The notes beneath the pieces are model-generated. The model was not told the origin of the DNA, did not search any database, and saw nothing but the letters and a program-made list of their open reading frames with translations. Positions 1-64,000 of a stretch of DNA of 64,000 bases are shown in pieces (position 1 is the first letter of the stretch; every line of letters begins with the position of its first letter). The stretch is from Actinoallomurus spadix. Lineage in GTDB: Bacteria; Actinomycetota; Actinomycetes; Streptosporangiales; Streptosporangiaceae. The DNA is taken from the NCBI RefSeq assembly GCF_024055725.1, contig NZ_JAMXMX010000003.1, positions 62,001 to 126,000 on the forward strand. Direction: 5' to 3'. Both the position numbers and the translations under genes were made by a program.

Positions 1-422
1 GGTTTGAGATCACGGTGCAGCAGCCCGGCCGCGTGGATCTCGGTCAGCGCCTCGGCCAGGAGCTCGCCGAGCGCGGCGCCCATGTCGGCGGTCAGGGGCC
101 CGTCGGCCTCGACGTGGTCGCGCAGGTTCTGGCCGCGGACGTACTCCATCGCCAGCCACGGCTGCTCGGCCTCCGGGCCGGCGGCATCCACCAGCACGGC
201 CACCCGCGGGCCCTGCACCATGCGGAGCGCCGCGATCTCCCGGTCGAAGCGGGCGCGGACGTCCGTACGGTCGGCGAGGTGCGGGTGGATCACCTTGACG
301 GCGACCCGCAGCCCGTCGGGCGTCACCCCGAAGTAGACCTTGCCCATGCCCCCTTCACCGAGCACCCCGTGCAGTTCGATGTCGCCGAGCACAGGAGGAT
401 CGGCCGGTTTGAGAGGTTCCAT
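1..422 (-). CDS. Serine/threonine protein kinase, N-terminal part (cut by left edge)
   Basis: Reading leftward from an ATG at 422, the frame is open to the window edge and encodes the start of a Hanks-type Ser/Thr kinase. The glycine-rich loop (GEGGMGKVYFG) lies near residues 20-30, the ATP-binding lysine in VAVKVIHPHL near residue 43, a hinge-like AMEYVRGQNL near residue 95, and the catalytic-loop start LHRDLKP just at the edge. The rest of the kinase domain and any transmembrane or sensor domain lie outside. Family knowledge: such actinobacterial kinases are often membrane anchored and autophosphorylating. It is divergent from the HEPN gene; the substrate cannot be inferred. Confidence 0.88.
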   Translation of the reverse strand, partial: MEPLKPADPPVLGDIELHGVLGEGGMGKVYFGVTPDGLRVAVKVIHPHLADRTDVRARFDREIAALRMVQGPRVAVLVDAAGPEAEQPWLAMEYVRGQNLRDHVEADGPLTADMGAALGELLAEALTEIHAAGLLHRDLK

Positions 423-631
423 CGCCACCCGTCGTGAATGATCGTCCACCTTCCGCCTGTTCAGGTTATTGCGTCGCGTCGCGTTACAGGTTGTTACCGT
501 CCGAATCCGGCCATCCGTATCCTCCCTTTTCTGGTGACACATCGACTCACTCGGGGGAACGGAAACGGTGGATCGCCTCCCGGCGTAACCTTGGCGATCC
601 CCCGAACCGACTCGACGACAAGGACGACGCG
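423..631. promoter_or_regulatory. Divergent intergenic region between kinase and HEPN gene
   Basis: About 210 bases separate the divergent kinase and HEPN-protein starts. It is less GC-rich than its surroundings around 465-510 (GTTATTGCGTCG, GTTACAGGTTGTTACC). The in-frame extension of the HEPN gene upstream of 632 reads as non-protein-like sequence, so I treat this as a shared promoter region. No operator palindrome stood out. Confidence 0.35.
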
Positions 632-1930
632 TTGCCCGCCGAACCCCCCACCGAGGCATTCCAGGAGTTCACCCGCAACCTCGAATACGCCCGGCAGCTC
701 GTCGGCGGCGGGAGGCGGCTGGGCCAGCTGCGCGTCGGCGCGTTCGACGTAGACGACCTGTACCGCGCCGCCTGGGTGCAGGCGGTGGCGGCCCTCGACC
801 ACTGGATAACCCGCGAGATCATCGACCGCGCGGTCACCCTCGCCCAGAATCCCTCGATCACCCGGCCGCCGAACTTCAACAAACTCAAGATGCCCGTCGA
901 GCTTTTCGAAAGGGTTCACTACGAGCAGGAGCCGATCGACGCGGCTTTCCGCGCTTTCTTCGAGCAGACCTTCGAATTCCGGACCTTCCAGGCCCCCGAC
1001 AAGATCAAAGAAGGCTTCGCCCACGTCAGCACCGTCAAATTGTGGGTACGCGTGGCGGAGATCATGGATGCGGCGCGGTCGGACGATGAGCCCATCACGC
1101 CCGACATCGTGCGGCAACGGCTCGACAGGATCGCCAAGCGCCGCAACGCCATCGCCCACACGGCCGACCGGGACCCGACCTCCCCGACCATGCGCGCGGC
1201 GATCACGGCGGACGAGACCCTGGCGACCATCAACTGGCTGCAGGCGATGGCGGCCGCCATCCAGGAGGCCGTGGGACAACCCACCGTCGCGCCGGACTAC
1301 GACAGCGGGCCCGAGGACGACGCCGGCCCTACAGCCGAGGTGCGTCTCCAGAAACCGGGCCATCGGCGGGACGCCGAGGGGACCTCAGGAGCCGAGGACG
1401 CGCAGGTGTCCCCGCCCGAGAACTTGTCCCTGACCGAGGCGCCGTCGGCGCGGGCCGACGAGACGTTCGTTCGCCAACGTCACCGGTGGGACGAGACGGA
1501 CCTGCTCGAAAGCATCGAGAATCACTGCCCGCCGGACGTGGCGAGGACCCTCCTGAGCGTCTACCGGCACGCCGAGAAACATCCCGCGTTTCAGGAGTAC
1601 CGGTTCGGGACGGGCGCGCAGCCGTCCGTCACGGCCTGGTTCAGCATCGGCACCGACGATGCCCCGGTGTGGAGCATCTATACCGGGGTCAGTATGTCGG
1701 CGCTCTCCATCAACTTCGAGTGGATGCAGAGCCGCGGTGCCTCCACGGAGGTCCTGAGCAAGCTGGCGCACGACCTCCGGACGATCCGCGGCTGGCGCCA
1801 CCTGCCGGCGAAGCTCGAATCCGATGACTATCGCAGGCGGCCGTCCATCGGAATGCGTTCGCTGGCCGTCCCCTCTACCGCGGAGACCGTCATCACGGCG
1901 CTGAACGACCTGCTCTCCCCCACCGGATGA
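632..1930 (+). CDS. HEPN-domain protein of unknown function
   Basis: A 432-residue protein. The N-terminal ~220 residues look alpha-helical and include RRNAIAHTAD, which matches the R-x4-H motif typical of HEPN domains, frequently RNases or apyrase-like domains in stress and defence systems. A low-complexity acidic linker follows (roughly residues 225-275). A C-terminal domain of about 150 residues with mixed polarity (AWFSIGTDDAPVWSIY) is unrecognised. The frame is open further upstream, but residues there are not protein-like. The TTG at 632 is preceded by AAGGA at a workable distance, so I chose it. The long hairpin at 1936 follows its stop. Role unknown; HEPN assignment is by motif only. 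Confidence 0.62.
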   Translation: MPAEPPTEAFQEFTRNLEYARQLVGGGRRLGQLRVGAFDVDDLYRAAWVQAVAALDHWITREIIDRAVTLAQNPSITRPPNFNKLKMPVELFERVHYEQEPIDAAFRAFFEQTFEFRTFQAPDKIKEGFAHVSTVKLWVRVAEIMDAARSDDEPITPDIVRQRLDRIAKRRNAIAHTADRDPTSPTMRAAITADETLATINWLQAMAAAIQEAVGQPTVAPDYDSGPEDDAGPTAEVRLQKPGHRRDAEGTSGAEDAQVSPPENLSLTEAPSARADETFVRQRHRWDETDLLESIENHCPPDVARTLLSVYRHAEKHPAFQEYRFGTGAQPSVTAWFSIGTDDAPVWSIYTGVSMSALSINFEWMQSRGASTEVLSKLAHDLRTIRGWRHLPAKLESDDYRRRPSIGMRSLAVPSTAETVITALNDLLSPTG

Positions 1931-1935
1931 GCCAT

Positions 1936-1996
1936 CGCAGGCGGTGCCGAGGATCCTTGTCGTCGGCGCGACGAAGGACCTCGGCGTAAGCCTGCG
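1936..1996. terminator. Bidirectional hairpin terminator between convergent genes
   Basis: Nested inverted repeats lie between the stop of the HEPN gene and the stop of the RibD-like gene. The outer arms are CGCAGGC (1936-1942) and GCCTGCG (1990-1996). The inner arms are GCCGAGG (1946-1952) and CCTCGGC (1979-1985), with further near-pairing CCTTGTCGTC/GACGAAGG inside. Position and symmetry suit a shared factor-independent-like terminator without a U tract, common in high-GC actinomycetes. Confidence 0.6.
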
Positions 1997-2005
1997 GAGC
2001 CGCGA

Positions 2006-2587
2006 TCAGCGGCGTACGCGGTAGCGCAGGTGGGTGGCGCCCCTGCCCTGGATGACCACCGGGTCGTCGAAGCGGTGCGGGGCGCCGGTGAGGCCGGCGA
2101 AGTAGGGGATGCCCGCGCCGAGCAGAACGGGGACGAGGCTGACGACGACCTCGTCCACCAGGCCCAGGTCGAGGGCCTGCCGGGCGATGTCCGCGCTCGC
2201 GACGCAGACGTCCTCGTCCCCGGCGATCTCCTTGGCGCGGGCGATGCCCTCCGCGACGTCGCCGGCGAACGTCGTACGCGGCCGCGTCGCCGCGTCCTGC
2301 GGCACGTTGTGGGTCACGACGACGACCGGCGCGCCGATCGGATGGTCGTCGTTCCAGCCGTTGGTCAGGTCGAACAGCCGGCGGCCGCAGACGAGCGCAC
2401 CGGTGCCGGCGAGGACGCCGCGCAGCAGCTCCGCGCTGTCGGCGTCGACCTGGAAGGCCGTGTGCTCGTCGGCGCCGGGCACGGTGACGTCGCCGGCGCC
2501 GTACCAGCCGAACAGCTCACCGATCCCGTCGTCCGGGTCGGCGATGTATCCGTCCAGCGACATCGTCATGTGCGAGTACACGGCCAT
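2006..2587 (-). CDS. Dihydrofolate reductase-like / RibD C-terminal domain reductase
   Basis: A 193-residue protein of the RibD C-terminal/DHFR-like superfamily. The N-terminus MAVYSHMTMSLDGYIA has the family's 'xSLDGxIA' strand-loop; GTGALVCGRRLFDLTNGW and a C-terminal VDEVVVSLVPVLLGAGIPYF complete the usual fold core. Such stand-alone proteins are predicted NAD(P)H-dependent reductases with unassigned substrates, not the riboflavin or folate enzymes. The ATG at 2587 has an AGGGAGG ribosome-binding site 5 bases upstream, so the longer frame (to 2653) was rejected. Convergent with the HEPN gene; no link to the cluster is visible. Confidence 0.8.
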   Translation of the reverse strand: MAVYSHMTMSLDGYIADPDDGIGELFGWYGAGDVTVPGADEHTAFQVDADSAELLRGVLAGTGALVCGRRLFDLTNGWNDDHPIGAPVVVVTHNVPQDAATRPRTTFAGDVAEGIARAKEIAGDEDVCVASADIARQALDLGLVDEVVVSLVPVLLGAGIPYFAGLTGAPHRFDDPVVIQGRGATHLRYRVRR

Positions 2588-2784
2588 GGGGGCCTCCCTG
2601 GTGCTGCTCTCCGAGTGGACGGTCCTGTAACGGCCCAGGTGACCGGAACTCATCGGTGAATCTCACTTTTTCTCTCGGCCACCGCCTCGTCCCGGCCGGG
2701 CGCCGCGCGTGTCGGCCGCGGCAGGTCGGTCCGGGCGACCGCAGCCGGTACCGCCGGGGCCGGGTCGCCCGCCCGGCAGAGGCG

Positions 2785-3633
2785 TCAGGCGATCTGGTGG
2801 CCGTCGGGGAAGTCGGTCGAGCGGGACAGCTCCTCCCAGGTGTCCAGGTCCTTGTCCAGCTCCGCTCGCGCCGCGCGGACGAGACGCAACGCGTCGGAGC
2901 CGAGCACCAGGTGGGCGGGCGGGTCGGGCTCGTCGAGGATGCGCAGGACGGCCGCCGCCGCCTTCTCGGGGTCGCCGAGCTGGTTTCCGCTCGCCGCCTG
3001 CCGGGCCGCGCGGATCGGCTCGAAGAGCTCGTCGTAGTCGGAGATGCCACGCGGCACGCGGACCATCGAGCGCCCGGCCCAGTCGGTGCGGAAGGACCCG
3101 GGCTCGATGGCGGTGACATGGATGCCGAACCCCGCGACCTCCTTGCCGACCGCCTCGAGGATGCCTTCGAGCGCGTACTTGCTGCCGCAGTACGCCGAGA
3201 CGCCGGGGAAGGCGGCCAGGCCGCCCATCGAGGTCACGGCGAGGACGTGCCCGCGTCGGCGCTCGCGCATGTACGGCAGGACGGCCCGTACGGTCGCTGC
3301 GGCGCCGAACACGTTGACCTCGAACTGGGCGCGGAGCTCGCTCAGCGGGGTCTCCTCGAAGGTCCCCTCGACGCCGTAGCCGGCGTTGGCGATGAGGACG
3401 TCGATGGGGCCGACGGAGTCCTCCACGTCCGCCACGACGGAGCGGACCGCGGCCTCGTCGGTGACGTCGAGGAGGCGCGCGTGGGCGTGTTCGGGGCTCA
3501 GGGCCGCGAAATCCTCCGCGTCGGCCTGCTTGCGCACCGTCCCGACGACGGTGTGACCCGCCCGGAGGGCGCCGGCGGCGAAGGCGCGGCCCAGGCCGCT
3601 GCTCACCCCGGTGATCAGGAAAGTCTTGTCCAT
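2785..3633 (-). CDS. Short-chain dehydrogenase/reductase
   Basis: A 282-residue classical SDR. The cofactor motif TGVSSGLG sits at residues 8-15, NAG follows in LIANAGYG, the catalytic Ser is in AVTSMGG, and YxxxK appears as YCGSK. The C-terminal region (HLVLGSDALRLVRAARAEL) resembles SDRs annotated as oxidoreductases acting on small ketones or sterols; the substrate is unknown. It is divergent from the adjacent TetR gene with 82 bases between starts, the usual arrangement for a repressor and its target. Confidence 0.85.
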   Translation of the reverse strand: MDKTFLITGVSSGLGRAFAAGALRAGHTVVGTVRKQADAEDFAALSPEHAHARLLDVTDEAAVRSVVADVEDSVGPIDVLIANAGYGVEGTFEETPLSELRAQFEVNVFGAAATVRAVLPYMRERRRGHVLAVTSMGGLAAFPGVSAYCGSKYALEGILEAVGKEVAGFGIHVTAIEPGSFRTDWAGRSMVRVPRGISDYDELFEPIRAARQAASGNQLGDPEKAAAAVLRILDEPDPPAHLVLGSDALRLVRAARAELDKDLDTWEELSRSTDFPDGHQIA

Positions 3634-3715
3634 GACCCTTACTCTACACACTGCTGATTTTTTTCCGCACTGTGCAGAATACGGTAGCCTCTTCGGTGGT
3701 CGGAGGAGGAGAACG
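3634..3715. promoter_or_regulatory. Divergent SDR/TetR promoter region with possible operator
   Basis: The short space between the divergent SDR and TetR starts contains an AT-rich core (GATTTTTTTCC) flanked by two related elements, CACACTGC and GCACTGTGCAG, a plausible TetR operator. GGAGGAGG precedes the TetR ATG. The assignment rests on position and weak symmetry only. Confidence 0.4.
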
Positions 3716-4330
3716 ATGGGCAGGCGAGCTGGCGCTCCGAGCAAAGGAGACCGCCGGGAGCAGGCGCTCCTCGACGCGGCGGAGGTCCTCCTCGAGCAGA
3801 CCGGCCTGGAGCGGATGACGGTCGACGCGATCGCCCGGGGGGCCGGCATCTCCCGCGGCTCGATGTACTTCTACTTCGGTTCCAAGCACGAGGTGCTCGA
3901 GGCGCTGGTCCGCCGCACGATGTCCGAGATCCGGCAGGAGGCGTCGATCACCGCGGACGACCTGGCGTCCTCGCCGGTCGGTGCCATGGAGCGGGCGGTC
4001 AGGAGCGTCGAGAAGATGTGGCGCGATCACGGCACGGTGATGCGCGCCGCCGTCGAGTACGGCGCCGCGCACTCCGGCATCGGTGCCGCGTGGGACGAGA
4101 CCGTGGAGCTGTTCGCCGCGACGATGCGGGGCGTGCTCGCCCGTGCGGGCGTGCCCGACGGGGACGGCCCGCAGGACGCCGCGGCCCTGGCCCGTGCCCT
4201 GTGCTGGATGACCGAGCGGGCCTTCTACCAGGCCTCCCGAGCCCCCGACGATCAGCTGGCGCGGGCCGCCGAGACGTCCATCGAGGTCTGGCGCCGGATC
4301 ATGACGGCGCCCGCGCCTCCGGAGGGCTGA
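3716..4330 (+). CDS. TetR family transcriptional regulator
   Basis: A 204-residue TetR-type regulator. Residues about 14-60 form the DNA-binding helix-turn-helix (LLDAAEVLLEQTG, MTVDAIARGAGIS, GSMYFYFGSK). The variable C-terminal ligand/dimer domain has no recognisable ligand class. The start at ATG 3716 is set by the strong GGAGGAGGAG sequence upstream; the frame is open earlier to 3611 but would run into the divergent SDR. It likely represses itself and the divergent SDR. Confidence 0.87.
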   Translation: MGRRAGAPSKGDRREQALLDAAEVLLEQTGLERMTVDAIARGAGISRGSMYFYFGSKHEVLEALVRRTMSEIRQEASITADDLASSPVGAMERAVRSVEKMWRDHGTVMRAAVEYGAAHSGIGAAWDETVELFAATMRGVLARAGVPDGDGPQDAAALARALCWMTERAFYQASRAPDDQLARAAETSIEVWRRIMTAPAPPEG

Positions 4331-4333
4331 GCG

Positions 4334-4372
4334 GCCGAAGGCGCGAGTGACGATCTTCGTGGTACCTTCGGC
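4334..4372 (+). terminator. Hairpin after TetR gene
   Basis: Perfect 8-base arms GCCGAAGG (4334-4341) and CCTTCGGC (4365-4372) follow the TetR stop by a few bases. The 23-base loop is long for an intrinsic terminator, so it may instead be an attenuator-like structure ahead of the downstream hydrolase. Confidence 0.4.
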
Positions 4373-4497
4373 GTCGCCGTGCACCACTGCGCATTCGAGG
4401 AGGTGAGACCGATCAACGCTGTGACAGGTCGGGGCTCCCTCCTCCGCATGGCCTAGGGAGCGCCCGCGCAAGGCATTCCGAAAGGCCTGAAACGCTG

Positions 4498-5226
4498 ATG
4501 CGCTTCATCTCCCGGACGTCGTCGGACGGCGTCACCGAACGGTTCTTCACCCTCGACGAGGTCCCCGGCGTGCTGTGGACGCCGGAAGACGCCTCCGGTA
4601 CTCGTCCGCTGATCCTGCTGGGGCACGGTGGCGGGCAGCGCAAGACGGCCCCCGCGACCGTGGCCCACGCGCGTCGCTTCGCCGCCGCGGGTTTCGCGGT
4701 CGTCGCGATCGACGCGCCGAACCACGGCGACCGGCCCAAGTCGGAGGAGTTCGGCCGGATCGCGGCCGAGCTGCGGGCCGGCATGGCCGCCGGCCGGAGT
4801 CCGGGTGCGCTGGTCGCCGGCATGCACGGTCACCTGGCCGGTCAGGCCGTCGCGGACTGGCGGGCGGTCCTGACCGCCGTCCAGCGCCTCGACCAGGTCG
4901 GGACCGGCCCGGTGGGCTACTGCGGCATGTCGATGGGCTGCGGGCTCGGCATCCCGCTCATCGCGGCGGAACCCCGGATCCGGGCCGCGGTGCTCGGCCT
5001 GCTCGGTGTGCACGGGCTGGCCGAGGACGCCGCCCGGATCACCGTGCCGGTGCGGTTCCTGGTCCAGTGGGACGACCGGCTGGTGCGACGAGACGAGAGC
5101 CTGGCCCTGTTCGACGCCCTGGCCTCGGCGGAGAAGACGCTGCACGCCAATCCCGGCGATCACGGGGACGTGCCGTCGTTCGAAGCGGACGACGCCGTGG
5201 GTTTCTTCACCCGGCATCTGAGCTGA
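4498..5226 (+). CDS. Alpha/beta hydrolase
   Basis: A 242-residue cytosolic alpha/beta hydrolase. The oxyanion region is LLGHGGGQRK (about residues 40-49). The nucleophile elbow is YCGMSMGCG (GxSxG, Ser near residue 143). A late Asp lies in LVQWDDRLV and the catalytic His in GDHGD near residue 223. This layout resembles small dienelactone-hydrolase-like esterases. The substrate is unknown. It precedes the first cluster gene by about 320 bases and I place it outside the cluster. Confidence 0.78.
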   Translation: MRFISRTSSDGVTERFFTLDEVPGVLWTPEDASGTRPLILLGHGGGQRKTAPATVAHARRFAAAGFAVVAIDAPNHGDRPKSEEFGRIAAELRAGMAAGRSPGALVAGMHGHLAGQAVADWRAVLTAVQRLDQVGTGPVGYCGMSMGCGLGIPLIAAEPRIRAAVLGLLGVHGLAEDAARITVPVRFLVQWDDRLVRRDESLALFDALASAEKTLHANPGDHGDVPSFEADDAVGFFTRHLS

Positions 5227-5543
5227 CGCACGAATCGCGGCGCGTCCGCGGGCCGACCGCCCCCACCGACCGACCACCACCGCTCGCCACCGGCCGATCA
5301 CGGCCCGGCGCGGAGGTCAAGTAGCGGGAACGCGACGTCGAAGCCTCAGGGCGACCGTCCGGATCGGACCCACGGGGCCTTGATCAGCGCATGTGCAGAT
5401 CGCATGTTCAACACCTGCGGATCGCACACCGATCTCATGACTCCCGCACTACAGGGTTTCGCCGTTCACGACGATTCTTGACCTCGGCAAGAGAACAGGA
5501 CAGGGAGATCGTCCGGAGAAGGTTCCGAGGATGGAGGCGGCGC
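5227..5543 (+). promoter_or_regulatory. Intergenic region upstream of phosphonopyruvate decarboxylase with 11-base-phased repeats
   Basis: A 317-base gene-free stretch. At 5394-5404 and 5416-5426 lie near-identical copies TGCAGATCGCA and TGCGGATCGCA, exactly 22 bases apart, with TGTTCAA at the intermediate 11-base step (5405). Such 11-base phasing is what SARP-type activators bind. Around 5485 is TTCTTGACC, a possible -35-like element. GGAGG at 5533-5537 is the ribosome-binding site of the next gene. Confidence 0.42.
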
Positions 5544-6704
5544 GTGATCGACGCGGGATTGCTGATGACGGAGTTGACCGGTCGTGGGGTGAGCCAGGTG
5601 AGCGGCGTGCCCTGCTCCTTCCTCACGCCGATCATCAACAGGGCGATCAGCGATCCGAATGTCGGCTACCTACCGGTCACGCAGGAGGGCGAGGCGGTGG
5701 CGCTGGCCGCCGGCGCATGGCTCGGCGGAGGGCTGGGCTGCGTGATCAGCCAGAATTCCGGGCTGGGCAATATCGTGAACCCGCTCACCTCGCTCCTGCA
5801 TCCCTGCCGGATTCCGGCGCTCCTCATGATCACGTGGCGGGGACGGCCCGGGCGGCCGGACGAGCCGCAGCACGAGCTGATGGGCATGGTGACCGAACCT
5901 CTCCTGGCCCTCCTCCGCGTCGACTCCTCGCGGCTGCCCGCTGATCAGGGGCGGCTCAAGGAGGTCTTGGATCGTTCCTTCGAGGACCTGAACGACGATC
6001 GGTCGCACGCCCTGGTCGTCGACCACGGCGTCGTCGCCGCCGAACCGCTGAGCGAACCCGAACCGGGCGTTCTGCCCGAAGCGCGGATCCACCGCGCGCA
6101 CCGGCCTCTCCCAGGGGCGACGGTACGCCGCGTGGAGGCCCTCCAGCGGCTCCTCGAGATCATCCCGGACGAGGCCGCCGTGGTGTCGACGACCGGGAAG
6201 ACGAGCCGCGAACTGTTCACCATCGCCGACCGTCCGCAGAACTTCTACGTGGTCGGGGCGATGGGCTCGGCCGCCATGGTCGGGTTGGGCGTGGCGCTGC
6301 ACTCCCCGCGTCCCGTCGTCGTCGTGGACGGTGACGGCGCGCTGCTCATGCGGCTGGGGTCACTGGCCACCGTCGGCGCGCAGGCGCCCGACAACCTGGT
6401 CCACGTCGTCCTCGACAACGGCGTTCACGACTCCACCGGGGGGCAGCGGAGCCTGTCGGCCACGACCGACCTGCCGGCCGTGGCGGCGGCGTGCGGCTAC
6501 GCGCGGGTCTACGAGTGCGTGGACCTCGGCGCCTTCGAGGCCGGCCTCAAGGACTCCCTGTACGCCACCGGCCCCTCCCTGATCCACCTGCGGATCACCC
6601 CCGGCTCGCTGGCGAAGCTGGGCAGGCCGACCGTGCACCCCGCGGACGTGGCGAGCCGGTTCCGCGACTTCGTCAGGACGGCGCGCGTCGCGCAGACCCG
6701 GTGA
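5544..6704 (+). CDS. ppd: Phosphonopyruvate decarboxylase
   Basis: A 386-residue thiamine diphosphate enzyme predicted to convert phosphonopyruvate to phosphonoacetaldehyde, the irreversible step that pulls the unfavourable PEP mutase reaction forward. The N-terminal Pyr half (SGVPCSFLTPIIN, VTQEGEAVALAAGAWLGGG with the TPP-activating Glu, SQNSGLGNIVNPLTSL) and the C-terminal PP half (VVVDGDGALLMRLG, then VLDNGVHDSTGGQ: the GDG...N metal/diphosphate motif) are both complete. Length is typical (~380). GTG at 5544 is preceded by GGAGG at 6 bases, while the frame upstream of it is not protein-like. It stands alone on the plus strand, 30 kb from pepM, an unusual separation. Confidence 0.93.
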   Translation: MIDAGLLMTELTGRGVSQVSGVPCSFLTPIINRAISDPNVGYLPVTQEGEAVALAAGAWLGGGLGCVISQNSGLGNIVNPLTSLLHPCRIPALLMITWRGRPGRPDEPQHELMGMVTEPLLALLRVDSSRLPADQGRLKEVLDRSFEDLNDDRSHALVVDHGVVAAEPLSEPEPGVLPEARIHRAHRPLPGATVRRVEALQRLLEIIPDEAAVVSTTGKTSRELFTIADRPQNFYVVGAMGSAAMVGLGVALHSPRPVVVVDGDGALLMRLGSLATVGAQAPDNLVHVVLDNGVHDSTGGQRSLSATTDLPAVAAACGYARVYECVDLGAFEAGLKDSLYATGPSLIHLRITPGSLAKLGRPTVHPADVASRFRDFVRTARVAQTR

Positions 6705-6731
6705 GTGAGACGCCGGGCCGGGCACGGAAAC

Positions 6732-6776
6732 AGGGACGGGGACGGGGACGGGGACGGGGACGGGGATGGGGACGAG
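6732..6776. repeat. GGGGAC hexanucleotide tandem repeat
   Basis: Seven or so imperfect tandem copies of the hexamer GGGGAC (one reads GGGGAT) lie in the 104-base space between the convergent ends of the phosphonopyruvate decarboxylase and a TetR gene. It is a simple sequence repeat prone to slippage; the G runs on the plus strand could form a quadruplex in the transcript. No coding role is evident. Confidence 0.8.
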
Positions 6777-6808
6777 AACGGCGCACGGGCGCGACGAGGG
6801 GGAAGGGT

Positions 6809-7501
6809 TCAGCGGCCCTTCTCCTCCTCGGCGCCGCTCTCCGCGGCCTTCTTCGCGAAATGCTCCGAGATAGCCAGGCAGACCTCGACCCATGTGTCGA
6901 GGAACCGGTCGTCGTCGAGCCCGAGCGGCTTCTGCCCATAGATCGACTCGAGCATGCGGTAATACCCCATCGAGCCGGAGATGATCAGTGCGAGTGACTC
7001 GGCGTCGACCCCCTCCAGGCCGTCGGAGGCGGTCACCTGCGCGATCCACCGGGCGATCTCCCGGTGCGGCCGGTCGTGGACGGCCTCCCGGACGTCGTCC
7101 ACCAGCCCGGGCACCACGTCGCCCTCCTGGCGTACGAGCCGCAGCAGCGGCTCCCGGTTGGTCAGCTCCTGAAGATTCCACCGGCCCAGCATGATGAGCT
7201 CGGACCGGAAGTCGGCGAGCGGGAGAAGGTCCATCACCGAGACGACCCGCTCCAGGTCCTCGATCTGCTTGCGCACGCCCGCGCGCAGGACCTCTTCCTT
7301 ACTCGCGAAGTGCTGGTACAGGGCACCCGAGCGGGGGGCCAGGCCGGCGCGGCTCTCGATGTCGGCGACCGTGGTGTTGCGGTATCCGCGCTCGGCGAAC
7401 AGCTCCATGGCCGCCGTGATCATGCGATCGCGCGTCGCCCCGGATCGATCGCCGGAACCGGCCGGCCGCTTACGCCGTGCGGCCTGGTCATCTTTCTTCA
7501 T
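6809..7501 (-). CDS. TetR family transcriptional regulator
   Basis: A 230-residue TetR-family protein. A basic, disordered N-terminus of about 22 residues (KKDDQAARRKRPAGS) precedes the helix-turn-helix (MITAAMELFAERGYRNTTV, DIESRAGLA, GALYQHFASK, residues about 28-72). The ligand domain is unassigned. It lies just downstream of, and on the same strand as, the MBL hydrolase gene, within the cluster; it may be a pathway-specific repressor or answer to the product or an intermediate. Targets cannot be read from sequence. Confidence 0.85.
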   Translation of the reverse strand: MKKDDQAARRKRPAGSGDRSGATRDRMITAAMELFAERGYRNTTVADIESRAGLAPRSGALYQHFASKEEVLRAGVRKQIEDLERVVSVMDLLPLADFRSELIMLGRWNLQELTNREPLLRLVRQEGDVVPGLVDDVREAVHDRPHREIARWIAQVTASDGLEGVDAESLALIISGSMGYYRMLESIYGQKPLGLDDDRFLDTWVEVCLAISEHFAKKAAESGAEEEKGR

Positions 7502-7574
7502 CTTTGCCTTCCACCGCCTTCACTGGATGAACGATAACAGCGATGTGCTGGACGAATACGCTGAGGTTCACTCG

Positions 7575-8327
7575 TCATTCAAGGTTCACCACGAGCCCGT
7601 CCGCGGCGATCTCGAAGCCGGCGACCGGCAGGTCGTCGAGGACGTCGGCGGACATGTGGGTGAGGATCACCCGGCCGGCGCCGATCGATCGGCGGTGGGC
7701 GACGAGGTCGGCGAGGCGCAGATGGTACGGAATCGCCTTGTCGCGGTAGTAGGCCTCTGCGATGAGCAGGTCCGTGTCCCGGGCGGCCTCGACGATCGCG
7801 TCGGTCCAGGCGGTGTCGCCCGTGTACGCCACCGCGCGGCCGCCGACCGTGACGCGGAGGATCAGGGCGGGAGCGCCGCTCGGATGGTCGGCCGCCCACG
7901 TGGTGACCTCGGTCCCGGCGACCGTCGCCGTCGTGCCGGGCGGCAGTTCCGTCACCTCGACCGGGAAGGCCCGCCGCGCCGTGGAGGATCCCGGGAACAG
8001 CACCTCCATCGCCTCGGTGAGCCGCCGTCCGGTGCCCGGCGGGCCGGCGATCAGGAGCGGCTCCCGGCGGCGGGAGAACTGCCCGTCCAGGATGAGGAAG
8101 GGAAGCCCACCGAAATGATCTCCATGCAGGTGCGAGACGATCACCGCGCCGATCTCGCCGGGCGGCAGCCCGAACCGCTTCAGCGCGGTCAGCGAGGTGG
8201 CGCCGCAGTCCAGCAGGACGGGCGCGTCGTCGGCGCGGGCGCGGACGTGGACGCACGCCTGGAACCGTCCGCCGCTGCCGAACGCGTCCCCGCACCCGGC
8301 GAAGGTCACGGTCACCGGTCCGGTCAT
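7575..8327 (-). CDS. Metallo-beta-lactamase-fold hydrolase (RNase Z/PhnP-like group)
   Basis: A 250-residue MBL-fold protein. VIVSHLHGDHFGG (about residues 61-73) holds the HxHxDH zinc motif, YTGDTAW the bridging Asp, and LTHMSAD a late His, as in RNase Z-like phosphodiesterases and related arylsulfatase-type enzymes. The family includes PhnP, a cyclic ribose-phosphodiesterase of phosphonate metabolism, so a phosphoester- or phosphonate-linked substrate is conceivable here, but the fold is too widespread to decide. It is divergent from the ptxD homologue with only 35 bases between starts, suggesting co-regulation. Confidence 0.8.
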   Translation of the reverse strand: MTGPVTVTFAGCGDAFGSGGRFQACVHVRARADDAPVLLDCGATSLTALKRFGLPPGEIGAVIVSHLHGDHFGGLPFLILDGQFSRRREPLLIAGPPGTGRRLTEAMEVLFPGSSTARRAFPVEVTELPPGTTATVAGTEVTTWAADHPSGAPALILRVTVGGRAVAYTGDTAWTDAIVEAARDTDLLIAEAYYRDKAIPYHLRLADLVAHRRSIGAGRVILTHMSADVLDDLPVAGFEIAADGLVVNLE

Positions 8328-8362
8328 GTCGAGGTCGCCTTCCGTGTCGGGGGTCCGTGGTC

Positions 8363-9355
8363 ATGAGACCCCGTGTGGTCGTGACGCACTGGGTGCACGA
8401 TGAGGTCGCACGCCGTCTCGCCGGGTTCTGCGATCCGCGCATCCCGACCCGGGCCGAGGGCGTGTGGCCCCGTGACCGGATCGCGGAGCTGGCCGCCGAC
8501 GCCGACGGGCTGATCGTATGCATGGCCGACCGCGTCGACGCGGAGCTTCTCGACGGATGTCCCCGGCTGCGGATCGTGAGCGGGACGCTGAAGGGCCACG
8601 ACAACCTGGACGTGGCGGCCTGCACACGACGCGGCGTGTGGGTGACGGTCCTGCCGGACCTGCTGACCGTGCCGACGGCCGAGCTGACGGTCGGGCTCAC
8701 CATCGGCGTCATGCGCAGGATCGGGGAAGGCGACCGGTTCGTGCGCTCCGGAACCTTCGCGGGCTGGCGTCCGCGGTTGTACGGGTCCGGTCTGGCCGGC
8801 GCGACCGTCGGCATCGTCGGCATGGGCCGCGTCGGCCGCGCGGTCGCCCGCCGGCTGGCGGCGTTCGACGCGCACGTCGTCCACAACGACGTGCGGCCCG
8901 AGGCGGGCGGCGTCGGGCTGCCCGACCTGCTGGCGACGAGCGACGTGGTGATCCCGCTGCTCCCCCTCACGCCCGCGACGCGTGGCCTCATCGGCGCGGG
9001 TGAGCTGCGGCGGATGCGGCCGGGAGGGTACGTCGTCAACGTGTCCCGCGGCTCGGTCGTGGACGAGGAGGCGATCGCCGACGCCCTGGACGCCGGCACC
9101 CTGGCCGGGTACGCGGCCGACGTGTTCGCCATGGAGGACCTGCTGCAGGCGGGGCGGCCCCGTACCGTGCCGCCGAGGCTGTCGGCTCATCCGCGCACGC
9201 TCTTCACGCCGCACCTGGGGTCGGCCGTCGACGACGTACGGCGGCGGATGTCGCTCGCGGCGGCGGAGCAGGTCCGGCAGGTCCTCGACGGGCGGCGGCC
9301 GGAGCAGGCGGTGAACGACCCGGCGTGCCGTCCCGAGGCCGGCGGCATCACCTGA
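8363..9355 (+). CDS. ptxD: Phosphite (phosphonate) dehydrogenase homologue
   Basis: A 330-residue D-2-hydroxyacid dehydrogenase-family protein that I recognise as very close to Pseudomonas PtxD (NAD-dependent oxidation of phosphite to phosphate). Residues known to matter in PtxD have equivalents: Lys77 in TLKGHDN, Trp135 and Tyr140 in FAGWRPRLYG, Arg229 in VSRGSVVDE, Glu258 in FAMEDL, His284 and Ser287 in FTPHLGS. The Rossmann loop is GMGRVG (153-158). ATG 8363 aligns with the PtxD start; a GTG six bases earlier is possible. In a phosphinate cluster it could oxidise phosphite released from a labile P-H compound, act on an H-phosphinate intermediate, or protect the host. The hydroxyacid-dehydrogenase alternative is less likely given the motif match. 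Confidence 0.85.
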   Translation: MRPRVVVTHWVHDEVARRLAGFCDPRIPTRAEGVWPRDRIAELAADADGLIVCMADRVDAELLDGCPRLRIVSGTLKGHDNLDVAACTRRGVWVTVLPDLLTVPTAELTVGLTIGVMRRIGEGDRFVRSGTFAGWRPRLYGSGLAGATVGIVGMGRVGRAVARRLAAFDAHVVHNDVRPEAGGVGLPDLLATSDVVIPLLPLTPATRGLIGAGELRRMRPGGYVVNVSRGSVVDEEAIADALDAGTLAGYAADVFAMEDLLQAGRPRTVPPRLSAHPRTLFTPHLGSAVDDVRRRMSLAAAEQVRQVLDGRRPEQAVNDPACRPEAGGIT

Positions 9356-9427
9356 TCGCCCTCGGCCGGAGCGGACGGTGTACGGCCCGCCGTACCGTCC
9401 CGGGACCGGCGGCATCACCTGATCGCC
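9324..9427. repeat. Duplicated 37-base segment spanning the convergent ends of ptxD and the alcohol dehydrogenase
   Basis: Copies at 9324-9360 and 9391-9427 match at 34 of 37 positions, with the last 22 bases identical (ending ...GGCATCACCTGATCGCC). The first copy holds the last codons and stop of ptxD; the second contains the end of the opposing alcohol dehydrogenase frame. The duplication therefore straddles two convergent 3' ends. Confidence 0.85.
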
Positions 9428-10575
9428 ATCAGTTCGTCCAGGACGCCGGGGAGGGTGAGGGCCACCGGGTTCCCGGCGGAGCGGTTGTGCCCGAGTCCCG
9501 CCGTGGCGAGGGCCTCCACGTCCGCGCGGGCGGTCACGCCGTACGCGCCGAGACGGTCCGGCAGACCGGCCCGGGCCAGCAGCGCGGCGGGTGTCGCCGC
9601 CCCGATCAGGCCGTCCAGCTCGGCGAGCCGGTCGCGCAGGTACGCGGCGCCGCGGGCGTCCTGGCAGGCGGTGCCCGCCCGGCGTGCGTTGTACTCCAGC
9701 ACCCAGCGGAGGTTCAGCAGGCAGGCGAGGCCGTGCGGCACGCCGTGGCGGATCGTCAGCCGGTAGGCGAACGCGTGCGCGGCCGTCGTCCGCGTCACGT
9801 CGATCGCCCGCCCGGCGGCGCACGCGGCCGTCGCCAGGCCGGCGCGGTCGGCCGGCCGGAGGGCGGTGAAGTCCGCGGTGAGGAGGATGGGGGTCATCAG
9901 CCGCAGCGCCGTACGCGCCGCCTCCCGGGAGGCCGGCGTCGAACGGCGGCTCCAGAACGACTCGACGGCGTGGCAGTAGGCGTCGAACGCACACGGGTAG
10001 GCCACCTCCGGCGGGCAGCCGCGCAGCAGGTCCGGGTCGACCAGCGCGACGTCGGGGCGGACGCCGCCGTGGTCGAGGGATCTCTTCTCCCCGTCCACGA
10101 AGACGGTCGCGAACCGGGTGACCTCGCTGCCGGTGCCCGCGGTGGTGGGGATCGCGACCAGCGGAACGCGGGGGCGCCCGGGCGGGCCGGAGCGGCCGTC
10201 GACGACCGCCCGCGCCGCGGCCGGGTCTGCGGGCAGCGCACGGATGAGTTTGGCGGTGTCCAGGGCGCTGCCGCCGCCGACCGCGACGATGGCCTGCGGG
10301 TCCCAGTCGTCCCGGACCGCGCAGCCGCGCAGTGCCTGCTCCAGCCGGGGATTGGGTGAGAACCCCGAGAAGAGGCGGACGCCGTCGCCGGAGAGCACCT
10401 CCCGCAGGCCGGTGCGGACGAACCCGCTCTCCGACGCGACGACGAGGACCCGGCGGGCCCCGCGGTCCGTGACGATCTCACCGGCCAGACGCGACGCCCC
10501 GCCGCCCGACAGGACCGTCAACGGCGCTGCCTTCGGATCGTCGAGCCGCAGCCTCGTCACGGCGGGACGCGTCAC
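9415..10575 (-). CDS. phpC: Iron-containing alcohol dehydrogenase (phosphonoacetaldehyde reductase type)
   Basis: A 386-residue group III metal-dependent alcohol dehydrogenase. Cofactor motif VAVGGGSALDTAK lies near residue 98; IPTTAGTGSEVT and metal ligands in FDAYCHAVE and HGVPHGLA are present. In phosphonate pathways this family reduces phosphonoacetaldehyde to 2-hydroxyethylphosphonate (PhpC, FomC), the substrate needed by the HEPD gene in this window, so that role is inferred. The GTG start overlaps the rmlB stop by 4 bases (GTGA), translationally coupling it to deoxysugar genes, strong evidence that sugar and phosphonate genes serve one product. It is last in the leftward operon beginning near 17.6 kb. 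Confidence 0.87.
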   Translation of the reverse strand: MTRPAVTRLRLDDPKAAPLTVLSGGGASRLAGEIVTDRGARRVLVVASESGFVRTGLREVLSGDGVRLFSGFSPNPRLEQALRGCAVRDDWDPQAIVAVGGGSALDTAKLIRALPADPAAARAVVDGRSGPPGRPRVPLVAIPTTAGTGSEVTRFATVFVDGEKRSLDHGGVRPDVALVDPDLLRGCPPEVAYPCAFDAYCHAVESFWSRRSTPASREAARTALRLMTPILLTADFTALRPADRAGLATAACAAGRAIDVTRTTAAHAFAYRLTIRHGVPHGLACLLNLRWVLEYNARRAGTACQDARGAAYLRDRLAELDGLIGAATPAALLARAGLPDRLGAYGVTARADVEALATAGLGHNRSAGNPVALTLPGVLDELMAIR

Positions 10576-11552
10576 CGCACGCCCGCCTCGGCGGGGGGCA
10601 TCGCCCGGCGTTCGGGCCGGGCACGGTACCAGTCGACCACCTCCGCCAGCCCGCGGTCGAACGGAACGGCCGGGGCGTACCCGAGCTCGCGCCGGATCTT
10701 CGAGTCGTCGAGCGCGTAACGCAGGTCGTGTCCCTTACGGTCGGCGACGCGCTGGACCATGCTCCAGTCCGCGCCGCACAGCTCCAGCAGCCGTCCGGTG
10801 AGCTCGCGGTTGCTGAGCGGCTCGCCGCCGCCGACGTGGTAGATCTCCCCCGCCCTGCCGCGCGTGAGGACGAGGTGCACGGCCCGGCAGTGGTCGGCGA
10901 CGTGCAGCCACTCCCGTACGTTGTGGCCCTCGCCGTACAGCGGTACGGGCCGGCCGGCGAGCAGCCGGGTGACGAAGCCGGGGATGAGCTTCTCGGTGTG
11001 CTGCCGCGGCCCGTACGTGTTGCAGGACCGGGTGATCCGCACGTCCAGGCCGTGCGTGCGGACGTGGGAACGGGCGAGGAGGTCGGCGGCCGCCTTCGAC
11101 GCGGCGTACGGCGAGTTGGGGCGCAGCGGCTCATCCTCCGTCCACGAGCCGGTGGGGATCGACCCGTAGACCTCGTCCGTCGAGACCTGCACGATGGGTC
11201 CCACCCCGGCCGCGCGGCACGCGTCCAGCAGCGTCTGGGTGCCGAGGACGTTGGTGACCACGAAGTCGCCGGCCGCCGCGATGGAGCGGTCGACGTGCGA
11301 CTCCGCCGCGAAGTGCACGACGGCGTCATGGCCCGGGAGCAGGTCGCGGAGGAGGTCCGCCGAGCAGACGTCCCCCTCGACGAAGTCCAGCCGCGGGTGC
11401 GCGGCCGGCAGGTTCGCCCGGTCGCCGGCGTAGGTGAGCTTGTCCAGCACGGTCACGCGGGCGCCGGCGGTGCCCGGGTAACCGCCGTCCAGCACGGTGC
11501 GCACGTAGTGGGACCCGATGAATCCCGCGCCGCCGGTGACGAAGATCCTCAT
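10572..11552 (-). CDS. rmlB: dTDP-glucose 4,6-dehydratase
   Basis: A 326-residue extended SDR. TGGAGFIGSHYV at residues 6-17 binds NAD; HFAAESHVDRS, STDEVYG and the catalytic YAASK are all present, with sugar-binding NTYGPRQ and KLIPGF. It makes dTDP-4-keto-6-deoxyglucose, the branch point for the aminodeoxysugar. ATG 11552 overlaps the upstream rmlA stop by 4 bases (ATGA), and its own stop overlaps the alcohol dehydrogenase start. Length and motifs are typical. Confidence 0.95.
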   Translation of the reverse strand: MRIFVTGGAGFIGSHYVRTVLDGGYPGTAGARVTVLDKLTYAGDRANLPAAHPRLDFVEGDVCSADLLRDLLPGHDAVVHFAAESHVDRSIAAAGDFVVTNVLGTQTLLDACRAAGVGPIVQVSTDEVYGSIPTGSWTEDEPLRPNSPYAASKAAADLLARSHVRTHGLDVRITRSCNTYGPRQHTEKLIPGFVTRLLAGRPVPLYGEGHNVREWLHVADHCRAVHLVLTRGRAGEIYHVGGGEPLSNRELTGRLLELCGADWSMVQRVADRKGHDLRYALDDSKIRRELGYAPAVPFDRGLAEVVDWYRARPERRAMPPAEAGVR

Positions 11553-12607
11553 GCCGCGACCTCGATACGCGTGTCGTCTCCGATGAGGAGGCGATGGCGC
11601 CGCCTTCCCGCGGTGACCTCGGCGCCCCGGCCGATCAGCGAGTCCTCGATGCCGGTGACCCCGGTGACGGTGGCGTGGTCGAGCACGATCGAGCCGCGGA
11701 TCCCGGCGGACGTGATCACGCATCCCGCGCCGATCGACGTGTGCGGGCCGATCCGGCTGTCGCGTACGACGCTGCCCGGCCCGACGATGACCGGCCCGGT
11801 CAGCTCGGACCCGATGACCGTCGCGTCCTCGGCGACGATCACCTCCCCGGTGAGCGTGCTGGCGGCGTCCGCCCGGCCCCGGGCGCCGGCGCGCAGCCCG
11901 TCGAGGACGAAGCGGTTGCAGTCCAGCAGATCGTCGATCTTCCCGGTGTCCTTCCAGTAGCCCGAGTACTCCTCCCCGAGCACGTCGTGGCCCTCCGCGA
12001 CGAGGAGCCCGATGGCATCGGTGATCTCCAGTTCGCCGCGGCGGCTCGGCCGGACCCGCCGCACCGCGTCGTGGATCGCCGGGGTGAAGAAGTAGACGCC
12101 GATCAGCGCGAGGTCGCTCCGCGGCGACTCGGGCTTCTCCGTCAGTGCGGTCACCCTCCCGTCGCCGTTCAGCTCCGCCACACCGTAGTCGCGCGGGTCG
12201 TCGACCTTGCCGACGAGGACGGCCGCGCTCGGCCGCCGCGCGCGGAACAGCTCCGCGGCGGGCGCGAGACCGTCGAAGAGGATGTTGTCGCCGAGGTACA
12301 TCACGAAGTCCTCGTCGCCGAGGAACCCCGCGGCGACCCGCACGCAGTGCGCGAGGCCGAGCGGCGACGGCTGTTCGATGTAGGTGACCCGGACTCCGGC
12401 GCGCGAACCGTCGCCGATCGCCGCGCGGATCTGGTCGGCCTGCCCGCCGACGACGATGCCGACCTCGTCGACGCCGATCTCGCGGACGCATTCCAGGCAG
12501 TACGACAGCACGGGCCGGCCGGCCACCGGCATCAGCTGCTTGGGCATCGCGTGCGTGAACGGGCGCAGGCGCGTCCCCGTACCGCCGGCCAGGATCAATG
12601 CCTTCAT
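11549..12607 (-). CDS. rmlA: Glucose-1-phosphate thymidylyltransferase (long form)
   Basis: A 352-residue nucleotidyltransferase. It begins MKALILAGGTGTRLRPFTH, the nucleotide-binding signature, followed by PKQLMPVAGRPVLSY, YLGDNILFDG and VLTEKPESPRS-type motifs. The C-terminal ~110 residues form a left-handed beta-helix-like repeat (VIGSELTGPVIVGPG..., ITSAGIRGSIVLDHATV) found in the long actinomycete form used in antibiotic deoxysugar pathways. It activates glucose-1-phosphate with dTTP. It follows the P450 gene by 12 bases and overlaps rmlB. Confidence 0.94.
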   Translation of the reverse strand: MKALILAGGTGTRLRPFTHAMPKQLMPVAGRPVLSYCLECVREIGVDEVGIVVGGQADQIRAAIGDGSRAGVRVTYIEQPSPLGLAHCVRVAAGFLGDEDFVMYLGDNILFDGLAPAAELFRARRPSAAVLVGKVDDPRDYGVAELNGDGRVTALTEKPESPRSDLALIGVYFFTPAIHDAVRRVRPSRRGELEITDAIGLLVAEGHDVLGEEYSGYWKDTGKIDDLLDCNRFVLDGLRAGARGRADAASTLTGEVIVAEDATVIGSELTGPVIVGPGSVVRDSRIGPHTSIGAGCVITSAGIRGSIVLDHATVTGVTGIEDSLIGRGAEVTAGRRRHRLLIGDDTRIEVAA

Positions 12608-12619
12608 CAGGCTCCTTCG

Positions 12620-13843
12620 TCAGGCGAGACGGACGGGAAGGCTCGTCAGTCCGTGGATCAGGATGCTGTCGCGCCAGCTCAGTTCCTCCGGCGGCACGGC
12701 GAGGCGGAGGCGGGGGAAGCCGCGGAGCAGGCGGGAGAAGGCGATCTCGCCCTCCAACCGCGCCAGCGCGACGCCGATGCAGTAGTGGACGCCGTGGCCG
12801 AAGCCGACATGGCCGTGCGTGTCCCGCCTGATGTCGAACCGGTCCGGGTCGGGGAACTGGTCCGGGTCGCGGTTGGCCGCGAGCAGGGAGATGAGCACCA
12901 TCTGCCGGCCCGGTATCACCACGCCGCCCACGTCGACGGGCTCCTTCGTGTACCGGTACGTGGCGGTGCCGAACGATCCGTCGTACCGGACCATCTCCTC
13001 CATGGCCCCGTGGAGCAGCGACAGGTCCGACCGGAGCAGGTCGAGCTGATCGGGGTTGCGGAGCAGGGCCAGGGTCCCGTTACCGAGGAGGTTGACCGTG
13101 GTCTCGTGGCCGGCGACCAGCAACAGGAAGATCATCGAGATCAGCTCGACCTCATCGAGCCGGTCCTCGTCGTCCCTCGCCTGGATCAGCGCGGTCAGCA
13201 TGTCGGTGGTCGGCCGCCGGCGCCGCTCCTCGATCAGGCCGCCGAGGTACTCGATCATCGCCTCACAGGCCGGCAGCACCCGCTCCGGGTTCGTGGTGGT
13301 GATGATCTCGTTCGTCCACCTCCGGATGTCGTCGCGGCCGTCGGTGGGAATGCCCAGCATCTCGCAGATGACCGTGATCGGCATCGGGAAGGCCAGCGCG
13401 TCGATCAGGTCGACGACGCCCTCCCGGGGCATGGCGGCGATCAGCTCATCGGTGATCTGCTCGATCCTCGGCCGCATCTGCTCGATGCGGCGCAGCGTGA
13501 ACGCCTTGCTCACCAGCTTGCGCAGCCGCGTGTGGTCCGGCGGATCGGTGTTCAGCATGTACTTGATGAGGTCCTTGTCGAACTCCCGGCTGCGTTCCGG
13601 GTGCAGCAGCGAGTTCTGGATGACGTCGTCCGCCGAGAGCATGTCCTTGCTCATCCGGGGATCGCTCAGCACGGCTCGGACGTCGGCGTGCCGCGTGACC
13701 AGCCACACCCGCAGCCCGTTGGGGGTGATCACGCGGTGGACGGGCCCCGCGGCGCGCAGCCGGGCCAGGATGCGATGCGGGTTCCGCATGTAGTCGGCGT
13801 CGAAGACGCCCTCGATGACGGCATCGGTGGTGGTCTGGCTCAT
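12620..13843 (-). CDS. Cytochrome P450
   Basis: A 407-residue soluble bacterial P450 (CYP). The I-helix is LLVAGHETTVNLLGNG (about residues 236-251), K-helix ExxR is in EEMVRYDG, and the haem loop FGHGVHYCIGVALARLE carries the Cys ligand. P450-like proteins next to glycosyltransferases of this type can be catalytically dead activators (DesVIII group), but here the Cys and ExxR are intact, so I expect a real hydroxylase or epoxidase acting on the product scaffold. Gap of 3 bases to the glycosyltransferase upstream; same operon. Confidence 0.92.
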   Translation of the reverse strand: MSQTTTDAVIEGVFDADYMRNPHRILARLRAAGPVHRVITPNGLRVWLVTRHADVRAVLSDPRMSKDMLSADDVIQNSLLHPERSREFDKDLIKYMLNTDPPDHTRLRKLVSKAFTLRRIEQMRPRIEQITDELIAAMPREGVVDLIDALAFPMPITVICEMLGIPTDGRDDIRRWTNEIITTTNPERVLPACEAMIEYLGGLIEERRRRPTTDMLTALIQARDDEDRLDEVELISMIFLLLVAGHETTVNLLGNGTLALLRNPDQLDLLRSDLSLLHGAMEEMVRYDGSFGTATYRYTKEPVDVGGVVIPGRQMVLISLLAANRDPDQFPDPDRFDIRRDTHGHVGFGHGVHYCIGVALARLEGEIAFSRLLRGFPRLRLAVPPEELSWRDSILIHGLTSLPVRLA

Positions 13844-13846
13844 GGC

Positions 13847-15025
13847 TCACTCCTTCTCGGCGGCGACCAGGTCTTCCAGGAAGTGCACGGTGTCGGCCGG
13901 CGAGGGGAGCGCCATGTTCTCCTCCGCCAGGCGCCGCGCGGCCAGCCGGGTGTCCTCGTCCGCGAGGAGCCGGGCACCGTGCTTGCGGATGGTCTCGACC
14001 TCGGCCTTCTCCAGCAGCAGGACCTCGCCGGCCCCGGTCTTGGCGAGCTGCTCGCCGTCGAACAGGTGATCGGGGAGGTAGGGGATGATGAGCTGCGGTA
14101 CGCCGTGGAAGACGCCGGCCATCATCGTGCCGGTGCCGCCGTGGGAGACCAGCAGGTCGACGGTCGGCAGCAGGATGTGCAGCGGCAGGTTCTCCACCAC
14201 GCGCACGTGCGGCGGCACCTCGCCGAGGAGATGCCGGTCCTGGGCGGAGACGGCGACGACGAGGTCGACGTCGAGCGCGGCGAACGCCTCGATCTGCTCC
14301 GTCACCCGGAACAGGTGCTCGCCCATGGCCGGGTTGGTCGTACCGCAGGTGATGCAGACCCGGGGACGGCCCGGCGGCTCCAGCAGCCAGGCCGGTTCGA
14401 CCGCGGTGCCGTTGTACGGGACGTAGCGCATCTGGTGGTACGCGTACGGGGCGTCGACCTGCATGCTCGGCGGGCAGGGGTCCAGGGTGACGGTGCCCCA
14501 GACACCGGTCGCGTCCTCGATGCCGTACCGCTGGAACAGCTCCACCGCGGCCACGCCGACCGCCGGCCCGATCTCCTGGCGGATGTGACCCGGGTAGTCC
14601 GGTCCCCACAGGTGCCGCGCCGAGGGGATGCCGGTGCGCAGCGCGAGGATCGGCCCGGCGAAGCTCATCTGGTCATAGACGATCAGGTCGGGCCGCCACG
14701 CCTCGGCGTACGCGATGAGGTCGTCGAGCACCTCGTGGGCGACCTTGGCGAACACGCGGACGGTGTTCGCGGCCTTCTCGACGCCCATGGTGTGCCAGTC
14801 GGCCCGGGACTCGTCGTGCAGTTCCATCGCGTCGAGGAGCAGTTCGTGCAGGTCGACGTCGTCACCCGTGGCGACCGCGTTGATCCCGGTGCCGCGGATG
14901 ATGTCCATGTGCTCGGGGTTGCTGGCCACGCGGACCTCGTGGCCCGCGGCGTTGAGCGCCTGGGCCAGCGGGACCATCGGAAAATAGTGCGACCCCCACG
15001 CCCAGGTGGTGAAAAGTACCCGCAT
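13847..15025 (-). CDS. Glycosyltransferase, macrolide/EryCIII-like GT1 family
   Basis: A 392-residue GT-B transferase. The N-terminus MRVLFTTWAWGSHYFPMVPLAQAL is the acceptor-side start of the antibiotic glycosyltransferase family. The C-terminal donor-side signature DLLVSHGGTGTMMAGVFHGVPQL binds the dTDP-sugar diphosphate. The start is the ATG at 15025 with GGAGG eight bases upstream rather than the longer frame. It is expected to attach the aminodeoxyhexose made by neighbouring genes. Members of this subgroup often need a P450-like helper; no separate helper gene is seen. Confidence 0.92.
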   Translation of the reverse strand: MRVLFTTWAWGSHYFPMVPLAQALNAAGHEVRVASNPEHMDIIRGTGINAVATGDDVDLHELLLDAMELHDESRADWHTMGVEKAANTVRVFAKVAHEVLDDLIAYAEAWRPDLIVYDQMSFAGPILALRTGIPSARHLWGPDYPGHIRQEIGPAVGVAAVELFQRYGIEDATGVWGTVTLDPCPPSMQVDAPYAYHQMRYVPYNGTAVEPAWLLEPPGRPRVCITCGTTNPAMGEHLFRVTEQIEAFAALDVDLVVAVSAQDRHLLGEVPPHVRVVENLPLHILLPTVDLLVSHGGTGTMMAGVFHGVPQLIIPYLPDHLFDGEQLAKTGAGEVLLLEKAEVETIRKHGARLLADEDTRLAARRLAEENMALPSPADTVHFLEDLVAAEKE

Positions 15026-15089
15026 ACTCCGTACCTCCAGCACAGATCGGATGCGCTCTCCAGCTGCCGGAGAGCATTTCCGGAACGTC

Positions 15090-16298
15090 TCAGAGATCTC
15101 TCAAGGATCCCTTAACCGAAACGGCCGGCCCCAGGGTCGAGCAGAGCCGGACGATCTCGCATATCTGGTCGATGTGATGGTCTTCGATGGACATTCCCGT
15201 CGGCAGTTGCATGACGCGCGAGGAAAGCGCCTCGGAATGGGGCAGCGGCAACGGCGAATGGACCTCGGGCCGGTCCCGGTAAGGGGCACGGCGATGGCAG
15301 CAGGGGTCGAAGTGCGTGCGGACGAGGACGTTCTCCGCCCGCAGCACCGCCGCCAGGGCGTCGCGGTCGAATCCGGCGGTTCCCGCGTCGACGTCCACGG
15401 TCACGAACTGGTGGTTGCTGACCTCGTCCGGCGCGGGTTCCCGTACGCGGACGCCCGGCACGCCGGCCAGGCCTCGCACGTACCGCTCGTGGTTGGCGCG
15501 GTTGCGGGCGAGGAGCCCGGGCAGGTGATCCAGCGAGGTGAGTCCCATCGCCGCGGAGATCTCGTTCATCTTGGCGTTCGTGCCGACCGACACGACGTCG
15601 CCGCCGTCGTCGAAGCCGAAGTAGTGGACCGAGCGCACGCGCGCGGCGAGGGCGTCGTCGTCGGTGACGATGGCGCCGCCCTCGAAGGCGTTGACGAACT
15701 TCGTCGCGTGGAAGCTGAACACCTCCGCGCGCCCGAACGACCCCACCGGACGGCCGGCCTTGCCGCACCCGATGGCGTGGGCGGAGTCGTACAGCAGCTG
15801 CAGATCGTGCTCGTCGGCGAGGGCCCGCAGCTCGTCCACCGCGCACGGACGCCCCCACACGTGGACGCCGAGGATCCCGGTCGTACGGTCGGTGATCAGC
15901 CTGGCGACCTGGGCGGGGTCCAGGTTGCCGGTCTCCGGGTCGATGTCGCAGAAGATCGGCGTGACGCCCTCCCACCACAGCGCGTGCGGGGTCGCGACGT
16001 AGGTGAAGGACGGCACGATGACCTCGCCGCGCAGCCCGGCGGCGCAGATCAGCACCTGCAGCCCCACCGTGGCGTTGCACACCGCGACGCAGTGCCGGGT
16101 CCCGGCGACCTCGGCGACCCGCGCCTCGAACTCGCGGACCAGCGGCCCGAAGTTGGTCAGCCGGCCCCGGTCGAGGGCCTCGGCGACGCGCTTCATCAGG
16201 CCGTCCCGATCGGGGATGTTGGGGCGTCCGACGTGCAGCGGCTCGGCGAAGACCACCGGGCCGCCGAACAGCGCCAGGTCGCGCAGAGCGGTCTTCAT
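15090..16298 (-). CDS. dTDP-4-keto-deoxyhexose 4-aminotransferase (DegT/DnrJ/EryC1 family)
   Basis: A 402-residue PLP sugar aminotransferase. The cofactor lysine lies in [27 protein letters not shown] has the PLP-ring Asp; [15 protein letters not shown] is typical of the DesI/SpnR subgroup acting at C-4. With the 3-dehydratase it overlaps, it would install a 4-amino group on a 2,3,6-trideoxy-4-ketohexose as SpnR does for forosamine. Regiochemistry is inferred by family resemblance and the companion genes. ATG 16298 overlaps the 3-dehydratase stop (ATGA). No N-methyltransferase follows. Confidence 0.86.
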
Positions 16299-17605
16299 CG
16301 GCCCACCGCCTCGACGAACTCCCGGATCGACGCGGCGACGTAGTCGGTCATCTCCGTCGTGATCCCCGGGTAGACGCCCACCCAGAAGGTCCGCTCCGTG
16401 ATGATGTCGCTGCCGTCGAGCGTCCCGGACACCCGGAAACGCCGTCCGCGGTACGCGGGATGGCGCGTCAGGTTCCCGGCGAACAGCAGCCGGGTGCCGA
16501 TGTTGCGGGCCTCGAGGAAACGGACCAGTTCGGCGCGCCGGAACGGCGCGTCCTCCTCGATCGTCAGGGCGAATCCGAACCAGCTCGGGTCGCTGCCCGG
16601 CGTCGCCGAGGGCAGCAGCAGGTGGGGCACGTCCTCCAGGAGGCCGCGCAGCCGCCGCCAGTTCCGCCGGCGCGCGTCGCCGAACTCGGCGAGCCGCGTG
16701 AGCTGGCTGCGTCCCAGGGCGGCCTGCAGGTCCGTGGACTTCAGGTTGTACCCGACGTGCGAGAACGTGTACTTGTGGTCGTACCCGTAGGGCAGGTCGC
16801 CGCTCTGGTAGCCGAACCTCTTCCGGCAGGTGTCGCTCTCCCCCGGCTCGCACCAGCAGTCGCGACCCCAGTCGCGGAACGACTCCACGACCCGCGCCAG
16901 CAGCACGTTGTCGGTGAGCACGCACCCGCCCTCCCCCATCGTGATGTGGTGCGCCGGGTAGAAGCTCACCGTCGACAGGTCGCCGAACGTCCCGGTGTTC
17001 CGGCCGCGGTAGGTCGAACCGACCGCGTCGCAGTTGTCCTCGATGAGGAACAGGTCGTGGTCGGCGGCGATCCGCGCGACCTCCTCCGCCTGGAACGGGT
17101 TGCCGAGCGCGTGGGCGATCATCACGGCGCGGGTACGCGGCCCGATCGCCTCCTCGATCAGCTCGGGTGTCGTGTTGTACGTGCCGGGCCGCACGTCGAC
17201 GAACACCGGGACGAGCCCGTTCTGCACGATGGGGTTGACCGTCGTCGGGAAGCCCGCCGCCGCCGTGATCACCTCGTCGCCCGGGCGCAGCCGCGCCTCG
17301 CCGAGCTCCTCGGCGGTCAGCGCGCTCAGCGCGAGCAGGTTCGCCGAGGAGCCGGAGTTCGTGAGGTGCGCCTTGCGCACGCCGATCGTCCGGGCGAACT
17401 CCCGCTCGAAGGCCCGCGAGTGCGTGCCCGCGGCGATCCGCAGGTCCAGGGCGGCCTCGGTCACCGCGACCCGGTCGTCCTCGGTGAGGACCGCGCCGGA
17501 CGGCAGGACGGGCGTCACCCCCGGAATGAACTCCCCGGAGGGCGCGCATTCCCTGTCGTATTTCCGGACCTCTTCAAGAATACGCGCCTTGGCCGCACTC
17601 GCCAT
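16295..17605 (-). CDS. NDP-4-keto-6-deoxyhexose 3-dehydratase (RfbH/SpnQ type)
   Basis: A 436-residue member of the PLP/PMP-dependent C-3 dehydratase group. The usual Schiff-base Lys is replaced by His in [14 protein letters not shown], diagnostic of E1/ColD/SpnQ-type dehydratases. A Cys-rich stretch ([20 protein letters not shown]) matches the extra cluster-binding region of the E1/SpnQ branch, which takes electrons from a reductase. It removes the C-3 hydroxyl, giving a 2,3,6-trideoxy sugar when combined with the 2,3-dehydratase. First gene of the leftward sugar operon; upstream are SARP-like repeats. Confidence 0.92.
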
Positions 17606-17656
17606 CGCCTCTCCAGATCCTCGAATCGGTGTCCGGCGAAGACTCGCATCGGCGAC

Positions 17657-17696
17657 TCAAGGAGATCTCAAGGGGACCGTTTTGAGCGGCCCTTGA
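17657..17696. promoter_or_regulatory. Divergent pair of SARP-type heptamer direct repeats
   Basis: On the plus strand TCAAGGA (17657-17663) and TCAAGGG (17668-17674) are separated by four bases (GATC). On the minus strand TCAAGGG (17696-17690) and TCAAAAC (17685-17679) are likewise separated by four bases. Heptamer direct repeats at an 11-base pitch are the classic SARP binding pattern. They sit midway between the divergent 3-dehydratase and 2,3-dehydratase genes, and a SARP gene lies 3 kb away. The -10 hexamers are weak, so the exact promoters are uncertain. Confidence 0.58.
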
Positions 17697-17750
17697 TCGG
17701 CGCGCGATAGGAGATATCGATCCGTCCCATGCGTCGAAGGAGATATCACC

Positions 17751-19016
17751 GTGCGACTGTCGACTCCGGCCGCGCCCGGCACTTTGGCCGCGTCGGTACG
17801 ATCCTGGCTGGACGAACGTCTCGCCGAAGGTTCATACGAGGTCCGGCGCATTCCGTTCTCGGCGCTCGAGGGATGGGGGTTCGAGCCCGGAACCGGGGAC
17901 CTCCGTCACGCGGACGGGCGCTTCTTCACCGTCACCGGCCTCCGGGTGACCGCCGAGGGCCGGTCCTGGGAGCAGCCGATCATCGACCAGCCGGAGGTCG
18001 GCGTCCTGGGCCTGCTGGTGAAGGACTTCGGCGGCGAGCCGCACTGCCTGCTGCAGGCGAAGATGGAGCCGGGAAACGCCGGCACGCTCCAGTTGTCGCC
18101 GACCGTGCAGGCGACCCGGAGCAATTACACCCGTGCTCATCGCGGGCGGCACGTCCGCCATCTGGAATACTTCACCGGCGCCTCGCCGCGCGACGTGCTC
18201 GTGGACGTCGCGCACTCCGAGCACGGCACGTGGTTCCTCGGCAAGCACAACCGCAACATGGTCGTCCGGGTGACCGGCGACGTGCCCGCGCATCCGGACT
18301 TCCGCTGGATCCCCCTGCGCGCCCTCGGGGAGCTGCTCCGCGTGGACGACCTGGTCAACATGGACACCCGCTCCGTCCTGTCGTGCCTCTCACCGGCCCG
18401 GCACGGCGAGGACGGTGTCGCGGAGATCCACGGCTGGCTCGCCGGGGAACGAGCCCGGCGGAGTCTGCGCGCCGAACGGACGCCGCTGGCCGACGTACGC
18501 GACTGGCACTGGAAACCGACGGAGGTCCGCCGCGCCGACGGCCGGTACTTCAGGGTGATCGCCGTCGACGTCCGGGCCGGCGCCCGCGAGGTGACCCGGT
18601 GGACGCAGCCGCTCCTGGCGACGCCCGGCCTCGGCGTGATCGCGTTCCTGGCCCATCGGGCCGGCGGCGTGCTCCGCCTGCTCGTCCACGCGCGCGTCGA
18701 GGCCGGCTTCGCCAACACGGTGCAGATCGGCCCCACGGTGCAGTTCCGCTCCGGCGACCGGCCGCCCTTCGCCGACCTCGTCCTGGACGCGCCGCCCGAG
18801 CGGATCCTGTACGACGGCGTCCAGTCCGAAGAGGGCGGCCGGCTCTACCAGAGCCGGAGCAGATACCTCATCGTGGAGACCGACCCCATCGATCCGCCGC
18901 CGGGCTACCGGTGGCTGACGCCGGCGCAGCTCGGCGCCCTGGTCCGGCGGCCGGGTGACGTCACCGTCCAGGCCCGGACCCTGCTGGCCCTCGTCGACCT
19001 GCTGGGGCTGTCATGA
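17751..19016 (+). CDS. NDP-hexose 2,3-dehydratase
   Basis: A 421-residue protein of the EvaA/TylX3/SpnO family, which eliminates water from dTDP-4-keto-6-deoxyglucose to give a 3,4-diketo sugar (C-2 deoxygenation). It is built of two homologous halves: WEQPIIDQPEVGVLGLLVK with PTVQATRSNYTR in the first, and WTQPLLATPGLGVIAFLAH with GPTVQFRSG in the second. GTG 17751 is preceded by AAGGAGATATCACC, an ideal ribosome-binding site. GGAGATATC also occurs at 17710, a short direct repeat. It overlaps the next gene by 4 bases. Confidence 0.92.
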   Translation: MRLSTPAAPGTLAASVRSWLDERLAEGSYEVRRIPFSALEGWGFEPGTGDLRHADGRFFTVTGLRVTAEGRSWEQPIIDQPEVGVLGLLVKDFGGEPHCLLQAKMEPGNAGTLQLSPTVQATRSNYTRAHRGRHVRHLEYFTGASPRDVLVDVAHSEHGTWFLGKHNRNMVVRVTGDVPAHPDFRWIPLRALGELLRVDDLVNMDTRSVLSCLSPARHGEDGVAEIHGWLAGERARRSLRAERTPLADVRDWHWKPTEVRRADGRYFRVIAVDVRAGAREVTRWTQPLLATPGLGVIAFLAHRAGGVLRLLVHARVEAGFANTVQIGPTVQFRSGDRPPFADLVLDAPPERILYDGVQSEEGGRLYQSRSRYLIVETDPIDPPPGYRWLTPAQLGALVRRPGDVTVQARTLLALVDLLGLS

Positions 19017-20008
19017 TCCGGGTCGGGGTGCTCGGCTGCGCCGACATCGCCTGGCGCCGCACGCTGCCGGCCATGGCGGCCTCCCCCCTCCTCACCGTCG
19101 CCGCCCACGCCAGCCGTGACCCGGCCAAGGCCGGGCGGTTCGCCGAACGCTTCGGCGGGGAGCCCCTCACGTGCTACCGGGCCCTGCTCGACCGCGCCGA
19201 CATCGACGCCGTCTACGTACCGTTGCCCGCCGCGCTGCACGCGGAGTGGGCGACGCGGGCGGTCGAGGCGGGTAAGCATGTGCTGGTCGAGAAGCCCCTC
19301 ACGACCTCGCACGCCGCGACGGTCCGGCTCCTCGCCGCCGGCCGGGCGCGGGGCCTGGTGGTCCAGGAGAACCTCATGTTCCTCCACCATCCGCAGCACA
19401 CGGCCGTCCAGAAGATGGTCGACGACGGCCGGATCGGCGAGCTCCGCGCGTTCACCGCGTCAATGGGGATACCGCGGCGCGCCGGCGAGGACATCCGGCT
19501 CCGGTCCGAGCTGGGCGGCGGCGCCCTCCTCGACGTGGGGGTCTATCCCGTACGGGCCGCGCAGCTCTTCCTGGGGCCCCATCTCGACGTACGGGGCGCG
19601 GCCCTGCGGCACGACGCGTCGTACGGGGTGGACGTCGGCGGCGCGGCGCTGCTCGCCCGCGCGGACGGCGTGACCGCGGAGCTGTCGTTCGGGTTCGGCA
19701 TGTCCTACCGCAACATGTACGCGCTGTGGGGCGAGGACGGCCGCATCAGCCTGCACCGCGCCTTCACACCACCGGACACCTGGCAGCCGGTGATCGAGAT
19801 CCGGCACGGCGACCGGACCGAACAGCACGTGCTCCCGGCCGCTCCGCAGTTCACCGAGAGCCTGCACCACTTCGCCCGGCACGTCCTCACCGGGACGATC
19901 CCGGACGCCGATCCCATGCTGCGGCACGCCGCGCTCATGGACGCCATCCGGGAACGGGCCGGCACCACGACGCACCGGCGGAGCACCCGCGGGAGGGCGA
20001 GGCCCTGA
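19013..20008 (+). CDS. dTDP-3,4-diketo-2,6-dideoxyhexose 3-ketoreductase (Gfo/Idh/MocA family)
   Basis: A 331-residue NAD(P)-dependent oxidoreductase. The N-terminal Rossmann motif is VGVLGCADIAWR; VYVPLPAALHAEWATRAVEAGKHVLVEKPLTT contains the family EKP motif with its catalytic lysine. It resembles SpnN/TylC1-type 3-ketoreductases that act directly after the 2,3-dehydratase, whose gene it overlaps (ATGA). The last dozen residues are Arg/Thr-rich and run to within 6 bases of the convergent SARP stop. Confidence 0.88.
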   Translation: MIRVGVLGCADIAWRRTLPAMAASPLLTVAAHASRDPAKAGRFAERFGGEPLTCYRALLDRADIDAVYVPLPAALHAEWATRAVEAGKHVLVEKPLTTSHAATVRLLAAGRARGLVVQENLMFLHHPQHTAVQKMVDDGRIGELRAFTASMGIPRRAGEDIRLRSELGGGALLDVGVYPVRAAQLFLGPHLDVRGAALRHDASYGVDVGGAALLARADGVTAELSFGFGMSYRNMYALWGEDGRISLHRAFTPPDTWQPVIEIRHGDRTEQHVLPAAPQFTESLHHFARHVLTGTIPDADPMLRHAALMDAIRERAGTTTHRRSTRGRARP

Positions 20009-20014
20009 CCGGCC

Positions 20015-21877
20015 CTAAGGAGGGCGGGGCCTGGCCGGAACGGGCGTCGGCGCCCACGGTGACCGGGGGGCGGGGCGGCCCAGGCGCCGGCCGGCCGGCG
20101 CCGGGGCGCCGGCCGGTCCGGGATCCGCGGGCCGGCACGCGTGCACCCTGAGCAGTTCGGGCAGCGCGTACGTCGGCCCCTGGAACGCCTCGTTCCAGCC
20201 GGAGCTCAGCAGGTGACACTCGGTGAGCCGGGCCAGGCTCAGCTCGACGTGCCGCCGGTCGGCGCCCAGCACGGCGGCGAGGCTGCCGGCCGTGAACCGG
20301 CCGGCCGGCATCCGGCCGGCCGCGCGCAGCACGGCCTCGTCCTCGGGCGGCAGGTCACGGTAGACGGCCGCGAGGTCCCTGCGCAGGTCGATGTCGCCGA
20401 CGCGCAGCTCGTCCAGGCACTGCCGCGGATCCTCGAGCCTCTCGGCGAGCCTGCGCAACGGGAGCCGCGGGTTGTACGCGAGCCTGGTGCCCGCGACGCG
20501 GATCGCCAGGGGCAGGCCGCCGCAGGCGCGGGCGATGTCACGTGCCGCCGCGGGCTCGGCCGCCACGCGGTCGCGTCCGGCGATGCCCTTCAGCAGTTCG
20601 ACGCACTCCGCGGCCGGCGGCGGCTCCAGCAGCAGCGTCCTGCCCGCGGCCACCCAGGACGCGCGGCTGGTCACGATGACACCGCACCGGTCGCCGCCCG
20701 GCAGCAGCGGGGTGACCTGCGCGGGCCCGGCGGCGTCGTCCAGGATCAGCAGCAGCGCGCTGGAGGCCGTACGCGTGCGGAAGAGGTCCCGCCGCTCGAC
20801 GAGGTCCCGGGGGATCCGGTCGGCGGGCGTCCCGAGCGACTGCAGCAGGCGGGCCAGGACCTCCCCCGGATCGGCCGGGTCCGGGCCGCTGCCGCGCAGG
20901 TCGGCGAGCAGCTGCCCGTCCGGGAACCGGGACTTCAGCCGGTGGGCGGCGTGGACGGCGAGCGTCGTCTTGCCGATGCCGACCATCCCGAGGATCGACA
21001 CCAGGCGGGTGGCCGTGGCGGACGGGGCGGTGAGCCACCGCTCGATCGCGCTCGTCTGTTCGCGGCGCCCGGTGAAGTCCGCGATGTCGGGCGGCAGGTG
21101 CGCCGGGGGCGGGGCGGAGGTCTCCTCCTCGTCGGCGGCGAGCAGTCGCCGTTGGAGTGCCTGGAGCTCCGCGGACGGCTCCAGGCCCAGTTCGGCCACC
21201 AGCGTCTCGCGGAACCTCTGGAAGATCTCCAGCGCCTCGAGCCGCCGCCCGCAGCGGTGCAGCGCGGTCATCAGCTGCCCCTGGAAGCCCTCGTGCAGTG
21301 GATGCGCGCACAGCAGCTCCTTCAGCTCGCTGACCAGCCGATGGTGCCGGCCGAGGCTGAGGTCGGCGGCCAGGCGCAGGCGGACGACCTCGAGCCGCTC
21401 CTCCTGGAGCCGGGTCGCGTGCGCGGCGAGGATCTCTCCCGCGGGCACGTTCGCGAACGGCTCGCCCCGCCACAGCAGAAGCGCCTCGGAGAGCGCACGG
21501 GACGCGGCGGCCGCGTCACCCTGGTCGAGGTACCGGCGGCCCTCACCGGCGAGCCGGTCGAACTCCCGGAGGTCGCAGTCGGCCCCGTCCGCGGTGAGGA
21601 GATAGCCGCCCTGCCGGGTGTGCAGCAGGTCCGGGCCGAGCGTCTTGCGGAGCGTGGAGACGTAGGTCTGGATCGTCGGCAGCGCGCGGCGGGGCGGCGC
21701 CTCCCCCCACAGCTCGTCGACGATCGTGGTGGTCGGGACGACCTGGCCGCGCTGCAGCAGGAGCAGGGCGAGCAGGGACCGCAGCTTCGGCGCGGACGGT
21801 GTGCGGTCCTCGCCGCCTTCCGCGATCTCGAGGGGGCCCAGCGCGCGGAAGCGCATGCCCCTGGCCGCGCCGCTCAC
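20015..21877 (-). CDS. SARP-family pathway activator with NB-ARC-type ATPase domain
   Basis: About 613-620 residues. Residues roughly 8-100 form an OmpR-like winged-helix DNA-binding domain (RFRALGPLEI, LRSLLALLLLQRGQVV); about 105-250 the bacterial transcriptional activator domain; about 275-560 an ATPase with Walker A GMVGIGKTTLAVHAA and LLLILDDAAG. It ends soon after the winged-helix remnant (PELLRVHA) in a Pro/Ala/Arg-rich tail and lacks the TPR region of AfsR, so it is either a medium SARP or C-terminally frameshifted. Start: GTG 21877 overlaps the exporter stop, but ATG 21856 (MRFRALG) also fits. Last gene of the long leftward chain and probable activator of it. Confidence 0.9.
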   Translation of the reverse strand: MSGAARGMRFRALGPLEIAEGGEDRTPSAPKLRSLLALLLLQRGQVVPTTTIVDELWGEAPPRRALPTIQTYVSTLRKTLGPDLLHTRQGGYLLTADGADCDLREFDRLAGEGRRYLDQGDAAAASRALSEALLLWRGEPFANVPAGEILAAHATRLQEERLEVVRLRLAADLSLGRHHRLVSELKELLCAHPLHEGFQGQLMTALHRCGRRLEALEIFQRFRETLVAELGLEPSAELQALQRRLLAADEEETSAPPPAHLPPDIADFTGRREQTSAIERWLTAPSATATRLVSILGMVGIGKTTLAVHAAHRLKSRFPDGQLLADLRGSGPDPADPGEVLARLLQSLGTPADRIPRDLVERRDLFRTRTASSALLLILDDAAGPAQVTPLLPGGDRCGVIVTSRASWVAAGRTLLLEPPPAAECVELLKGIAGRDRVAAEPAAARDIARACGGLPLAIRVAGTRLAYNPRLPLRRLAERLEDPRQCLDELRVGDIDLRRDLAAVYRDLPPEDEAVLRAAGRMPAGRFTAGSLAAVLGADRRHVELSLARLTECHLLSSGWNEAFQGPTYALPELLRVHACRPADPGPAGAPAPAGRRLGRPAPRSPWAPTPVPARPRPP

Positions 21878-23307
21878 CGCTCGCTCGGCCGTACCTCGGG
21901 CGGCGCGTCCACCGTGAGCGGCGTCTGCCGCCCGAGCGCCGCGGCGATCGGGGCGGCGGCCAGGCTCACAATCGCGGTGAACCAGAATCCGTCCTGGAGG
22001 GAGTGGCGGGCGATCGTGCCCGCGCCGACGACGACGGTGAGGAGAGCGACGCCCAGGACGGCGCCGAGCTGGCGCGCCGCCGCGTTCAGCGCGGTCCCGC
22101 TGCCGAACCTGCCGGGCGGCAGGGAGGCGACCGCGGCGCCGCTGAGCACCGGGAAGGCCAGGCCGTTACCGATGCCCGTGAGGATGGACCCGGGGAGCCA
22201 GTCGGCGAAGTACGACGGGGTGAGACCGGGCCGGAGCGCGAACCAGGCACATCCGATCCCGTAGACCACCGCGCCCACCGTCGCGGGGGTCCGCGGTCCG
22301 TACCGGCCGGCGATCCGGGTGGTGAGGGGTGCGCACACGGCCGTGACGAAGGGCCCGGGAGCGAGTGCGAGGCCGATGTAGACGATGTTCCAGTGCCACA
22401 CGTCGGTCATGTACAGGACATCGACGAGGATCTTCGCGTACATCGCCGTGGTGAAGACGACCAGCGCGAGATTGGCCACCGAGACGGCCCGGATCCGCAG
22501 GAGCGACAGCTCGATCGCCGGGGCGGGATGACGCCTCGAACGGATCACGGCGACGACGACGAGGACCGCTCCGACGGCGATCCCGCCGATCACGCCGCCG
22601 TTCCCCCATCCCCAGGTGTCGCTCTGGACCAGGCCGAAGACGATCGCCGCGAGCCCGGCGATGAGGACGACCCCACCGCTCCAGTCGGGTGCCGCGTCGC
22701 CGCCCGCGCCGGAGCGGGCCCGCAGGACGCGCATGCCCCACAGCACCGTGATGACGCCCAGGGGCAGGTTGACGAGGAAGGCCGCGCGCCAGTCGCTGAC
22801 GTCGATGAGGGCGGCGCCGACCGTCGGGCCGAAGGCCGCGGCGACGGCCGAGGCGGCGCCGAGCATGCCCGTCACCTCCATCCGGCGCTCCGGCGGGTAC
22901 TCGTCGAGCAGCAGCGCGGCGCCCGCCGGGATGACGGCGACGGAGCCGACCGCCTGCAGCGCCCGGAAGGCGATCAGCATCCACACGTCGATGGAGGCGG
23001 CGCAGCCGGCCGACGCCACCGTGAACAGCGCCATGCCGACCAGGAAGGTGCGGCGGTGGCCGAAGAGGTCCGCGAACTTGCCGGACGGTACGAGCAGCGC
23101 CGAGAAGGTGATGTTGTAGCTGCTCATCACCCAGGACACGGTCCAGTCGTGGGCGCCGGAGAACGTCTTCTCGATGCTGGGGAAGGCGACGTTGACCACG
23201 GTGACGTCGAGGAACGCGACCATCGCCGCCAGGGCGCAGACGCCGAGCACCTGCGCGTTCCCGGCCTTCCGGGCGTGGAGTTCACTCACTGCCATCTCGT
23301 TGCTCAT
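21874..23307 (-). CDS. MFS drug exporter, DHA2 (EmrB/QacA) type
   Basis: A 477-residue, roughly 14-helix transporter. Motifs include LDVTVVNVAFPSI in helix 1 (DHA2 motif D1), GKFADLFGHRRTFLVG (motif A) and LLDEYPPERRMEVTGMLGAASAVAAAFGPTVGA (motif C region). Likely exports the cluster product and gives self-resistance. ATG 23307 is chosen; a TTG at 23346 would overlap the DedA stop as TTGA. Coupled by a 4-base overlap to the SARP gene if that uses its GTG. Confidence 0.9.
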   Translation of the reverse strand: MSNEMAVSELHARKAGNAQVLGVCALAAMVAFLDVTVVNVAFPSIEKTFSGAHDWTVSWVMSSYNITFSALLVPSGKFADLFGHRRTFLVGMALFTVASAGCAASIDVWMLIAFRALQAVGSVAVIPAGAALLLDEYPPERRMEVTGMLGAASAVAAAFGPTVGAALIDVSDWRAAFLVNLPLGVITVLWGMRVLRARSGAGGDAAPDWSGGVVLIAGLAAIVFGLVQSDTWGWGNGGVIGGIAVGAVLVVVAVIRSRRHPAPAIELSLLRIRAVSVANLALVVFTTAMYAKILVDVLYMTDVWHWNIVYIGLALAPGPFVTAVCAPLTTRIAGRYGPRTPATVGAVVYGIGCAWFALRPGLTPSYFADWLPGSILTGIGNGLAFPVLSGAAVASLPPGRFGSGTALNAAARQLGAVLGVALLTVVVGAGTIARHSLQDGFWFTAIVSLAAAPIAAALGRQTPLTVDAPPEVRPSER

Positions 23308-23342
23308 GCCTGCCGTCGCATCGCTTCCGTCGGGACACTGGA

Positions 23343-24035
23343 TCAATCGCCATTATGCTCAGTCACTACGGCGTAGTCCTTGGCATCATCAACTCTGGTC
23401 GACCCTCCTTTGCGGGACCGCCGGCGGCGGAGCCGGGCGCGCGCCGCCTCCGCGAAGAGAGGTGACAGCGCGACGGCGATGACGACCACGGAGACGATCC
23501 CGAGCTTGTCGGCGAGCGAGTCGCCGAGTAGGTAGGCGAGCACCAGAAGACCGTCCGTCCACAGGACCCCGCCGATGACGTTCCACCACAGGAACCTCAT
23601 CGAGGGCATCTCCAGGACGCCCGCCACCGGGTTGATGAAGGTGCGGACCACGGGAATGAACCGGGCGAGCAGCACCGCGCGACCCGGCCGCAACCGGACG
23701 AAGTACCGCCGGGCGGCCTCGACGCGTGAGCGCCGGAACCACCGCGAGTCGGGCCGGCGCAGCAGCCGCTCCCCCAGCACCGACCCGATCAGATGCCCCG
23801 TCTGGGCGCCGAGGATCGCGAACAGCGGCGTACCGATCAGCAGCACGGTGAACGACAGCCGGCCGTGGAACGCCCGCGTCGCGGCGGGCGACGCCGCCAC
23901 CCCGGCGACGACCAGGAGCGAGTCGCCGGGGAGGAAGAACCCGGCCATCAGCCCGGTCTCCGCGAAGACGATGAGGAAGACGCCGATCACACCGAACGTC
24001 CTGATCAGCGTCGGCGGATCGAGGATCGCGTGCAT
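23343..24035 (-). CDS. DedA-family membrane protein
   Basis: A 230-residue polytopic inner-membrane protein. ETGLMAGFFLPGDSLL and GAQTGHLIG near the N-terminus and the signature RFIPVVRTFINPVAGV..MRFLWWNVIGGVLW define the DedA/SNARE-associated family; some members flip undecaprenyl phosphate or phosphatidylethanolamine. The C-terminus is basic and cytosolic. Its place between the ketosynthase and exporter genes is unusual and could mean lipid-linked product handling. ATG 24035 is given; GTG 24047, overlapping the ketosynthase stop as GTGA, is equally possible. Confidence 0.86.
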   Translation of the reverse strand: MHAILDPPTLIRTFGVIGVFLIVFAETGLMAGFFLPGDSLLVVAGVAASPAATRAFHGRLSFTVLLIGTPLFAILGAQTGHLIGSVLGERLLRRPDSRWFRRSRVEAARRYFVRLRPGRAVLLARFIPVVRTFINPVAGVLEMPSMRFLWWNVIGGVLWTDGLLVLAYLLGDSLADKLGIVSVVVIAVALSPLFAEAARARLRRRRSRKGGSTRVDDAKDYAVVTEHNGD

Positions 24036-24043
24036 CGGCCCGC

Positions 24044-25282
24044 TCACCAGGCCCGGAAGGCGAGCACGACGTTGTGGCCGCCGAACGCGAACGAGTTCGA
24101 CAGGGCGGCGCGGACCTCCATGTCGCGCGGTTTGAGGGGCACGAGGTCCAGGCCCAGCTCGGGGTCGGGCTCCTCCAGGTTCACGGTCGGCGGGACCACG
24201 CCGTTCACGATGGCCTGGACGGTGGCCACCGCCTCGATCGCCCCGGCCGCGCCGAGCCCGTGGCCGGTCATCGACTTGGTCGCCGAGACCGCGACGCGCT
24301 CCGCGGCGGTGCCGAGCGCGGCGCGCAGGGCCATCGTCTCCGCCAGGTCGTTGAAGGGCGTTCCGGTGCCGTGCGCGTTGACGTACGCGACGTCCTCCGG
24401 CGCGAGACCCGCGGAGCGCAACGCGGCCCCGACGGCCCGCCGCGCTCCCGCGCCCTCCTTGTGCGGCATCGTGACGTGGAACGCGTCGGAGGCGCGGCCG
24501 AACCCGGCGAACTCGGCGTACACGCGTGCCTGCCGGGCGGCCGCGTGCGCCGCCGACTCCAGGATCAGCACCGCGGCGCCCTCGGCGATGACGAAGCCGT
24601 CCCGGCCGGCGGCGAACGGGCGGCTGGCGCGTTCCGGGACCTCCGTCCGTGTGGACAGCGCGCGCATCTGGGTGAACCCCCCGACGATGGTCTCGACGAC
24701 GGGCGCCTCGGAGCCACCGGCGATCACGACGTCCGCCTCGCCGGACTCGATCATCTGCGCGCCCGCCACCAGGGCCTCCGCCCCGGACGCGCACGCGGCG
24801 ACCGGCGCCAGGGAGGGGCCGCGCGCCCCGAACTCGATCGACAGCCGCGCGGCGGCGCTGTTCACCATGGCCATCGGGATGAACCGCGCCCGGATGTGCC
24901 CCGGCCCCCGCTCCACGTTGATGCGGACGTTCTCCTCCCAGGTGTCGATACCTCCGATGGCGGTGCCCAGGGCGACCCCCACCCGGTCGGGGTCCTCGGC
25001 GGTGAGGTCCAGCCCGCTGTCCTGAACGGCCAGCCGCGCCGCGGCGAGGGCCAGGTGCGTGCACCGGTCCTCGGCGCGCAGTTGCCGCGGCGTGGGCGCC
25101 AGTTCCGGGGGCAGGTCCACCTCGCCGGCGATGTCCACGTCGAGCCGCGACGCGTCGAACAGCGAGATCCGCCGTACGCCGCTCACGCCGCTGAGCTGGG
25201 CGGCGTGGAAGTCCGCCGCGCCGACCCCGATGGGGGTGACCGGGCCGAGGCCGGTGACGACGACGCGATCGCTGACCATCAT
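24044..25282 (-). CDS. Beta-ketoacyl-ACP synthase II-like (FabF type)
   Basis: A 412-residue ketosynthase. The active-site Cys164 is in VAACASGAEA; the two catalytic histidines are His304 (VNAHGTGTPFND) and His341 (KSMTGHGLGAAGA), so the Cys-His-His triad is complete and the enzyme should condense. GAGGAG lies upstream of the ATG at 25282 (a second ATG follows directly). No acyltransferase or other PKS domains are nearby, so it probably extends an acyl group carried by the cluster's own ACP or by the housekeeping FAS. Gap of 10 bases to the Rieske gene. Confidence 0.93.
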   Translation of the reverse strand: MMVSDRVVVTGLGPVTPIGVGAADFHAAQLSGVSGVRRISLFDASRLDVDIAGEVDLPPELAPTPRQLRAEDRCTHLALAAARLAVQDSGLDLTAEDPDRVGVALGTAIGGIDTWEENVRINVERGPGHIRARFIPMAMVNSAAARLSIEFGARGPSLAPVAACASGAEALVAGAQMIESGEADVVIAGGSEAPVVETIVGGFTQMRALSTRTEVPERASRPFAAGRDGFVIAEGAAVLILESAAHAAARQARVYAEFAGFGRASDAFHVTMPHKEGAGARRAVGAALRSAGLAPEDVAYVNAHGTGTPFNDLAETMALRAALGTAAERVAVSATKSMTGHGLGAAGAIEAVATVQAIVNGVVPPTVNLEEPDPELGLDLVPLKPRDMEVRAALSNSFAFGGHNVVLAFRAW

Positions 25283-25292
25283 GTGCTGCTCC

Positions 25293-25661
25293 TCAGACGT
25301 AGACGACGACGTCGCCGTCCTCGACCGCGACGGGATACGTGGCGGCGCGGGAACGATTGATCCGCAGCACCGGACAGCCGGTCCGGGCATCGGTCTCGAA
25401 GTTGTGGTACGGGCAGATCAGGACCCATCGGTCCTCCGCCTGGCGATGCTCGTAGTAGTCGTCGCCGACCCACATGCGCTCCATCGATCCGCCGGACAGC
25501 GGCCCGCCCTGGTGCGGGCAGTAGTCGGTCACGGCGGTGTACTCGTCGTCGGACAGCCGCGCGACGAGGATCCGCCGCCTGCCGCCGGGCGTCAGGAGCT
25601 TTGTGCCGCCGGGCCGCAGTTCCTCGGCCCGGCAGACGACGAGGCGGCGCCGCCCCGTCAC
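25293..25661 (-). CDS. Rieske [2Fe-2S] protein
   Basis: A 122-residue single-domain Rieske protein. Ligands are Cys48/His50 in YCPHQGG and Cys83/His86 in ICPYHNF. The spacing between the two pairs is 32 residues rather than the usual ~16-18 of ferredoxin-type Rieske proteins, owing to an insertion rich in Trp, Tyr and His (WVGDDYYEH). It may deliver electrons to the P450, to the E1-like 3-dehydratase, or act with the adjacent amidohydrolase-family protein; no reductase gene is present. GTG start overlaps the amidohydrolase stop by 4 bases. Confidence 0.85.
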   Translation of the reverse strand: MTGRRRLVVCRAEELRPGGTKLLTPGGRRRILVARLSDDEYTAVTDYCPHQGGPLSGGSMERMWVGDDYYEHRQAEDRWVLICPYHNFETDARTGCPVLRINRSRAATYPVAVEDGDVVVYV

Positions 25662-26749
25662 AGCCGGTCCTGCAGCTTGTAGAACTTCACCGCGTTGTCG
25701 AACAGGATCTTTCGCCGCAGGTCGGCGGGGAAGCTCGGCGGCAACGACCGTGTCGGCGAGTCGAAGTCCCAGTGCGGATAGTCGGAGGAGAACATCAGGA
25801 ATTCGTCGTTCCCCACCATCTCGAACATCTGATAGAGGTGGTCCGGGTTCTCCACGATCTCCATCGGCTGGGTCGTGAACTTCACCTGGTCCCGGATGTA
25901 CTCACTCGGCAGGCGCTTGACCCACGGCACCTCACGGCGGAGGCTGCGGAAATTGTGGTCGAAACGCCACATCAGGTGGGGCAGCCAGGTCCAGCTCGAC
26001 TCCACCATCGCGACCCTCAGGTCGGGGAACTTCTCGAACACGCCGCCGATCACCAGGCTGATCAGCTGCGACTGCCACGCCTGCGAGATGCCGGTGTGCC
26101 ATTCGATGTAGAAGGGCGGCAGGCCCACGGCCGTCTCGATGGTCGCGCCCTGGTGGAAGGCGACCGCGAGGTCGTTGCGCACCGCGGCCTCGTAGATGGG
26201 GTGGTAGTACTTGCGGCCGAACGTGTCATGGGAGATCACCGGGAGCATCACCTGCACCATCTGCGGGTGTGAGCCGATCCGGTCGATCTCCGCGGCCGCC
26301 ACCTCGGGCTCTTGCGCGGCGATGTGCACCGATCCCAGGAACCGTGGATCCTTCGCCAGCCACTCGTGCGCGACCCAGTCGTTGTACGCCTTGGCGATCC
26401 CCGCCGCGAAGTCGGGCTGGACCTTGAACTCGCTCGGATAGAGCAGGCCGGTGAGGATGGCGAACCTGATGTCGAAGGCGTCGAGGTGCTGCTCGCGCAT
26501 CAGGTTGTAGTCCGAGCCGGCGCGCTCGCCATTGTCCGGAATGGCGTCCGGCCGGGCCAGCCCTCCGGTGGTGGGCCAGGAGTAGGGAATGGAGATCCCC
26601 ATCCAGTTGTCCGGATGGAGCCGCCCCTTCCAGGGTTCGTCGACGAAGTCGAGGAAGTTGATGTCCCCGATCATCTCGTGCACGTCGGTGTCGATCACCG
26701 GCCCGGTCGTCGAGGTCGTCTCGGCGGCCGGCTGTTCAGTGACGGTCAA
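25658..26749 (-). CDS. Amidohydrolase-2 (ACMSD-like) family protein
   Basis: A 363-residue TIM-barrel metalloenzyme of the amidohydrolase-2 family, whose members include decarboxylases (ACMSD, resorcylate decarboxylase) and hydrolases. The N-terminal metal motif is modified to IDTDVHEMIG; AFHQGA, WHTG and the late SSDYPHWDF (metal Asp) are present. It could decarboxylate or hydrolyse a carboxylated intermediate; the sequence does not decide. I place the start at TTG 26749, preceded by AAAGGAG at eight bases and overlapping the SDR end by 14 bases. Confidence 0.84.
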   Translation of the reverse strand: MTVTEQPAAETTSTTGPVIDTDVHEMIGDINFLDFVDEPWKGRLHPDNWMGISIPYSWPTTGGLARPDAIPDNGERAGSDYNLMREQHLDAFDIRFAILTGLLYPSEFKVQPDFAAGIAKAYNDWVAHEWLAKDPRFLGSVHIAAQEPEVAAAEIDRIGSHPQMVQVMLPVISHDTFGRKYYHPIYEAAVRNDLAVAFHQGATIETAVGLPPFYIEWHTGISQAWQSQLISLVIGGVFEKFPDLRVAMVESSWTWLPHLMWRFDHNFRSLRREVPWVKRLPSEYIRDQVKFTTQPMEIVENPDHLYQMFEMVGNDEFLMFSSDYPHWDFDSPTRSLPPSFPADLRRKILFDNAVKFYKLQDRL

Positions 26750-27584
26750 TTCGAACGCTCCTTTTCGTTGCCAGCCCATAGCGGTGGGCCACCATGCGTT
26801 CCGCGGTGCGGTCCGGCACGAACCGCCGGACGAACCGCAGGACCGAGCCATGACTCCCGACGCAGCTGACGGCCGGGGGCTGGCCGGAGGCCACGAGCCG
26901 CGCCACGCGCGCGGCGACCTCCGCCGGGTCGCCCGCGGCCGCGTGCGCCGCGCCCACCGCGTCCATCACCCGTCCGAGGCGTTCCTCGTACGGCGAGTCC
27001 GGGGCGGTGTGCCACTCCCGCCGATCGTTGATCTCCGAGCGGTAGTAGCCCGGCTGCAGCACCGAGACGCGGACGCCGAAGGGCGCGACCTCCGCGCGCA
27101 GCGCCGTGGCGAAGGCGCGCAGGGCGGTCTTGGCCGCGGCGTACCCGCCCTGGAACGGCACCGGGAAGTCGGCCATCAGCGAGCCGACGAAGACGACGTG
27201 GCCGTGGCCGCGGTCGCGCATGCGCGGCAGCAGACGGCGGGTGAGCTCCAGCGGGCCGAACACGTCGACCTGGAAGAGGCGTTCGATCGCGGCCGGGTCG
27301 AGGTGCTCGATCGGGCCGCCCTGGCTCTCCCCGGCGTTGTTCACCAGGACGTCGACGTCCTCGGCCGCCTTGGCGCACTCGTGGATGCTCGCCAGGTCCG
27401 ACTGGTCGAGCCGCAGGTAGGTGACGCCGGGCAGGGGGTCGCGCAGCGTCTCGGGGTGCCGGGAGGTGCCGAGGACCGTCCAGCCCTCCCGGGCGAACCG
27501 CCGGGCCACCGCGCGGCCGATCCCGCTGGAGGCGCCGGTCACCAGGATCCGGCGGTCACCCGAGGAACTCGATGAGCCTGGCAT
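26736..27584 (-). CDS. Short-chain dehydrogenase/reductase
   Basis: A 282-residue classical SDR. TGASSGIGRAVA (about 16-27) binds NADP(H); NNAGESQGG, VGSLMADF (catalytic Ser) and YAAAKTAL (Tyr-x3-Lys) are intact. Located between an alpha-oxoamine synthase/aminotransferase pair and the ketosynthase, it is a good candidate to reduce a 2-amino-3-ketone to an amino alcohol, as 3-ketodihydrosphingosine reductases do. That role is inferred. It overlaps the aminotransferase by 29 bases and the amidohydrolase by 14. Confidence 0.88.
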   Translation of the reverse strand: MPGSSSSSGDRRILVTGASSGIGRAVARRFAREGWTVLGTSRHPETLRDPLPGVTYLRLDQSDLASIHECAKAAEDVDVLVNNAGESQGGPIEHLDPAAIERLFQVDVFGPLELTRRLLPRMRDRGHGHVVFVGSLMADFPVPFQGGYAAAKTALRAFATALRAEVAPFGVRVSVLQPGYYRSEINDRREWHTAPDSPYEERLGRVMDAVGAAHAAAGDPAEVAARVARLVASGQPPAVSCVGSHGSVLRFVRRFVPDRTAERMVAHRYGLATKRSVRIDRH

Positions 27585-28986
27585 ACGCGTTCACCACCTT
27601 CTCGTTGTCGGTGGCGCTGTGGGCGAGCGAGACCATGTCGCGTCCCATCCGGGACAGCACGCCGCCGTTCGAGACGGGCACCATGTAGTCGGCCAGGACC
27701 GCCCGGCGCTGGATGATGGGCTCGACGTTCTCGGGTCGGCCGGCGTCGAGCACGTGCGGAGCCGTCATCTCGATCTTGACGATCGTGCCGAAGTGGTAGG
27801 CGAAGAACCCGGTGTCCGAGGCGTCGAACAGCTCGTTCAGGCGGGTGACCAGGTCGGAGGCGACCCCGATCGCGGCGGAGAGCGCGCCCGGCCGGGTGAT
27901 CGCGCCGAGGGTGTGGAGGCAGGCCGCCATCGACAGGGTGTTGCCCGACATCGTGCCGCCCAGGTAGGCGAACGGGCCGCCCGACGGCAGGCCGATCACC
28001 GCGGTGTTCATGATCTCCGCGCGTCCGGCCACCGCCCCGCAGCCGGGGTAGCCGTTCATCAGCCCCTTGCCGAGGGTGAACAGGTCCGGGGTGACGCCCA
28101 GCCGCGCCTGCGCTCCCCCGACCCCGGCCCGGGTTCCGCTCACGACCTCGTCGAAGACGTACAGCGCGCCGTGCTCCCGCGCGAGCATGCTCGCCTGCCG
28201 GTGGAAGTCGTCGGGGAACGGCACCAGCCCGGACTCCCCGCCCAGCGGCTCACTGATCACCGCCGCCACGTCGCCCGCCGCGAGCACGTCGGCGAGCTCG
28301 TCGATGCGGTGCGGGTGCACCAGCACCGTGTCGGCGTAGTGCTCCTCCGGCACGCCGCCCGCCATGAACGCTCCGGAGCCCGGCACCTCCAGGTCGACCA
28401 TGAACTGGTCGCCCCAGCCGTGATAGTGGCCGCGGAACTTCACGATCTTCTTCCGCCCGGTGTACGCCCGCGCGATCCGGGCCGCCGCCAGGTTCGCCTC
28501 GGCGCCCGAGGCGGTGAAGCGCACGGATTCGGCGGCCGGGAAGGTCCGGCAGATGCGGTCGGCCGCCAGCACCTCGTACTCGTCCAGGTGCCCGTGGAAG
28601 CCGGTGCGGGTGGCGAGCAGGTCACGGATGGCCGCGGTCAGTTCCCGGTCGTTGTGGCCGAGGAGGATGGCGCCGCCGGCCAGGATGCAGTCGACGTAGG
28701 TGTTGCCGTCGACGTCGACGACCTCGCTGCCGTCACCGTGGTCGAGGAACAGCGGGTACGGCGAGGAGAGCGGATCGACGTGCTCGTTGCCGCCGGCGAG
28801 CAGCCCGCCGGCCTTCGCGTGCAGTTCCGCGGAACGGCGCGTGCGCCGCCGGAAGATCTCGCGTTCCCGCTCCATACGCTCGGGCGCGATCGTCCGCAGG
28901 GGCCGGTCGGCGAGCGCCCGTCCGCGTTCGAGGATCTCCAGCGCCGACATGCTGCCCAGCGACGTGAGGGCGGCCCCGGCCATCAT
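27556..28986 (-). CDS. Glutamate-1-semialdehyde aminotransferase-like class III PLP enzyme
   Basis: A 476-residue class III aminotransferase of the HemL-like branch. Asp279 (YVFDEVVSGTR) and the PLP lysine Lys307 (FTLGKGLMNGYP) are present, with TASGAEANLAAARIARA and GHYHGWGD. About 45 residues longer than HemL at the N-terminus. A housekeeping haem role is unlikely in this operon: it starts inside the alpha-oxoamine synthase stop (ATGA). I infer amination of phosphinopyruvate or of an aldehyde/ketone intermediate, or an aminomutase step. Confidence 0.88.
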   Translation of the reverse strand: MMAGAALTSLGSMSALEILERGRALADRPLRTIAPERMEREREIFRRRTRRSAELHAKAGGLLAGGNEHVDPLSSPYPLFLDHGDGSEVVDVDGNTYVDCILAGGAILLGHNDRELTAAIRDLLATRTGFHGHLDEYEVLAADRICRTFPAAESVRFTASGAEANLAAARIARAYTGRKKIVKFRGHYHGWGDQFMVDLEVPGSGAFMAGGVPEEHYADTVLVHPHRIDELADVLAAGDVAAVISEPLGGESGLVPFPDDFHRQASMLAREHGALYVFDEVVSGTRAGVGGAQARLGVTPDLFTLGKGLMNGYPGCGAVAGRAEIMNTAVIGLPSGGPFAYLGGTMSGNTLSMAACLHTLGAITRPGALSAAIGVASDLVTRLNELFDASDTGFFAYHFGTIVKIEMTAPHVLDAGRPENVEPIIQRRAVLADYMVPVSNGGVLSRMGRDMVSLAHSATDNEKVVNAYARLIEFLG

Positions 28987-30230
28987 GACGTGACGGACGC
29001 CGGCTCGAACGTGCGCCCGATCACCTCCTCGGCCGCGCCCAGGAGCGCCTGAACCGTCGGCTCGACGTCCTCGACCTCGTGCGCCGCCGTCGGGATCAGC
29101 CGCAACTGGGCGACGCCCGCCGGTACGACCGGATAGATGACGCCCGAGCAGAAGACGCCGTACTTCTCCCGGAGCACCCGCAGGTACTCCACGCCCTTGA
29201 TGAGGTCGAGGCCGGAGGAGTCGAAGAACACCGGCGTGACCGGTGCCGCCGACGGCCCGATGTTCAGGTCGGCCGCGATCAGCGCCTTCTTCAGCGCGTC
29301 CGACACCGCGAAGCACTTCTGCCGCAGCTCGGGGCGGGTTCGCATCAGCCTGAGCCGGACCCGGTTGCCCGCCACGATCGGCCAGGGCAGCCCCTTGGCG
29401 AAGATCTGCGAACGCATCGTGTACCGCAGGCGCCACAGCACGTCCGCGTCGCCGGCGACGAACGCGCCGATGCTGGCGCCCGCCTTGGCGAAGGTCCCGA
29501 AGTACAGGTCGATGCCGTCCTGGACGCCCTGCTCCTCGCCCGTGCCGCCGCCGTCGGGCCCCAGCACCCCGAACCCGTGGGCGTCGTCGACGAGGAGCCG
29601 GAAGTCGTACCTCTCCTTCAGGGCGACGATGTCCCGCAGCCGCCCCTGGGCCCCCGACATCCCGAACACGCCCTCGGAGATGACGAGCACCGCGTCGTCG
29701 GGGTGCCGCTCCCGTTCGATCCTCGCGAGGATCGACTCCAGCCGGCCGATGTCGTTGTGCGGGAACGCCTTCTTCGGGCCGCGGTGCAGCCGGACGCCGT
29801 CGATGATGCAGGCGTGCGACTCCCCGTCGTAGACGATCCAGTCGTGCCGGTCGACCAGGGCGTCGATGAGGGAGAACATCCCCTGGTAGCCGAAGTTGAA
29901 GAACAACGCCGCGGGCTTGCGCGCGTACGCGGCCAGTTCGCTCTCCAGCGCCTCCAGCTCATCGGTCTCGCCGGACATCATGCGCGCGCCCATCGGCGTG
30001 GCGAGGCCGTAGCGGTCGGCGAACTCCGCGTCGGCCGCCCGCACCTCGGGATGGTCGGCCAGACCGAGGTAGTTGTTGATGCTCCAGACCAGCATCTCCT
30101 TGCCCTGCCACGCCATCCGGCGGCCGATGGGGCCGGTCAGCCGGGGGTACGCCGCGATGCCGTGCGCCGCGTGGGACAGCTCGGCCAGCGGGGTACTCGC
30201 CCCCTTCGTGAGCTTCTGAAAAAGGTCCAT
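28983..30230 (-). CDS. Alpha-oxoamine synthase, serine palmitoyltransferase-like
   Basis: A 415-residue fold-type I PLP enzyme that condenses an amino acid with an acyl thioester, losing CO2, to give a 2-amino ketone. It strongly resembles bacterial serine palmitoyltransferases: NNYLGLADHPEV, MGARMMSGETDE, FNFGYQGMFSLIDALVDRHD, DGESHACIIDGVRLH, LLVDDAHGFGVLG and the PLP Lys249 in YFGTFAKAGASIGAF. Serine, alanine, or a phosphinate analogue such as phosphinoalanine are possible amino substrates; the acyl partner may be ACP-bound given the ketosynthase and ACP in the cluster. Gap of 14 bases to the aldehyde dehydrogenase. Confidence 0.92.
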   Translation of the reverse strand: MDLFQKLTKGASTPLAELSHAAHGIAAYPRLTGPIGRRMAWQGKEMLVWSINNYLGLADHPEVRAADAEFADRYGLATPMGARMMSGETDELEALESELAAYARKPAALFFNFGYQGMFSLIDALVDRHDWIVYDGESHACIIDGVRLHRGPKKAFPHNDIGRLESILARIERERHPDDAVLVISEGVFGMSGAQGRLRDIVALKERYDFRLLVDDAHGFGVLGPDGGGTGEEQGVQDGIDLYFGTFAKAGASIGAFVAGDADVLWRLRYTMRSQIFAKGLPWPIVAGNRVRLRLMRTRPELRQKCFAVSDALKKALIAADLNIGPSAAPVTPVFFDSSGLDLIKGVEYLRVLREKYGVFCSGVIYPVVPAGVAQLRLIPTAAHEVEDVEPTVQALLGAAEEVIGRTFEPASVTS

Positions 30231-30244
30231 CGCTCGTTCTCTCC

Positions 30245-31636
30245 TCAGCCCCCGTAGGGCATGGTGATCGTCTTGGCTACGGTCATCTCGGCGATCGCGT
30301 ACCGGATCCCCTCCCGGCCCACCCCGCTGGACTTCACCCCGCCGAACGGGATGTGCGGCGAGTCGAACTGCGGACCGGCGTCGAGGTTGACGGCGCCGAC
30401 GCGCAGCCGGTCCGCGATCCGCAGGAAGTCCGGCGCGCTGTCGGTGACGACGCCGGCCTGCAGCCCGTACGCGGTGCCGTTCGCCACGTCGACGGCCTCA
30501 TCGGGGCCCGCCACCCGGATCACGGGCGCGACGGGGCCGAACGTCTCCTCGGTGACGAGTTCGGCGTCGGGCGGCACCCGGTCCAGCACCGTCGGTTCCA
30601 TGAGCGCGCCGTCGCGGTGGCCGCCGTGGCGCAGTTCGGCTCCCGCCGCGACCGCGCCCTCGATCCGCTCCTCGACGCGGCGGGCGGCCGCGACGCTGAT
30701 CAGCGGGCCGAGGTCGGTCCGCGGATCGCGGGGGTCGCCGTGGCGCCTGCCCGCCGCGGCCTTGACCAGGAGCGGGACGAAGGCGTCCGCCACCTCCTCC
30801 GCGACGATGATCCGTTTCACGCCGCGGCAGGACTGCCCGGCGGTGGCGAACGCACCGGTCGCCGCGAGGTCGGCCGCCCGGGCGAGGTCGGCGTCGCGCA
30901 GGACGATGAGCGGATCGTTGCCGCCGAGCTCCAGCAGCAGTCTCCGGCCGGCGGCCGCGGCGGCGACCGCGCGTCCCGCCGTGACACCGCCCGTGAAGGT
31001 GACCATGTCGACCGCCGGATGGCCCGCGAGCGCGGGCCCGACGACGGCCGGCGGCCCGGTGACGACGGCGAGCAGGTCCGCCGGCAGTCCGGCCTCGATG
31101 AGCAACGCGGCGAAGGCCAGCGCGGTCAGCGGGGTCTTCTCGGAGGGTTTCAGCACGAACCCGCATCCCGCCGCGATGGCCGGCGCCGCCTTCACCACGA
31201 CCTGGTTGAGCGGGCGGTTGAAGGGCGTTATGCCCGCCACCACGCCCACCGGCTCCGGGACGACCACGGCGAGACGGTCGTGGCCCGGCACCGGGATGCT
31301 CTCCCCGCGGATCCGCTCGGCCTCCTCGGCGGCGACCCGCAGGTTGGCCGCCGCCCGCTCCACCTCCCGGCCGGTCTCCCGGCGGCAGACCCCGGACTCG
31401 GAGGTGATCAGCTCGGCGAACTCCTCCGCCCGGGCCAGCAGCGCGGAGGCCGCGGCGGCGAGGATGCGCGCCCGCCGCCGGGCCGGCAGCGGACGCCGGG
31501 CGGCGGCCACGGACGCGACCGCCTCCCCCACCTCCGCGGCCCCGTCGGACGGCACCCGGCCGACCACCTCGCCGGTGAACGGATCCGTCACCGCCAGCGT
31601 CTCGGCCGCCGGCCTGAGCTCCCCGTCGAGGAACAT
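30245..31636 (-). CDS. phpJ: Aldehyde dehydrogenase (phosphonoformaldehyde oxidation, PhpJ-like role)
   Basis: A 463-residue NAD(P)-dependent aldehyde dehydrogenase. The catalytic Glu is in LLELGGNDPL and the nucleophilic Cys in ATAGQSCRGVKR; GITPFNRPLNQVVVKAAPAI and LKPSEKTP bind cofactor. In the phosphinothricin clusters an aldehyde dehydrogenase oxidises the phosphonoformaldehyde-level intermediate to phosphonoformate; position among the other php-type genes supports the same role here. The substrate is inferred from context. Six bases separate it from the mutase gene. Confidence 0.87.
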   Translation of the reverse strand: MFLDGELRPAAETLAVTDPFTGEVVGRVPSDGAAEVGEAVASVAAARRPLPARRRARILAAAASALLARAEEFAELITSESGVCRRETGREVERAAANLRVAAEEAERIRGESIPVPGHDRLAVVVPEPVGVVAGITPFNRPLNQVVVKAAPAIAAGCGFVLKPSEKTPLTALAFAALLIEAGLPADLLAVVTGPPAVVGPALAGHPAVDMVTFTGGVTAGRAVAAAAAGRRLLLELGGNDPLIVLRDADLARAADLAATGAFATAGQSCRGVKRIIVAEEVADAFVPLLVKAAAGRRHGDPRDPRTDLGPLISVAAARRVEERIEGAVAAGAELRHGGHRDGALMEPTVLDRVPPDAELVTEETFGPVAPVIRVAGPDEAVDVANGTAYGLQAGVVTDSAPDFLRIADRLRVGAVNLDAGPQFDSPHIPFGGVKSSGVGREGIRYAIAEMTVAKTITMPYGG

Positions 31637-31642
31637 TCCGGG

Positions 31643-32524
31643 TCAGCCCTCGTCCCGGACGAAACGCTTCTCCAGCTCCGACAGCCGGCCGTACTCGAAG
31701 ACCTCGAACAGCTCCGCGAACGTCATCCGCAGGTCGAGGCGGTCCCAGAAGCCCTGCGTGGTGCCGGTGTCCCGCAGTTCGGCGAACAGCTTGCGCAGGA
31801 CCGACGCGGCGGCCATCCATCCGGAGAGGGGGTAGATCACCAGGTTGTAGCCGAGCTCCTCGAGCTCCGTGGTCGTGAGCCACGGTGTCTTCCCGCCCTC
31901 GACCATGTTGGCCAGCAGCGGCGCGTCGACCTCGTCACGGACGCGTTTCAGCTCGTCGCGCGACAGCGGCGCCTCGACGAAGATGCAGTCCGCGCCCGCG
32001 GCGACGTACGCGTTGGCCCGCCGGATCGCCTCGTCCATGCCGAGCGCCTCGCGGGCGTCGGTGCGGGCGATGATGACGAAGTCCGGGTCCTCACGGGCGT
32101 CCACCGCCGCCTCGATCTTGCCGACCATCTCGTCCGTGCTGATCAGGCGCTTGCCCTCCAGATGGCCGCAGCGCTTGGGGACCATCTGGTCCTCCAGGTG
32201 ACAGCCCACGATGCCGGCCCGTTCGAACTCCCGGATCGCCCGCCAGGTCGACATGGCGTTGCCGTATCCGGCGTCCGCGTCCATGATCACCGGCACGTCG
32301 ACGGCGAGGACCAGGTTCTTGGCGTGGGTGGCCATCTCCGACGTCGTGGTGAAGCCGAGGTCGGGGTAGCCCAGCAGGCTCGCGGAGGTGCCGGAGCCGG
32401 TCATGTGCAGGGCGCTGAAGCCGGTCTGCTGGATCACCTTGGCGCTGAGGGCGTCGTACGCGCTGGGCACGACGAGGATCTCCGGCGCGTTCATCATCTG
32501 GCGGAATCGGGCGGCCTTGGTCAT
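31643..32524 (-). CDS. Carboxyphosphonoenolpyruvate phosphonomutase homologue
   Basis: A 293-residue member of the PEP mutase/isocitrate lyase superfamily. Metal-binding DADAGYGN (82-89), Glu111-Asp112 in HLEDQ, and the flexible-loop catalytic motif KRCGH (117-121) place it with the lyase/CPEP-mutase branch rather than true PEP mutases (EDKxxPKxNS). In the phosphinothricin pathway this enzyme rearranges and decarboxylates carboxyphosphonoenolpyruvate to phosphinopyruvate, forming the P-H phosphinate. A methylisocitrate-lyase-like function is the alternative, but the adjacent enolase- and nucleotidyltransferase-like genes favour CPEP mutase. Confidence 0.86.
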
Positions 32525-32559
32525 GGTGTCCCTCCTGCGGGCTCGATTCAGGCGAATGC

Positions 32560-33747
32560 TCAGGCGAATGAGGCGTGACGGTCCGCGTCCACCGACTCCG
32601 CGAGCCGGAGCAGCTGGTTGTACTTGGCGAGCCGGTCGCCGCGGCGCGGACCGCCCACCTTGATCAGTTGGGCGCCGACGCCGACCGCGAGGTCGCACAT
32701 CGCGGTGTCCTCCGTCTCGCCCGAACGATGCGAGACGGCGAGTTGCAGACCCGCCGCGCGGGCGGCCCGGGCCGCCTCGACGGTTCCGGTCAGCGTTCCG
32801 GCCTGGGTGGGTTTGAGGAGGATGCCGCCGGCGAGACCCGGGCGTACGCGGCCGGGGGTGGTGGCGAACAGGTCGTCGCCGACGACGAGGGCGGTGGGCG
32901 GCCGGAACCCTTGCCAGGCGGCCTCGTCGGCGGGGTCGAACGGGTCCTCGATGTAGCCGATCCCGAAGTCGGCGGCGAGGCCGAGCAGTCTGTCGCCCAG
33001 TTCACCGGCGGACAGGACGGCTCCCTCGAAGCGGTAGCCGCCGTCGCCGGCGAGGTGCTCGGCGGCGACGTCCACCCCGAGCGCGATGTCCGGGGCGACC
33101 GCGTCGCAGGCGGTTCGCGCCTGTTCCAGCTGCCATGCGGTCGTACGGCCACGGGTCACGAGGCCGCTTGACGCCGACAGCCCGGCCTCGCCGCCGACCG
33201 CCTCCGCGAGCCGGTCGTAGACCGCGCACGCGAGTTCGATGTCGGCGGCCGGCGTCCCGCGGTCAGGGATGATCATTATCTGCTGGAAGGTGTCCGGCGG
33301 CCCCGGCAGGTGGATGCCGCCGGAGAAGACGTTGACCAGCGGGCGCGGCAGGGCGGGCGTCGTCCCCGCCAGGTCCGCGACGATCTGGTGCAGCGGCCGG
33401 GACCAGCGCGAGCCGCACGCCCGCGCCCAGGCCAGCGACAGCGACAGCGTCAGGTCGGCGCCGAGGTCCAGCCGGTCGTCGATCCCGGTCAGGGATTCGT
33501 CGAAGTCACGCTGGCCGTCGAAGTCGCGGCCGCACAGGAGCGGGATCAGCGCCTGCTCGGTCTCGGTGAGCCGGCCGAGCCGCCGCTCGGCGCCGCGCCG
33601 GCGTTCCCGCCGGCCCGGCGCGATCGCCCGGGCGGCCGAGCCGCGCCCCGTGTGCCGGCAGTCGACCGTGAGCTCGGCCTCGACCGTACGGCGGGCCCGT
33701 GAGTCGAGGATGCCCCGCAGGGCGACCTGGGTGACGCGCACGCTCAC
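32560..33747 (-). CDS. phpH: Enolase homologue (carboxyphosphonoenolpyruvate synthase type)
   Basis: A 395-residue enolase paralogue, shorter than housekeeping enolase (~425). Retained: three metal ligands in [16 protein letters not shown] and VVGDDLFAT; catalytic lysine in [19 protein letters not shown]; and the late lysine in QLIKVGG. The N-terminal loop that carries a conserved Ser in glycolytic enolases (GASTG) is replaced by [10 protein letters not shown]. In phosphinothricin biosynthesis such a homologue joins CMP-phosphonoformate with a phosphoglycerate/PEP-level C3 unit to give carboxyphosphonoenolpyruvate. GTG start overlaps the upstream mutase stop (GTGA). Confidence 0.88.
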
Positions 33748-35024
33748 CGCCCCCCTGACGCGTCGATCAGCCAGGGCAGCAGGTCCGCGGCCCGGTCCAG
33801 CGGCAGGCCGCCCGCGGCGCAGGACCGCTCGCCGAACTCGCCGACCCCGTCCGGTTTCACGCCGCCGCCCGCCACCACGAGCGGCACCCGGTCGGGCGCG
33901 TGGATGCCGAGCTCGCACGGCGTCGCGTGGTCGCAGGTCACCACCACCACGTCGTCGGCGCCGACGGCGTCGCGCAGCGGCCCGACGAAGGCCGCGTCGA
34001 TGTCCGTGACGGCCCGCACCTTGTCCGCCGGGCGGCCGTCGTGACCGGGCTCGTCCGGGCCCTTGAGGTGCACGAAGATCACGTCGGCGGGGTCGTCGAG
34101 GAGCGCGGGCAGCAGTTCGGCGAAGAAGTCCGGGTCGGGCTGGCCGGTGGCCGCCTTGGCGACCGTGAAGGACGCGCCGATGAGCCCCGCGAGACCCCGC
34201 TCCGCCGGCACCTGGCCGTACATCGACAGGCTGCGGCCGGTGCGCTCCCGGAACGCCGCCATGCTCGGCAGCGAGTCGCCGCCGTCCCGGACCAGGATCA
34301 GGTTCGCGGGCAGCCGCCCCGCCCGGCGCCGGCGGCGGTTGACGTCGCTGCGCTGCAGGATCTCGGCGCTCTGCGCCACGAACTCGTTGACGAGACGGGC
34401 GGTCCGGGCCGCCTCCTCCGTGTCCTCCAGCGGTTCGCAGGGCAGCGGGGTGGACGCCGGGTCCGCGACCGGGACGCCGAAGCCCGCCACTCCCCGGAAC
34501 CCGGGGTCGGTGTTGCTCACCCGGCCGGACAGCCGCAGCGTCCTGCTGGTCAGGCTCATGATGCCCCGGTGCCGGCCGAAGCCGGTGATGCGCATCCGCA
34601 CCTCCGGATCCAGCCGCACGCCGTCCGCGACCTCCTCGACCAGGGTGGCGAGTTCGTCGTCGCGCAGGTCCCGGGACGTACGGCGGTCGAGCCGGCCGTT
34701 CTCGGGGTTCCACGAGGCGAAGTTGATGCGGAACGCCGTGGACCAGCCGTCCGGCTCCCAGAAGCCCATGCCCAGGCCTTCGAGAGGCCCGCGCCCGGTG
34801 TAGTGCCGGAGCGGGTCGTAGCCGAGCAGCGCCATCGCCCCGGAGTCCGACTCCGGGGGGATGTCCGGCCGGATCACGGTGATGAGCCCGGAGACCCCCT
34901 CGGCCGTCATGGCGTCGAGGTTCGGTGTGGGCGCGGCCTCGAACGGCGTGCGCCCGCCGAGCGCGGCGATCGGCCGGTCGCCTCCGCCGCACAGGGCGAC
35001 CATGAAGATCCGCCTAGCGGTCAT
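33744..35024 (-). CDS. Cofactor-independent phosphoglycerate mutase homologue (ApgM-type)
   Basis: A 426-residue alkaline-phosphatase-superfamily protein of the archaeal-type iPGM group. The nucleophile region PESDSGAMALLGYDP (Ser near residue 58), HLKGPDEPGHDG and TCDHATP metal motifs are visible. The usual first metal Asp of the 'LDGxGDRP' start reads LCGGGDRP, that is Cys12. Either the metal site is rearranged or the protein is not a true mutase. In phosphinothricin clusters a homologue lies beside the enolase gene, perhaps supplying 2-phosphoglycerate. Overlaps the nucleotidyltransferase by 11 bases. Confidence 0.86.
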   Translation of the reverse strand: MTARRIFMVALCGGGDRPIAALGGRTPFEAAPTPNLDAMTAEGVSGLITVIRPDIPPESDSGAMALLGYDPLRHYTGRGPLEGLGMGFWEPDGWSTAFRINFASWNPENGRLDRRTSRDLRDDELATLVEEVADGVRLDPEVRMRITGFGRHRGIMSLTSRTLRLSGRVSNTDPGFRGVAGFGVPVADPASTPLPCEPLEDTEEAARTARLVNEFVAQSAEILQRSDVNRRRRRAGRLPANLILVRDGGDSLPSMAAFRERTGRSLSMYGQVPAERGLAGLIGASFTVAKAATGQPDPDFFAELLPALLDDPADVIFVHLKGPDEPGHDGRPADKVRAVTDIDAAFVGPLRDAVGADDVVVVTCDHATPCELGIHAPDRVPLVVAGGGVKPDGVGEFGERSCAAGGLPLDRAADLLPWLIDASGGR

Positions 35025-35544
35025 GGCCGCACGCCTTGATGACCTCGGCCACCGGAGCCGGCACGAGCGACGCCCAGTCGCCGCCGGACCTGATCGCCTC
35101 GCGGACGCGTGTCCCGCTGACCGGCTTGTCGGTACGCCGCCACATCACCTCGGTCCGCAGGCCCAGTTCGGTGAAGCGGCGGACCTTCTCCTCTCCCCAG
35201 GCGTCGTAGACCGTCAGGAAGTACGTCGCGTCGGCCGGCGCGTAGTACCGCAGCCGGTCCGGGTGACCGTGCGGGAAGGGCACGATGGCCAGCCGTTCGT
35301 ACGGCACGCCGGCTCCGGTGAGCGCGGCCTCGACCATGAGGTACCGCTCGTAGTAGGTCCAGGGATTGGCGTCCGGCAGGCCGCGCGCCGGGTCGGTCTC
35401 CTCGTACGCGGTCAGGGCCGGATCCGGGTTCGTGATGCCGACGACCAGCCGCTCGCAGCGATTCGCACCCGCGAGGAGGTACTCGAGGTGACCGTTGTGG
35501 AGCGGCTGGAACCGCCCGTGGATCACTCCGACGTCCGCCCTCAC
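35014..35544 (-). CDS. phpF: Nucleotidyltransferase (CTP:phosphonoformate cytidylyltransferase, PhpF-like)
   Basis: A 176-residue NMN adenylyltransferase-like protein. GRFQPLHNGH (about 10-19) is the nucleotide-binding HxGH-type motif and VSGTRVREAIRSGGD matches the C-terminal ISGTxxR motif. In phosphinothricin biosynthesis a similar small enzyme activates phosphonoformate as its CMP ester. An NAD-biosynthesis role is the alternative, unlikely between PEP mutase and phosphoglycerate-mutase genes. GTG 35544 overlaps the pepM stop by 4 bases. Confidence 0.87.
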   Translation of the reverse strand: MRADVGVIHGRFQPLHNGHLEYLLAGANRCERLVVGITNPDPALTAYEETDPARGLPDANPWTYYERYLMVEAALTGAGVPYERLAIVPFPHGHPDRLRYYAPADATYFLTVYDAWGEEKVRRFTELGLRTEVMWRRTDKPVSGTRVREAIRSGGDWASLVPAPVAEVIKACGHDR

Positions 35545-36482
35545 AGGGCGTCACCGGCCGAGGCGGGCACCGGTCGCGCCGCGAGATGCGCGCCGACGTC
35601 GGCGTAGCGCAGTTCCTCGGCCTCCAGTTCCTCGTACCGCATGAGGGCGAAGATCTCCTTGAGCGGCGTGATCTCGGCCTCGATGGCCGCCACCCCGCCG
35701 CTCTGCAGGATCCGGGAGCACGCGTCGCGCACCGCGGCCACCTCGGCGCGCAGGGTCTGGTTGGCCCAGATCACCCCGTTGATCCCGAGCCGGCCGAACT
35801 CCTCCAGCGACGTGGCGTAGTACGTGGTCGGCGCGATGACGAGGGGCGCCCGGCCGCCCCACTGGCGGGCGAAGTCCGCGATCTGCTCCACCGTCGACTG
35901 CCGCGAGTGGATGAAGATGGCGTCCGCCCCGGCCTCCCGGTAGCGATCGGCCCGGTCCAGCGCCTCGGCCACGGACCGGCCGGCGATCAGCGCCTCGACC
36001 CGTGCGACGACCACGAAGCCGTCGTCGTTCTGCGCGTCCTTGCAGGCGGCGATCTTGCCGCAGAACTCCCCGACCGGCGCCAGGCGGTGATCGTCGCCCA
36101 CGAAGGAGTTCATCTTCGGGAAGATCTTGTCCTCGATGCAGATCCCCGCCACGCCGACGCGTTCGGCCTTGATGGAGAATCGCCTGGCGGTGTTGAAGTT
36201 GCCGTACCCGGTGTCCGCGTCCACGAGGACCGGGGCGGGAGTGTTCGCGGTCATCGTCTCGACGACGGCGAGCAGCTCCGACCAGGTCGCCTCGTCGCTG
36301 TCGCGCACGCCCAGAGCGGTGGACATGCACAGGCCCGAGGCCCACAGCGCGGGGAATCCCGCCGCCGTGGCGATGCGGGCGCTCAGACCGTTGTAGACGC
36401 CCATGATCTGGCAGGGCTCCGCGCCGGTGAGCAGGGACCGTAGTCCGTGCCCGGGCGAGGTCACAGCAAGGCTTTCGTCCAT
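35541..36482 (-). CDS. pepM: Phosphoenolpyruvate mutase
   Basis: A 313-residue enzyme converting PEP to phosphonopyruvate, the C-P bond-forming entry to nearly all phosphonate natural products. The diagnostic EDKIFPKMNS (residues 117-126) matches the PEP mutase signature EDKxxPKxNS; VDADTGYGN (87-95) binds Mg2+. Length is typical. It sits mid-operon, 10 bases after the 2-hydroxyacid dehydrogenase and overlapping the nucleotidyltransferase. This is the firmest single marker that the cluster makes a phosphonate or phosphinate. Confidence 0.97.
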   Translation of the reverse strand: MDESLAVTSPGHGLRSLLTGAEPCQIMGVYNGLSARIATAAGFPALWASGLCMSTALGVRDSDEATWSELLAVVETMTANTPAPVLVDADTGYGNFNTARRFSIKAERVGVAGICIEDKIFPKMNSFVGDDHRLAPVGEFCGKIAACKDAQNDDGFVVVARVEALIAGRSVAEALDRADRYREAGADAIFIHSRQSTVEQIADFARQWGGRAPLVIAPTTYYATSLEEFGRLGINGVIWANQTLRAEVAAVRDACSRILQSGGVAAIEAEITPLKEIFALMRYEELEAEELRYADVGAHLAARPVPASAGDAL

Positions 36483-36492
36483 TTCTCCTCCA

Positions 36493-37503
36493 TCAGGCGA
36501 CGCGGCCGTCGATCGGCGGGACGTCCTCGACCAGGACGGTGCGGACGCCGGCCGCCACGCGACGCCGCAGACTCAGTTCCGACTCCTCGGACAGGAAGGC
36601 GCGGTGAGACGAGACGATCACGTTGTCGCGGGTGAGGAGTTCACGCGTGACCGCCGAGCGGTTGGGATCCTCGGGAGAGAAGACGTCCGAGGCGAATCCG
36701 GCGAGCCGCCCATCGTCCAGCGCGCCCCGGACCGCGCCCGGGTCGACCAGCCGGCCCCGGGCGGTGTTGACGAGGAGACATCCCGGCTTGACGGCGGCGA
36801 GCGCGCGCTCGTCGATCAGGTGATCCGTCTCGTCGGTCAGCTCCGCGTGCAGGACGACGGCGTCGACGGTGGCGAGCAGGTCGTGCAGCGACCCGGCGTG
36901 CCGTACGCCGTGGCCGGCCATCACGTCGGCCGCGACGTACGGATCGTAGGCGTGCACCCGGTCGTAGAAGGGCTGCAGCTTGCGCGCCGAAGCCCGCCCG
37001 ATCCGGCCGAATCCGACGATCCCGACGCTCCGCTCCGCGACCCGTCGCGGAACACCACCGGCGTGGATTCCCCACTGCCGCGACTTGACCAGACGGTCCT
37101 GCACGCAGACGCCACGTTCGAGCGCGAGGAGCAGGGCCGCCGTGTGGGTCGTCACCTCGTCCCCGCAGTAGTCCGGCACGTGGAAGCCGTACACGCCCCA
37201 CTCGACCAGGGAGGGGATGTTCAAGTTGTCCAGCCCGACGCCGCTTCTCGCGATCACCCGGCAGGACGGCTTGACCACGGCGAGCAGCTCGGGCGTCACC
37301 TGGCACCGGTAGACGACCAGGGCGTCCGCCCCCTCGGCGTACGCCAGGAAGGCGTCCCCGGAGGTGACGTAGCCGTCGTCGTACAGCCCCAGGTCCAGCT
37401 CCACCTCAGGGCCGAACACCTCGCGCTCGACCCAGGCCAGTGCCGGATCGGGGCGGTCCCGGCCGGCGATCGCCCACGCCGGATCGGTATAGAGGACCCG
37501 CAC
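36493..37503 (-). CDS. D-2-hydroxyacid dehydrogenase (PhpE-like)
   Basis: A 336-residue NAD-dependent dehydrogenase related to phosphoglycerate dehydrogenase/CtBP. VGIVGFGRIGRASA is the Rossmann motif; VNTARGRLVD carries the substrate Arg; a Glu-Asp pair lies in FSPEDPN and the catalytic-His loop reads VSSHRAF. Phosphinothricin clusters carry such a gene (phpE) next to HEPD, where it is thought to help oxidise hydroxymethylphosphonate. I chose GTG 37503, which follows GGGGGAG by five bases; GTG 37521 is also open. Confidence 0.84.
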   Translation of the reverse strand: MRVLYTDPAWAIAGRDRPDPALAWVEREVFGPEVELDLGLYDDGYVTSGDAFLAYAEGADALVVYRCQVTPELLAVVKPSCRVIARSGVGLDNLNIPSLVEWGVYGFHVPDYCGDEVTTHTAALLLALERGVCVQDRLVKSRQWGIHAGGVPRRVAERSVGIVGFGRIGRASARKLQPFYDRVHAYDPYVAADVMAGHGVRHAGSLHDLLATVDAVVLHAELTDETDHLIDERALAAVKPGCLLVNTARGRLVDPGAVRGALDDGRLAGFASDVFSPEDPNRSAVTRELLTRDNVIVSSHRAFLSEESELSLRRRVAAGVRTVLVEDVPPIDGRVA

Positions 37504-37548
37504 GTCCGCTCCCCCTTTCACTCGTCGCTCGAATGACGCCGGCGCCGG

Positions 37549-38868
37549 TCAGCGCTGGTAGCCCCAGCCGGACAGGTCCCGGTGGCCGCGGCGCAGCGTC
37601 GCGGCGGGCTCGTAGGTGTTGGTCAGCTCGAACAGGTCCAGGTAGCCGACGTGGCCGCCGGAGTTGAACTTCAGCACCGCGCCGGTGCCGCGCCACCGGT
37701 GGGCCACGAACGGGGCCACCCAGGCGGACCCGTCCGCGGACAGCCTCGCCGTGGCGGGCTCCCCCCGCTCGTCCACCCAGTCGAGGTGCGGTTCCCCGTC
37801 GGTGACCAGGTAATGCGTCTCGTTGTCGTCGTGCCGCATCGGCACGTCGCCGTCGTCCGCGGCGACCTTGACGAAGAGGCCGGACAGGTCCGGCAGGTGC
37901 GGGGCGCCGGCCATCGACGCGACCTCGTACGGCCCGAACGGCCGGATGGACTCCCGCGACTCCTCGACGGTCCGGCAGGTCTTGCCCACGGCGTCGTGGC
38001 GCCGCACCGCCGGCAGGAGCAGCCGGTAGTCGATGCCCAGCTCGGCGCCCAGCGCGCGGAGCGTGTCGAGCGACGCGGGGAGCGAGCCCGGGTCGACGCC
38101 GAGCCTGGCGGCCGCGGTCTCATCGGTGTACCCGCGCCGGGCGAGCGCCAGCCGGAGCAGTTCCTCCGGTGCCAGCCCGCCCTTCTCAATGAACTGCGAC
38201 CAGCGCTCGAAGGCGGGCTCCGGCCAGGTGTTGTTCTCCTCGATCAGGGCCGCGAGGTTGGAATCGGCGGTGTAGGAGACGATCCGCGCGGGGACGTCGC
38301 CGGCCAGCGCGTAGCTGTGCGGGCAGTAGGACGGCTCCACATAGGAGTCACCGGTGATCCACCGGTCCGCGCCGGTGTTGGCCGCCAGCACGCGCCACGT
38401 GTCATCGGACAGCTCCTCTCCCCAGCGACCGTGGATGTCCCCCGGCCCGAGGTTGACGGTGATCGCGGGCTCGAGGTGACCGTTGTTGAGGGCGGGCAGC
38501 CGGTCCGCCGGGCAGAGGATGTCCAGGATCACCGGCGCGACGCGGCCCTCCGGCCCGGCCATCGAGTAGTAGTCGTAGAAGTGGATCCCGTCGCGCTGGA
38601 TGGGGCGCCGCGTCCGGTACATCTCCTCGGCGGAGCGGACCAGCACGGCGCGACCCGCACCGGCGGCGGCGATGAGCCGGCCGGTCTCGACCGCCAGGCC
38701 CGTGGCGAGCCGTCCGAGCCGCTCGTCGTCGATCTCCACCGGGCCTGACGCGTGCAGCGTCGACTCCAGGAACGCCTGGTCGACCCCGGCCAGTTCGGCG
38801 AGCCGTCCCGGCGTGAGCTTTCGCGCGTTCATCCAGCGAACGAACTTGAACGGATCGAGATTCGGCAC
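37549..38868 (-). CDS. phpD: 2-Hydroxyethylphosphonate dioxygenase (HEPD)
   Basis: A 439-residue non-haem Fe(II) oxygenase that cleaves the C-C bond of 2-hydroxyethylphosphonate to hydroxymethylphosphonate and formate. The iron triad is visible: His131 (NNGHLEPA), Glu178 and His184 (SYVEPSYCPH), offset by two from the known HEPD numbering. Glu rather than Gln at the second ligand position argues for HEPD over methylphosphonate synthase. The protein has two helix-turn-helix-like and two cupin-like repeats, as expected. GTG 38868 follows GAGGAG. First gene of the long leftward operon. Confidence 0.95.
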   Translation of the reverse strand: MPNLDPFKFVRWMNARKLTPGRLAELAGVDQAFLESTLHASGPVEIDDERLGRLATGLAVETGRLIAAAGAGRAVLVRSAEEMYRTRRPIQRDGIHFYDYYSMAGPEGRVAPVILDILCPADRLPALNNGHLEPAITVNLGPGDIHGRWGEELSDDTWRVLAANTGADRWITGDSYVEPSYCPHSYALAGDVPARIVSYTADSNLAALIEENNTWPEPAFERWSQFIEKGGLAPEELLRLALARRGYTDETAAARLGVDPGSLPASLDTLRALGAELGIDYRLLLPAVRRHDAVGKTCRTVEESRESIRPFGPYEVASMAGAPHLPDLSGLFVKVAADDGDVPMRHDDNETHYLVTDGEPHLDWVDERGEPATARLSADGSAWVAPFVAHRWRGTGAVLKFNSGGHVGYLDLFELTNTYEPAATLRRGHRDLSGWGYQR

Positions 38869-38939
38869 GTCTTCTCCTCGCCACGAGCGGCGTCGCGAGC
38901 CTCTCGGGCCCGGCCTACCACTCGGACCCTAGATATCGA

Positions 38940-38979
38940 CCAATACGGCGTCAAGACTGGATCACAACAACGTTGTGAT
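38940..38979. promoter_or_regulatory. Phased heptamers and a palindrome between HEPD and the Nramp leader
   Basis: Three related heptamers at an 11-base pitch, CCAATAC (38940), TCAAGAC (38951) and TCACAAC (38962), fit a SARP-type site. Overlapping them is a perfect inverted repeat, ATCACAAC (38961-38968) and GTTGTGAT (38972-38979) with three bases between, typical of a dimeric repressor operator. The site can control both the HEPD operon and the Nramp-ACP operon. Which protein binds is unknown. Confidence 0.52.
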
Positions 38980-39014
38980 GTAACACTGCGGTCCGAGGGA
39001 AAGGAGGTGACAGG

Positions 39015-39047
39015 GTGCGGCACCGAACCTCATCGAGACCCCGGTGA
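39015..39047 (+). CDS. Possible 10-residue leader peptide upstream of the Nramp gene
   Basis: A perfect Shine-Dalgarno sequence, AAGGAGGTGA (39001-39010), lies a few bases before GTG 39015, which opens a 10-codon frame (product MRHRTSSRPR) whose TGA overlaps the Nramp GTG as GTGA. The Nramp start itself has no good ribosome-binding site and its frame is closed by a TGA at 39008. Translation of the leader could therefore be needed to deliver ribosomes to the transporter. It may also be chance. Confidence 0.42.
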   Translation: MRHRTSSRPR

Positions 39048-40282
39048 CCGGCGAGCGGACCATCCCCCGGCCGTCCCCCACCGCGGCACGGCCGCGCGCC
39101 CGGCTGGTCACGGCACTCGGACCGGCCGTCATCGCCGCCGTCGCGTACATCGACCCGGGGAACGTCGCCACCAACGTCGCCGCCGGCTCGCGCTACGGGC
39201 ATCTGCTGGTCTGGGCCGTCGTCTCCGCCAGCTCCTTCGCCGTGATCGTGCAGTACCTGTCGGCGAAGGTGGGCCTGGCGACCGGCCGGACCCTCCCGCA
39301 GCTCTGCCGGGAACGGTTCGGCCGGCGCGCCGCCCGGCTGCTGTGGATCCAGGCCGAGTGCGTCGCCGCCGCGACCGACGTGGCGGAGGTGATCGGCGGC
39401 GCGATCGCGCTGCGCATCCTGTTCGGCCTGCCCCTGCTCGCCGGCGGCATCATCGTCAGCGGGGCGTCCCTGCTGGTGCTCCAGGTCCAGACCTCCCGGG
39501 GCCAGCGCGGCTACGAACTCGTCGTCGGGGCACTGTTCACCTGCGCCGTGGCCGGGTTCTGCTGGCCCACCATCGCCGGCGGGCCGGACCCGGCGGCGAT
39601 CACCGCGGGCATGATCCCCCGGATCACCGACCACGGCAGCGAGGTCCTGGTCGCCGGGATCGTGGGGGCGACGATCATGCCCCACGCCGTCTATCTCCAC
39701 TCGGCGCTGGTCACCCGCAGATTCGGCACCGTCCTGGCGTCCGACCGGCGGCACCGCCTGCTGCGCGCCACGCGGTGGGACGTGGGCGTCGCCATGACGG
39801 TCGCCACCGCCGCGAACGTCGCCCTGCTCGTCGCCGCGGCCGAATACCTGCGGGGCGCCCCCATCGAGGACATCGTGCAGGCGCACGCCGGACTGCGGCA
39901 CGCGGCCGGTCCGGTCCTGGCGACGCTCTTCGCGCTCGCCCTGCTGGCCTCCGGCCTGGTGTCCTCATCGGTCGGAACCCACGCCGGCGCCGTCATCATG
40001 GAAGGCTTCCTCGGCCGCCGCACCCCGCTCGCGGTGCGCAGACTCGTCGTCCTCGTCCCCGCGCTCGCCACCCTCGCCTCCGGCGTCGATCCCGGGGAGG
40101 CGCTGATCCTCACCCAGGTGATCCTGAGCTTCGGGATCCCGTTCGCCCTCCTGCCGCTGATCGTGTTCACCCGCGACCGCCGGCTCATGGGCGACCTCGT
40201 CAACCGCCGGACGACGACCGCAGCGGCCGGTCTCGGCACGCTGGCGGTCCTGGCCATCAGCCTGTTCACCCTCGTCAGCTGA
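39044..40282 (+). CDS. Nramp-family divalent metal transporter
   Basis: A 412-residue, about 11-helix proton-coupled Mn2+/Fe2+ importer. The metal-binding helix 1 motif is AYIDPGNVATN and helix 6 has GATIMPHAVYLHS (MPH). The cluster uses iron or divalent metals at HEPD, the iron alcohol dehydrogenase, the Rieske protein and P450, so local metal supply is a reasonable role; export of a metal-complexed product is not excluded. Translation probably depends on the short upstream frame. ACP gene follows 16 bases downstream. Confidence 0.88.
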   Translation: MTGERTIPRPSPTAARPRARLVTALGPAVIAAVAYIDPGNVATNVAAGSRYGHLLVWAVVSASSFAVIVQYLSAKVGLATGRTLPQLCRERFGRRAARLLWIQAECVAAATDVAEVIGGAIALRILFGLPLLAGGIIVSGASLLVLQVQTSRGQRGYELVVGALFTCAVAGFCWPTIAGGPDPAAITAGMIPRITDHGSEVLVAGIVGATIMPHAVYLHSALVTRRFGTVLASDRRHRLLRATRWDVGVAMTVATAANVALLVAAAEYLRGAPIEDIVQAHAGLRHAAGPVLATLFALALLASGLVSSSVGTHAGAVIMEGFLGRRTPLAVRRLVVLVPALATLASGVDPGEALILTQVILSFGIPFALLPLIVFTRDRRLMGDLVNRRTTTAAAGLGTLAVLAISLFTLVS

Positions 40283-40298
40283 AGAAAGGTCGAACCTC

Positions 40299-40562
40299 AT
40301 GTCGCTGAACCAGCAGCAGATCTTCGAGGCGGTCGCGCAGATCCTCACGAAGACCGTCGGCGTGCCGCGCGACGCGATCGCACCCGGTAAGACCCTCAAG
40401 GAGGACCTGGAGATCGACTCCCTCGACACCGTCGAGGTCCTCGTGGCCGCCGAGGACGACTTCGGATTCCGGATCCCCGACGAGGACGCCGCCGCGATGA
40501 CGACGATCCAGGACATCGTCGACTACGTGTACGAACACCAGCCGGAGCGGGCCGTCTCCTGA
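40299..40562 (+). CDS. Acyl carrier protein
   Basis: An 87-residue type II ACP. Ser41 in LEIDSLDTVEVL is the phosphopantetheine site; the protein is acidic with the expected four-helix pattern (ILTKTVGV, FGFRIPDEDAAAMTTIQDIVDYV). It has its own GAAAGG site. It is probably the carrier for the FabF-like ketosynthase and the acyl donor for the alpha-oxoamine synthase in the opposite operon. No phosphopantetheinyl transferase is present in the window. Confidence 0.93.
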   Translation: MSLNQQQIFEAVAQILTKTVGVPRDAIAPGKTLKEDLEIDSLDTVEVLVAAEDDFGFRIPDEDAAAMTTIQDIVDYVYEHQPERAVS

Positions 40563-40625
40563 GCACCGTCCTCCCGTGATCGGTCCCGGTCCGGCGATCG
40601 GTGAAGTCCGGCGCCCGGACCCGGG

Positions 40626-40645
40626 GGCCGGACCCGGGGCCGGCC
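40626..40645. terminator. GC-rich hairpin between convergent ACP and response regulator genes
   Basis: Arms GGCCGG (40626-40631) and CCGGCC (40640-40645) with an 8-base loop, within a larger run of CCGGACCCGGGG repeats, 64 bases after the ACP stop. A plausible transcription stop. Confidence 0.42.
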
Positions 40646-40670
40646 GCACGACGCGCCGGCGTGGGACTCA

Positions 40671-40701
40671 CGGGCGAGCGGGCGAGCGGGCGAGCGGGCG
40701 C
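40671..40701. repeat. GGGCGAGC octamer tandem repeat
   Basis: Three full and one partial copy of an 8-base unit (CGGGCGAG phase) abut the stop codon of the response regulator gene. A short simple repeat with no visible function. Confidence 0.75.
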
Positions 40702-41307
40702 TCAGAGCCATCCGGCGTTCACGGCGATGCGGACGGCGTCCACCCGGTTGCGCGCGCCCAGCTTGCTGACCGCCGACGCCAGGTAGTTGCGCACGGTTCC
40801 CTGCGACAACGACAGCCGGTCACCGATCTCCGGCAGATTCGCACCGTCCGCGATCAGCCCGAGGACCCTGCTCTCCTGAGTCGTGAGCGGGTTGTCGGCG
40901 AACTCCAGCGCGGCCAGGGCCAACTGGGGATCGATCATCCGATGCCCCTCGGCGACCTTGCGGATCGCATCCGCGAGTTCGGCCGCGGAGGCGTCCTTCA
41001 GCATGAATCCCGTGATGCCCGCGTCCAGCGCACGACGGAGATAGCCGGGCCGGCCGAGACCGGTGAGGATGAGCGTCCGGCACGCCGGGACACGATCGTG
41101 GAGCTCGGCGGCCACGGTGAGCCCGTCCTTACCGGGCAGGTCGATGTCGATGACCGCGACGTCCGGCGCCGTCTCCGCCGCTCGCGGCAGGACCGCGGGG
41201 CCGGACTCGACGGCCGCGACCACGTCGATGCCCTCGGCCAGATCGAGTAACGTCACGAGAGCGTCGCGCAGTATTCGCACATCTTCGGCAAGCAGAACCC
41301 TGACCAT
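40702..41307 (-). CDS. NarL/LuxR-type response regulator
   Basis: A 201-residue regulator. Receiver domain residues 1-118: acidic pocket AEDV, phospho-acceptor Asp54 (VIDIDLPG), Thr in ILTGLG and Lys in FMLKDA. The C-terminal LuxR helix-turn-helix has LTTQESRVLGLIADGANLPEIGDRLSLSQGTVRNYL. Partner of the histidine kinase encoded 132 bases upstream on the same strand. It borders the biosynthetic genes and could set cluster expression; no binding site is known. Confidence 0.9.
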   Translation of the reverse strand: MVRVLLAEDVRILRDALVTLLDLAEGIDVVAAVESGPAVLPRAAETAPDVAVIDIDLPGKDGLTVAAELHDRVPACRTLILTGLGRPGYLRRALDAGITGFMLKDASAAELADAIRKVAEGHRMIDPQLALAALEFADNPLTTQESRVLGLIADGANLPEIGDRLSLSQGTVRNYLASAVSKLGARNRVDAVRIAVNAGWL

Positions 41308-41439
41308 GGTCCCCCCAGGGAAAAGCGAACCGATCCCCCTGTTTCAGCCAGACCTTAAAGGGGTGTCCCGGCAAAGTCCAGAGAGGCTTCCGGCATTCGG
41401 CAGAGCGCGAACGACGCCGTTCCCCGCCCCTTATCCCGG

Positions 41440-42621
41440 TTACGGCCGTGGGACGACCGCGGTGAGCCGGAATCGGCCGTCATTCGACACCCCCGCACTG
41501 AGGCTTCCCCCCACGACGGCGAGGCGGCCGGCGAGGTTGTCCAGTCCCTGGCCGTAACGGCCGGATCGGCGGCCGAATATGCCGGCCGGCCCATCGTTGC
41601 TGATCACCAGCCGGATCACGTCGTTCCCGGCGGACATCGTGATATCGCAGCGACGAGCCCGGCTGTGCCGGAGCACATTGGTGACGCCCTCACGGAGGAC
41701 GATCGCCAGCACGGTGTTCAGCTTCGCGTCGAGCACGCCGGGGGTGATGTCGACGCAGGTCTGAATGCCGGCCGTGGCCAGCACCAGTTTCGCGGACGCC
41801 ACCTCCGACTCCAGTGACAGCTGCCGATATCCGTTCGCGACGCTACGGACATCGGACAGCGCCTGACGTGAAAGCTTCACGATCATGTCGAGTTCCTGCC
41901 GCGCCAGATCCGGGTGCTGCGCCATCAGCTGATGGACGACCTCGCTCTTCAGGCTGATCGCCGACAGGCTGTACCCAAGGAGGTCGTGCAGGTCGCGCGC
42001 GAAGCGGCGCCGCTCACGCGCCACGGCGAAGCGGGCGATGTCGCCCCGGGCCTCGTGAACTCTCATGAGCAGGTCGGACAGCCGCGCCTGGGCCCAGCTG
42101 ATCTGGCCCATCACGGCCGTCAACGCCGTCAGATAGACGGTCTCCCGGAACGGCATGTGGAACATGGGACGGGCGAAGAAGACGCTCAGCACGATGAACG
42201 TGTAGGCCGTCCAGCCCGGGACACCGCGCACGAGCAGGAGAACGGAGCCGCCGAGAAAGCCGGCCACGTCCCCCCATTCGACGCCGTAGTACCAGAACGG
42301 GATGAAGGTGAGGAGGGCCTGCACGCAGAGCGTGCAGGCCCAGATCTTCGGGGACCTGTGGTCGGGCCGCGGGTAGGTGTGGAACAGCTGCAGTGCGACG
42401 ATCACGAGCATCGAGGCGGAGCAGACGCGCAGCGCCGCCGCGTTCGGCCGGTCCTCCAGCAGGTTGATCAGCGCGATGATCGACAGACTGGTCAAGGTGA
42501 GGACGACCGTGATGCGCGCCATTCGCATCGTCGGCACGCCCATCTGCCGATAGTCGCTGAACAACCCCTGATCATCTGGCGTATCGGCGGCGAGGACGGG
42601 CTCATCCGTTCGATCGGCCAT
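41440..42621 (-). CDS. Sensor histidine kinase (HisKA_3, DesK-like)
   Basis: A 393-residue membrane kinase. About six hydrophobic helices occupy residues 35-165, then the dimerisation/phospho-acceptor helix with RRRFARDLHDLLGYSLSAI (His), then an ATPase domain with an N-box-like region (REGVTNVLRHSRA) and a G-box (GRYGQGLDNLAGRLAVVGG). With no extracytoplasmic domain, it likely senses membrane state or a small intramembrane signal. It is transcribed before the response regulator. Confidence 0.9.
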   Translation of the reverse strand: MADRTDEPVLAADTPDDQGLFSDYRQMGVPTMRMARITVVLTLTSLSIIALINLLEDRPNAAALRVCSASMLVIVALQLFHTYPRPDHRSPKIWACTLCVQALLTFIPFWYYGVEWGDVAGFLGGSVLLLVRGVPGWTAYTFIVLSVFFARPMFHMPFRETVYLTALTAVMGQISWAQARLSDLLMRVHEARGDIARFAVARERRRFARDLHDLLGYSLSAISLKSEVVHQLMAQHPDLARQELDMIVKLSRQALSDVRSVANGYRQLSLESEVASAKLVLATAGIQTCVDITPGVLDAKLNTVLAIVLREGVTNVLRHSRARRCDITMSAGNDVIRLVISNDGPAGIFGRRSGRYGQGLDNLAGRLAVVGGSLSAGVSNDGRFRLTAVVPRP

Positions 42622-42744
42622 GGTTCCAGCCCCCTTGCTCCAAGATCACTTTAGAGCCGGGGGATCGACACTACGTTTGAATCGCGATTTCCGGCGGCCC
42701 GAACGAGCGAAATCGGCGCGCCCGCTCCGCTTGCGCAGAACGGC

Positions 42745-43295
42745 TCAAAAAGCGTTGGTCAGCCGCTCCCAGTTGCCCGATCCGATGGCAGCCTTCTCCT
42801 CGGCGGTGAACGGCGCGTTCTCGAGGAACGACCGGGCGGCCCCGCCGCTGGTGTCGACGAAGGGGAAGCCGCCGGGCCGCGTCCCGAAGGTGTAGGGGTA
42901 GTCGGTCGAGTAGAGCATGCGGTCGGTCCCGACGACCTCCGCCGTCCACCGCAGGTACCGCTCGCTCACCGTCCCGCTGCCCGCGACCCAGAAGTTCTGG
43001 CGGAAGTAGTCGATCAGGGGCCGCTCCAGCTTCGCCATCTCCCCCAGGTAGCCGGCGTGGTCGAGGTGGAACAGGACGACCTCGCCCCAGTGCCCGGCGA
43101 TCACCTGCAGGCCGGGATGACGGTCGAAGACTCGGCCAGCCGCAGCTCACCAACGTCGCGCAGCCGCCGCGCGAGCGGGTCGTCGCCGTAGCCGCGCGGA
43201 GCGATCCGTGGCTCTCCCGCCCTCGCCCAGGCGTCGAGCAGGACCGGCGGGACCACGTGCTCCTCCAGGGCCACGATGCGCAACTCGGTCGTCAT
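42745..43295 (-). pseudogene. Amidohydrolase-2 family pseudogene (internal deletion with frameshift)
   Basis: The first 50-odd residues (MTTELRIVALEEHVVPP ... RDVGELRLAES, from ATG 43295 with GGGAGG upstream) match the N-terminus of an amidohydrolase. The frame then breaks near 43130. The other frame resumes at what is normally the last third: VFDRHPGLQVIAGHWGEVVLF, then STDYPY and SGNWERLTNAF to the stop at 42745. About 150 or more residues of the barrel are missing, so the gene is inactive. The divergent TetR gene is intact. Confidence 0.8.
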
Positions 43296-43309
43296 CAGAC
43301 CTCCCTTCA

Positions 43310-43386
43310 CCTGTGTTAACAGCGTTCATCAGCTGACTATACCGGTGATAACATCGTTGGCAACACGTAGCCGGTATCATTGATTC
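43310..43386. promoter_or_regulatory. Divergent region between amidohydrolase pseudogene and TetR gene
   Basis: AT-richer than its surroundings. Arms ATACCGG and CCGGTAT (within roughly 43338-43380) face each other across a spacer, and GTTAACAGCGTT and GATAACATCGTT resemble each other. This suits an operator of the adjacent TetR protein. Weak evidence. Confidence 0.35.
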
Positions 43387-44154
43387 ATGCCTGAGGGAGC
43401 GAAGGATGACGCGAACGCCGGCACGGAGACGACCCCGGGGCAGGAGGTGGTGGGCGACGCCCGTGAGCTCACCCGGCAGCGGATCGTCGAGGCCGCGGCG
43501 GACCTGCTCTCCCGCCAGGGGCGCGATGCGGTGACCACCCGCGCGGTCGCGGCCGCCGCCGGGATGCAGGCCCCGGTGATCTACCGCCTCTTCGGCGACA
43601 AGGACGGGCTGCTCGAAGCGGTCGCCGGGCACGGATACGCCGTGTTCCTAGCGGCCAAGCACCAGGACAATGCTCCCGAGGACCCCGTCGAGGATCTCCG
43701 CGCGGGCTGGGACCTCGCGGCCGAGTTCGGGCTCGCCAACCCGGAGCTGTTCACGCTGATGTACGGCGACCCGGGACGCGGCACGACCTCGGCCGCCTTC
43801 CAGGCCGGCATGCGGATCCTGATGGGACGCATCCGCCGCGTCGCCGCCGCGGGCCGCCTCCGCGTCGACGAGCCGCTCGCGGCCGCGCTCATGCACGCGA
43901 CCACGCGCGGCGCGGTGCTCACCTGGCTGTCATTGCCCGAAGACCGGCGCGAGCCCGCCCTGCTCACCACCATGCGCGAGACGATGATCGCCACCATCAC
44001 CTACGACGAGCCGGCCGTACGGGAGCCGGGGCTCGCCGCCGCCGCCCGGGCCCTGCGCGCCCGGTTGCCCGGGCAGAAGACGCCGTTGAGCGACGCCGAG
44101 CAGCACCTGCTCGGCGAATGGCTCGACCGCCTCGCCGCGGACGGCCGGCCCTGA
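43387..44154 (+). CDS. TetR family transcriptional regulator
   Basis: A 255-residue TetR regulator. The helix-turn-helix spans about residues 30-75 (IVEAAADLLSRQGRDAVTTRAVAAAAGMQAP then VIYRLFGDKDGLLEA). The ligand domain is long and includes LMHATTRGAVLTWLSL. It probably controlled the divergent amidohydrolase gene, now decayed, so its remaining target is unclear. Confidence 0.87.
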   Translation: MPEGAKDDANAGTETTPGQEVVGDARELTRQRIVEAAADLLSRQGRDAVTTRAVAAAAGMQAPVIYRLFGDKDGLLEAVAGHGYAVFLAAKHQDNAPEDPVEDLRAGWDLAAEFGLANPELFTLMYGDPGRGTTSAAFQAGMRILMGRIRRVAAAGRLRVDEPLAAALMHATTRGAVLTWLSLPEDRREPALLTTMRETMIATITYDEPAVREPGLAAAARALRARLPGQKTPLSDAEQHLLGEWLDRLAADGRP

Positions 44155-44190
44155 CGTCCGGCCCCTCCGAACGGGTCCCGCCGCCCGTGG

Positions 44191-44823
44191 TCAGTGACCG
44201 CGGGCGATCCACTCCTCCAGGTGCGGCGCCTCCGCGCCGACCGTGGTGTCGTCACCGTGGCCGGTGTGCACGACCGTCTCCGGCGGCAGGGTGAGCAGGC
44301 GACCGCGGATCGAGTCGATGATGGTCGGGAAGTCGGAGAACGACCGGCCCGTCGCGCCCGGGCCGCCCTGGAACAGCGTGTCGCCGGAGAAGACCGCGCC
44401 CAGGGCAGGGGCGTGCAGGCAGACGGCGCCCGGGCTGTGGCCCGGCGTGTGCAGGACGGTCAGCTCGACGCCGGCGACCCGGACGGTCCGCCCGTCGGCC
44501 AGGTCCGCGTCGGGGGCGCGGCCGGGATGCGTGAGGTCCCACAGCGGCCGGTCGGCCGGGTGCAGCAGGATCGGCGCTCCGGTGCGGGCGGCCAGGGCCG
44601 GGGCCGCGTCGACGTGGTCGTCGTGGGCGTGGGTGCAGACGATGCCGACCAGGCGGCGGTCGCCGACCGCCGCGGCGATCGCGTCGGCGTCGTGCGCCGC
44701 GTCGATGACCAGCGCCTCGGCGTCGTCGCCGATGATCCAGACGTTGTTGTCGACGTCCCAGGTGCCGCCGTCGAGGGAGAAGGTGCCCGACGTGACGAGG
44801 TGATCGAGGCGCGCCGTCGTCAC
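44191..44823 (-). CDS. MBL-fold hydrolase (glyoxalase II-like) paired with mscR
   Basis: A 210-residue metallo-beta-lactamase-fold hydrolase. [13 protein letters not shown] gives the THxHxDH zinc motif, HTPGHSPG the third His, FSGDTLF the bridging Asp and VHTGHGDDT the last His: a complete glyoxalase II-type set. The GTG start overlaps the mycothiol-dependent dehydrogenase stop (GTGA). The same gene pair occurs in mycobacteria (Rv2259-Rv2260), pointing to hydrolysis of an S-acyl or S-formyl-mycothiol; that function is inferred. Confidence 0.9.
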
Positions 44824-45905
44824 AGCGTCACCACCGAACGCAGGACGTCGCCGCGCCCCATCCGCTCGAACGCGCCCTCGACGTCGTCCAGCGGAATCGT
44901 CTCGGAGACGAACGCGTCCAGGTCGAGCCGCCCCTGGAGGTACAGGTCGATCAGCATCGGGAAGTCGCGGGACGGCAGGCAGTCGCCGTACCAGGACGAC
45001 TTGAGCGCGCCGCCGCGCCCGAACACGTCCAGCAGCGGCAGTTCGAGGCGCATCTCCGGCGTCGGGACGCCGACGAGGACCACCGTGCCGGCCAGGTCGC
45101 GCGCGTAGAACGCCTGCCGGTACGTCTCGGGGCGGCCGACGGCCTCGATGACGACGTCCGCGCCGAAGCCACCGGTCAGGTCGCGGATCGCCTCGACGGC
45201 GTCCGTGCCGCCGGAGTTGACCGTGTGCGTCGCGCCGAGCTTCTTGGCCTGGTCCAGCTTCCGGTCGTCCAGGTCGACGGCGATGATCTTCGCCGCGCCG
45301 GCCAGCCGGGCGCCGGCGATGGCCGCGTTGCCCACGCCGCCGCACCCGATCACGGCGACCGAGTCGCCGCGCCCCACTCCCCCGGTGTTGATCGCGGCGC
45401 CGAGGCCGGCCATCACCCCGCAGCCGAGCAGCCCCGCGGCGGCCGGGGAGGCCGCCGGGTCGACCTTCGTGCACTGGCCCGAGGCGACCAGGGTCTTCTC
45501 GGCGAACGCGCCGATGCCCAGGGCGGGCGACAGCTCGGTGCCGTCGGCCAGGGTCATCTTCTGGGCGGCGTTGTGCGTGTTGAAGCAGTACCAGGGACGG
45601 CCGCGCAGGCAGGCCCGGCACTGGCCGCATACCGCGCGCCAGTTGAGGATGACGAAGTCGCCGGGGGCGACGTCGGTGACGCCCTCACCGACCGACTCCA
45701 CCACGCCCGCCGCCTCGTGCCCGAGCAGGAACGGGAACTCGTCGTTGATCCCGCCCTCGCGGTAGTGCAGGTCCGTGTGGCAGACCCCGCAGGCCTGGAT
45801 CTTCACGACCGCCTCACCGGGACCGGGATCCGGCACCAGAATCGTCGTCGTCTCCACCGGCGCGCCTTTGGCCCGGGCGATGACTCCGCGTACTTCCTGC
45901 GCCAT
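44820..45905 (-). CDS. mscR: S-(hydroxymethyl)mycothiol dehydrogenase
   Basis: A 361-residue zinc alcohol dehydrogenase, class III-like. Catalytic zinc ligands appear in [10 protein letters not shown] and LLGHEAAG; the structural zinc lobe is [15 protein letters not shown]. The NAD motif is [14 protein letters not shown]. It oxidises the formaldehyde-mycothiol adduct (and may reduce S-nitrosomycothiol). Formate/formaldehyde stress is generic, though HEPD also releases formate. ATG 45905 starts [11 protein letters not shown], as in homologues. Marks the organism as a mycothiol producer. Confidence 0.93.
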
Positions 45906-46030
45906 CCTGTGTGTCCTTCCGGTGCTGGGGCCTGGTGCGGCCCGGTCCGCCTCGGGGGCTGTGCGCCGATCGTACGCGCGCCCGTGCCTCTCGTCGCCGC
46001 GGGTTCCGCCTGCCGAAAGGCCGGTGCCCG

Positions 46031-46055
46031 GGATGTCCCCTGATTTCAGGGGTAA
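46031..46055 (+). promoter_or_regulatory. Alternative-sigma-like promoter with overlapping palindrome
   Basis: GGAT (46031) and GGGTAA (46050-46055) are spaced by 15 bases, close to the GNNT-N14-16-GGGTAY pattern of stress sigma factors of the SigB/SigH group. Overlapping it is the palindrome CCCCTGA-TT-TCAGGGG (46037-46052). The following gene starts at 46065, so its transcript would be almost leaderless. Confidence 0.4.
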
Positions 46056-46064
46056 TGGGGTGGA

Positions 46065-46295
46065 ATGACCCGTCACCAGCTGCACAGCACCGACCAGGAT
46101 CTCGTCGAGGAACAGGGCGTCAACGCCTCCCCGGGCGCCGATGAGGAGCCCCTTCCGGCACACGACGGCACCCCCGCCGAGGGCACGCCCCCCGAGCCCG
46201 TCGACCTGCTCGCCACCGAACCGGACCGGCGGGTCGGCCTCCCGGAGCAGCGTCCCGGCTATCCGGGCCAGCAGCGGTCGATCGAGACGAGCTGA
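46065..46295 (+). CDS. Small acidic hypothetical protein
   Basis: A 76-residue, Pro/Glu/Asp-rich, probably disordered protein ([18 protein letters not shown]...). No family recognised. Supported by position behind a stress-type promoter signal, sensible codon use and a clean space between convergent genes. It could be spurious. Confidence 0.42.
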
Positions 46296-46305
46296 CCGCC
46301 GGCCG

Positions 46306-46815
46306 TCACCCGGCGAAGAGCGCCCCGGTGATCTCGGTCCGCAGCTCTTCCACGGTCTCGGCCTGACGGCGGGCGCGGTCGAGGAGCTCGTCGAGATCCT
46401 CGCCGCTCAGCCGGTCGTCGTGGCCGGCGACCGCCCGGAGCGAGCGCCACCCCGACGCCTTGCCCTCGATGCCGAGCCGCATCGCGTCCAGCTCGACCAG
46501 GTCGCTGAGCGGCGACCGGCTCGTCAGGTGCCCGTTCGGCTTCAGCCGCCCGATCTTCTCGCCGATCCAGCCCGCGCACACCTTGTACTGCTGAACCGGT
46601 ACGCCGAGCGCGCGCATGATCCGCAGCAGCGCGTCACGGTCCTCGGCGATCTCCTCGGCGAGCCGCCGGAAGGTCTCCTCGCCCTTCCTCCCCTTGTGCG
46701 CGCCGACGGCACGGCGGGCGAGCTCGACGCCGGCGGTGGCACCGGCCAGATGGTCGTTGAGATAGATGCCCAAAAGGTTCATGCCCGGTCTGTGCCACCC
46801 GAACAGCGGTTTCAT
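46306..46815 (-). CDS. Conserved helical protein of unknown function
   Basis: A 169-residue, largely alpha-helical protein: [53 protein letters not shown], then [23 protein letters not shown]. The pattern resembles ferritin-like four-helix proteins common in actinobacteria, but without a clear diiron motif. The Met at residue 12 is an alternative start. Neighbours (hemerythrin, STAS) suggest a stress role. Confidence 0.7.
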
Positions 46816-46912
46816 GCGTCCGCCGGCGCGCGGGCGGACGCATGGGACGCTCCCGGGCGCGCCCGCGGGGCGCCGGACCGCTCACCCGGCGGCACCGCGC
46901 GATGACGATGAG

Positions 46913-46936
46913 GATTGACCGCCGCTCTCCGGGTAA
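46913..46936 (+). promoter_or_regulatory. Alternative-sigma-like promoter upstream of hemerythrin gene
   Basis: GATT (46913-46916), 14 bases, then GGGTAA (46931-46936), matching GNNT-N14-GGGTA and placed about 42 bases before the hemerythrin start. The last base differs from the GGGTAY consensus. Confidence 0.42.
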
Positions 46937-46978
46937 GGACAGGGCACTCACCGGCACGGACACGAGAAGGAAGATCGC

Positions 46979-47557
46979 ATGGCCGACGTCGTCGAACTCA
47001 TCATGCAGGACCACCGCACGCTGGAGAAGCTGTTCGACGAGCTCCAGCAGGACACCGCGCGACGCCCTGAGCTGCTCGAGAAGGTCGCGGCGCTGCTGAC
47101 CGCGCACTCGCGCGCCGAAGAGGAGCGGGTCTACCCCGCGGTGGCGAAGGAGGCCGGCGAGCGGGACGAGGCCCACCACGGCACCGAGGAGCACCACGAG
47201 GCCGAGGAGATGCTCGAGGAGCTCCGCGGGATGTCCCCGAAGGGCAAGGAGTTCGAGGCGAAGCTGAAGGAATTCGTCGACGCGGTCAAGCACCATGTCG
47301 AGGAGGAGGAGAGCGACATCCTCCCCGCCCTCCGCGACGCGGTCTCCGCCGAACGCCTCAAGGAGCTCGGAACGGCCTTCGCCGAGCGGCGCCGCGAGGA
47401 GCTCACCGGCAGCGGCGGCAACGGCTCGACCTCCGGATCCGAGGAGCGGACCAAGGACGAGCTGTACGAGGAGGCCCAGGAACTCGACGTTCACGGCCGC
47501 TCCACGATGAACAAGGACGAACTGGCCGAGGCGGTCGACCACCAGCGCTCGTCCTGA
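46979..47557 (+). CDS. Hemerythrin HHE domain protein with C-terminal SAP/Rho-N-like domain
   Basis: A 192-residue protein. Residues 1-135 form a hemerythrin-like four-helix bundle with iron-binding HHE motifs: IMQDHRTLEKLFDEL, AHSRAEEERVYP, HHGTEEHHEAEEM and VKHHVEEEESDILP. After a Gly/Ser linker, the last ~40 residues (RTKDELYEEAQELDVHGRSTMNKDELAEAV) resemble a Rho N-terminal/SAP-type helical motif that can bind nucleic acid. Predicted role in oxygen, NO or oxidative-stress response. Confidence 0.9.
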   Translation: MADVVELIMQDHRTLEKLFDELQQDTARRPELLEKVAALLTAHSRAEEERVYPAVAKEAGERDEAHHGTEEHHEAEEMLEELRGMSPKGKEFEAKLKEFVDAVKHHVEEEESDILPALRDAVSAERLKELGTAFAERRREELTGSGGNGSTSGSEERTKDELYEEAQELDVHGRSTMNKDELAEAVDHQRSS

Positions 47558-47910
47558 CGGCTCAGTCATCGCAGGGCTCGGCGAACCCCGGCACAGCCGC
47601 CCCGAACGCTCCTCTCACATCGTTCAGGGCGCGTGAGCGCGGCGTTCACCGAGCCCTTCACGCGTCCGCTCACGGAACCGGGCCGCGCGGGCCCGCCGGT
47701 CACCAGCGATGCGGAGGTGCTCACCGTCCGTGTCCGCGGGCCGCTACCGCTCGGCTTATTACCGGCGTAATCGCAGGTCAGCGGCGATTGAGGGTTTCTT
47801 CCGCTCATATCGGGTACATGCATAGTCCCGACACAGCGCTCCTGACTGGCGGTCACCTTGCCAGTTGCTGGGTCGTCCCCGTTACCGGCCAGCCGTGAGG
47901 TGGAATCTCG
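47558..47910 (+). promoter_or_regulatory. Intergenic region with SigB-type promoter for the STAS gene
   Basis: A 353-base gene-free stretch. At 47794-47797 GTTT and at 47812-47817 GGGTAC are separated by exactly 14 bases, a full match to the GTTT-N14-16-GGGTAY stress promoter. The start would fall near 47825, leaving an ~85-base leader before the STAS gene at 47911. The first 200 bases show only short GC-rich inverted repeats. Confidence 0.55.
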
Positions 47911-48321
47911 ATGCGACATCTGTCCGCGGTCGATCTCGAGGTGGAGCAGGTCTCCGGAGTGACCGTCGTCCGTTTCCCGCATGAGGTCGACGTGGTCAAC
48001 GCCGCGGCGATCCGGGAACGCGTGCTCCGGCTCCTCAACAGCGGGGTGACGGAGATGCTCCTGGACCTGACCGGCACGAGGGTCCTCGACTCGGCGGGCA
48101 TCCACATCATCGTGCGCGCCCACGGCCGCAGCACCGCGCTGCGGGTCCCGCTCTCCGTGGCGATTCCGGAGCAGGGCAACGTACGCCGGGTCTTCGACCT
48201 GGCGGCGCTGTCGCGTCTCGTCCCCACGACGATCGGGCTGCCCCGCAGGCTCGGCGGGGTCGTGTCGCGGCCCTGCTCGACCGCCGGCGCGCGCGGGCGC
48301 GCGCGCAAGCCCCGGGGATGA
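47911..48321 (+). CDS. STAS-domain anti-sigma factor antagonist
   Basis: A 136-residue protein. The STAS core VTVVRFPHEVDVVNAAAIRERVLRLL and LLDLTGTRVLDSAGIHIIVRAHG contains the conserved D-S pair, whose Ser is phosphorylated by cognate anti-sigma kinases (SpoIIAA/RsbV type). The C-terminal 25 residues are basic and disordered. The SigB-type promoter upstream fits a feedback loop in a stress sigma pathway. No anti-sigma or sigma gene is adjacent. Confidence 0.88.
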   Translation: MRHLSAVDLEVEQVSGVTVVRFPHEVDVVNAAAIRERVLRLLNSGVTEMLLDLTGTRVLDSAGIHIIVRAHGRSTALRVPLSVAIPEQGNVRRVFDLAALSRLVPTTIGLPRRLGGVVSRPCSTAGARGRARKPRG

Positions 48322-48402
48322 CACGCGGCGCCCGGGCCGGGTCCGGCGGCTCGGCCGGGCGCAACGGCCCGGCGAAACGGCCGGCATCGTCTCCGTCGGC
48401 GC

Positions 48403-48430
48403 GACCGCCGCCCTGGCCGGGGCGGCGGTC
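48403..48430. terminator. Strong bidirectional hairpin terminator
   Basis: Perfect 11-base arms GACCGCCGCCC (48403-48413) and GGGCGGCGGTC (48420-48430) with a 6-base loop, lying between the convergent STAS and der stops. Confidence 0.72.
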
Positions 48431-48451
48431 ACCTGTCCGGGCGGGCCGGGG

Positions 48452-49828
48452 TCACTTCCGCTGGCGCTTCTCCCGGATCTTCATGCTGATCTCGATCGGG
48501 GTGCCCTCGAAGCCGAAGTCCTCGCGCAGCCGCCGCTCGACGAAGCGGCGGTAGCCCGCCTCCAGGAAGCCGGACGTGAACAGCACGAACTTCGGCGGCT
48601 GCACGCTCGCCTGCGTGGCGAACAGGATCTTGGGCTGCTTGCCGCCGCGTACGGGATGCGGCCGGGCGGCGACCAGATCGGTGATGAAGGAGTTGAGCCG
48701 GCCCGTCGGCACCCGCTCGCCCCAGCCCGCCAGCGCCGTCTCGATGGCCGGGACCAGCTTCTCCACGTGCCGGCCCGTACGAGCCGAGATGTTGACGCGC
48801 GGGGCCCAGCGGGCGTGGTGCAGCTGCCGGTCGATCTCACGGTCGAGGAAGTGGCGGCGCTCCTCGTCCACGAGGTCCCACTTGTTGTACGCGAGGACGA
48901 GGGCTCGGCCGGACTCGATCACCATGGAGATGATCCGCAGGTCTTGTTCGGTGAGAGGCTCGCTGGCGTCCACGAGCACGACCGCGACCTCGGAACGCTC
49001 CAGCGCCGACCGGGTGCGCAGGGTGGCGTAGAAGTCGGCGCCCTGGGACTCGCGAACCCGCCGGCGGATGCCGGCCGTGTCGATGAACCGCCAGGTCTCG
49101 CCGCCCAGCTCGATGAGCTCGTCGACCGGGTCGCGGGTGGTGCCGGCGACCGAGTCGACGACGACGCGGTTCTCTCCGGCGAGCTTGTTGAGCAGGCTGG
49201 ACTTGCCGACGTTCGGCCGGCCGAGCAGCGCGATGCGCCGCGGGCCGCCCGCGGCGCCGTACGCCTCCGGCGGCGCCTCCTCGGGCAGGGCCTCCAGGAC
49301 GGCGTCGAGCAGGTCACCGCTCCCCCGCCCGTGCAGGGCGGAGACGGGCAGCGGCTCACCGAGGCCCAGGGACCACAGGGCGGTCGCGTCCGCCTCGGCC
49401 CGGGCGTCGTCGACCTTGTTGGCGGCCAGGACGACCGGCTTCTTGGCGCGCCGCAGCACGTCGGCGACGGCCTCGTCGGTGTCGGTGGAGCCGACCGTGG
49501 CGTCGACGACGAACAGGACCGCGTCCGCGGCGTCCACGGCGAGCCGCGCCTGGTCGGCGACGGCGGCCGCGAGGCCCTCGGCGTTCGGCTCCCAGCCGCC
49601 CGTGTCGACGACGGTGAAACGCCGCCCGCTCCAGGTGGCGTCGTACGCCACCCGGTCCCGAGTCACGCCGGGGACGTCCTCGACGACCGCCTCACGGCGG
49701 CCCAGAATGCGGTTGACCAGCGTGGACTTACCGACGTTCGGCCGTCCGACGATGGCCACGACGGGCGGCGGCGCCACGTCGTGCTCGACGGCGACGTCGA
49801 TCGCCTCCGCGTGCTGGAATTCACTCAC
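48452..49828 (-). CDS. der: Ribosome-associated GTPase Der (EngA)
   Basis: A 458-residue protein with two tandem GTPase domains: first G1 [14 protein letters not shown] (about residues 28-41) with DTGG and NKVD; second G1 [13 protein letters not shown] with DTAG and NKWD. A C-terminal KH-like domain ends in a basic tail (KIREKRQRK). Required for 50S assembly. GTG 49828 overlaps the cmk end by 8 bases, the common actinobacterial cmk-der arrangement. Confidence 0.97.
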
Positions 49829-50552
49829 TCGTCTCGCTCCTCTGGGGCGGCTCACCCGTCAGGGAGCGCGCCGGTGATGCCGAATCGCCGTCGGCGGCGG
49901 CGAGGTTCTTGCGCGCGATGCGCAGAACCTCCTCGATGACCTCGTCGAGGCCGAGGCTGGTGGTGTCGAGCTCGATCGCGTCGGCCGCCTGCGCGAGCGG
50001 GTCGACCTTGCGGGTGGAGTCGAGGCGGTCACGGCGGGCCAGGTCTGCCTGCGTCGCGGTGATCGAGGCACCGCTGAGCTCGGCGCTGCGGCGCTGGGCC
50101 CGCGCCTCGGCGCTCGCCGTGAGGTAGATCTTGACCTGGGCGGCGGGCGCGACGACGGTGCCGATGTCGCGGCCCTCGACGACGATGCCGCCCGCGCCGA
50201 TGATCTCCCGCTGCAGGGCGACGAGGCGCTCGCGGACGGCGGGCACGGCCGCGACGGCGCTGACGGCGCCGGTGACCTCCTGGCCGCGGATCGGGCCGGA
50301 CACGTCGACGCCGTCGACCGTGATCGTCGGCGCGGCCGGGTCGGTGCCGGAGTTCAGGTCGGGCTCGCCGGCCCGGGCCGCGATCGCGGCGGGGTCATCG
50401 ACGGGGACGCCCTCGTGCAGCATCCACCAGGTCATGGCGCGGTACATCGCGCCCGTGTCGAGATAGCGCAGCCCGAGAGCGCGTGCCACGCCCTTGGAGA
50501 CGCTGGACTTACCCGACCCGGAGGGACCGTCCATGGCGATGACGAGCGTCAC
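49821..50552 (-). CDS. cmk: Cytidylate kinase
   Basis: A 243-residue (d)CMP kinase. P-loop [17 protein letters not shown] (about 7-23), [26 protein letters not shown] and an R-rich lid ([15 protein letters not shown]) are all typical. The last ~20 residues are a disordered tail. Start is GTG 50552. CMP recycling would also serve CMP-phosphonoformate use in the cluster, but this is the housekeeping copy. Confidence 0.95.
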
Positions 50553-50650
50553 GTTCGCTTCCTTATCTGCCTATTCGTGGAAACCGACCGGCCAACGAAT
50601 GAGGCTACCGGTCTGCGGGTCCCCCCGTGGCCGTCCGCGGTCCCGTACGA

Positions 50651-50673
50651 CTTGTATGTAACATAGATACAAG
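50651..50673. promoter_or_regulatory. Palindromic operator abutting the gntR start codon
   Basis: Arms CTTGTAT (50651-50657) and ATACAAG (50667-50673) with a 9-base centre end directly before the ATG at 50674. TTGTAT/ATACAA half-sites are typical of GntR/FCD operators. Binding here would block both initiation and translation start, suggesting tight autorepression and control of the co-directional MFS gene. The gene lacks a conventional ribosome-binding site, so its mRNA may be leaderless. Confidence 0.65.
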
Positions 50674-51297
50674 ATGACATCGGCAACCTCCCGGGCCTAC
50701 GACCACGTCAAGCAGGCCATCCTCGACCGCGCCTACCCGGGCGGCGCGCTGCTCAGCGAGGGTGAGATCGCCTCGGCGGTCGGCGTCTCCCGCACTCCCG
50801 TACGCGAGGCGCTGCTCCGGCTCGAGGCCGAGGGCCTGGTCCGGCTCTATCCCAAGCGCGGCGCGCTCGTGCTGCCGGTCTCGTCCCAGGAGATCTCCGA
50901 CGTCTTCGAGGCGCGGGAGCTCGTGGAGACGTTCGCCGCGGACAAGGCGGCGCTCGGCCCGGAGCAGATCGACGAACTGGCCCGGTGGCTCGAGGCGATG
51001 CGCACCCACGCCGCCTCCGGGGACGCCCGGGAATTCACGCGCGCGGACCGTTGTTTCCACCGAACAATGGTCGCCGCGGCGGGCAACGAGATCATTCTGC
51101 AGCTCTACGACGCGCTGCGCGACCGTCAACTGCGCATGGCGCGGCTGACGGCCGATGATCCGGAACGCACCGCGACCGCGATTCAGGACCACGCCGAGAT
51201 CCTCGAGGCCGTGCGAACCGGCGACCGCGAGCGGGTCCGCGCCGCGGTCCACCGTCACCTGCGTGTCGCGGTGACGGTCCTGCGCGGGTACGCGTGA
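50674..51297 (+). CDS. GntR family regulator (FCD subfamily)
   Basis: A 207-residue regulator. The N-terminal winged helix-turn-helix (ILDRAYPGGALLSEGEIASAVGVSRTPVREALLRLEAEGLVRLYP, residues about 16-60) is the GntR signature. The C-terminal FCD domain has metal/ligand positions in ADRCFHRTMV, IQDHAEIL and VHRHLRVAV. Co-directional with the MFS gene 43 bases downstream, presumably its target. Confidence 0.92.
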   Translation: MTSATSRAYDHVKQAILDRAYPGGALLSEGEIASAVGVSRTPVREALLRLEAEGLVRLYPKRGALVLPVSSQEISDVFEARELVETFAADKAALGPEQIDELARWLEAMRTHAASGDAREFTRADRCFHRTMVAAAGNEIILQLYDALRDRQLRMARLTADDPERTATAIQDHAEILEAVRTGDRERVRAAVHRHLRVAVTVLRGYA

Positions 51298-51340
51298 CCG
51301 CCATACCGATCGAAGCACCACCCCCGAAAGGCTGCCCCCC

Positions 51341-52651
51341 TTGAAATCCGCGGTACTGACCGTTCCCGCCGAAGCGTCCGCACCGCGGCCCCCCTCTCAC
51401 CCGCTCGGCGGACGCCGCGCCTGGACCGTGTGGGGCGTCGCGGCGCTGGCGTACCTCATCGCCTTCTTCCACCGGACCAGCCTCGGCGTCGCCTCGCTCG
51501 CCGCGCAGCAGCGCTTCGGGGTCGGTGCGACCGCGCTGTCGATGTTCGTGATCCTGCAGCTCGGCGTGTACCTCGTGATGCAGATCCCGGGCGGGCTGAT
51601 GGCCGACCGGCTCGGACCACGCCGGATGATCGGCGCGGCCCTCGTCATCATGGCGCTCGGCGAGACGGTGTTCGCGTTCGCGACCACCATGCCGCTCGCC
51701 GTCACCGGCCGGGTGCTGGTCGGGCTGGGCGACGCGATGACGTTCCTCAACCTCATCCGCCTGATCGCCGCATGGTTCCCCCGCCGGCGGTTCGCGCTGC
51801 TCACCGCGATGACCGCGATGATCGGGTCGCTCGGTCAGGTCGTCGGCACGGTGCCGCTGTCCGCCGGCCTGCACGCGTACGGCTGGACGAGGACGTTCGT
51901 CGGCATCGCGGTGATCAGCGGCGCGATGGCGGTCGTCGTGTGGCTGTTCGTGCGCAACCACCCTGGCGCTCCCATGGAACGCTCCATCTCCGTCGCGGGC
52001 ACCTCCGCCGACGCGAAGAAGCGCTCCGCGCTCGACGACATCCGGGCGGTCTTCGCCGCGCGCGGCACCCGTACCGGCCTGTGGACGCACTTCACGCTGT
52101 CGTCGTTCACCGTGCTGGCCACCCTGTGGGGCTACCCGTACCTGGTCAAGGGGCTGGGCATGGCGCCCGGCCCGGCCCGGCTCATCCTCACGCTCGGCGC
52201 GGCGACACCCATGGTGGCGGCCCCGCTCCTCGGCTGGTTCGCCGGCCGCCGTCCCGACCTGCGCGGCCGGTTGATCATCTCGGCCGTCATCACCCTCGCG
52301 GTCGCCTGGCTCGTCGCGATCACCTGGCCGGGCGGTCACCTGCCCGCTCCGCTGGCCCTGCTCCTCGTCCTGATCAACGCGGTCGGCAGCGCGGCCTCCA
52401 TGCTCGCCTTCGACCTCGCACGGGACTCGAACCCGCCGGAGCGCGGCGGCGTCGTCTCCGGCATCGTCAACCTCGGCGGGTTCTCCTCCACCATCACCGG
52501 CCTGCTGACCGCCGGGGTCCTGCTCGACGCCACCGGCGGCGGCTACGGCCCCACCGCGTTCCAGGTGGCGTTCATCCCGATCACCGGCCTGGTCGTCATC
52601 GGCGCCGTGCGCGTGACGATGCTCCTGCGTCGGTCCCGGCCCGGCCGCTGA
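51341..52651 (+). CDS. MFS transporter
   Basis: A 436-residue, 12-helix MFS permease. Motif A-like GGLMADRLGPRRMIGAALV follows helix 2; YLIAFFHRTSLGVASLAAQQRFG and central loop DIRAVFAARGTRTGLW are visible. It resembles nitrate/sugar-phosphate-antiporter-like or ACS-type carriers; the substrate is unknown. TTG 51341 is used as start (GAAAGG upstream). With gntR it forms a two-gene unit inserted between tyrA and cmk. Confidence 0.85.
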   Translation: MKSAVLTVPAEASAPRPPSHPLGGRRAWTVWGVAALAYLIAFFHRTSLGVASLAAQQRFGVGATALSMFVILQLGVYLVMQIPGGLMADRLGPRRMIGAALVIMALGETVFAFATTMPLAVTGRVLVGLGDAMTFLNLIRLIAAWFPRRRFALLTAMTAMIGSLGQVVGTVPLSAGLHAYGWTRTFVGIAVISGAMAVVVWLFVRNHPGAPMERSISVAGTSADAKKRSALDDIRAVFAARGTRTGLWTHFTLSSFTVLATLWGYPYLVKGLGMAPGPARLILTLGAATPMVAAPLLGWFAGRRPDLRGRLIISAVITLAVAWLVAITWPGGHLPAPLALLLVLINAVGSAASMLAFDLARDSNPPERGGVVSGIVNLGGFSSTITGLLTAGVLLDATGGGYGPTAFQVAFIPITGLVVIGAVRVTMLLRRSRPGR

Positions 52652-52664
52652 GTCCCGTCTCAGC
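52647..52664. terminator. Short hairpin between convergent MFS and tyrA genes
   Basis: Arms GCTGAG (52647-52652) and CTCAGC (52659-52664) with a 6-base loop overlap the MFS stop and lie 14 bases from the tyrA stop. Confidence 0.45.
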
Positions 52665-52677
52665 CGCGTGGGCCCGC

Positions 52678-53760
52678 TCAGCGGGGAACGGACCAGCCCC
52701 GGGCCCGCAGCTCCTCGGCGAGCCGCTCGGCCGCGGCGGGGTCGACGCTCAGCTCGACCACACCGACCGGGCGGCCCGGGGAGTGCTCGATCGTGACGTC
52801 CTCGATGTTCACCCCGGCGACGCCCGCCGCCTGGAACAGCAGGGCCAGCTCGCCGGGCCGGTCGGGGATGACGACGGACACGACGGTGTACGCGCCCGGC
52901 CGCCCGCCGTGCTTGCCGGGCAGGCGGCGGCGGCCCGCCCCGCCACGCTCCAGGAGGTCGGTGACGCCCGGCCCGGCGTCCTCGCGCAGCGCGGCGGCCA
53001 CGGCCGTCAGGTCGGCGGCGACCTCCTCGATCACCTCCGCCACCGGCAGGGCGTTCGATCCGAGGATTCCGATCCACAGGTCCGGGTCACCGGCCGCGAT
53101 GCGGGTGACGTCGCGTACGCCCTGGCCGGCGAGGCCGAGCGCGACCTTCGGCGCGTCCCGCAGGCGCGCGGCCACCGCGGCCGCGACGACGTGCGGCGCG
53201 TGCGAGACCAGCGCGACGGCCTGGTCGTGCTCCTCGGCGTCCACCACCACGGTCTGCGCCCCGCACGCCCGCGCCAGCGCGGTGACGGTCTCGACGGCGG
53301 CCGCGTCGGTGTCGCCGGTCGGGCACAGCGCCCACGGCCGGCCGAGGAACAGATCGGCCCGCGCGGCGGCGGGCCCGGACCGCTCACTGCCGGCCAGCGG
53401 ATGCCCGGCGACGAAACAGCCCAGATCGCAGCCCAGCTCGGCGGCCTCGCGCAGCGGCCGGGTCTTGACGCTGGCCACGTCGGTGTAGACGCGGGCCAGG
53501 CCCCGTTTCTGCGCGTCCAGGAGGGTGGCCGCGACCGCCGCCGGCGGGACCGCCAGCACCGCCACGTCGGCCGGTCCGTCGTCGTCGCGCAGCGGCGTCC
53601 CAGCCCCCAGCTCGGCCGCCAGGCGCACGGACGCCTGGTCACGGTCGGCGAGTGACACCTCGACGCCCCGCTCCCGCAGCGCGAGGGCCACGGACGTCCC
53701 GATCAGTCCGGTGCCGATGACGACGATCCGCCGGATCTCCCCGATTGGTCTCACCTCCAC
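52678..53760 (-). CDS. tyrA: Prephenate dehydrogenase with ACT domain
   Basis: A 360-residue TyrA. The N-terminal Rossmann loop VIGTGLIGTSVALAL, the mid-region FVAGHPLAGSERSG (prephenate-binding HP-x-GSE) and LVSHAPHVVAAAVA are characteristic. The C-terminal ~75 residues (VVSVVIPDRPGELALLFQAAG) form an ACT regulatory domain for tyrosine feedback. It makes 4-hydroxyphenylpyruvate. It follows aroH in the direction of transcription. Confidence 0.95.
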   Translation of the reverse strand: MEVRPIGEIRRIVVIGTGLIGTSVALALRERGVEVSLADRDQASVRLAAELGAGTPLRDDDGPADVAVLAVPPAAVAATLLDAQKRGLARVYTDVASVKTRPLREAAELGCDLGCFVAGHPLAGSERSGPAAARADLFLGRPWALCPTGDTDAAAVETVTALARACGAQTVVVDAEEHDQAVALVSHAPHVVAAAVAARLRDAPKVALGLAGQGVRDVTRIAAGDPDLWIGILGSNALPVAEVIEEVAADLTAVAAALREDAGPGVTDLLERGGAGRRRLPGKHGGRPGAYTVVSVVIPDRPGELALLFQAAGVAGVNIEDVTIEHSPGRPVGVVELSVDPAAAERLAEELRARGWSVPR

Positions 53761-53871
53761 GCGAGTTACCAGCGTATCGATTCCACCGCCCGCGCGAGGC
53801 CCGGCGATCAGGGGCGGAAGGGCGTACGGCCGGGTCTTCCGCCCCCTCGGGAAGGCATACGGGAACCTGCG

Positions 53872-54240
53872 CTACTGGACGATGTCGAGCCGCAGGGCGA
53901 CGGCCCCGCGCAGGTAGACGTGCTGGATCTCCGAGCGCGGCCGGGCGGTCTCGGCCCAGGCCATCAGCCGGATCACCCGGGGCAGCGCGTGCGGCACGTC
54001 GATCTCGGTCGCGCACAGCAGCGGGACCTCGTTGAAGCCCATCTTGCGCGCGGCCAGCGCCGGGAACTCCGCGGTCAGGTCCGGGGTCGCGGTGAAGATG
54101 ACGCTGATCACGTCGTCGGTCGTGAGGGCGTTGCGGCTCATCACCTCCGCGACCAGCTCGCCCGTCGCCTCCAGGATCTGGTCCCGGTCGTCATCCTCGA
54201 TCTGCGTGGCACCGCGGACCGCTCGTACTGCTCGTCCCAT
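53872..54240 (-). CDS. aroH: Chorismate mutase, AroH type
   Basis: A 122-residue AroH-class (barrel-type) chorismate mutase. AVRGATQIEDDDRDQIL carries the N-terminal active-site Arg; ALAARKMGFNEVPLLCATEIDVPHALPRVIRLM holds the conserved core with the catalytic Glu and Arg; IQHVYLRGAVALR ends it. It feeds TyrA. Located upstream of tyrA with a 111-base gap. Confidence 0.95.
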   Translation of the reverse strand: MGRAVRAVRGATQIEDDDRDQILEATGELVAEVMSRNALTTDDVISVIFTATPDLTAEFPALAARKMGFNEVPLLCATEIDVPHALPRVIRLMAWAETARPRSEIQHVYLRGAVALRLDIVQ

Positions 54241-54277
54241 GAAACCTTCCTCGATATCCGCCCGCGTACGGTGCGCT

Positions 54278-55015
54278 CTACAGCTCGACGGCGGCGTACA
54301 GCTCGCCGATCTCCTTGGTGCTCAGCGCCCGGATGGTGCCGGACTGCAGCCGGCCGAGCTTGATCGGGCCGAACTCCGTACGGGCGAGCTGCTGGACCGG
54401 GTAGCCGACCTCCGCCAGCAACCGCCGGACGATGTGCTTGCGCCCCTCGTGCAGCGTCACCTCGACGAGGACGCGCCTGCCGACCTGGTCGAAGATCCGG
54501 AACGCGTCCGCCTTGGCGAACCCGTCCGCGAGCTCGACGCCCTTCTTCAGCCGGCGGCCCAGGTCCCGGTCGATCGGGCCGTGCACCTCGGCGAGGTAGG
54601 TCTTGCTGACGCCGTACCGCGGGTGCATCAGCCGGTTGGCCAGCTCCCCGTCGTTGGTCAGCAGGATCAGTCCCTCGGTGTCGGTGTCGAGCCGCCCCAC
54701 GTGGTAGAGCCGCTCGGGAACGTCCCCGACGTACGCGGCGAGGGTCTTACGGCCGCGCGGGTCCGACATCGTGCTGACGACGCCCCTGGGCTTGTTCAGG
54801 GCGTAGTAGCGCAGCTCGGTGCGGGTCGGGATCCGCTTGCCGTCGACGTGGATCACGGCGGTCTCGGGATCGACGCGGGCGCCGAACCACGTCACCTTCT
54901 CGCCGTCCACGGTCACACGGCCGGCGGCGATCAGGTCCTCACAGGCGCGCCGGCTCGCGATGCCCGCGTCGGCGAGCACCTTCTGCAGTCGTACGCCCTC
55001 ATTGGTCTGGTTCAC
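54278..55015 (-). CDS. rluB: 23S rRNA pseudouridine synthase (RluB/RsuA family)
   Basis: A 245-residue enzyme with an N-terminal S4 RNA-binding domain (VRLQKVLADAGIASRRACEDLI) and the catalytic domain with GRLDTDTEGLILLTNDG (catalytic Asp) and LHEGRKHIVRRLL. RluB-type by operon position after scpB. GTG start overlaps the scpB stop (GTGA). Confidence 0.93.
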   Translation of the reverse strand: MNQTNEGVRLQKVLADAGIASRRACEDLIAAGRVTVDGEKVTWFGARVDPETAVIHVDGKRIPTRTELRYYALNKPRGVVSTMSDPRGRKTLAAYVGDVPERLYHVGRLDTDTEGLILLTNDGELANRLMHPRYGVSKTYLAEVHGPIDRDLGRRLKKGVELADGFAKADAFRIFDQVGRRVLVEVTLHEGRKHIVRRLLAEVGYPVQQLARTEFGPIKLGRLQSGTIRALSTKEIGELYAAVEL

Positions 55016-55626
55016 TGCTGGAGTTCCTCTATGCCTTCCACGTCGTCAGGTAGATACGGGGCGAGATCGGGCAGCTCCTCCAGGCTGTTCAGTCCCAGCC
55101 GCTCGAGGAAGTAACCGGTCGTACGGTAGAGCACCGCCTGGTGCTCGTCGTGGCCCGCCTCCTCGATGAGGCCCCGCAGGGTCAGCGTGCGGATCACGCC
55201 GTCGCTGTTGACCCCGCGGATGGCCGAGACCCGTGCCCGGCTCACCGGCTGGCGGTACGCCACGACGGCGAGCGTCTCCAGGGCGGCCTGGGTCAGGCGA
55301 GCCTGCTGGCCGTCCCGGACGAACCGCTCGACGAGCGGCGCGCAGACGTCACGCGTGTAGAAGCGCCATCCACCGGCGATCTCTCTCAGGTCGAACCCGC
55401 GCCCCTGGGCGGTGTATTCCGCGGCGAGCCCGCGCAGCGCCGCGGCGACCTCATGCCGGGGCCGCTCGACGATCTGCGCGAGCGTGACCTCCGGCACCGG
55501 CTCGTCGACGACGAGCAGGATCGCCTCCAGCCCCGCCCGCAGCGACGGCTCCGGCCCCGGTCCGCCGGGGAGCTCGTCGTGGGAACCCGGGAGCGTCTCG
55601 GCCTCGTGGGGTGATGTGTCAGTCAT
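55012..55626 (-). CDS. scpB: Segregation and condensation protein B
   Basis: A 204-residue ScpB with two winged-helix domains: LRAGLEAILLVVDEPVPEVTLAQIV and LTQAALETLAVVAYRQPVSRARVSAIRGVNSDGVIRTL, the family hallmark. Partner of ScpA and SMC in chromosome condensation. ATG 55626 is chosen: it overlaps the scpA stop by 8 bases; the longer frame is non-conserved. Confidence 0.95.
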   Translation of the reverse strand: MTDTSPHEAETLPGSHDELPGGPGPEPSLRAGLEAILLVVDEPVPEVTLAQIVERPRHEVAAALRGLAAEYTAQGRGFDLREIAGGWRFYTRDVCAPLVERFVRDGQQARLTQAALETLAVVAYRQPVSRARVSAIRGVNSDGVIRTLTLRGLIEEAGHDEHQAVLYRTTGYFLERLGLNSLEELPDLAPYLPDDVEGIEELQQ

Positions 55627-56479
55627 CGTCGTCGGACTCCGTCGGTCGGCCGGTGTAGTCGTCGCCGACCTTGATGTCACCCTCGGCGGACCCGGTCCAG
55701 GTGACGTGCAGCTCACCGAGGGGCTCGTCCTGCTCGAAGGCGACGGCCTTCTCGCGGTAGAGCTCCAGGAGGGCCAGGAACCGGGCGACGACCTCGAAAG
55801 TGCCCGCGCAGTCGGCGGTCAGGACCTGAAAGGTCGCGTGCCCAAGCTTACGCAACCGCTCCACGACGATGCTCGCCTGCTCCCGCACACTGGCCTGCGG
55901 GGAGTACATGTGCTCGATCGACACGGTCGGCGGGCGCTTGGGCGCGAGGGTACGGGCGGCCAGGCTCGCGAACGCCTCCGGTCCGAGGCCGAGCAGCACC
56001 TCGGGCAGCAGGCCGGCGAACTTCGGCTCCATCGGCACCATCCGCGGGAACCGGCGCGACTCGGCGGCGATCCGCCCGGCGAACAGCGCCGCGATCTCCT
56101 TGTAGGCGCGGTACTGCAGAAGCCGGGCGAACAGCAGGTCGCGGGCTTCGAGGAGCGCCAGGTCCTCCTCGTCCTCGACCTCGCCCGACGGGATGAGCCG
56201 GGCGGCCTTGAGGTCCAGGAGGGTGGCGGCGACGAGCAGGAAGTGGCTGGCCTGGTCCAGGTCCCAGTCGCGGCCGTGGGACCGGATGTGGGCGATGAAC
56301 TCGTCGGTGACCTTGTGCAGCGACACCTCGGTGATGTCGAGCTTGTGCTTGGAGATCAGCCCGAGGAGCAGGTCGAACGGCCCCTCGAAGTTGTCCAGGT
56401 GGACCCGGAAGCCACCCTCCTGCTCCGCTGTCTCCTCTGCCGCCGGTTCGCCCACCTCGTCCACGGTAGTCGAGGTCAC
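55619..56479 (-). CDS. scpA: Segregation and condensation protein A
   Basis: A 286-residue kleisin. FRVHLDNFEGPFDLLLGLISKHKLDITEVSL is the SMC-neck-binding N-terminal helix region; FLLVAATLLDLKAARLIP and the C-terminal winged helix (TFQVLTADCAGTFEVVARFLALLELYRE) are intact. An acidic tail ends it. GTG 56479 with AGGGGAG upstream was preferred to the longer frame. Confidence 0.94.
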   Translation of the reverse strand: MTSTTVDEVGEPAAEETAEQEGGFRVHLDNFEGPFDLLLGLISKHKLDITEVSLHKVTDEFIAHIRSHGRDWDLDQASHFLLVAATLLDLKAARLIPSGEVEDEEDLALLEARDLLFARLLQYRAYKEIAALFAGRIAAESRRFPRMVPMEPKFAGLLPEVLLGLGPEAFASLAARTLAPKRPPTVSIEHMYSPQASVREQASIVVERLRKLGHATFQVLTADCAGTFEVVARFLALLELYREKAVAFEQDEPLGELHVTWTGSAEGDIKVGDDYTGRPTESDDDD

Positions 56480-56507
56480 GGACTCCCCTACGGCGCCGTC
56501 GCGGGGA

Positions 56508-57437
56508 TCACCCGGCGGGCTGCCACCTCTGCAGCACCTCCTTGGCCAGCTCCCGGTAGGCGTTCGCGCCCATGGACGACGGGTCGAACCGGGTGATGGG
56601 CTCACCGACGACCGTCGCATCCGGGAACCGGACCGTGCGGTTGATGACCGTGTGGAAGACCTTGTCCCCGAAAGCCTCGACGATCCGGCCGAGCACCTCG
56701 CGGGTGTGGAGGGTACGCGAGTCGTACATGGTGGCCAGGAACCCGTCGATGGTCAGCTCCGGGTTGAGCCGGGCCTTGACCTTCTCGATCGTCTCCATGA
56801 GCAGCGCGACGCCGCGCATGGCGAAGTACTCGCACTCCAGGGGCACGAGGACGCCCTGGCTGGCGGCGAGCGCGTTCACGGTCAGCAGGCCGAGCGACGG
56901 CTGACAGTCGATCATGATGTAGTCGTACTCGTCGGTGACCGGCTTGAGCAGCCCGCCGAGGATGTACTCCCGGCCGACCTCGTGGACCAGCTGGACCTCC
57001 GCGCCCGACAGGTCGATGTTGCTGGGCAGCAGGTCCATGCCCTCGACGCTGGTCGGCAGGATGACCTCGTCGGTCTCCACGCCCCGCTCCATGAGCAGAT
57101 TGTAGATCGTCAGGTCGAGCTGACGCGGGTCGCCCTTGCCGAGGCCGACCGACAGCGCCCCTTGCGGGTCGAAGTCGACGAGCAGCACCCGGCGGCCCTG
57201 CTCCGCGAGCGAGGCGCCGAGGTTGATCGTGGTCGTCGTCTTACCGACGCCGCCCTTCTGGTTACAGACCGAGACGATCCGGGCCGGCCCGTGCTCCTGC
57301 AACGGCGGCGGGTCCGGAAACGACGGAATGGGACGCTGCGTAGGGCCGAGTGGCGCCGCGTCACGCGGATCGGTCGCGATGGCGGTCGAGAGCGCCAACT
57401 CCGAACGTGCTCTCTCCTGCTCGCTGGGTTCAGTCAC
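56508..57437 (-). CDS. parA: ParA-family ATPase
   Basis: About 309 residues from GTG 57437 (a TTG at 57500 would give 330). Deviant Walker A CNQKGGVGKTTTTINLG, Walker B-like VLLVDFDPQGALSVGLG and IMIDCQPSLGLLTVNAL are typical of chromosome-partitioning ATPases. This copy, beside scpAB and xerD, is the accessory ParA of actinobacteria rather than the oriC-proximal ParA-ParB pair. The N-terminal ~50 residues are Pro-rich and disordered. The start is uncertain. Confidence 0.92.
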   Translation of the reverse strand: MTEPSEQERARSELALSTAIATDPRDAAPLGPTQRPIPSFPDPPPLQEHGPARIVSVCNQKGGVGKTTTTINLGASLAEQGRRVLLVDFDPQGALSVGLGKGDPRQLDLTIYNLLMERGVETDEVILPTSVEGMDLLPSNIDLSGAEVQLVHEVGREYILGGLLKPVTDEYDYIMIDCQPSLGLLTVNALAASQGVLVPLECEYFAMRGVALLMETIEKVKARLNPELTIDGFLATMYDSRTLHTREVLGRIVEAFGDKVFHTVINRTVRFPDATVVGEPITRFDPSSMGANAYRELAKEVLQRWQPAG

Positions 57438-57584
57438 CAGCTCCTCGAACCTCCCCGGCGGCTGTGGTTTGCCGTAGATGGGGACTCTAGGGCCTGTCAA
57501 TCAGGACGGGCAAGGCGGCGCACCGCGAACACCACCGTCTCACGGACCTGCGGGACGCCGTCGGACGGCGCCGGCTCGGCCCGC

Positions 57585-58496
57585 TCACGCCAGCGCGCGC
57601 GGATGCGCCGATGCGTAGACCTCGCGGAGCCGGTCGACGGTGACCAGGGTGTACACCTGGGTCGTCGTCACCGACGCGTGGCCCAGCAACTCCTGTACCA
57701 CCCTAACGTCGGCGCCGCCGTCGAGCAGGTGGGTCGCGAAAGAATGCCGCAGTGTGTGCGGGGAGACGTCCTTCAGCCCGGCGCGCGCCGCCGCCGACCG
57801 CAGCGTCGACCAGGCGCTCTGGCGCGACAGCCGCCCGCCGCGGGCGTTCAGGAACAGGGCCGGGCCGCCCTGCCCCCGGCCGCCCAGCGCCGGCCGGGCC
57901 CGTACGAGGTAGGCCTCAAGGGCCTCCCGCGCGTACCGGCCGACCGGGACGACGCGGTCCTTGCCGCCCTTGCCGCGCAGCAGGACCACGGCGTCGTCCA
58001 GGTCGACGTCGTCGACGGCCAGGCCGACGGCCTCGGAGATGCGGGCGCCGGTCCCGTACAGCAGCTCGAGCAGGGCGCGGTCGCGCATCCCCCGCGCCGT
58101 GTCCGGCGGCCCGGCGGCGGCGAGCAGCCGCTCGACCTCCTCGATGCCGATCGCCTTGGGCAGCCGGCGCGGCGGCGCGGGCGGTTTGACGTCCCGCGCC
58201 GGGTCGGCCGCCGCCATGCCCTCCCGCACCGCGAACCGGTGCAGGCCGCGCACCGCGACGACCGCGCGGGCCGCGGAGCCGGCCGCGAGCGGCGGATGCG
58301 CCTCGTCGCCCTCCCGCAACCCCGCCAGGAAGGACACGACGTCGTCCTCGCCGACCTGGCCGATCGCCGTACGGCCGCGCGCGGTCAGCGCGTCGACGTA
58401 GCGGCGCAGGTCACGCCGGTAGGAGCTCAACGTGTTGGCGGCCAGGCCGCGCTCGACCGCGAGATGGTCGAGGTAGGCCCGGACCTGCGCCTGCAA
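57585..58496 (-). CDS. xerD: Site-specific tyrosine recombinase XerD
   Basis: A 303-residue tyrosine recombinase. The N-terminal SAM-like core-binding domain ([28 protein letters not shown]) precedes the catalytic domain: Arg in [10 protein letters not shown], Lys in [22 protein letters not shown] (H-x-x-R), [14 protein letters not shown] (GH) and the nucleophilic Tyr. Resolves chromosome dimers at dif with XerC. The TTG at 58496 is the only usable start after an in-frame stop, preceded by GAGGT. Confidence 0.94.
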
Positions 58497-58570
58497 CGAT
58501 CGTCCGACCTCTTCACCGGCGGCGGATATCAGCGCGGCACCTCATCTGGACGAGTCGTGGCGGACGCGGG

Positions 58571-61032
<2,462 letters not shown>

Positions 61033-63153
61033 TCAGCGGTAGCCGTTCGCGTAGCTCCCCGTCGTGTTCGGCACTCCACCGCCCTGGATCTGGCCGCTGA
61101 GCTCGTCGATGATCTTCCGGGCCTGGTCGGCGGCGGTACGCGCCTGGTCCCGCTCGGTGGAGAGGGCGGCCAGGGCGTCACGCTGCTGGGTGACGGCCTC
61201 GGCGAGCTGGTCGACCCACTCCTCGCGCTCCTGCAGCTTCTTGGCGAGAGCGTCGCGGTCGGCGGTGGCCTGCCGGGCGGACGCGAGGGCCTGGTCGCGC
61301 TCGGTGGTCACCTGCCGGACGGACGCGAGGGCCTGGTCACGGTCGGCGGTCGCCTGCCGCGCCGACGCGAGGGCCTGGTCGCGGTCGCGGATGGCGTCCT
61401 CGGCCCGGCGCTGGGCCTGGGCCAGCTCGGACTGGGCCCGCGCCTGCCCGCGCTCGGCCAGGTCCCGGTTGCTCTCGGCCTTGGTCGCCTGGTCCACCGC
61501 CCGGAGGCGCTCGACGTCGAGCTCCTGGGCGCGACGGCGGGCGTCCTCGGCCTCCTTGGCCGACGCGGCCGCCGTCTGCTGCAGGGTCAGGGCCGCCGCC
61601 TCGAGCTCGGCGACCTTCGCGCGCAGGCCCGCGATCTCGATCTGGGAGGACTCCAGGGTCTTCGAGAGGTCGGCCGCGTGCTGGGAGATCCGGTCGCGCT
61701 CGCCCTCGACGGCCTTGCGCGCGGTCTGGGCCTCGCCGGCGGAGCGGTGCGCCTCGTCGCGGTCCTCCCGCATCTGGTCGCGTTCGGAGAACGCCTGCCG
61801 GGTGGTGGCCTCCGCCTGCTCGGCCGCCGCCCTGGCCTGCTCGGCGACCGCCTGCGCCTGATCGGCGGCGGCCCGCGCCTGGTCGCGCTCGGTGAACGCC
61901 TGCCGCATCGCGGCCTCGGCCTGCTCGGTCGAGACGCGCAGGCGCTCGACCTCCTGCCACGCCGAGCCGGCCTCCCGCTGTGCGGCCTCCCGCTCGGCCA
62001 TGAGCTGGCGTACCGCGGCCTCGGCCTGCTCGGCCCGCTGCTCGGCCTGCCGGGACTGCGCGAGGGCCTGGTCGGTCTCCTGCCGGGCGGCGACGGTCTC
62101 CTGCTGCGCCTGGTCACGCTCGGTCAGGGCCTGGCGCATCGCGGCCTCGGACTGTTCCGCCTGGGCGCGGGCCCGCAGGCCCTCCTGCCAGGCGGTCTGC
62201 GCCTCCTGCTGGGCCTGGTCGCGCTCGGAGACCGCCTGCCGGGCGGACGTCTCGGCCTGCTCGACGCGCTGCCCCATCTCCTCGACCTGGGCGCGCATCC
62301 GGTCGACCTCCTGCAGGGCGGCGGCGGCGTCCTGCTTGGCGGCCTCACGCTCGGCCATGAGGCCGCGGGCGGTGGCCTCGGCCTGCTCCTTGAGCTGCCG
62401 CTCCGCCAGGGTCTCCTGCCGCGCGGCGGCGGTCTCCTGCTGGGCGGCCTCACGCTCGACCATCATCTGGCGGACCGCGGCCTCGGCCTGCTCCTTGAGC
62501 TGCCGCTCCGCGAGCGTCTCCTGCTGGGCGGCCTCACGCTCGACCATCATCTGGCGGACCGCGGCCTCGGCCTGCTCCTTGAGCTGCCGCTCGGCCTGCG
62601 TCTCCTGCCGCGCGGCGACGGTCTCCTGCCTGGCAGTGGCGGTCTCCTGGCGCGCGGCCGCGGCCTCCTGCTGCGCGGACTCCCGCTCGGCCATCATCTG
62701 GCGCACGGCGGCCTCGGCCTGCTCGACGCGCTGCTCCATCTGGTCGTGCGCGGCGCGGATGCGCTCGACCTCCTGCAGCGCGGAGGCGGCGTCCTGCTTG
62801 GCGGACTCGCGCTCGGCCAGCATCTGGCGCGCGGTGGCCTGGGCCTGCTCCATCTGGGTGCGCAGCCGCTCCGCCTCCTGCCAGGCGGACGCGGCCTCCT
62901 GCTTGGCCGACTCGTGCTCGGCGCGTACGGCGGCGATCTGTGCCGCGGCGTCCTGCTTGGCCTCGGCGACCTTCTGCTCTCCCTGCGCGAGGGCGCCGGC
63001 GAGCATGTCGGCCATCTGCCTCAGCCGGTCGACCACCTCGGCCGGTTGGTCGGCCTCGCCGGGGCGCGCCGGTGGGTTGGCGTTGCTGGGCGCCCACGAC
63101 GACCCGGCGCCCTCTGGGGCATAGGAACCGCCCGAACCGTTGAGATCGCTCAC
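61033..63153 (-). CDS. Long coiled-coil repeat protein
   Basis: A 706-residue protein, almost wholly predicted coiled coil after a 40-residue Pro/Gly/Ser-rich head. It is rich in Ala, Gln, Glu and Arg with recurring blocks such as AEAAVRQMMAEREAAQQE and ERDQAQQE. Two adjacent units of 28 residues (four heptads; ERQLKEQAEAAVRQMMVERE core) are identical, mirrored by near-identical 84-base DNA repeats around 62,400-62,600. The C-terminus ends in a Gly/Asn/Tyr-rich tail. It resembles filament-forming or scaffold coiled-coil proteins (FilP/Scy-like) only in composition; I cannot assign a function. Leftward, 123 bases ahead of pyrG. Confidence 0.85.
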   Translation of the reverse strand: MSDLNGSGGSYAPEGAGSSWAPSNANPPARPGEADQPAEVVDRLRQMADMLAGALAQGEQKVAEAKQDAAAQIAAVRAEHESAKQEAASAWQEAERLRTQMEQAQATARQMLAERESAKQDAASALQEVERIRAAHDQMEQRVEQAEAAVRQMMAERESAQQEAAAARQETATARQETVAARQETQAERQLKEQAEAAVRQMMVEREAAQQETLAERQLKEQAEAAVRQMMVEREAAQQETAAARQETLAERQLKEQAEATARGLMAEREAAKQDAAAALQEVDRMRAQVEEMGQRVEQAETSARQAVSERDQAQQEAQTAWQEGLRARAQAEQSEAAMRQALTERDQAQQETVAARQETDQALAQSRQAEQRAEQAEAAVRQLMAEREAAQREAGSAWQEVERLRVSTEQAEAAMRQAFTERDQARAAADQAQAVAEQARAAAEQAEATTRQAFSERDQMREDRDEAHRSAGEAQTARKAVEGERDRISQHAADLSKTLESSQIEIAGLRAKVAELEAAALTLQQTAAASAKEAEDARRRAQELDVERLRAVDQATKAESNRDLAERGQARAQSELAQAQRRAEDAIRDRDQALASARQATADRDQALASVRQVTTERDQALASARQATADRDALAKKLQEREEWVDQLAEAVTQQRDALAALSTERDQARTAADQARKIIDELSGQIQGGGVPNTTGSYANGYR
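62370..62610. repeat. 84-base tandem repeats within the coiled-coil gene
   Basis: Adjacent 84-base units encoding AERQLKEQAEAAVRQMMVERE-type 28-mers are nearly identical over the segments at about 62,435-62,520 and 62,519-62,604, with a further diverged copy upstream at about 62,370. High DNA identity suggests recent unit duplication. Confidence 0.75.

Positions 63154-64000
<847 letters not shown>

Follow-up and report, generated by a model that had tools for sequence, protein, structure and literature searches.

Kitasatospora phosalacinea NRRL B-16230, which has the phosphinothricin/bialaphos/phosalacine pathway, encodes the whole early route to phosphinopyruvate, with genes for PhpF, PhpG, PhpH, CPEP mutase and an aldehyde dehydrogenase in that order. 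Sulfonolipid (capnine) biosynthesis in Bacteroidota uses a condensing enzyme, SulA/CFAT, that carries a diagnostic lysine and is accompanied by an operon SDR. According to PMC9304779, the substrates of SulA are acyl-ACP and cysteate, Lys281 (in place of Ala) distinguishes SulA from Spt, and capnine is termed the sulfur analogue of sphingosine-1-phosphate; the mechanism by which SulA selects cysteate is left open there. H-phosphinates were reported from actinomycetes by Ju et al. (2015), as related in PMC9231227, and their likeness to the present cluster would lie in H-phosphinate production by actinomycetes.

We analysed a 64,000-nucleotide stretch of Actinoallomurus spadix DNA (the window), in which an early route of the K. 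phosalacinea kind, with identical order of these five genes, shares an operon with an enzyme of the SulA type. Judged from sequence, the gene content leans towards a cluster for an H-phosphinate counterpart of the sphingoid-like lipid capnine, probably in glycosylated form. Relative to an earlier sequence-only reading of this DNA, the new element is the assignment of the alpha-oxoamine synthase to the cysteate acyl-ACP transferase type, from which we infer the lipid step itself.

Early route to phosphinopyruvate

All of the early-pathway homologues named by the sequence-only reading were found, and PhpG, which it had not listed, is also present:

5391..6704, plus strand: phosphonopyruvate decarboxylase, Ppd (TIGR03297, 383 bits; cut-off, 312.5)
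9415..10575, minus strand: Fe-dependent alcohol dehydrogenase, PhpC-like phosphonoacetaldehyde reductase (Fe-ADH; TIGR03405, 190 bits, below 424)
30245..31636, minus strand: PhpJ-like aldehyde dehydrogenase, phosphonoformaldehyde step (Aldedh; relatives at 59–72% in 9 of 9 CPEP-mutase loci)
31643..32524, minus strand: CPEP mutase, product phosphinopyruvate (TIGR02319, 554 bits; cut-off, 420)
32560..33747, minus strand: enolase-like CPEP synthase, PhpH (Enolase_C, 136 bits; 44–56% in 9 of 9 loci)
33744..35024, minus strand: PhpG, CMP-5'-phosphonoformate--3-phosphoglycerate phosphonoformyl transferase (NF038358, 668 bits; cut-off, 545)
35014..35544, minus strand: PhpF-like nucleotidyltransferase, CMP activation of phosphonoformate (CTP_transf_like; 55–76% in 9 of 9 loci)
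35541..36482, minus strand: PEP mutase, C–P bond formation (TIGR02320, 331 bits; cut-off, 319.6)
36493..37521, minus strand: PhpE-like hydroxyacid dehydrogenase (2-Hacid_dh; 51–69% in 9 of 9 loci)
37549..38868, minus strand: PhpD-like HEPD, 2-hydroxyethylphosphonate to hydroxymethylphosphonate (528 bits to PhpD, 3G7D)

By gene content the phosphinothricin-type route is complete and, as had been proposed, sufficient for phosphinopyruvate. PEP mutase, PhpG and CPEP mutase all exceed curated NCBIfam cut-offs within one cluster, and the PEP mutase, with its EDKxxxxxNS motif as EDKIFPKMNS, is the only match above the cut-off of the PEP mutase model in the genome. For five of these proteins (the Fe-dependent alcohol dehydrogenase, the nucleotidyltransferase, the enolase-like protein and the hydroxyacid and aldehyde dehydrogenases) no NCBIfam equivalog model exceeds its cut-off; their assignment relies on family membership and on the relatives found at other CPEP-mutase loci. 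The dioxygenase scores 30 bits against methylphosphonate synthase (MPnS), versus 528 bits against PhpD, and is by these scores HEPD rather than methylphosphonate synthase. The route would run from PEP through phosphonopyruvate, phosphonoacetaldehyde, 2-hydroxyethylphosphonate, hydroxymethylphosphonate, phosphonoformate, CMP-phosphonoformate and CPEP to phosphinopyruvate.

Ppd and the alcohol dehydrogenase lie apart, at 5.4–10.6 kb, from a tightly packed minus-strand run of 17 genes (38868 to 20015; gaps of −116 to +35 nt). This run continues, as previously read, with the alpha-oxoamine synthase, a class III aminotransferase, an SDR and a ketosynthase; the acyl carrier protein that had been placed with them is instead encoded on the plus strand, behind the Nramp gene. 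The operon further includes a Rieske protein and an oxygenase of the amidohydrolase fold, both unnamed in that reading, and an aminodeoxysugar cassette (10572–20008) is nested within the cluster. Regulatory, transport and other genes are:

6809..8327, minus strand: TetR regulator and MBL-fold hydrolase (relatives in the Plantactinospora cluster, 65% and 51% identity)
20015..21877, minus strand: SARP-type regulator (BTAD)
21874..23346, minus strand: MFS exporter (Plantactinospora cluster relative, 55%)
23343..24047, minus strand: DedA/VTT membrane protein, possible lipid transporter (VTT_dom; DedA family, 116 bits, below cut-off)
39044..40282, plus strand: Nramp Mn/Fe transporter (DPGN, MPH; Plantactinospora cluster relative, 57%)
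40299..40562, plus strand: acyl carrier protein (PP-binding, 46.6 bits; DSL site)

A two-component pair at 40702–42621 is tied to the pathway solely by its position.

Comparison with phosphinothricin clusters

The P-methylase model TIGR04479, which passes in 3 of the 11 genomes tested, reaches at best 80.6 bits in the whole A. spadix genome (cut-off, 600). We also compared a 70-kb phosphinothricin stretch of K. phosalacinea (479 open frames of at least 60 amino acids) by six-frame tblastn (E, 1e-5) with 124 kb around the cluster (contig C33, 22001–146000). All ten K. phosalacinea early genes were recovered as a positive control. Beyond these, the comparison gave only four matches: two to regulators, of the LuxR type (41 bits) and the SARP type (36.9%), one to an MFS transporter (38.7%) and a last one of 43 bits. 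Nothing in the 124 kb matches the frames for the aconitase-type isomerase, the P-methylase (radical-SAM/B12), the acetyltransferase or AMP-binding/PCP (NRPS) proteins; the phosphinomethylmalate synthase, not picked out among the named frames, is covered by this comparison through unnamed frames only. Of the late genes that the sequence-only reading had listed as absent, the P-methylase stays below cut-off genome-wide, and the isomerase, NRPS and acetyltransferase have no match in this span, which reaches beyond the window. In their place, relative to K. phosalacinea, the window has the SulA-type oxoamine synthase, SDR, oxygenase and ketosynthase.

Because the route is complete, no P-methylase exceeds the cut-off and the named late genes are matchless nearby, the predicted phosphinate product unlike phosphinothricin peptides, as first proposed, is well supported. 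Three other clusters with CPEP mutase (Nonomuraea, AC_30 and G717) have neither a P-methylase above cut-off nor a SulA-type oxoamine synthase.

A condensing enzyme of the cysteate type

28983..30230, minus strand: alpha-oxoamine synthase of the SulA/CFAT type, proposed phosphinoalanine acyl-ACP transferase

This enzyme is closest to the cysteate acyltransferases 28EH and 7U7H (421.7 and 415.5 bits; SPT, 196 bits) and is 50–53% identical to SulA/CFAT of sulfonolipid synthesis. In a 22-row tree, in which the CFAT, SulA and SPT rows were flagged for deviating letter make-up, three phosphinate-cluster enzymes, one orphan and two cysteate enzymes share a branch (support, 100/100; length, 1.1), and this clade excludes SPT, KBL and other oxoamine synthases. 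The equivalent of Lys281 is a lysine in all six clade members and in none of the 16 other rows; the window enzyme also keeps the PLP lysine, Asn53, His140, Asp217, His220 and Arg376. Its gene lies mid-run and overlaps that of the aminotransferase by 4 nt.

Lys281 alone does not tell the substrate, because cysteate selection by SulA is open according to PMC9304779; the acyl-ACP use described there fits the presence of an acyl carrier protein and a ketosynthase in the cluster. The orphan groups with the window enzyme inside the phosphinate group (support, 90/80), adjoins transposase remnants and sits in a genome (G537) where, at the thresholds applied, neither PEP mutase nor CPEP mutase has a match, so the clade is not bound to phosphinates. 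In contrast to the sulfonolipid pathway, the amino acid proposed here is phosphinoalanine rather than cysteate, the setting is actinobacterial and the gene is inside a phosphinate operon.

Tailoring genes and relatives in other genomes

24044..25390, minus strand: FabF-type ketosynthase (TIGR03150, 509 bits; cut-off, 493.8; start probably near 25282)
25293..25661, minus strand: small Rieske ferredoxin, proposed oxygenase partner (PF00355; CPH...CPYH)
25658..26851, minus strand: putative amidohydrolase-fold dinuclear oxygenase, ARO (338 bits to 8SM7; true start probably further in)
26736..27584, minus strand: SDR, proposed 3-keto reductase (adh_short)
27556..28986, minus strand: class III aminotransferase, HemL/D-phenylglycine aminotransferase-like, proposed phosphinopyruvate transaminase (Aminotran_3)

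The aminotransferase scores 193 bits to 2CY8 and up to 186 to GSA aminomutases, the SDR reaches 149 bits against the NCBIfam 3-ketodihydrosphingosine reductase KdsR (cut-off, 400) and the ketosynthase has Cys-His-His motifs. The oxygenase, a PF04909 protein with three His and three carboxylate positions and an adjoining small Rieske gene, also scores 262 bits to SfbO (8SM6) and 233 to AibH (6M1W), dinuclear oxygenases of related fold whose genes likewise lie beside small Rieske proteins. It shares the D-x-H, H, E and D-Y-P-H positions with AibH/SfbO, the assignment of ligands to columns being our own reading; unlike SfbO, it does not keep the sulfate-binding arginines. We place it by sequence among the dinuclear amidohydrolase-related oxygenases, perhaps with a Mn/Fe centre.

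The core cluster is kept in Plantactinospora alkalitolerans and a near relative, G1118 (both Micromonosporaceae): TetR, MFS, Nramp, HEPD to CPEP mutase and aldehyde dehydrogenase, then tailoring genes. Plantactinospora identities are 68% for the oxoamine synthase, 72% for the aminotransferase, 60% for the SDR, 76% for the oxygenase and 55% for the Rieske protein. Because the same continuation recurs in other genera, it is not a chance feature of this operon. In these Plantactinospora-type clusters the Rieske gene is followed by that of an MMPL transporter, a member of a lipid-exporter family. In Amycolatopsis anabasis the oxoamine synthase (60%) adjoins the aldehyde dehydrogenase and CPEP mutase. 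Over the 60 kb read there, tblastn with the aminotransferase, SDR, oxygenase and Rieske genes finds nothing, and the cupin dioxygenase belongs with methylphosphonate synthase and 6B9R rather than with PhpD. These steps and the HEPD step are therefore not universal.

A nested aminodeoxysugar cassette

10572..12607, minus strand: dTDP-glucose 4,6-dehydratase and glucose-1-phosphate thymidylyltransferase (TIGR01181, 374 bits, cut-off 365; TIGR01208, 384 bits, cut-off 320)
12620..15043, minus strand: activator-dependent-type glycosyltransferase and P450 with heme Cys (TIGR04516, 332 bits, below 440; FGHGVHYCIG)
15090..17605, minus strand: DesI-type 4-aminotransferase and RfbH/SpnQ-type 3-dehydrase (TIGR04427, 561 bits, below 650; NF011936, 661 bits, cut-off 423)
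17751..20008, plus strand: NDP-hexose 2,3-dehydratase and Gfo/Idh 3-ketoreductase, SpnO/SpnN-like (PF03559, 455 bits; GFO_IDH_MocA)

The forosamine pathway of spinosyn uses SpnO, SpnN, SpnQ and SpnR, and its 2,3-dehydratase, 3-ketoreductase, 3-dehydrase and 4-aminotransferase are all matched in the cassette, the last below cut-off; no N-methyltransferase (the N,N-dimethyltransferase of that pathway) was found among the cluster genes scanned. DesVIII-type glycosyltransferase activators are P450-like proteins without the heme cysteine. We rejected the cassette P450 as such an activator: its heme motif is present and TIGR04515 gives 133 bits against 343.

The nesting suggests glycosylation of the product. 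It is unlikely that these genes serve a separate product and lie between phosphinate genes by chance, although tblastn finds no match to them in the Plantactinospora and G1118 stretches and Amycolatopsis has only a distant DegT relative (32%). To the left of the cassette lie TetR, MBL and Ppd genes and to its right MFS and the core, all with relatives in the Plantactinospora cluster; the alcohol dehydrogenase and 4,6-dehydratase genes overlap by 4 nt, and 5.4–43 kb shows no other evident complete scaffold pathway.

Proposed product

With the oxoamine synthase assigned to the cysteate acyl-ACP transferase type, the phosphinate need no longer be left unspecified, and a phosphinate capnine or sphingoid lipid can be predicted. 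Phosphinoalanine is the P(O)(OH)H isostere of cysteate, so the likeliest product of a SulA-type enzyme here would be a sphingoid-type ‘phosphinocapnine’. Phosphinopyruvate would be converted to phosphinoalanine by the operon transaminase or a housekeeping aspartate aminotransferase, and the oxoamine synthase would join this to an ACP-held acyl chain, giving a 2-amino-3-oxoalkyl-1-H-phosphinate and CO2. The SDR could then reduce the ketone, and the oxygenase, with electrons from the Rieske ferredoxin, may hydroxylate a C–H bond. In A. spadix itself, the ketosynthase and acyl carrier protein may shape the acyl chain or deliver it, and a 4-amino-2,3,4,6-tetradeoxyhexose would be attached by the glycosyltransferase. 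We see an even chance that the H-phosphinate is bound directly to carbon 1 of sphingoid or capnine lipids that also bear the aminodeoxysugar and a hydroxyl set by the (perhaps Mn/Fe) oxygenase, in a pathway that crosses the early steps of phosphinothricin synthesis with a sulfonolipid condensing enzyme. We count against this reading the position of the acyl carrier protein outside the operon, the SDR score under the KdsR cut-off, the lack of ketosynthase and sugar matches in Plantactinospora, the orphan in a genome lacking phosphonate gene matches, the tailoring steps unmatched in Amycolatopsis and the unconserved sulfate-binding arginines of the oxygenase.

We doubt that the acyl partner of phosphinoalanine is instead short or derived from an amino acid, which would make the product not a lipid but a small, polar H-phosphinate of the amino-ketone or amino-alcohol kind, perhaps serving as an antimetabolite; the amino group might then be shifted by the HemL-like aminotransferase. 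The nearest relatives of that aminotransferase act on small substrates, and tblastn finds neither ketosynthase nor sugar genes in the Plantactinospora and G1118 stretches; against this, the clade-mates SulA and CFAT are fatty acyl enzymes, and the MMPL transporter of the Plantactinospora-type clusters and the DedA/VTT protein here suggest lipid handling. Formation of ordinary 3-ketocapnine from cysteate, with a sulfonolipid made in parallel or linked to a separate phosphinate, is quite improbable. Clade and Lys281 are shared with the cysteate enzymes, and the orphan is found in the absence of phosphonate genes, but the Pfam scan of the cluster genes shows no PALP-domain gene, the type expected of a cysteate synthase. 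Moreover, phosphinate operons enclose the oxoamine synthase gene in A. spadix, Plantactinospora and G1118, and in Amycolatopsis it lies beside CPEP mutase. A phosphinothricin-type compound made with late genes elsewhere is hardly credible, even for a draft genome (71 contigs, 98% complete), given the genome-wide P-methylase score and the absence of isomerase, NRPS and acetyltransferase matches over 124 kb.

The predicted phosphinate lipid is defined precisely enough for a single enzyme assay to test. If correct, it would, within the reach of our searches, be the first lipid of the phosphinate kind, and it would closely mimic sphingosine-1-phosphate. It would add a lipid branch to C–P metabolism, leading from phosphinopyruvate to a cysteate-type acyltransferase, and would link C–P metabolism with sulfonolipid and sphingolipid synthesis.

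Early pathway and extent of the cluster

Codon-position GC and translational coupling guided the choice of open reading frames. We scanned the 38 predicted genes of 5391–46815, plus two on the left, against Pfam, and 30 of the 38 against NCBIfam. The source genome is a draft (8.02 Mb in 71 contigs, with the window at G000:C33:62001-126000). Because the eight genes sampled to the right of 48 kb are mostly housekeeping genes (EngA-type GTPase, cytidylate kinase, prephenate dehydrogenase, ScpA, integrase/XerD type and CTP synthase), we place the cluster within about 5.4–43 kb.

The sequence-only reading had listed a full set of early phosphinothricin-type genes, and all were found, as confirmed by NCBIfam cut-offs, HEPD scores and relatives in other CPEP-mutase loci. 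Four proteins exceed their NCBIfam cut-offs: CPEP mutase (TIGR02319, 554 bits; cut-off, 420), PhpG, a name taken from NCBIfam (NF038358, 668 bits; cut-off, 545), PEP mutase (TIGR02320, 331 bits; cut-off, 319.6) and phosphonopyruvate decarboxylase (Ppd; TIGR03297, 383 bits; cut-off, 312.5). The HEPD is PhpD-like (528 bits, versus 30 bits for methylphosphonate synthase). The nucleotidyltransferase, enolase-like protein, hydroxyacid dehydrogenase and aldehyde dehydrogenase (AldDH) have no NCBIfam equivalog over cut-off; each has a relative in all nine fetched CPEP-mutase loci. The names PhpC, E, F, H and J and the order of steps follow the phosphinothricin literature. The Fe-ADH is the weakest assignment among the early genes (190 bits; cut-off, 424). 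By gene content, the early pathway is complete.

Another PEP mutase elsewhere in the genome was rejected: the three PF13714 matches beyond the window do not have the EDKxxxxxNS motif, and none exceeds the TIGR02320 cut-off. A second hydroxyacid dehydrogenase lies at 8357–9355 (34–36% to PhpE), which other clusters match by their PhpE only; it could reduce phosphinopyruvate to phosphinolactate.

CPEP mutase is rare. Among the best 80 matches listed from 84,980 species genomes, nine are 68–82% identical and the others 52% or less. In a phylum sample of 396 genomes, it is over cut-off in the source genome alone; in the family, it is over cut-off in 5 of 341 genomes, source genome included. Three of the five appear to be the Nonomuraea genomes of loci L010–L012 (identities equal) and are not entered a second time in the 12-cluster count below. 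No match was found on plasmids.

Absence of the late phosphinothricin genes

The predicted lack of a P-methyltransferase holds across the whole source genome, in which the P-methylase model scores 80.6 bits against a cut-off of 600. The model is over cut-off in 3 of the 11 genomes tested (OK074, Kitasatospora phosalacinea and an Isosphaeraceae MAG). We also compared all 479 open frames with a minimum length of 60 amino acids, over 70 kb of the K. phosalacinea phosphinothricin locus, with 124 kb of the contig that carries the window; ten frames could not be scored by BLAST. All ten early genes were recovered, with only four matches outside them.

Matches of K. phosalacinea frames outside the early genes
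MFS transporter, 31 kb left of the window, 38.7%
LuxR-type regulator, right of the window, 41 bits
SARP regulator, within the 124 kb, 36.9%
Fourth match, within the 124 kb, 43 bits

The late K. phosalacinea frames, which by Pfam are an aconitase, a radical-SAM/B12 protein, an AMP-binding protein with a carrier domain, an acetyltransferase and a condensation/AMP-binding protein, have no match in the 124 kb. A phosphinomethylmalate synthase would fall among the unnamed frames of this comparison. The isomerase, NRPS and acetyltransferase, also claimed to be missing, are therefore absent from this region as judged by the corresponding frames, and the earlier suggestion of a phosphinate unlike phosphinothricin is supported. 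The Isosphaeraceae MAG has a CPEP-mutase locus (L014) with NRPS-like matches, and that genome also carries the P-methylase over cut-off.

A conserved continuation of the operon

Beyond the early genes, the operon was said to continue with an oxoamine synthase and further enzymes. This continuation recurs in other CPEP-mutase clusters, and the oxoamine synthase in 4 of 12 (the window, L006–L014, G717 and G1118 being the clusters compared). P-methylase and this oxoamine synthase occur together in none of the 11 genomes tested for P-methylase. The main features are:

28983–30230, minus strand, oxoamine synthase
25658–26851, minus strand, Amidohydro_2 protein, candidate oxygenase
25293–25661, minus strand, Rieske protein

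Plantactinospora alkalitolerans (Micromonosporaceae) has, on one strand, HEPD-PhpE-PEPM-Ppd-MBL-PhpF-PhpG-PhpH-CPEPM-AldDH-oxoamine synthase-aminotransferase-SDR-oxygenase-Rieske. Upstream of this run are TetR, MFS, Nramp and an Fe-ADH relative (35%), and downstream is an MMPL transporter. Genome G1118, the only other positive in 240 Micromonosporaceae genomes, has the same arrangement (83–98% identical from PhpE to Rieske, 95% for the MMPL gene) and is a near relative, not an independent case. The ketosynthase and sugar genes have no match in either, at an E-value at which a short ACP could escape.

In Amycolatopsis anabasis, the oxoamine synthase (60%) adjoins AldDH and CPEP mutase; within the 60 kb read, neither the aminotransferase nor the SDR, oxygenase or Rieske gene has a match, and Ppd (41%) and PEP mutase (40%) are distant. 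A PhpD-like HEPD is ruled out there: the dioxygenase (L095:4414-5808) belongs to the methylphosphonate-synthase/6B9R branch (6B9S, 407 bits; HEPD 6B9R, 370 bits; PhpD, 25 bits). The late-gene comparison and this dioxygenase type leave the late-gene test stronger and the Amycolatopsis parallel slightly weaker, with the likelihood of the proposed product unchanged. Ketosynthase-like, AMP-binding and acyltransferase genes (L094:8221-13472), at a distance of some 12 kb from this oxoamine synthase, may or may not be part of its cluster.

CPEP-mutase clusters of Nonomuraea, an actinobacterial MAG and G717 (L010, L011, L012, L013 and L104-L105) have neither P-methylase over cut-off nor a SulA-type enzyme, and possibly encode other H-phosphinate pathways.

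An oxoamine synthase of the cysteate type

The nearest solved chains to the oxoamine synthase are 28EH, ‘Cysteate-C-fatty acyltransferase’ (CFAT; 421.7 bits), and 7U7H (415.5 bits), compared with 196 bits for serine palmitoyltransferase (SPT) and 167 bits for KBL. 7U7H is SulA, a cysteate acyl-ACP transferase, according to PMC9304779. In a 22-row tree that included paralogues from the fetched genomes, three phosphinate-cluster enzymes, an orphan from genome G537, SulA and CFAT form one branch (support, 100/100; length, 1.1). In this data set, the rows for CFAT, SulA and SPT were flagged for deviating composition, and a single outgroup row is long-branched. All six members of the branch have Lys at the position equivalent to SulA Lys281; the remaining 16 rows (two PDB chains and 14 paralogues) have Ala, Asn, Thr or Ser there. 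The phosphinate-cluster enzymes are not monophyletic, as the orphan nests among them, beside the window enzyme (90/80). These comparisons identify the enzyme as a predicted cysteate (SulA/CFAT) type. A BioF/KBL/ALAS-like role was rejected, given a best NCBIfam score of 261 bits (bioF; cut-off, 426) and cysteate-enzyme structures ahead by more than 200 bits.

The orphan (63%; same family; about 3496753-3498000 of G537:C1, L109:9754-11001) stands beside transposase remnants, in a genome where, at the search thresholds, neither PEP mutase nor CPEP mutase has a match. At E ≤ 1e-90, the oxoamine synthase is found in 2 of 394 class-sample and 2 of 341 family-sample genomes, namely its own and G537. 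A plasmid search returned five records with 38–53% relatives (L125 and H2–H5), none actinobacterial: Bernardetia, Aureibacter, Spirosoma, Tunicatimonas and one Legionella. The Bernardetia context, the sole one read, was uninformative. Aureibacter, Spirosoma and Tunicatimonas are, like Bernardetia, Bacteroidota, and such relatives fit an origin of the oxoamine synthase in sulfonolipid makers.

Oxygenase and sugar genes

The Amidohydro_2 protein matches 8SM7 (338 bits), also 8SM8 and 8SM9, SfbO 8SM6 (262 bits) and AibH 6M1W (233 bits). A decarboxylase role was rejected (5-carboxyvanillate decarboxylase, 67 bits; ACMSD, 47 bits; versus 338 bits for the oxygenase-type 8SM7). Proteins of this type are dinuclear oxygenases with genes beside small Rieske proteins, as stated in PMC10811679; in the window, the Rieske gene overlaps the oxygenase gene by 4 nt. 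In an alignment read by eye, the window protein has the D-x-H, H, E and D-Y-P-H positions in common with all five chains. Retention of the SfbO sulfate pocket is ruled out, as His and Ile replace Arg232 and Arg235 in the window protein. The Nramp gene has relatives in both Micromonosporaceae clusters and, speculatively, might supply metal to the oxygenase. An Amidohydro_2-matching fragment at 42745–43104 is no recent duplicate of the oxygenase gene.

The sugar cassette is nested in the phosphinate cluster, since relatives of Plantactinospora-cluster genes stand on either side. RmlA-type and RmlB-type genes exceed NCBIfam cut-offs, as does an RfbH/SpnQ-type 3-dehydrase (661 bits; cut-off, 423); a DesI-type 4-aminotransferase falls below (561 bits; cut-off, 650). 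Together with an NDP-hexose 2,3-dehydratase and a Gfo/Idh reductase identified by Pfam, the 3-dehydrase and 4-aminotransferase predict a 4-amino-2,3,4,6-tetradeoxyhexose; the set is comparable to the Spn enzymes. The glycosyltransferase resembles the activator-dependent type (332 bits, under the cut-off of 440). A DesVIII-type activator role for the adjacent P450 was rejected because its heme motif is normal and the heme Cys present.

A predicted phosphinate lipid

Phosphinopyruvate would be transaminated to phosphinoalanine, whose sole difference from cysteate is a P(O)(OH)H group in place of SO3H; the class III aminotransferase may do this, or a housekeeping transaminase. The reaction has a precedent in the aspartate-aminotransferase-type PnaA, which converts phosphonopyruvate to phosphonoalanine (PMC11867202). 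Literature searches on oxoamine synthases with phosphonates or phosphinates, phosphonates with capnine or sulfonolipid, glycosylated phosphonates and phosphinate natural products listed no such pathway, within a collection that holds a minority of the subscription papers. Hints of a lipid product, each weak by itself, come from a ketosynthase of FabF type that exceeds its cut-off, an ACP, a membrane protein of the DedA/VTT type and an SDR that scores 149 bits for 3-ketodihydrosphingosine reductase (cut-off, 400; fifth among 212 families), and from an MMPL transporter in the Plantactinospora-type clusters. From homology and gene order, we propose that the product of the A. spadix cluster would be a glycosylated phosphinate capnine.
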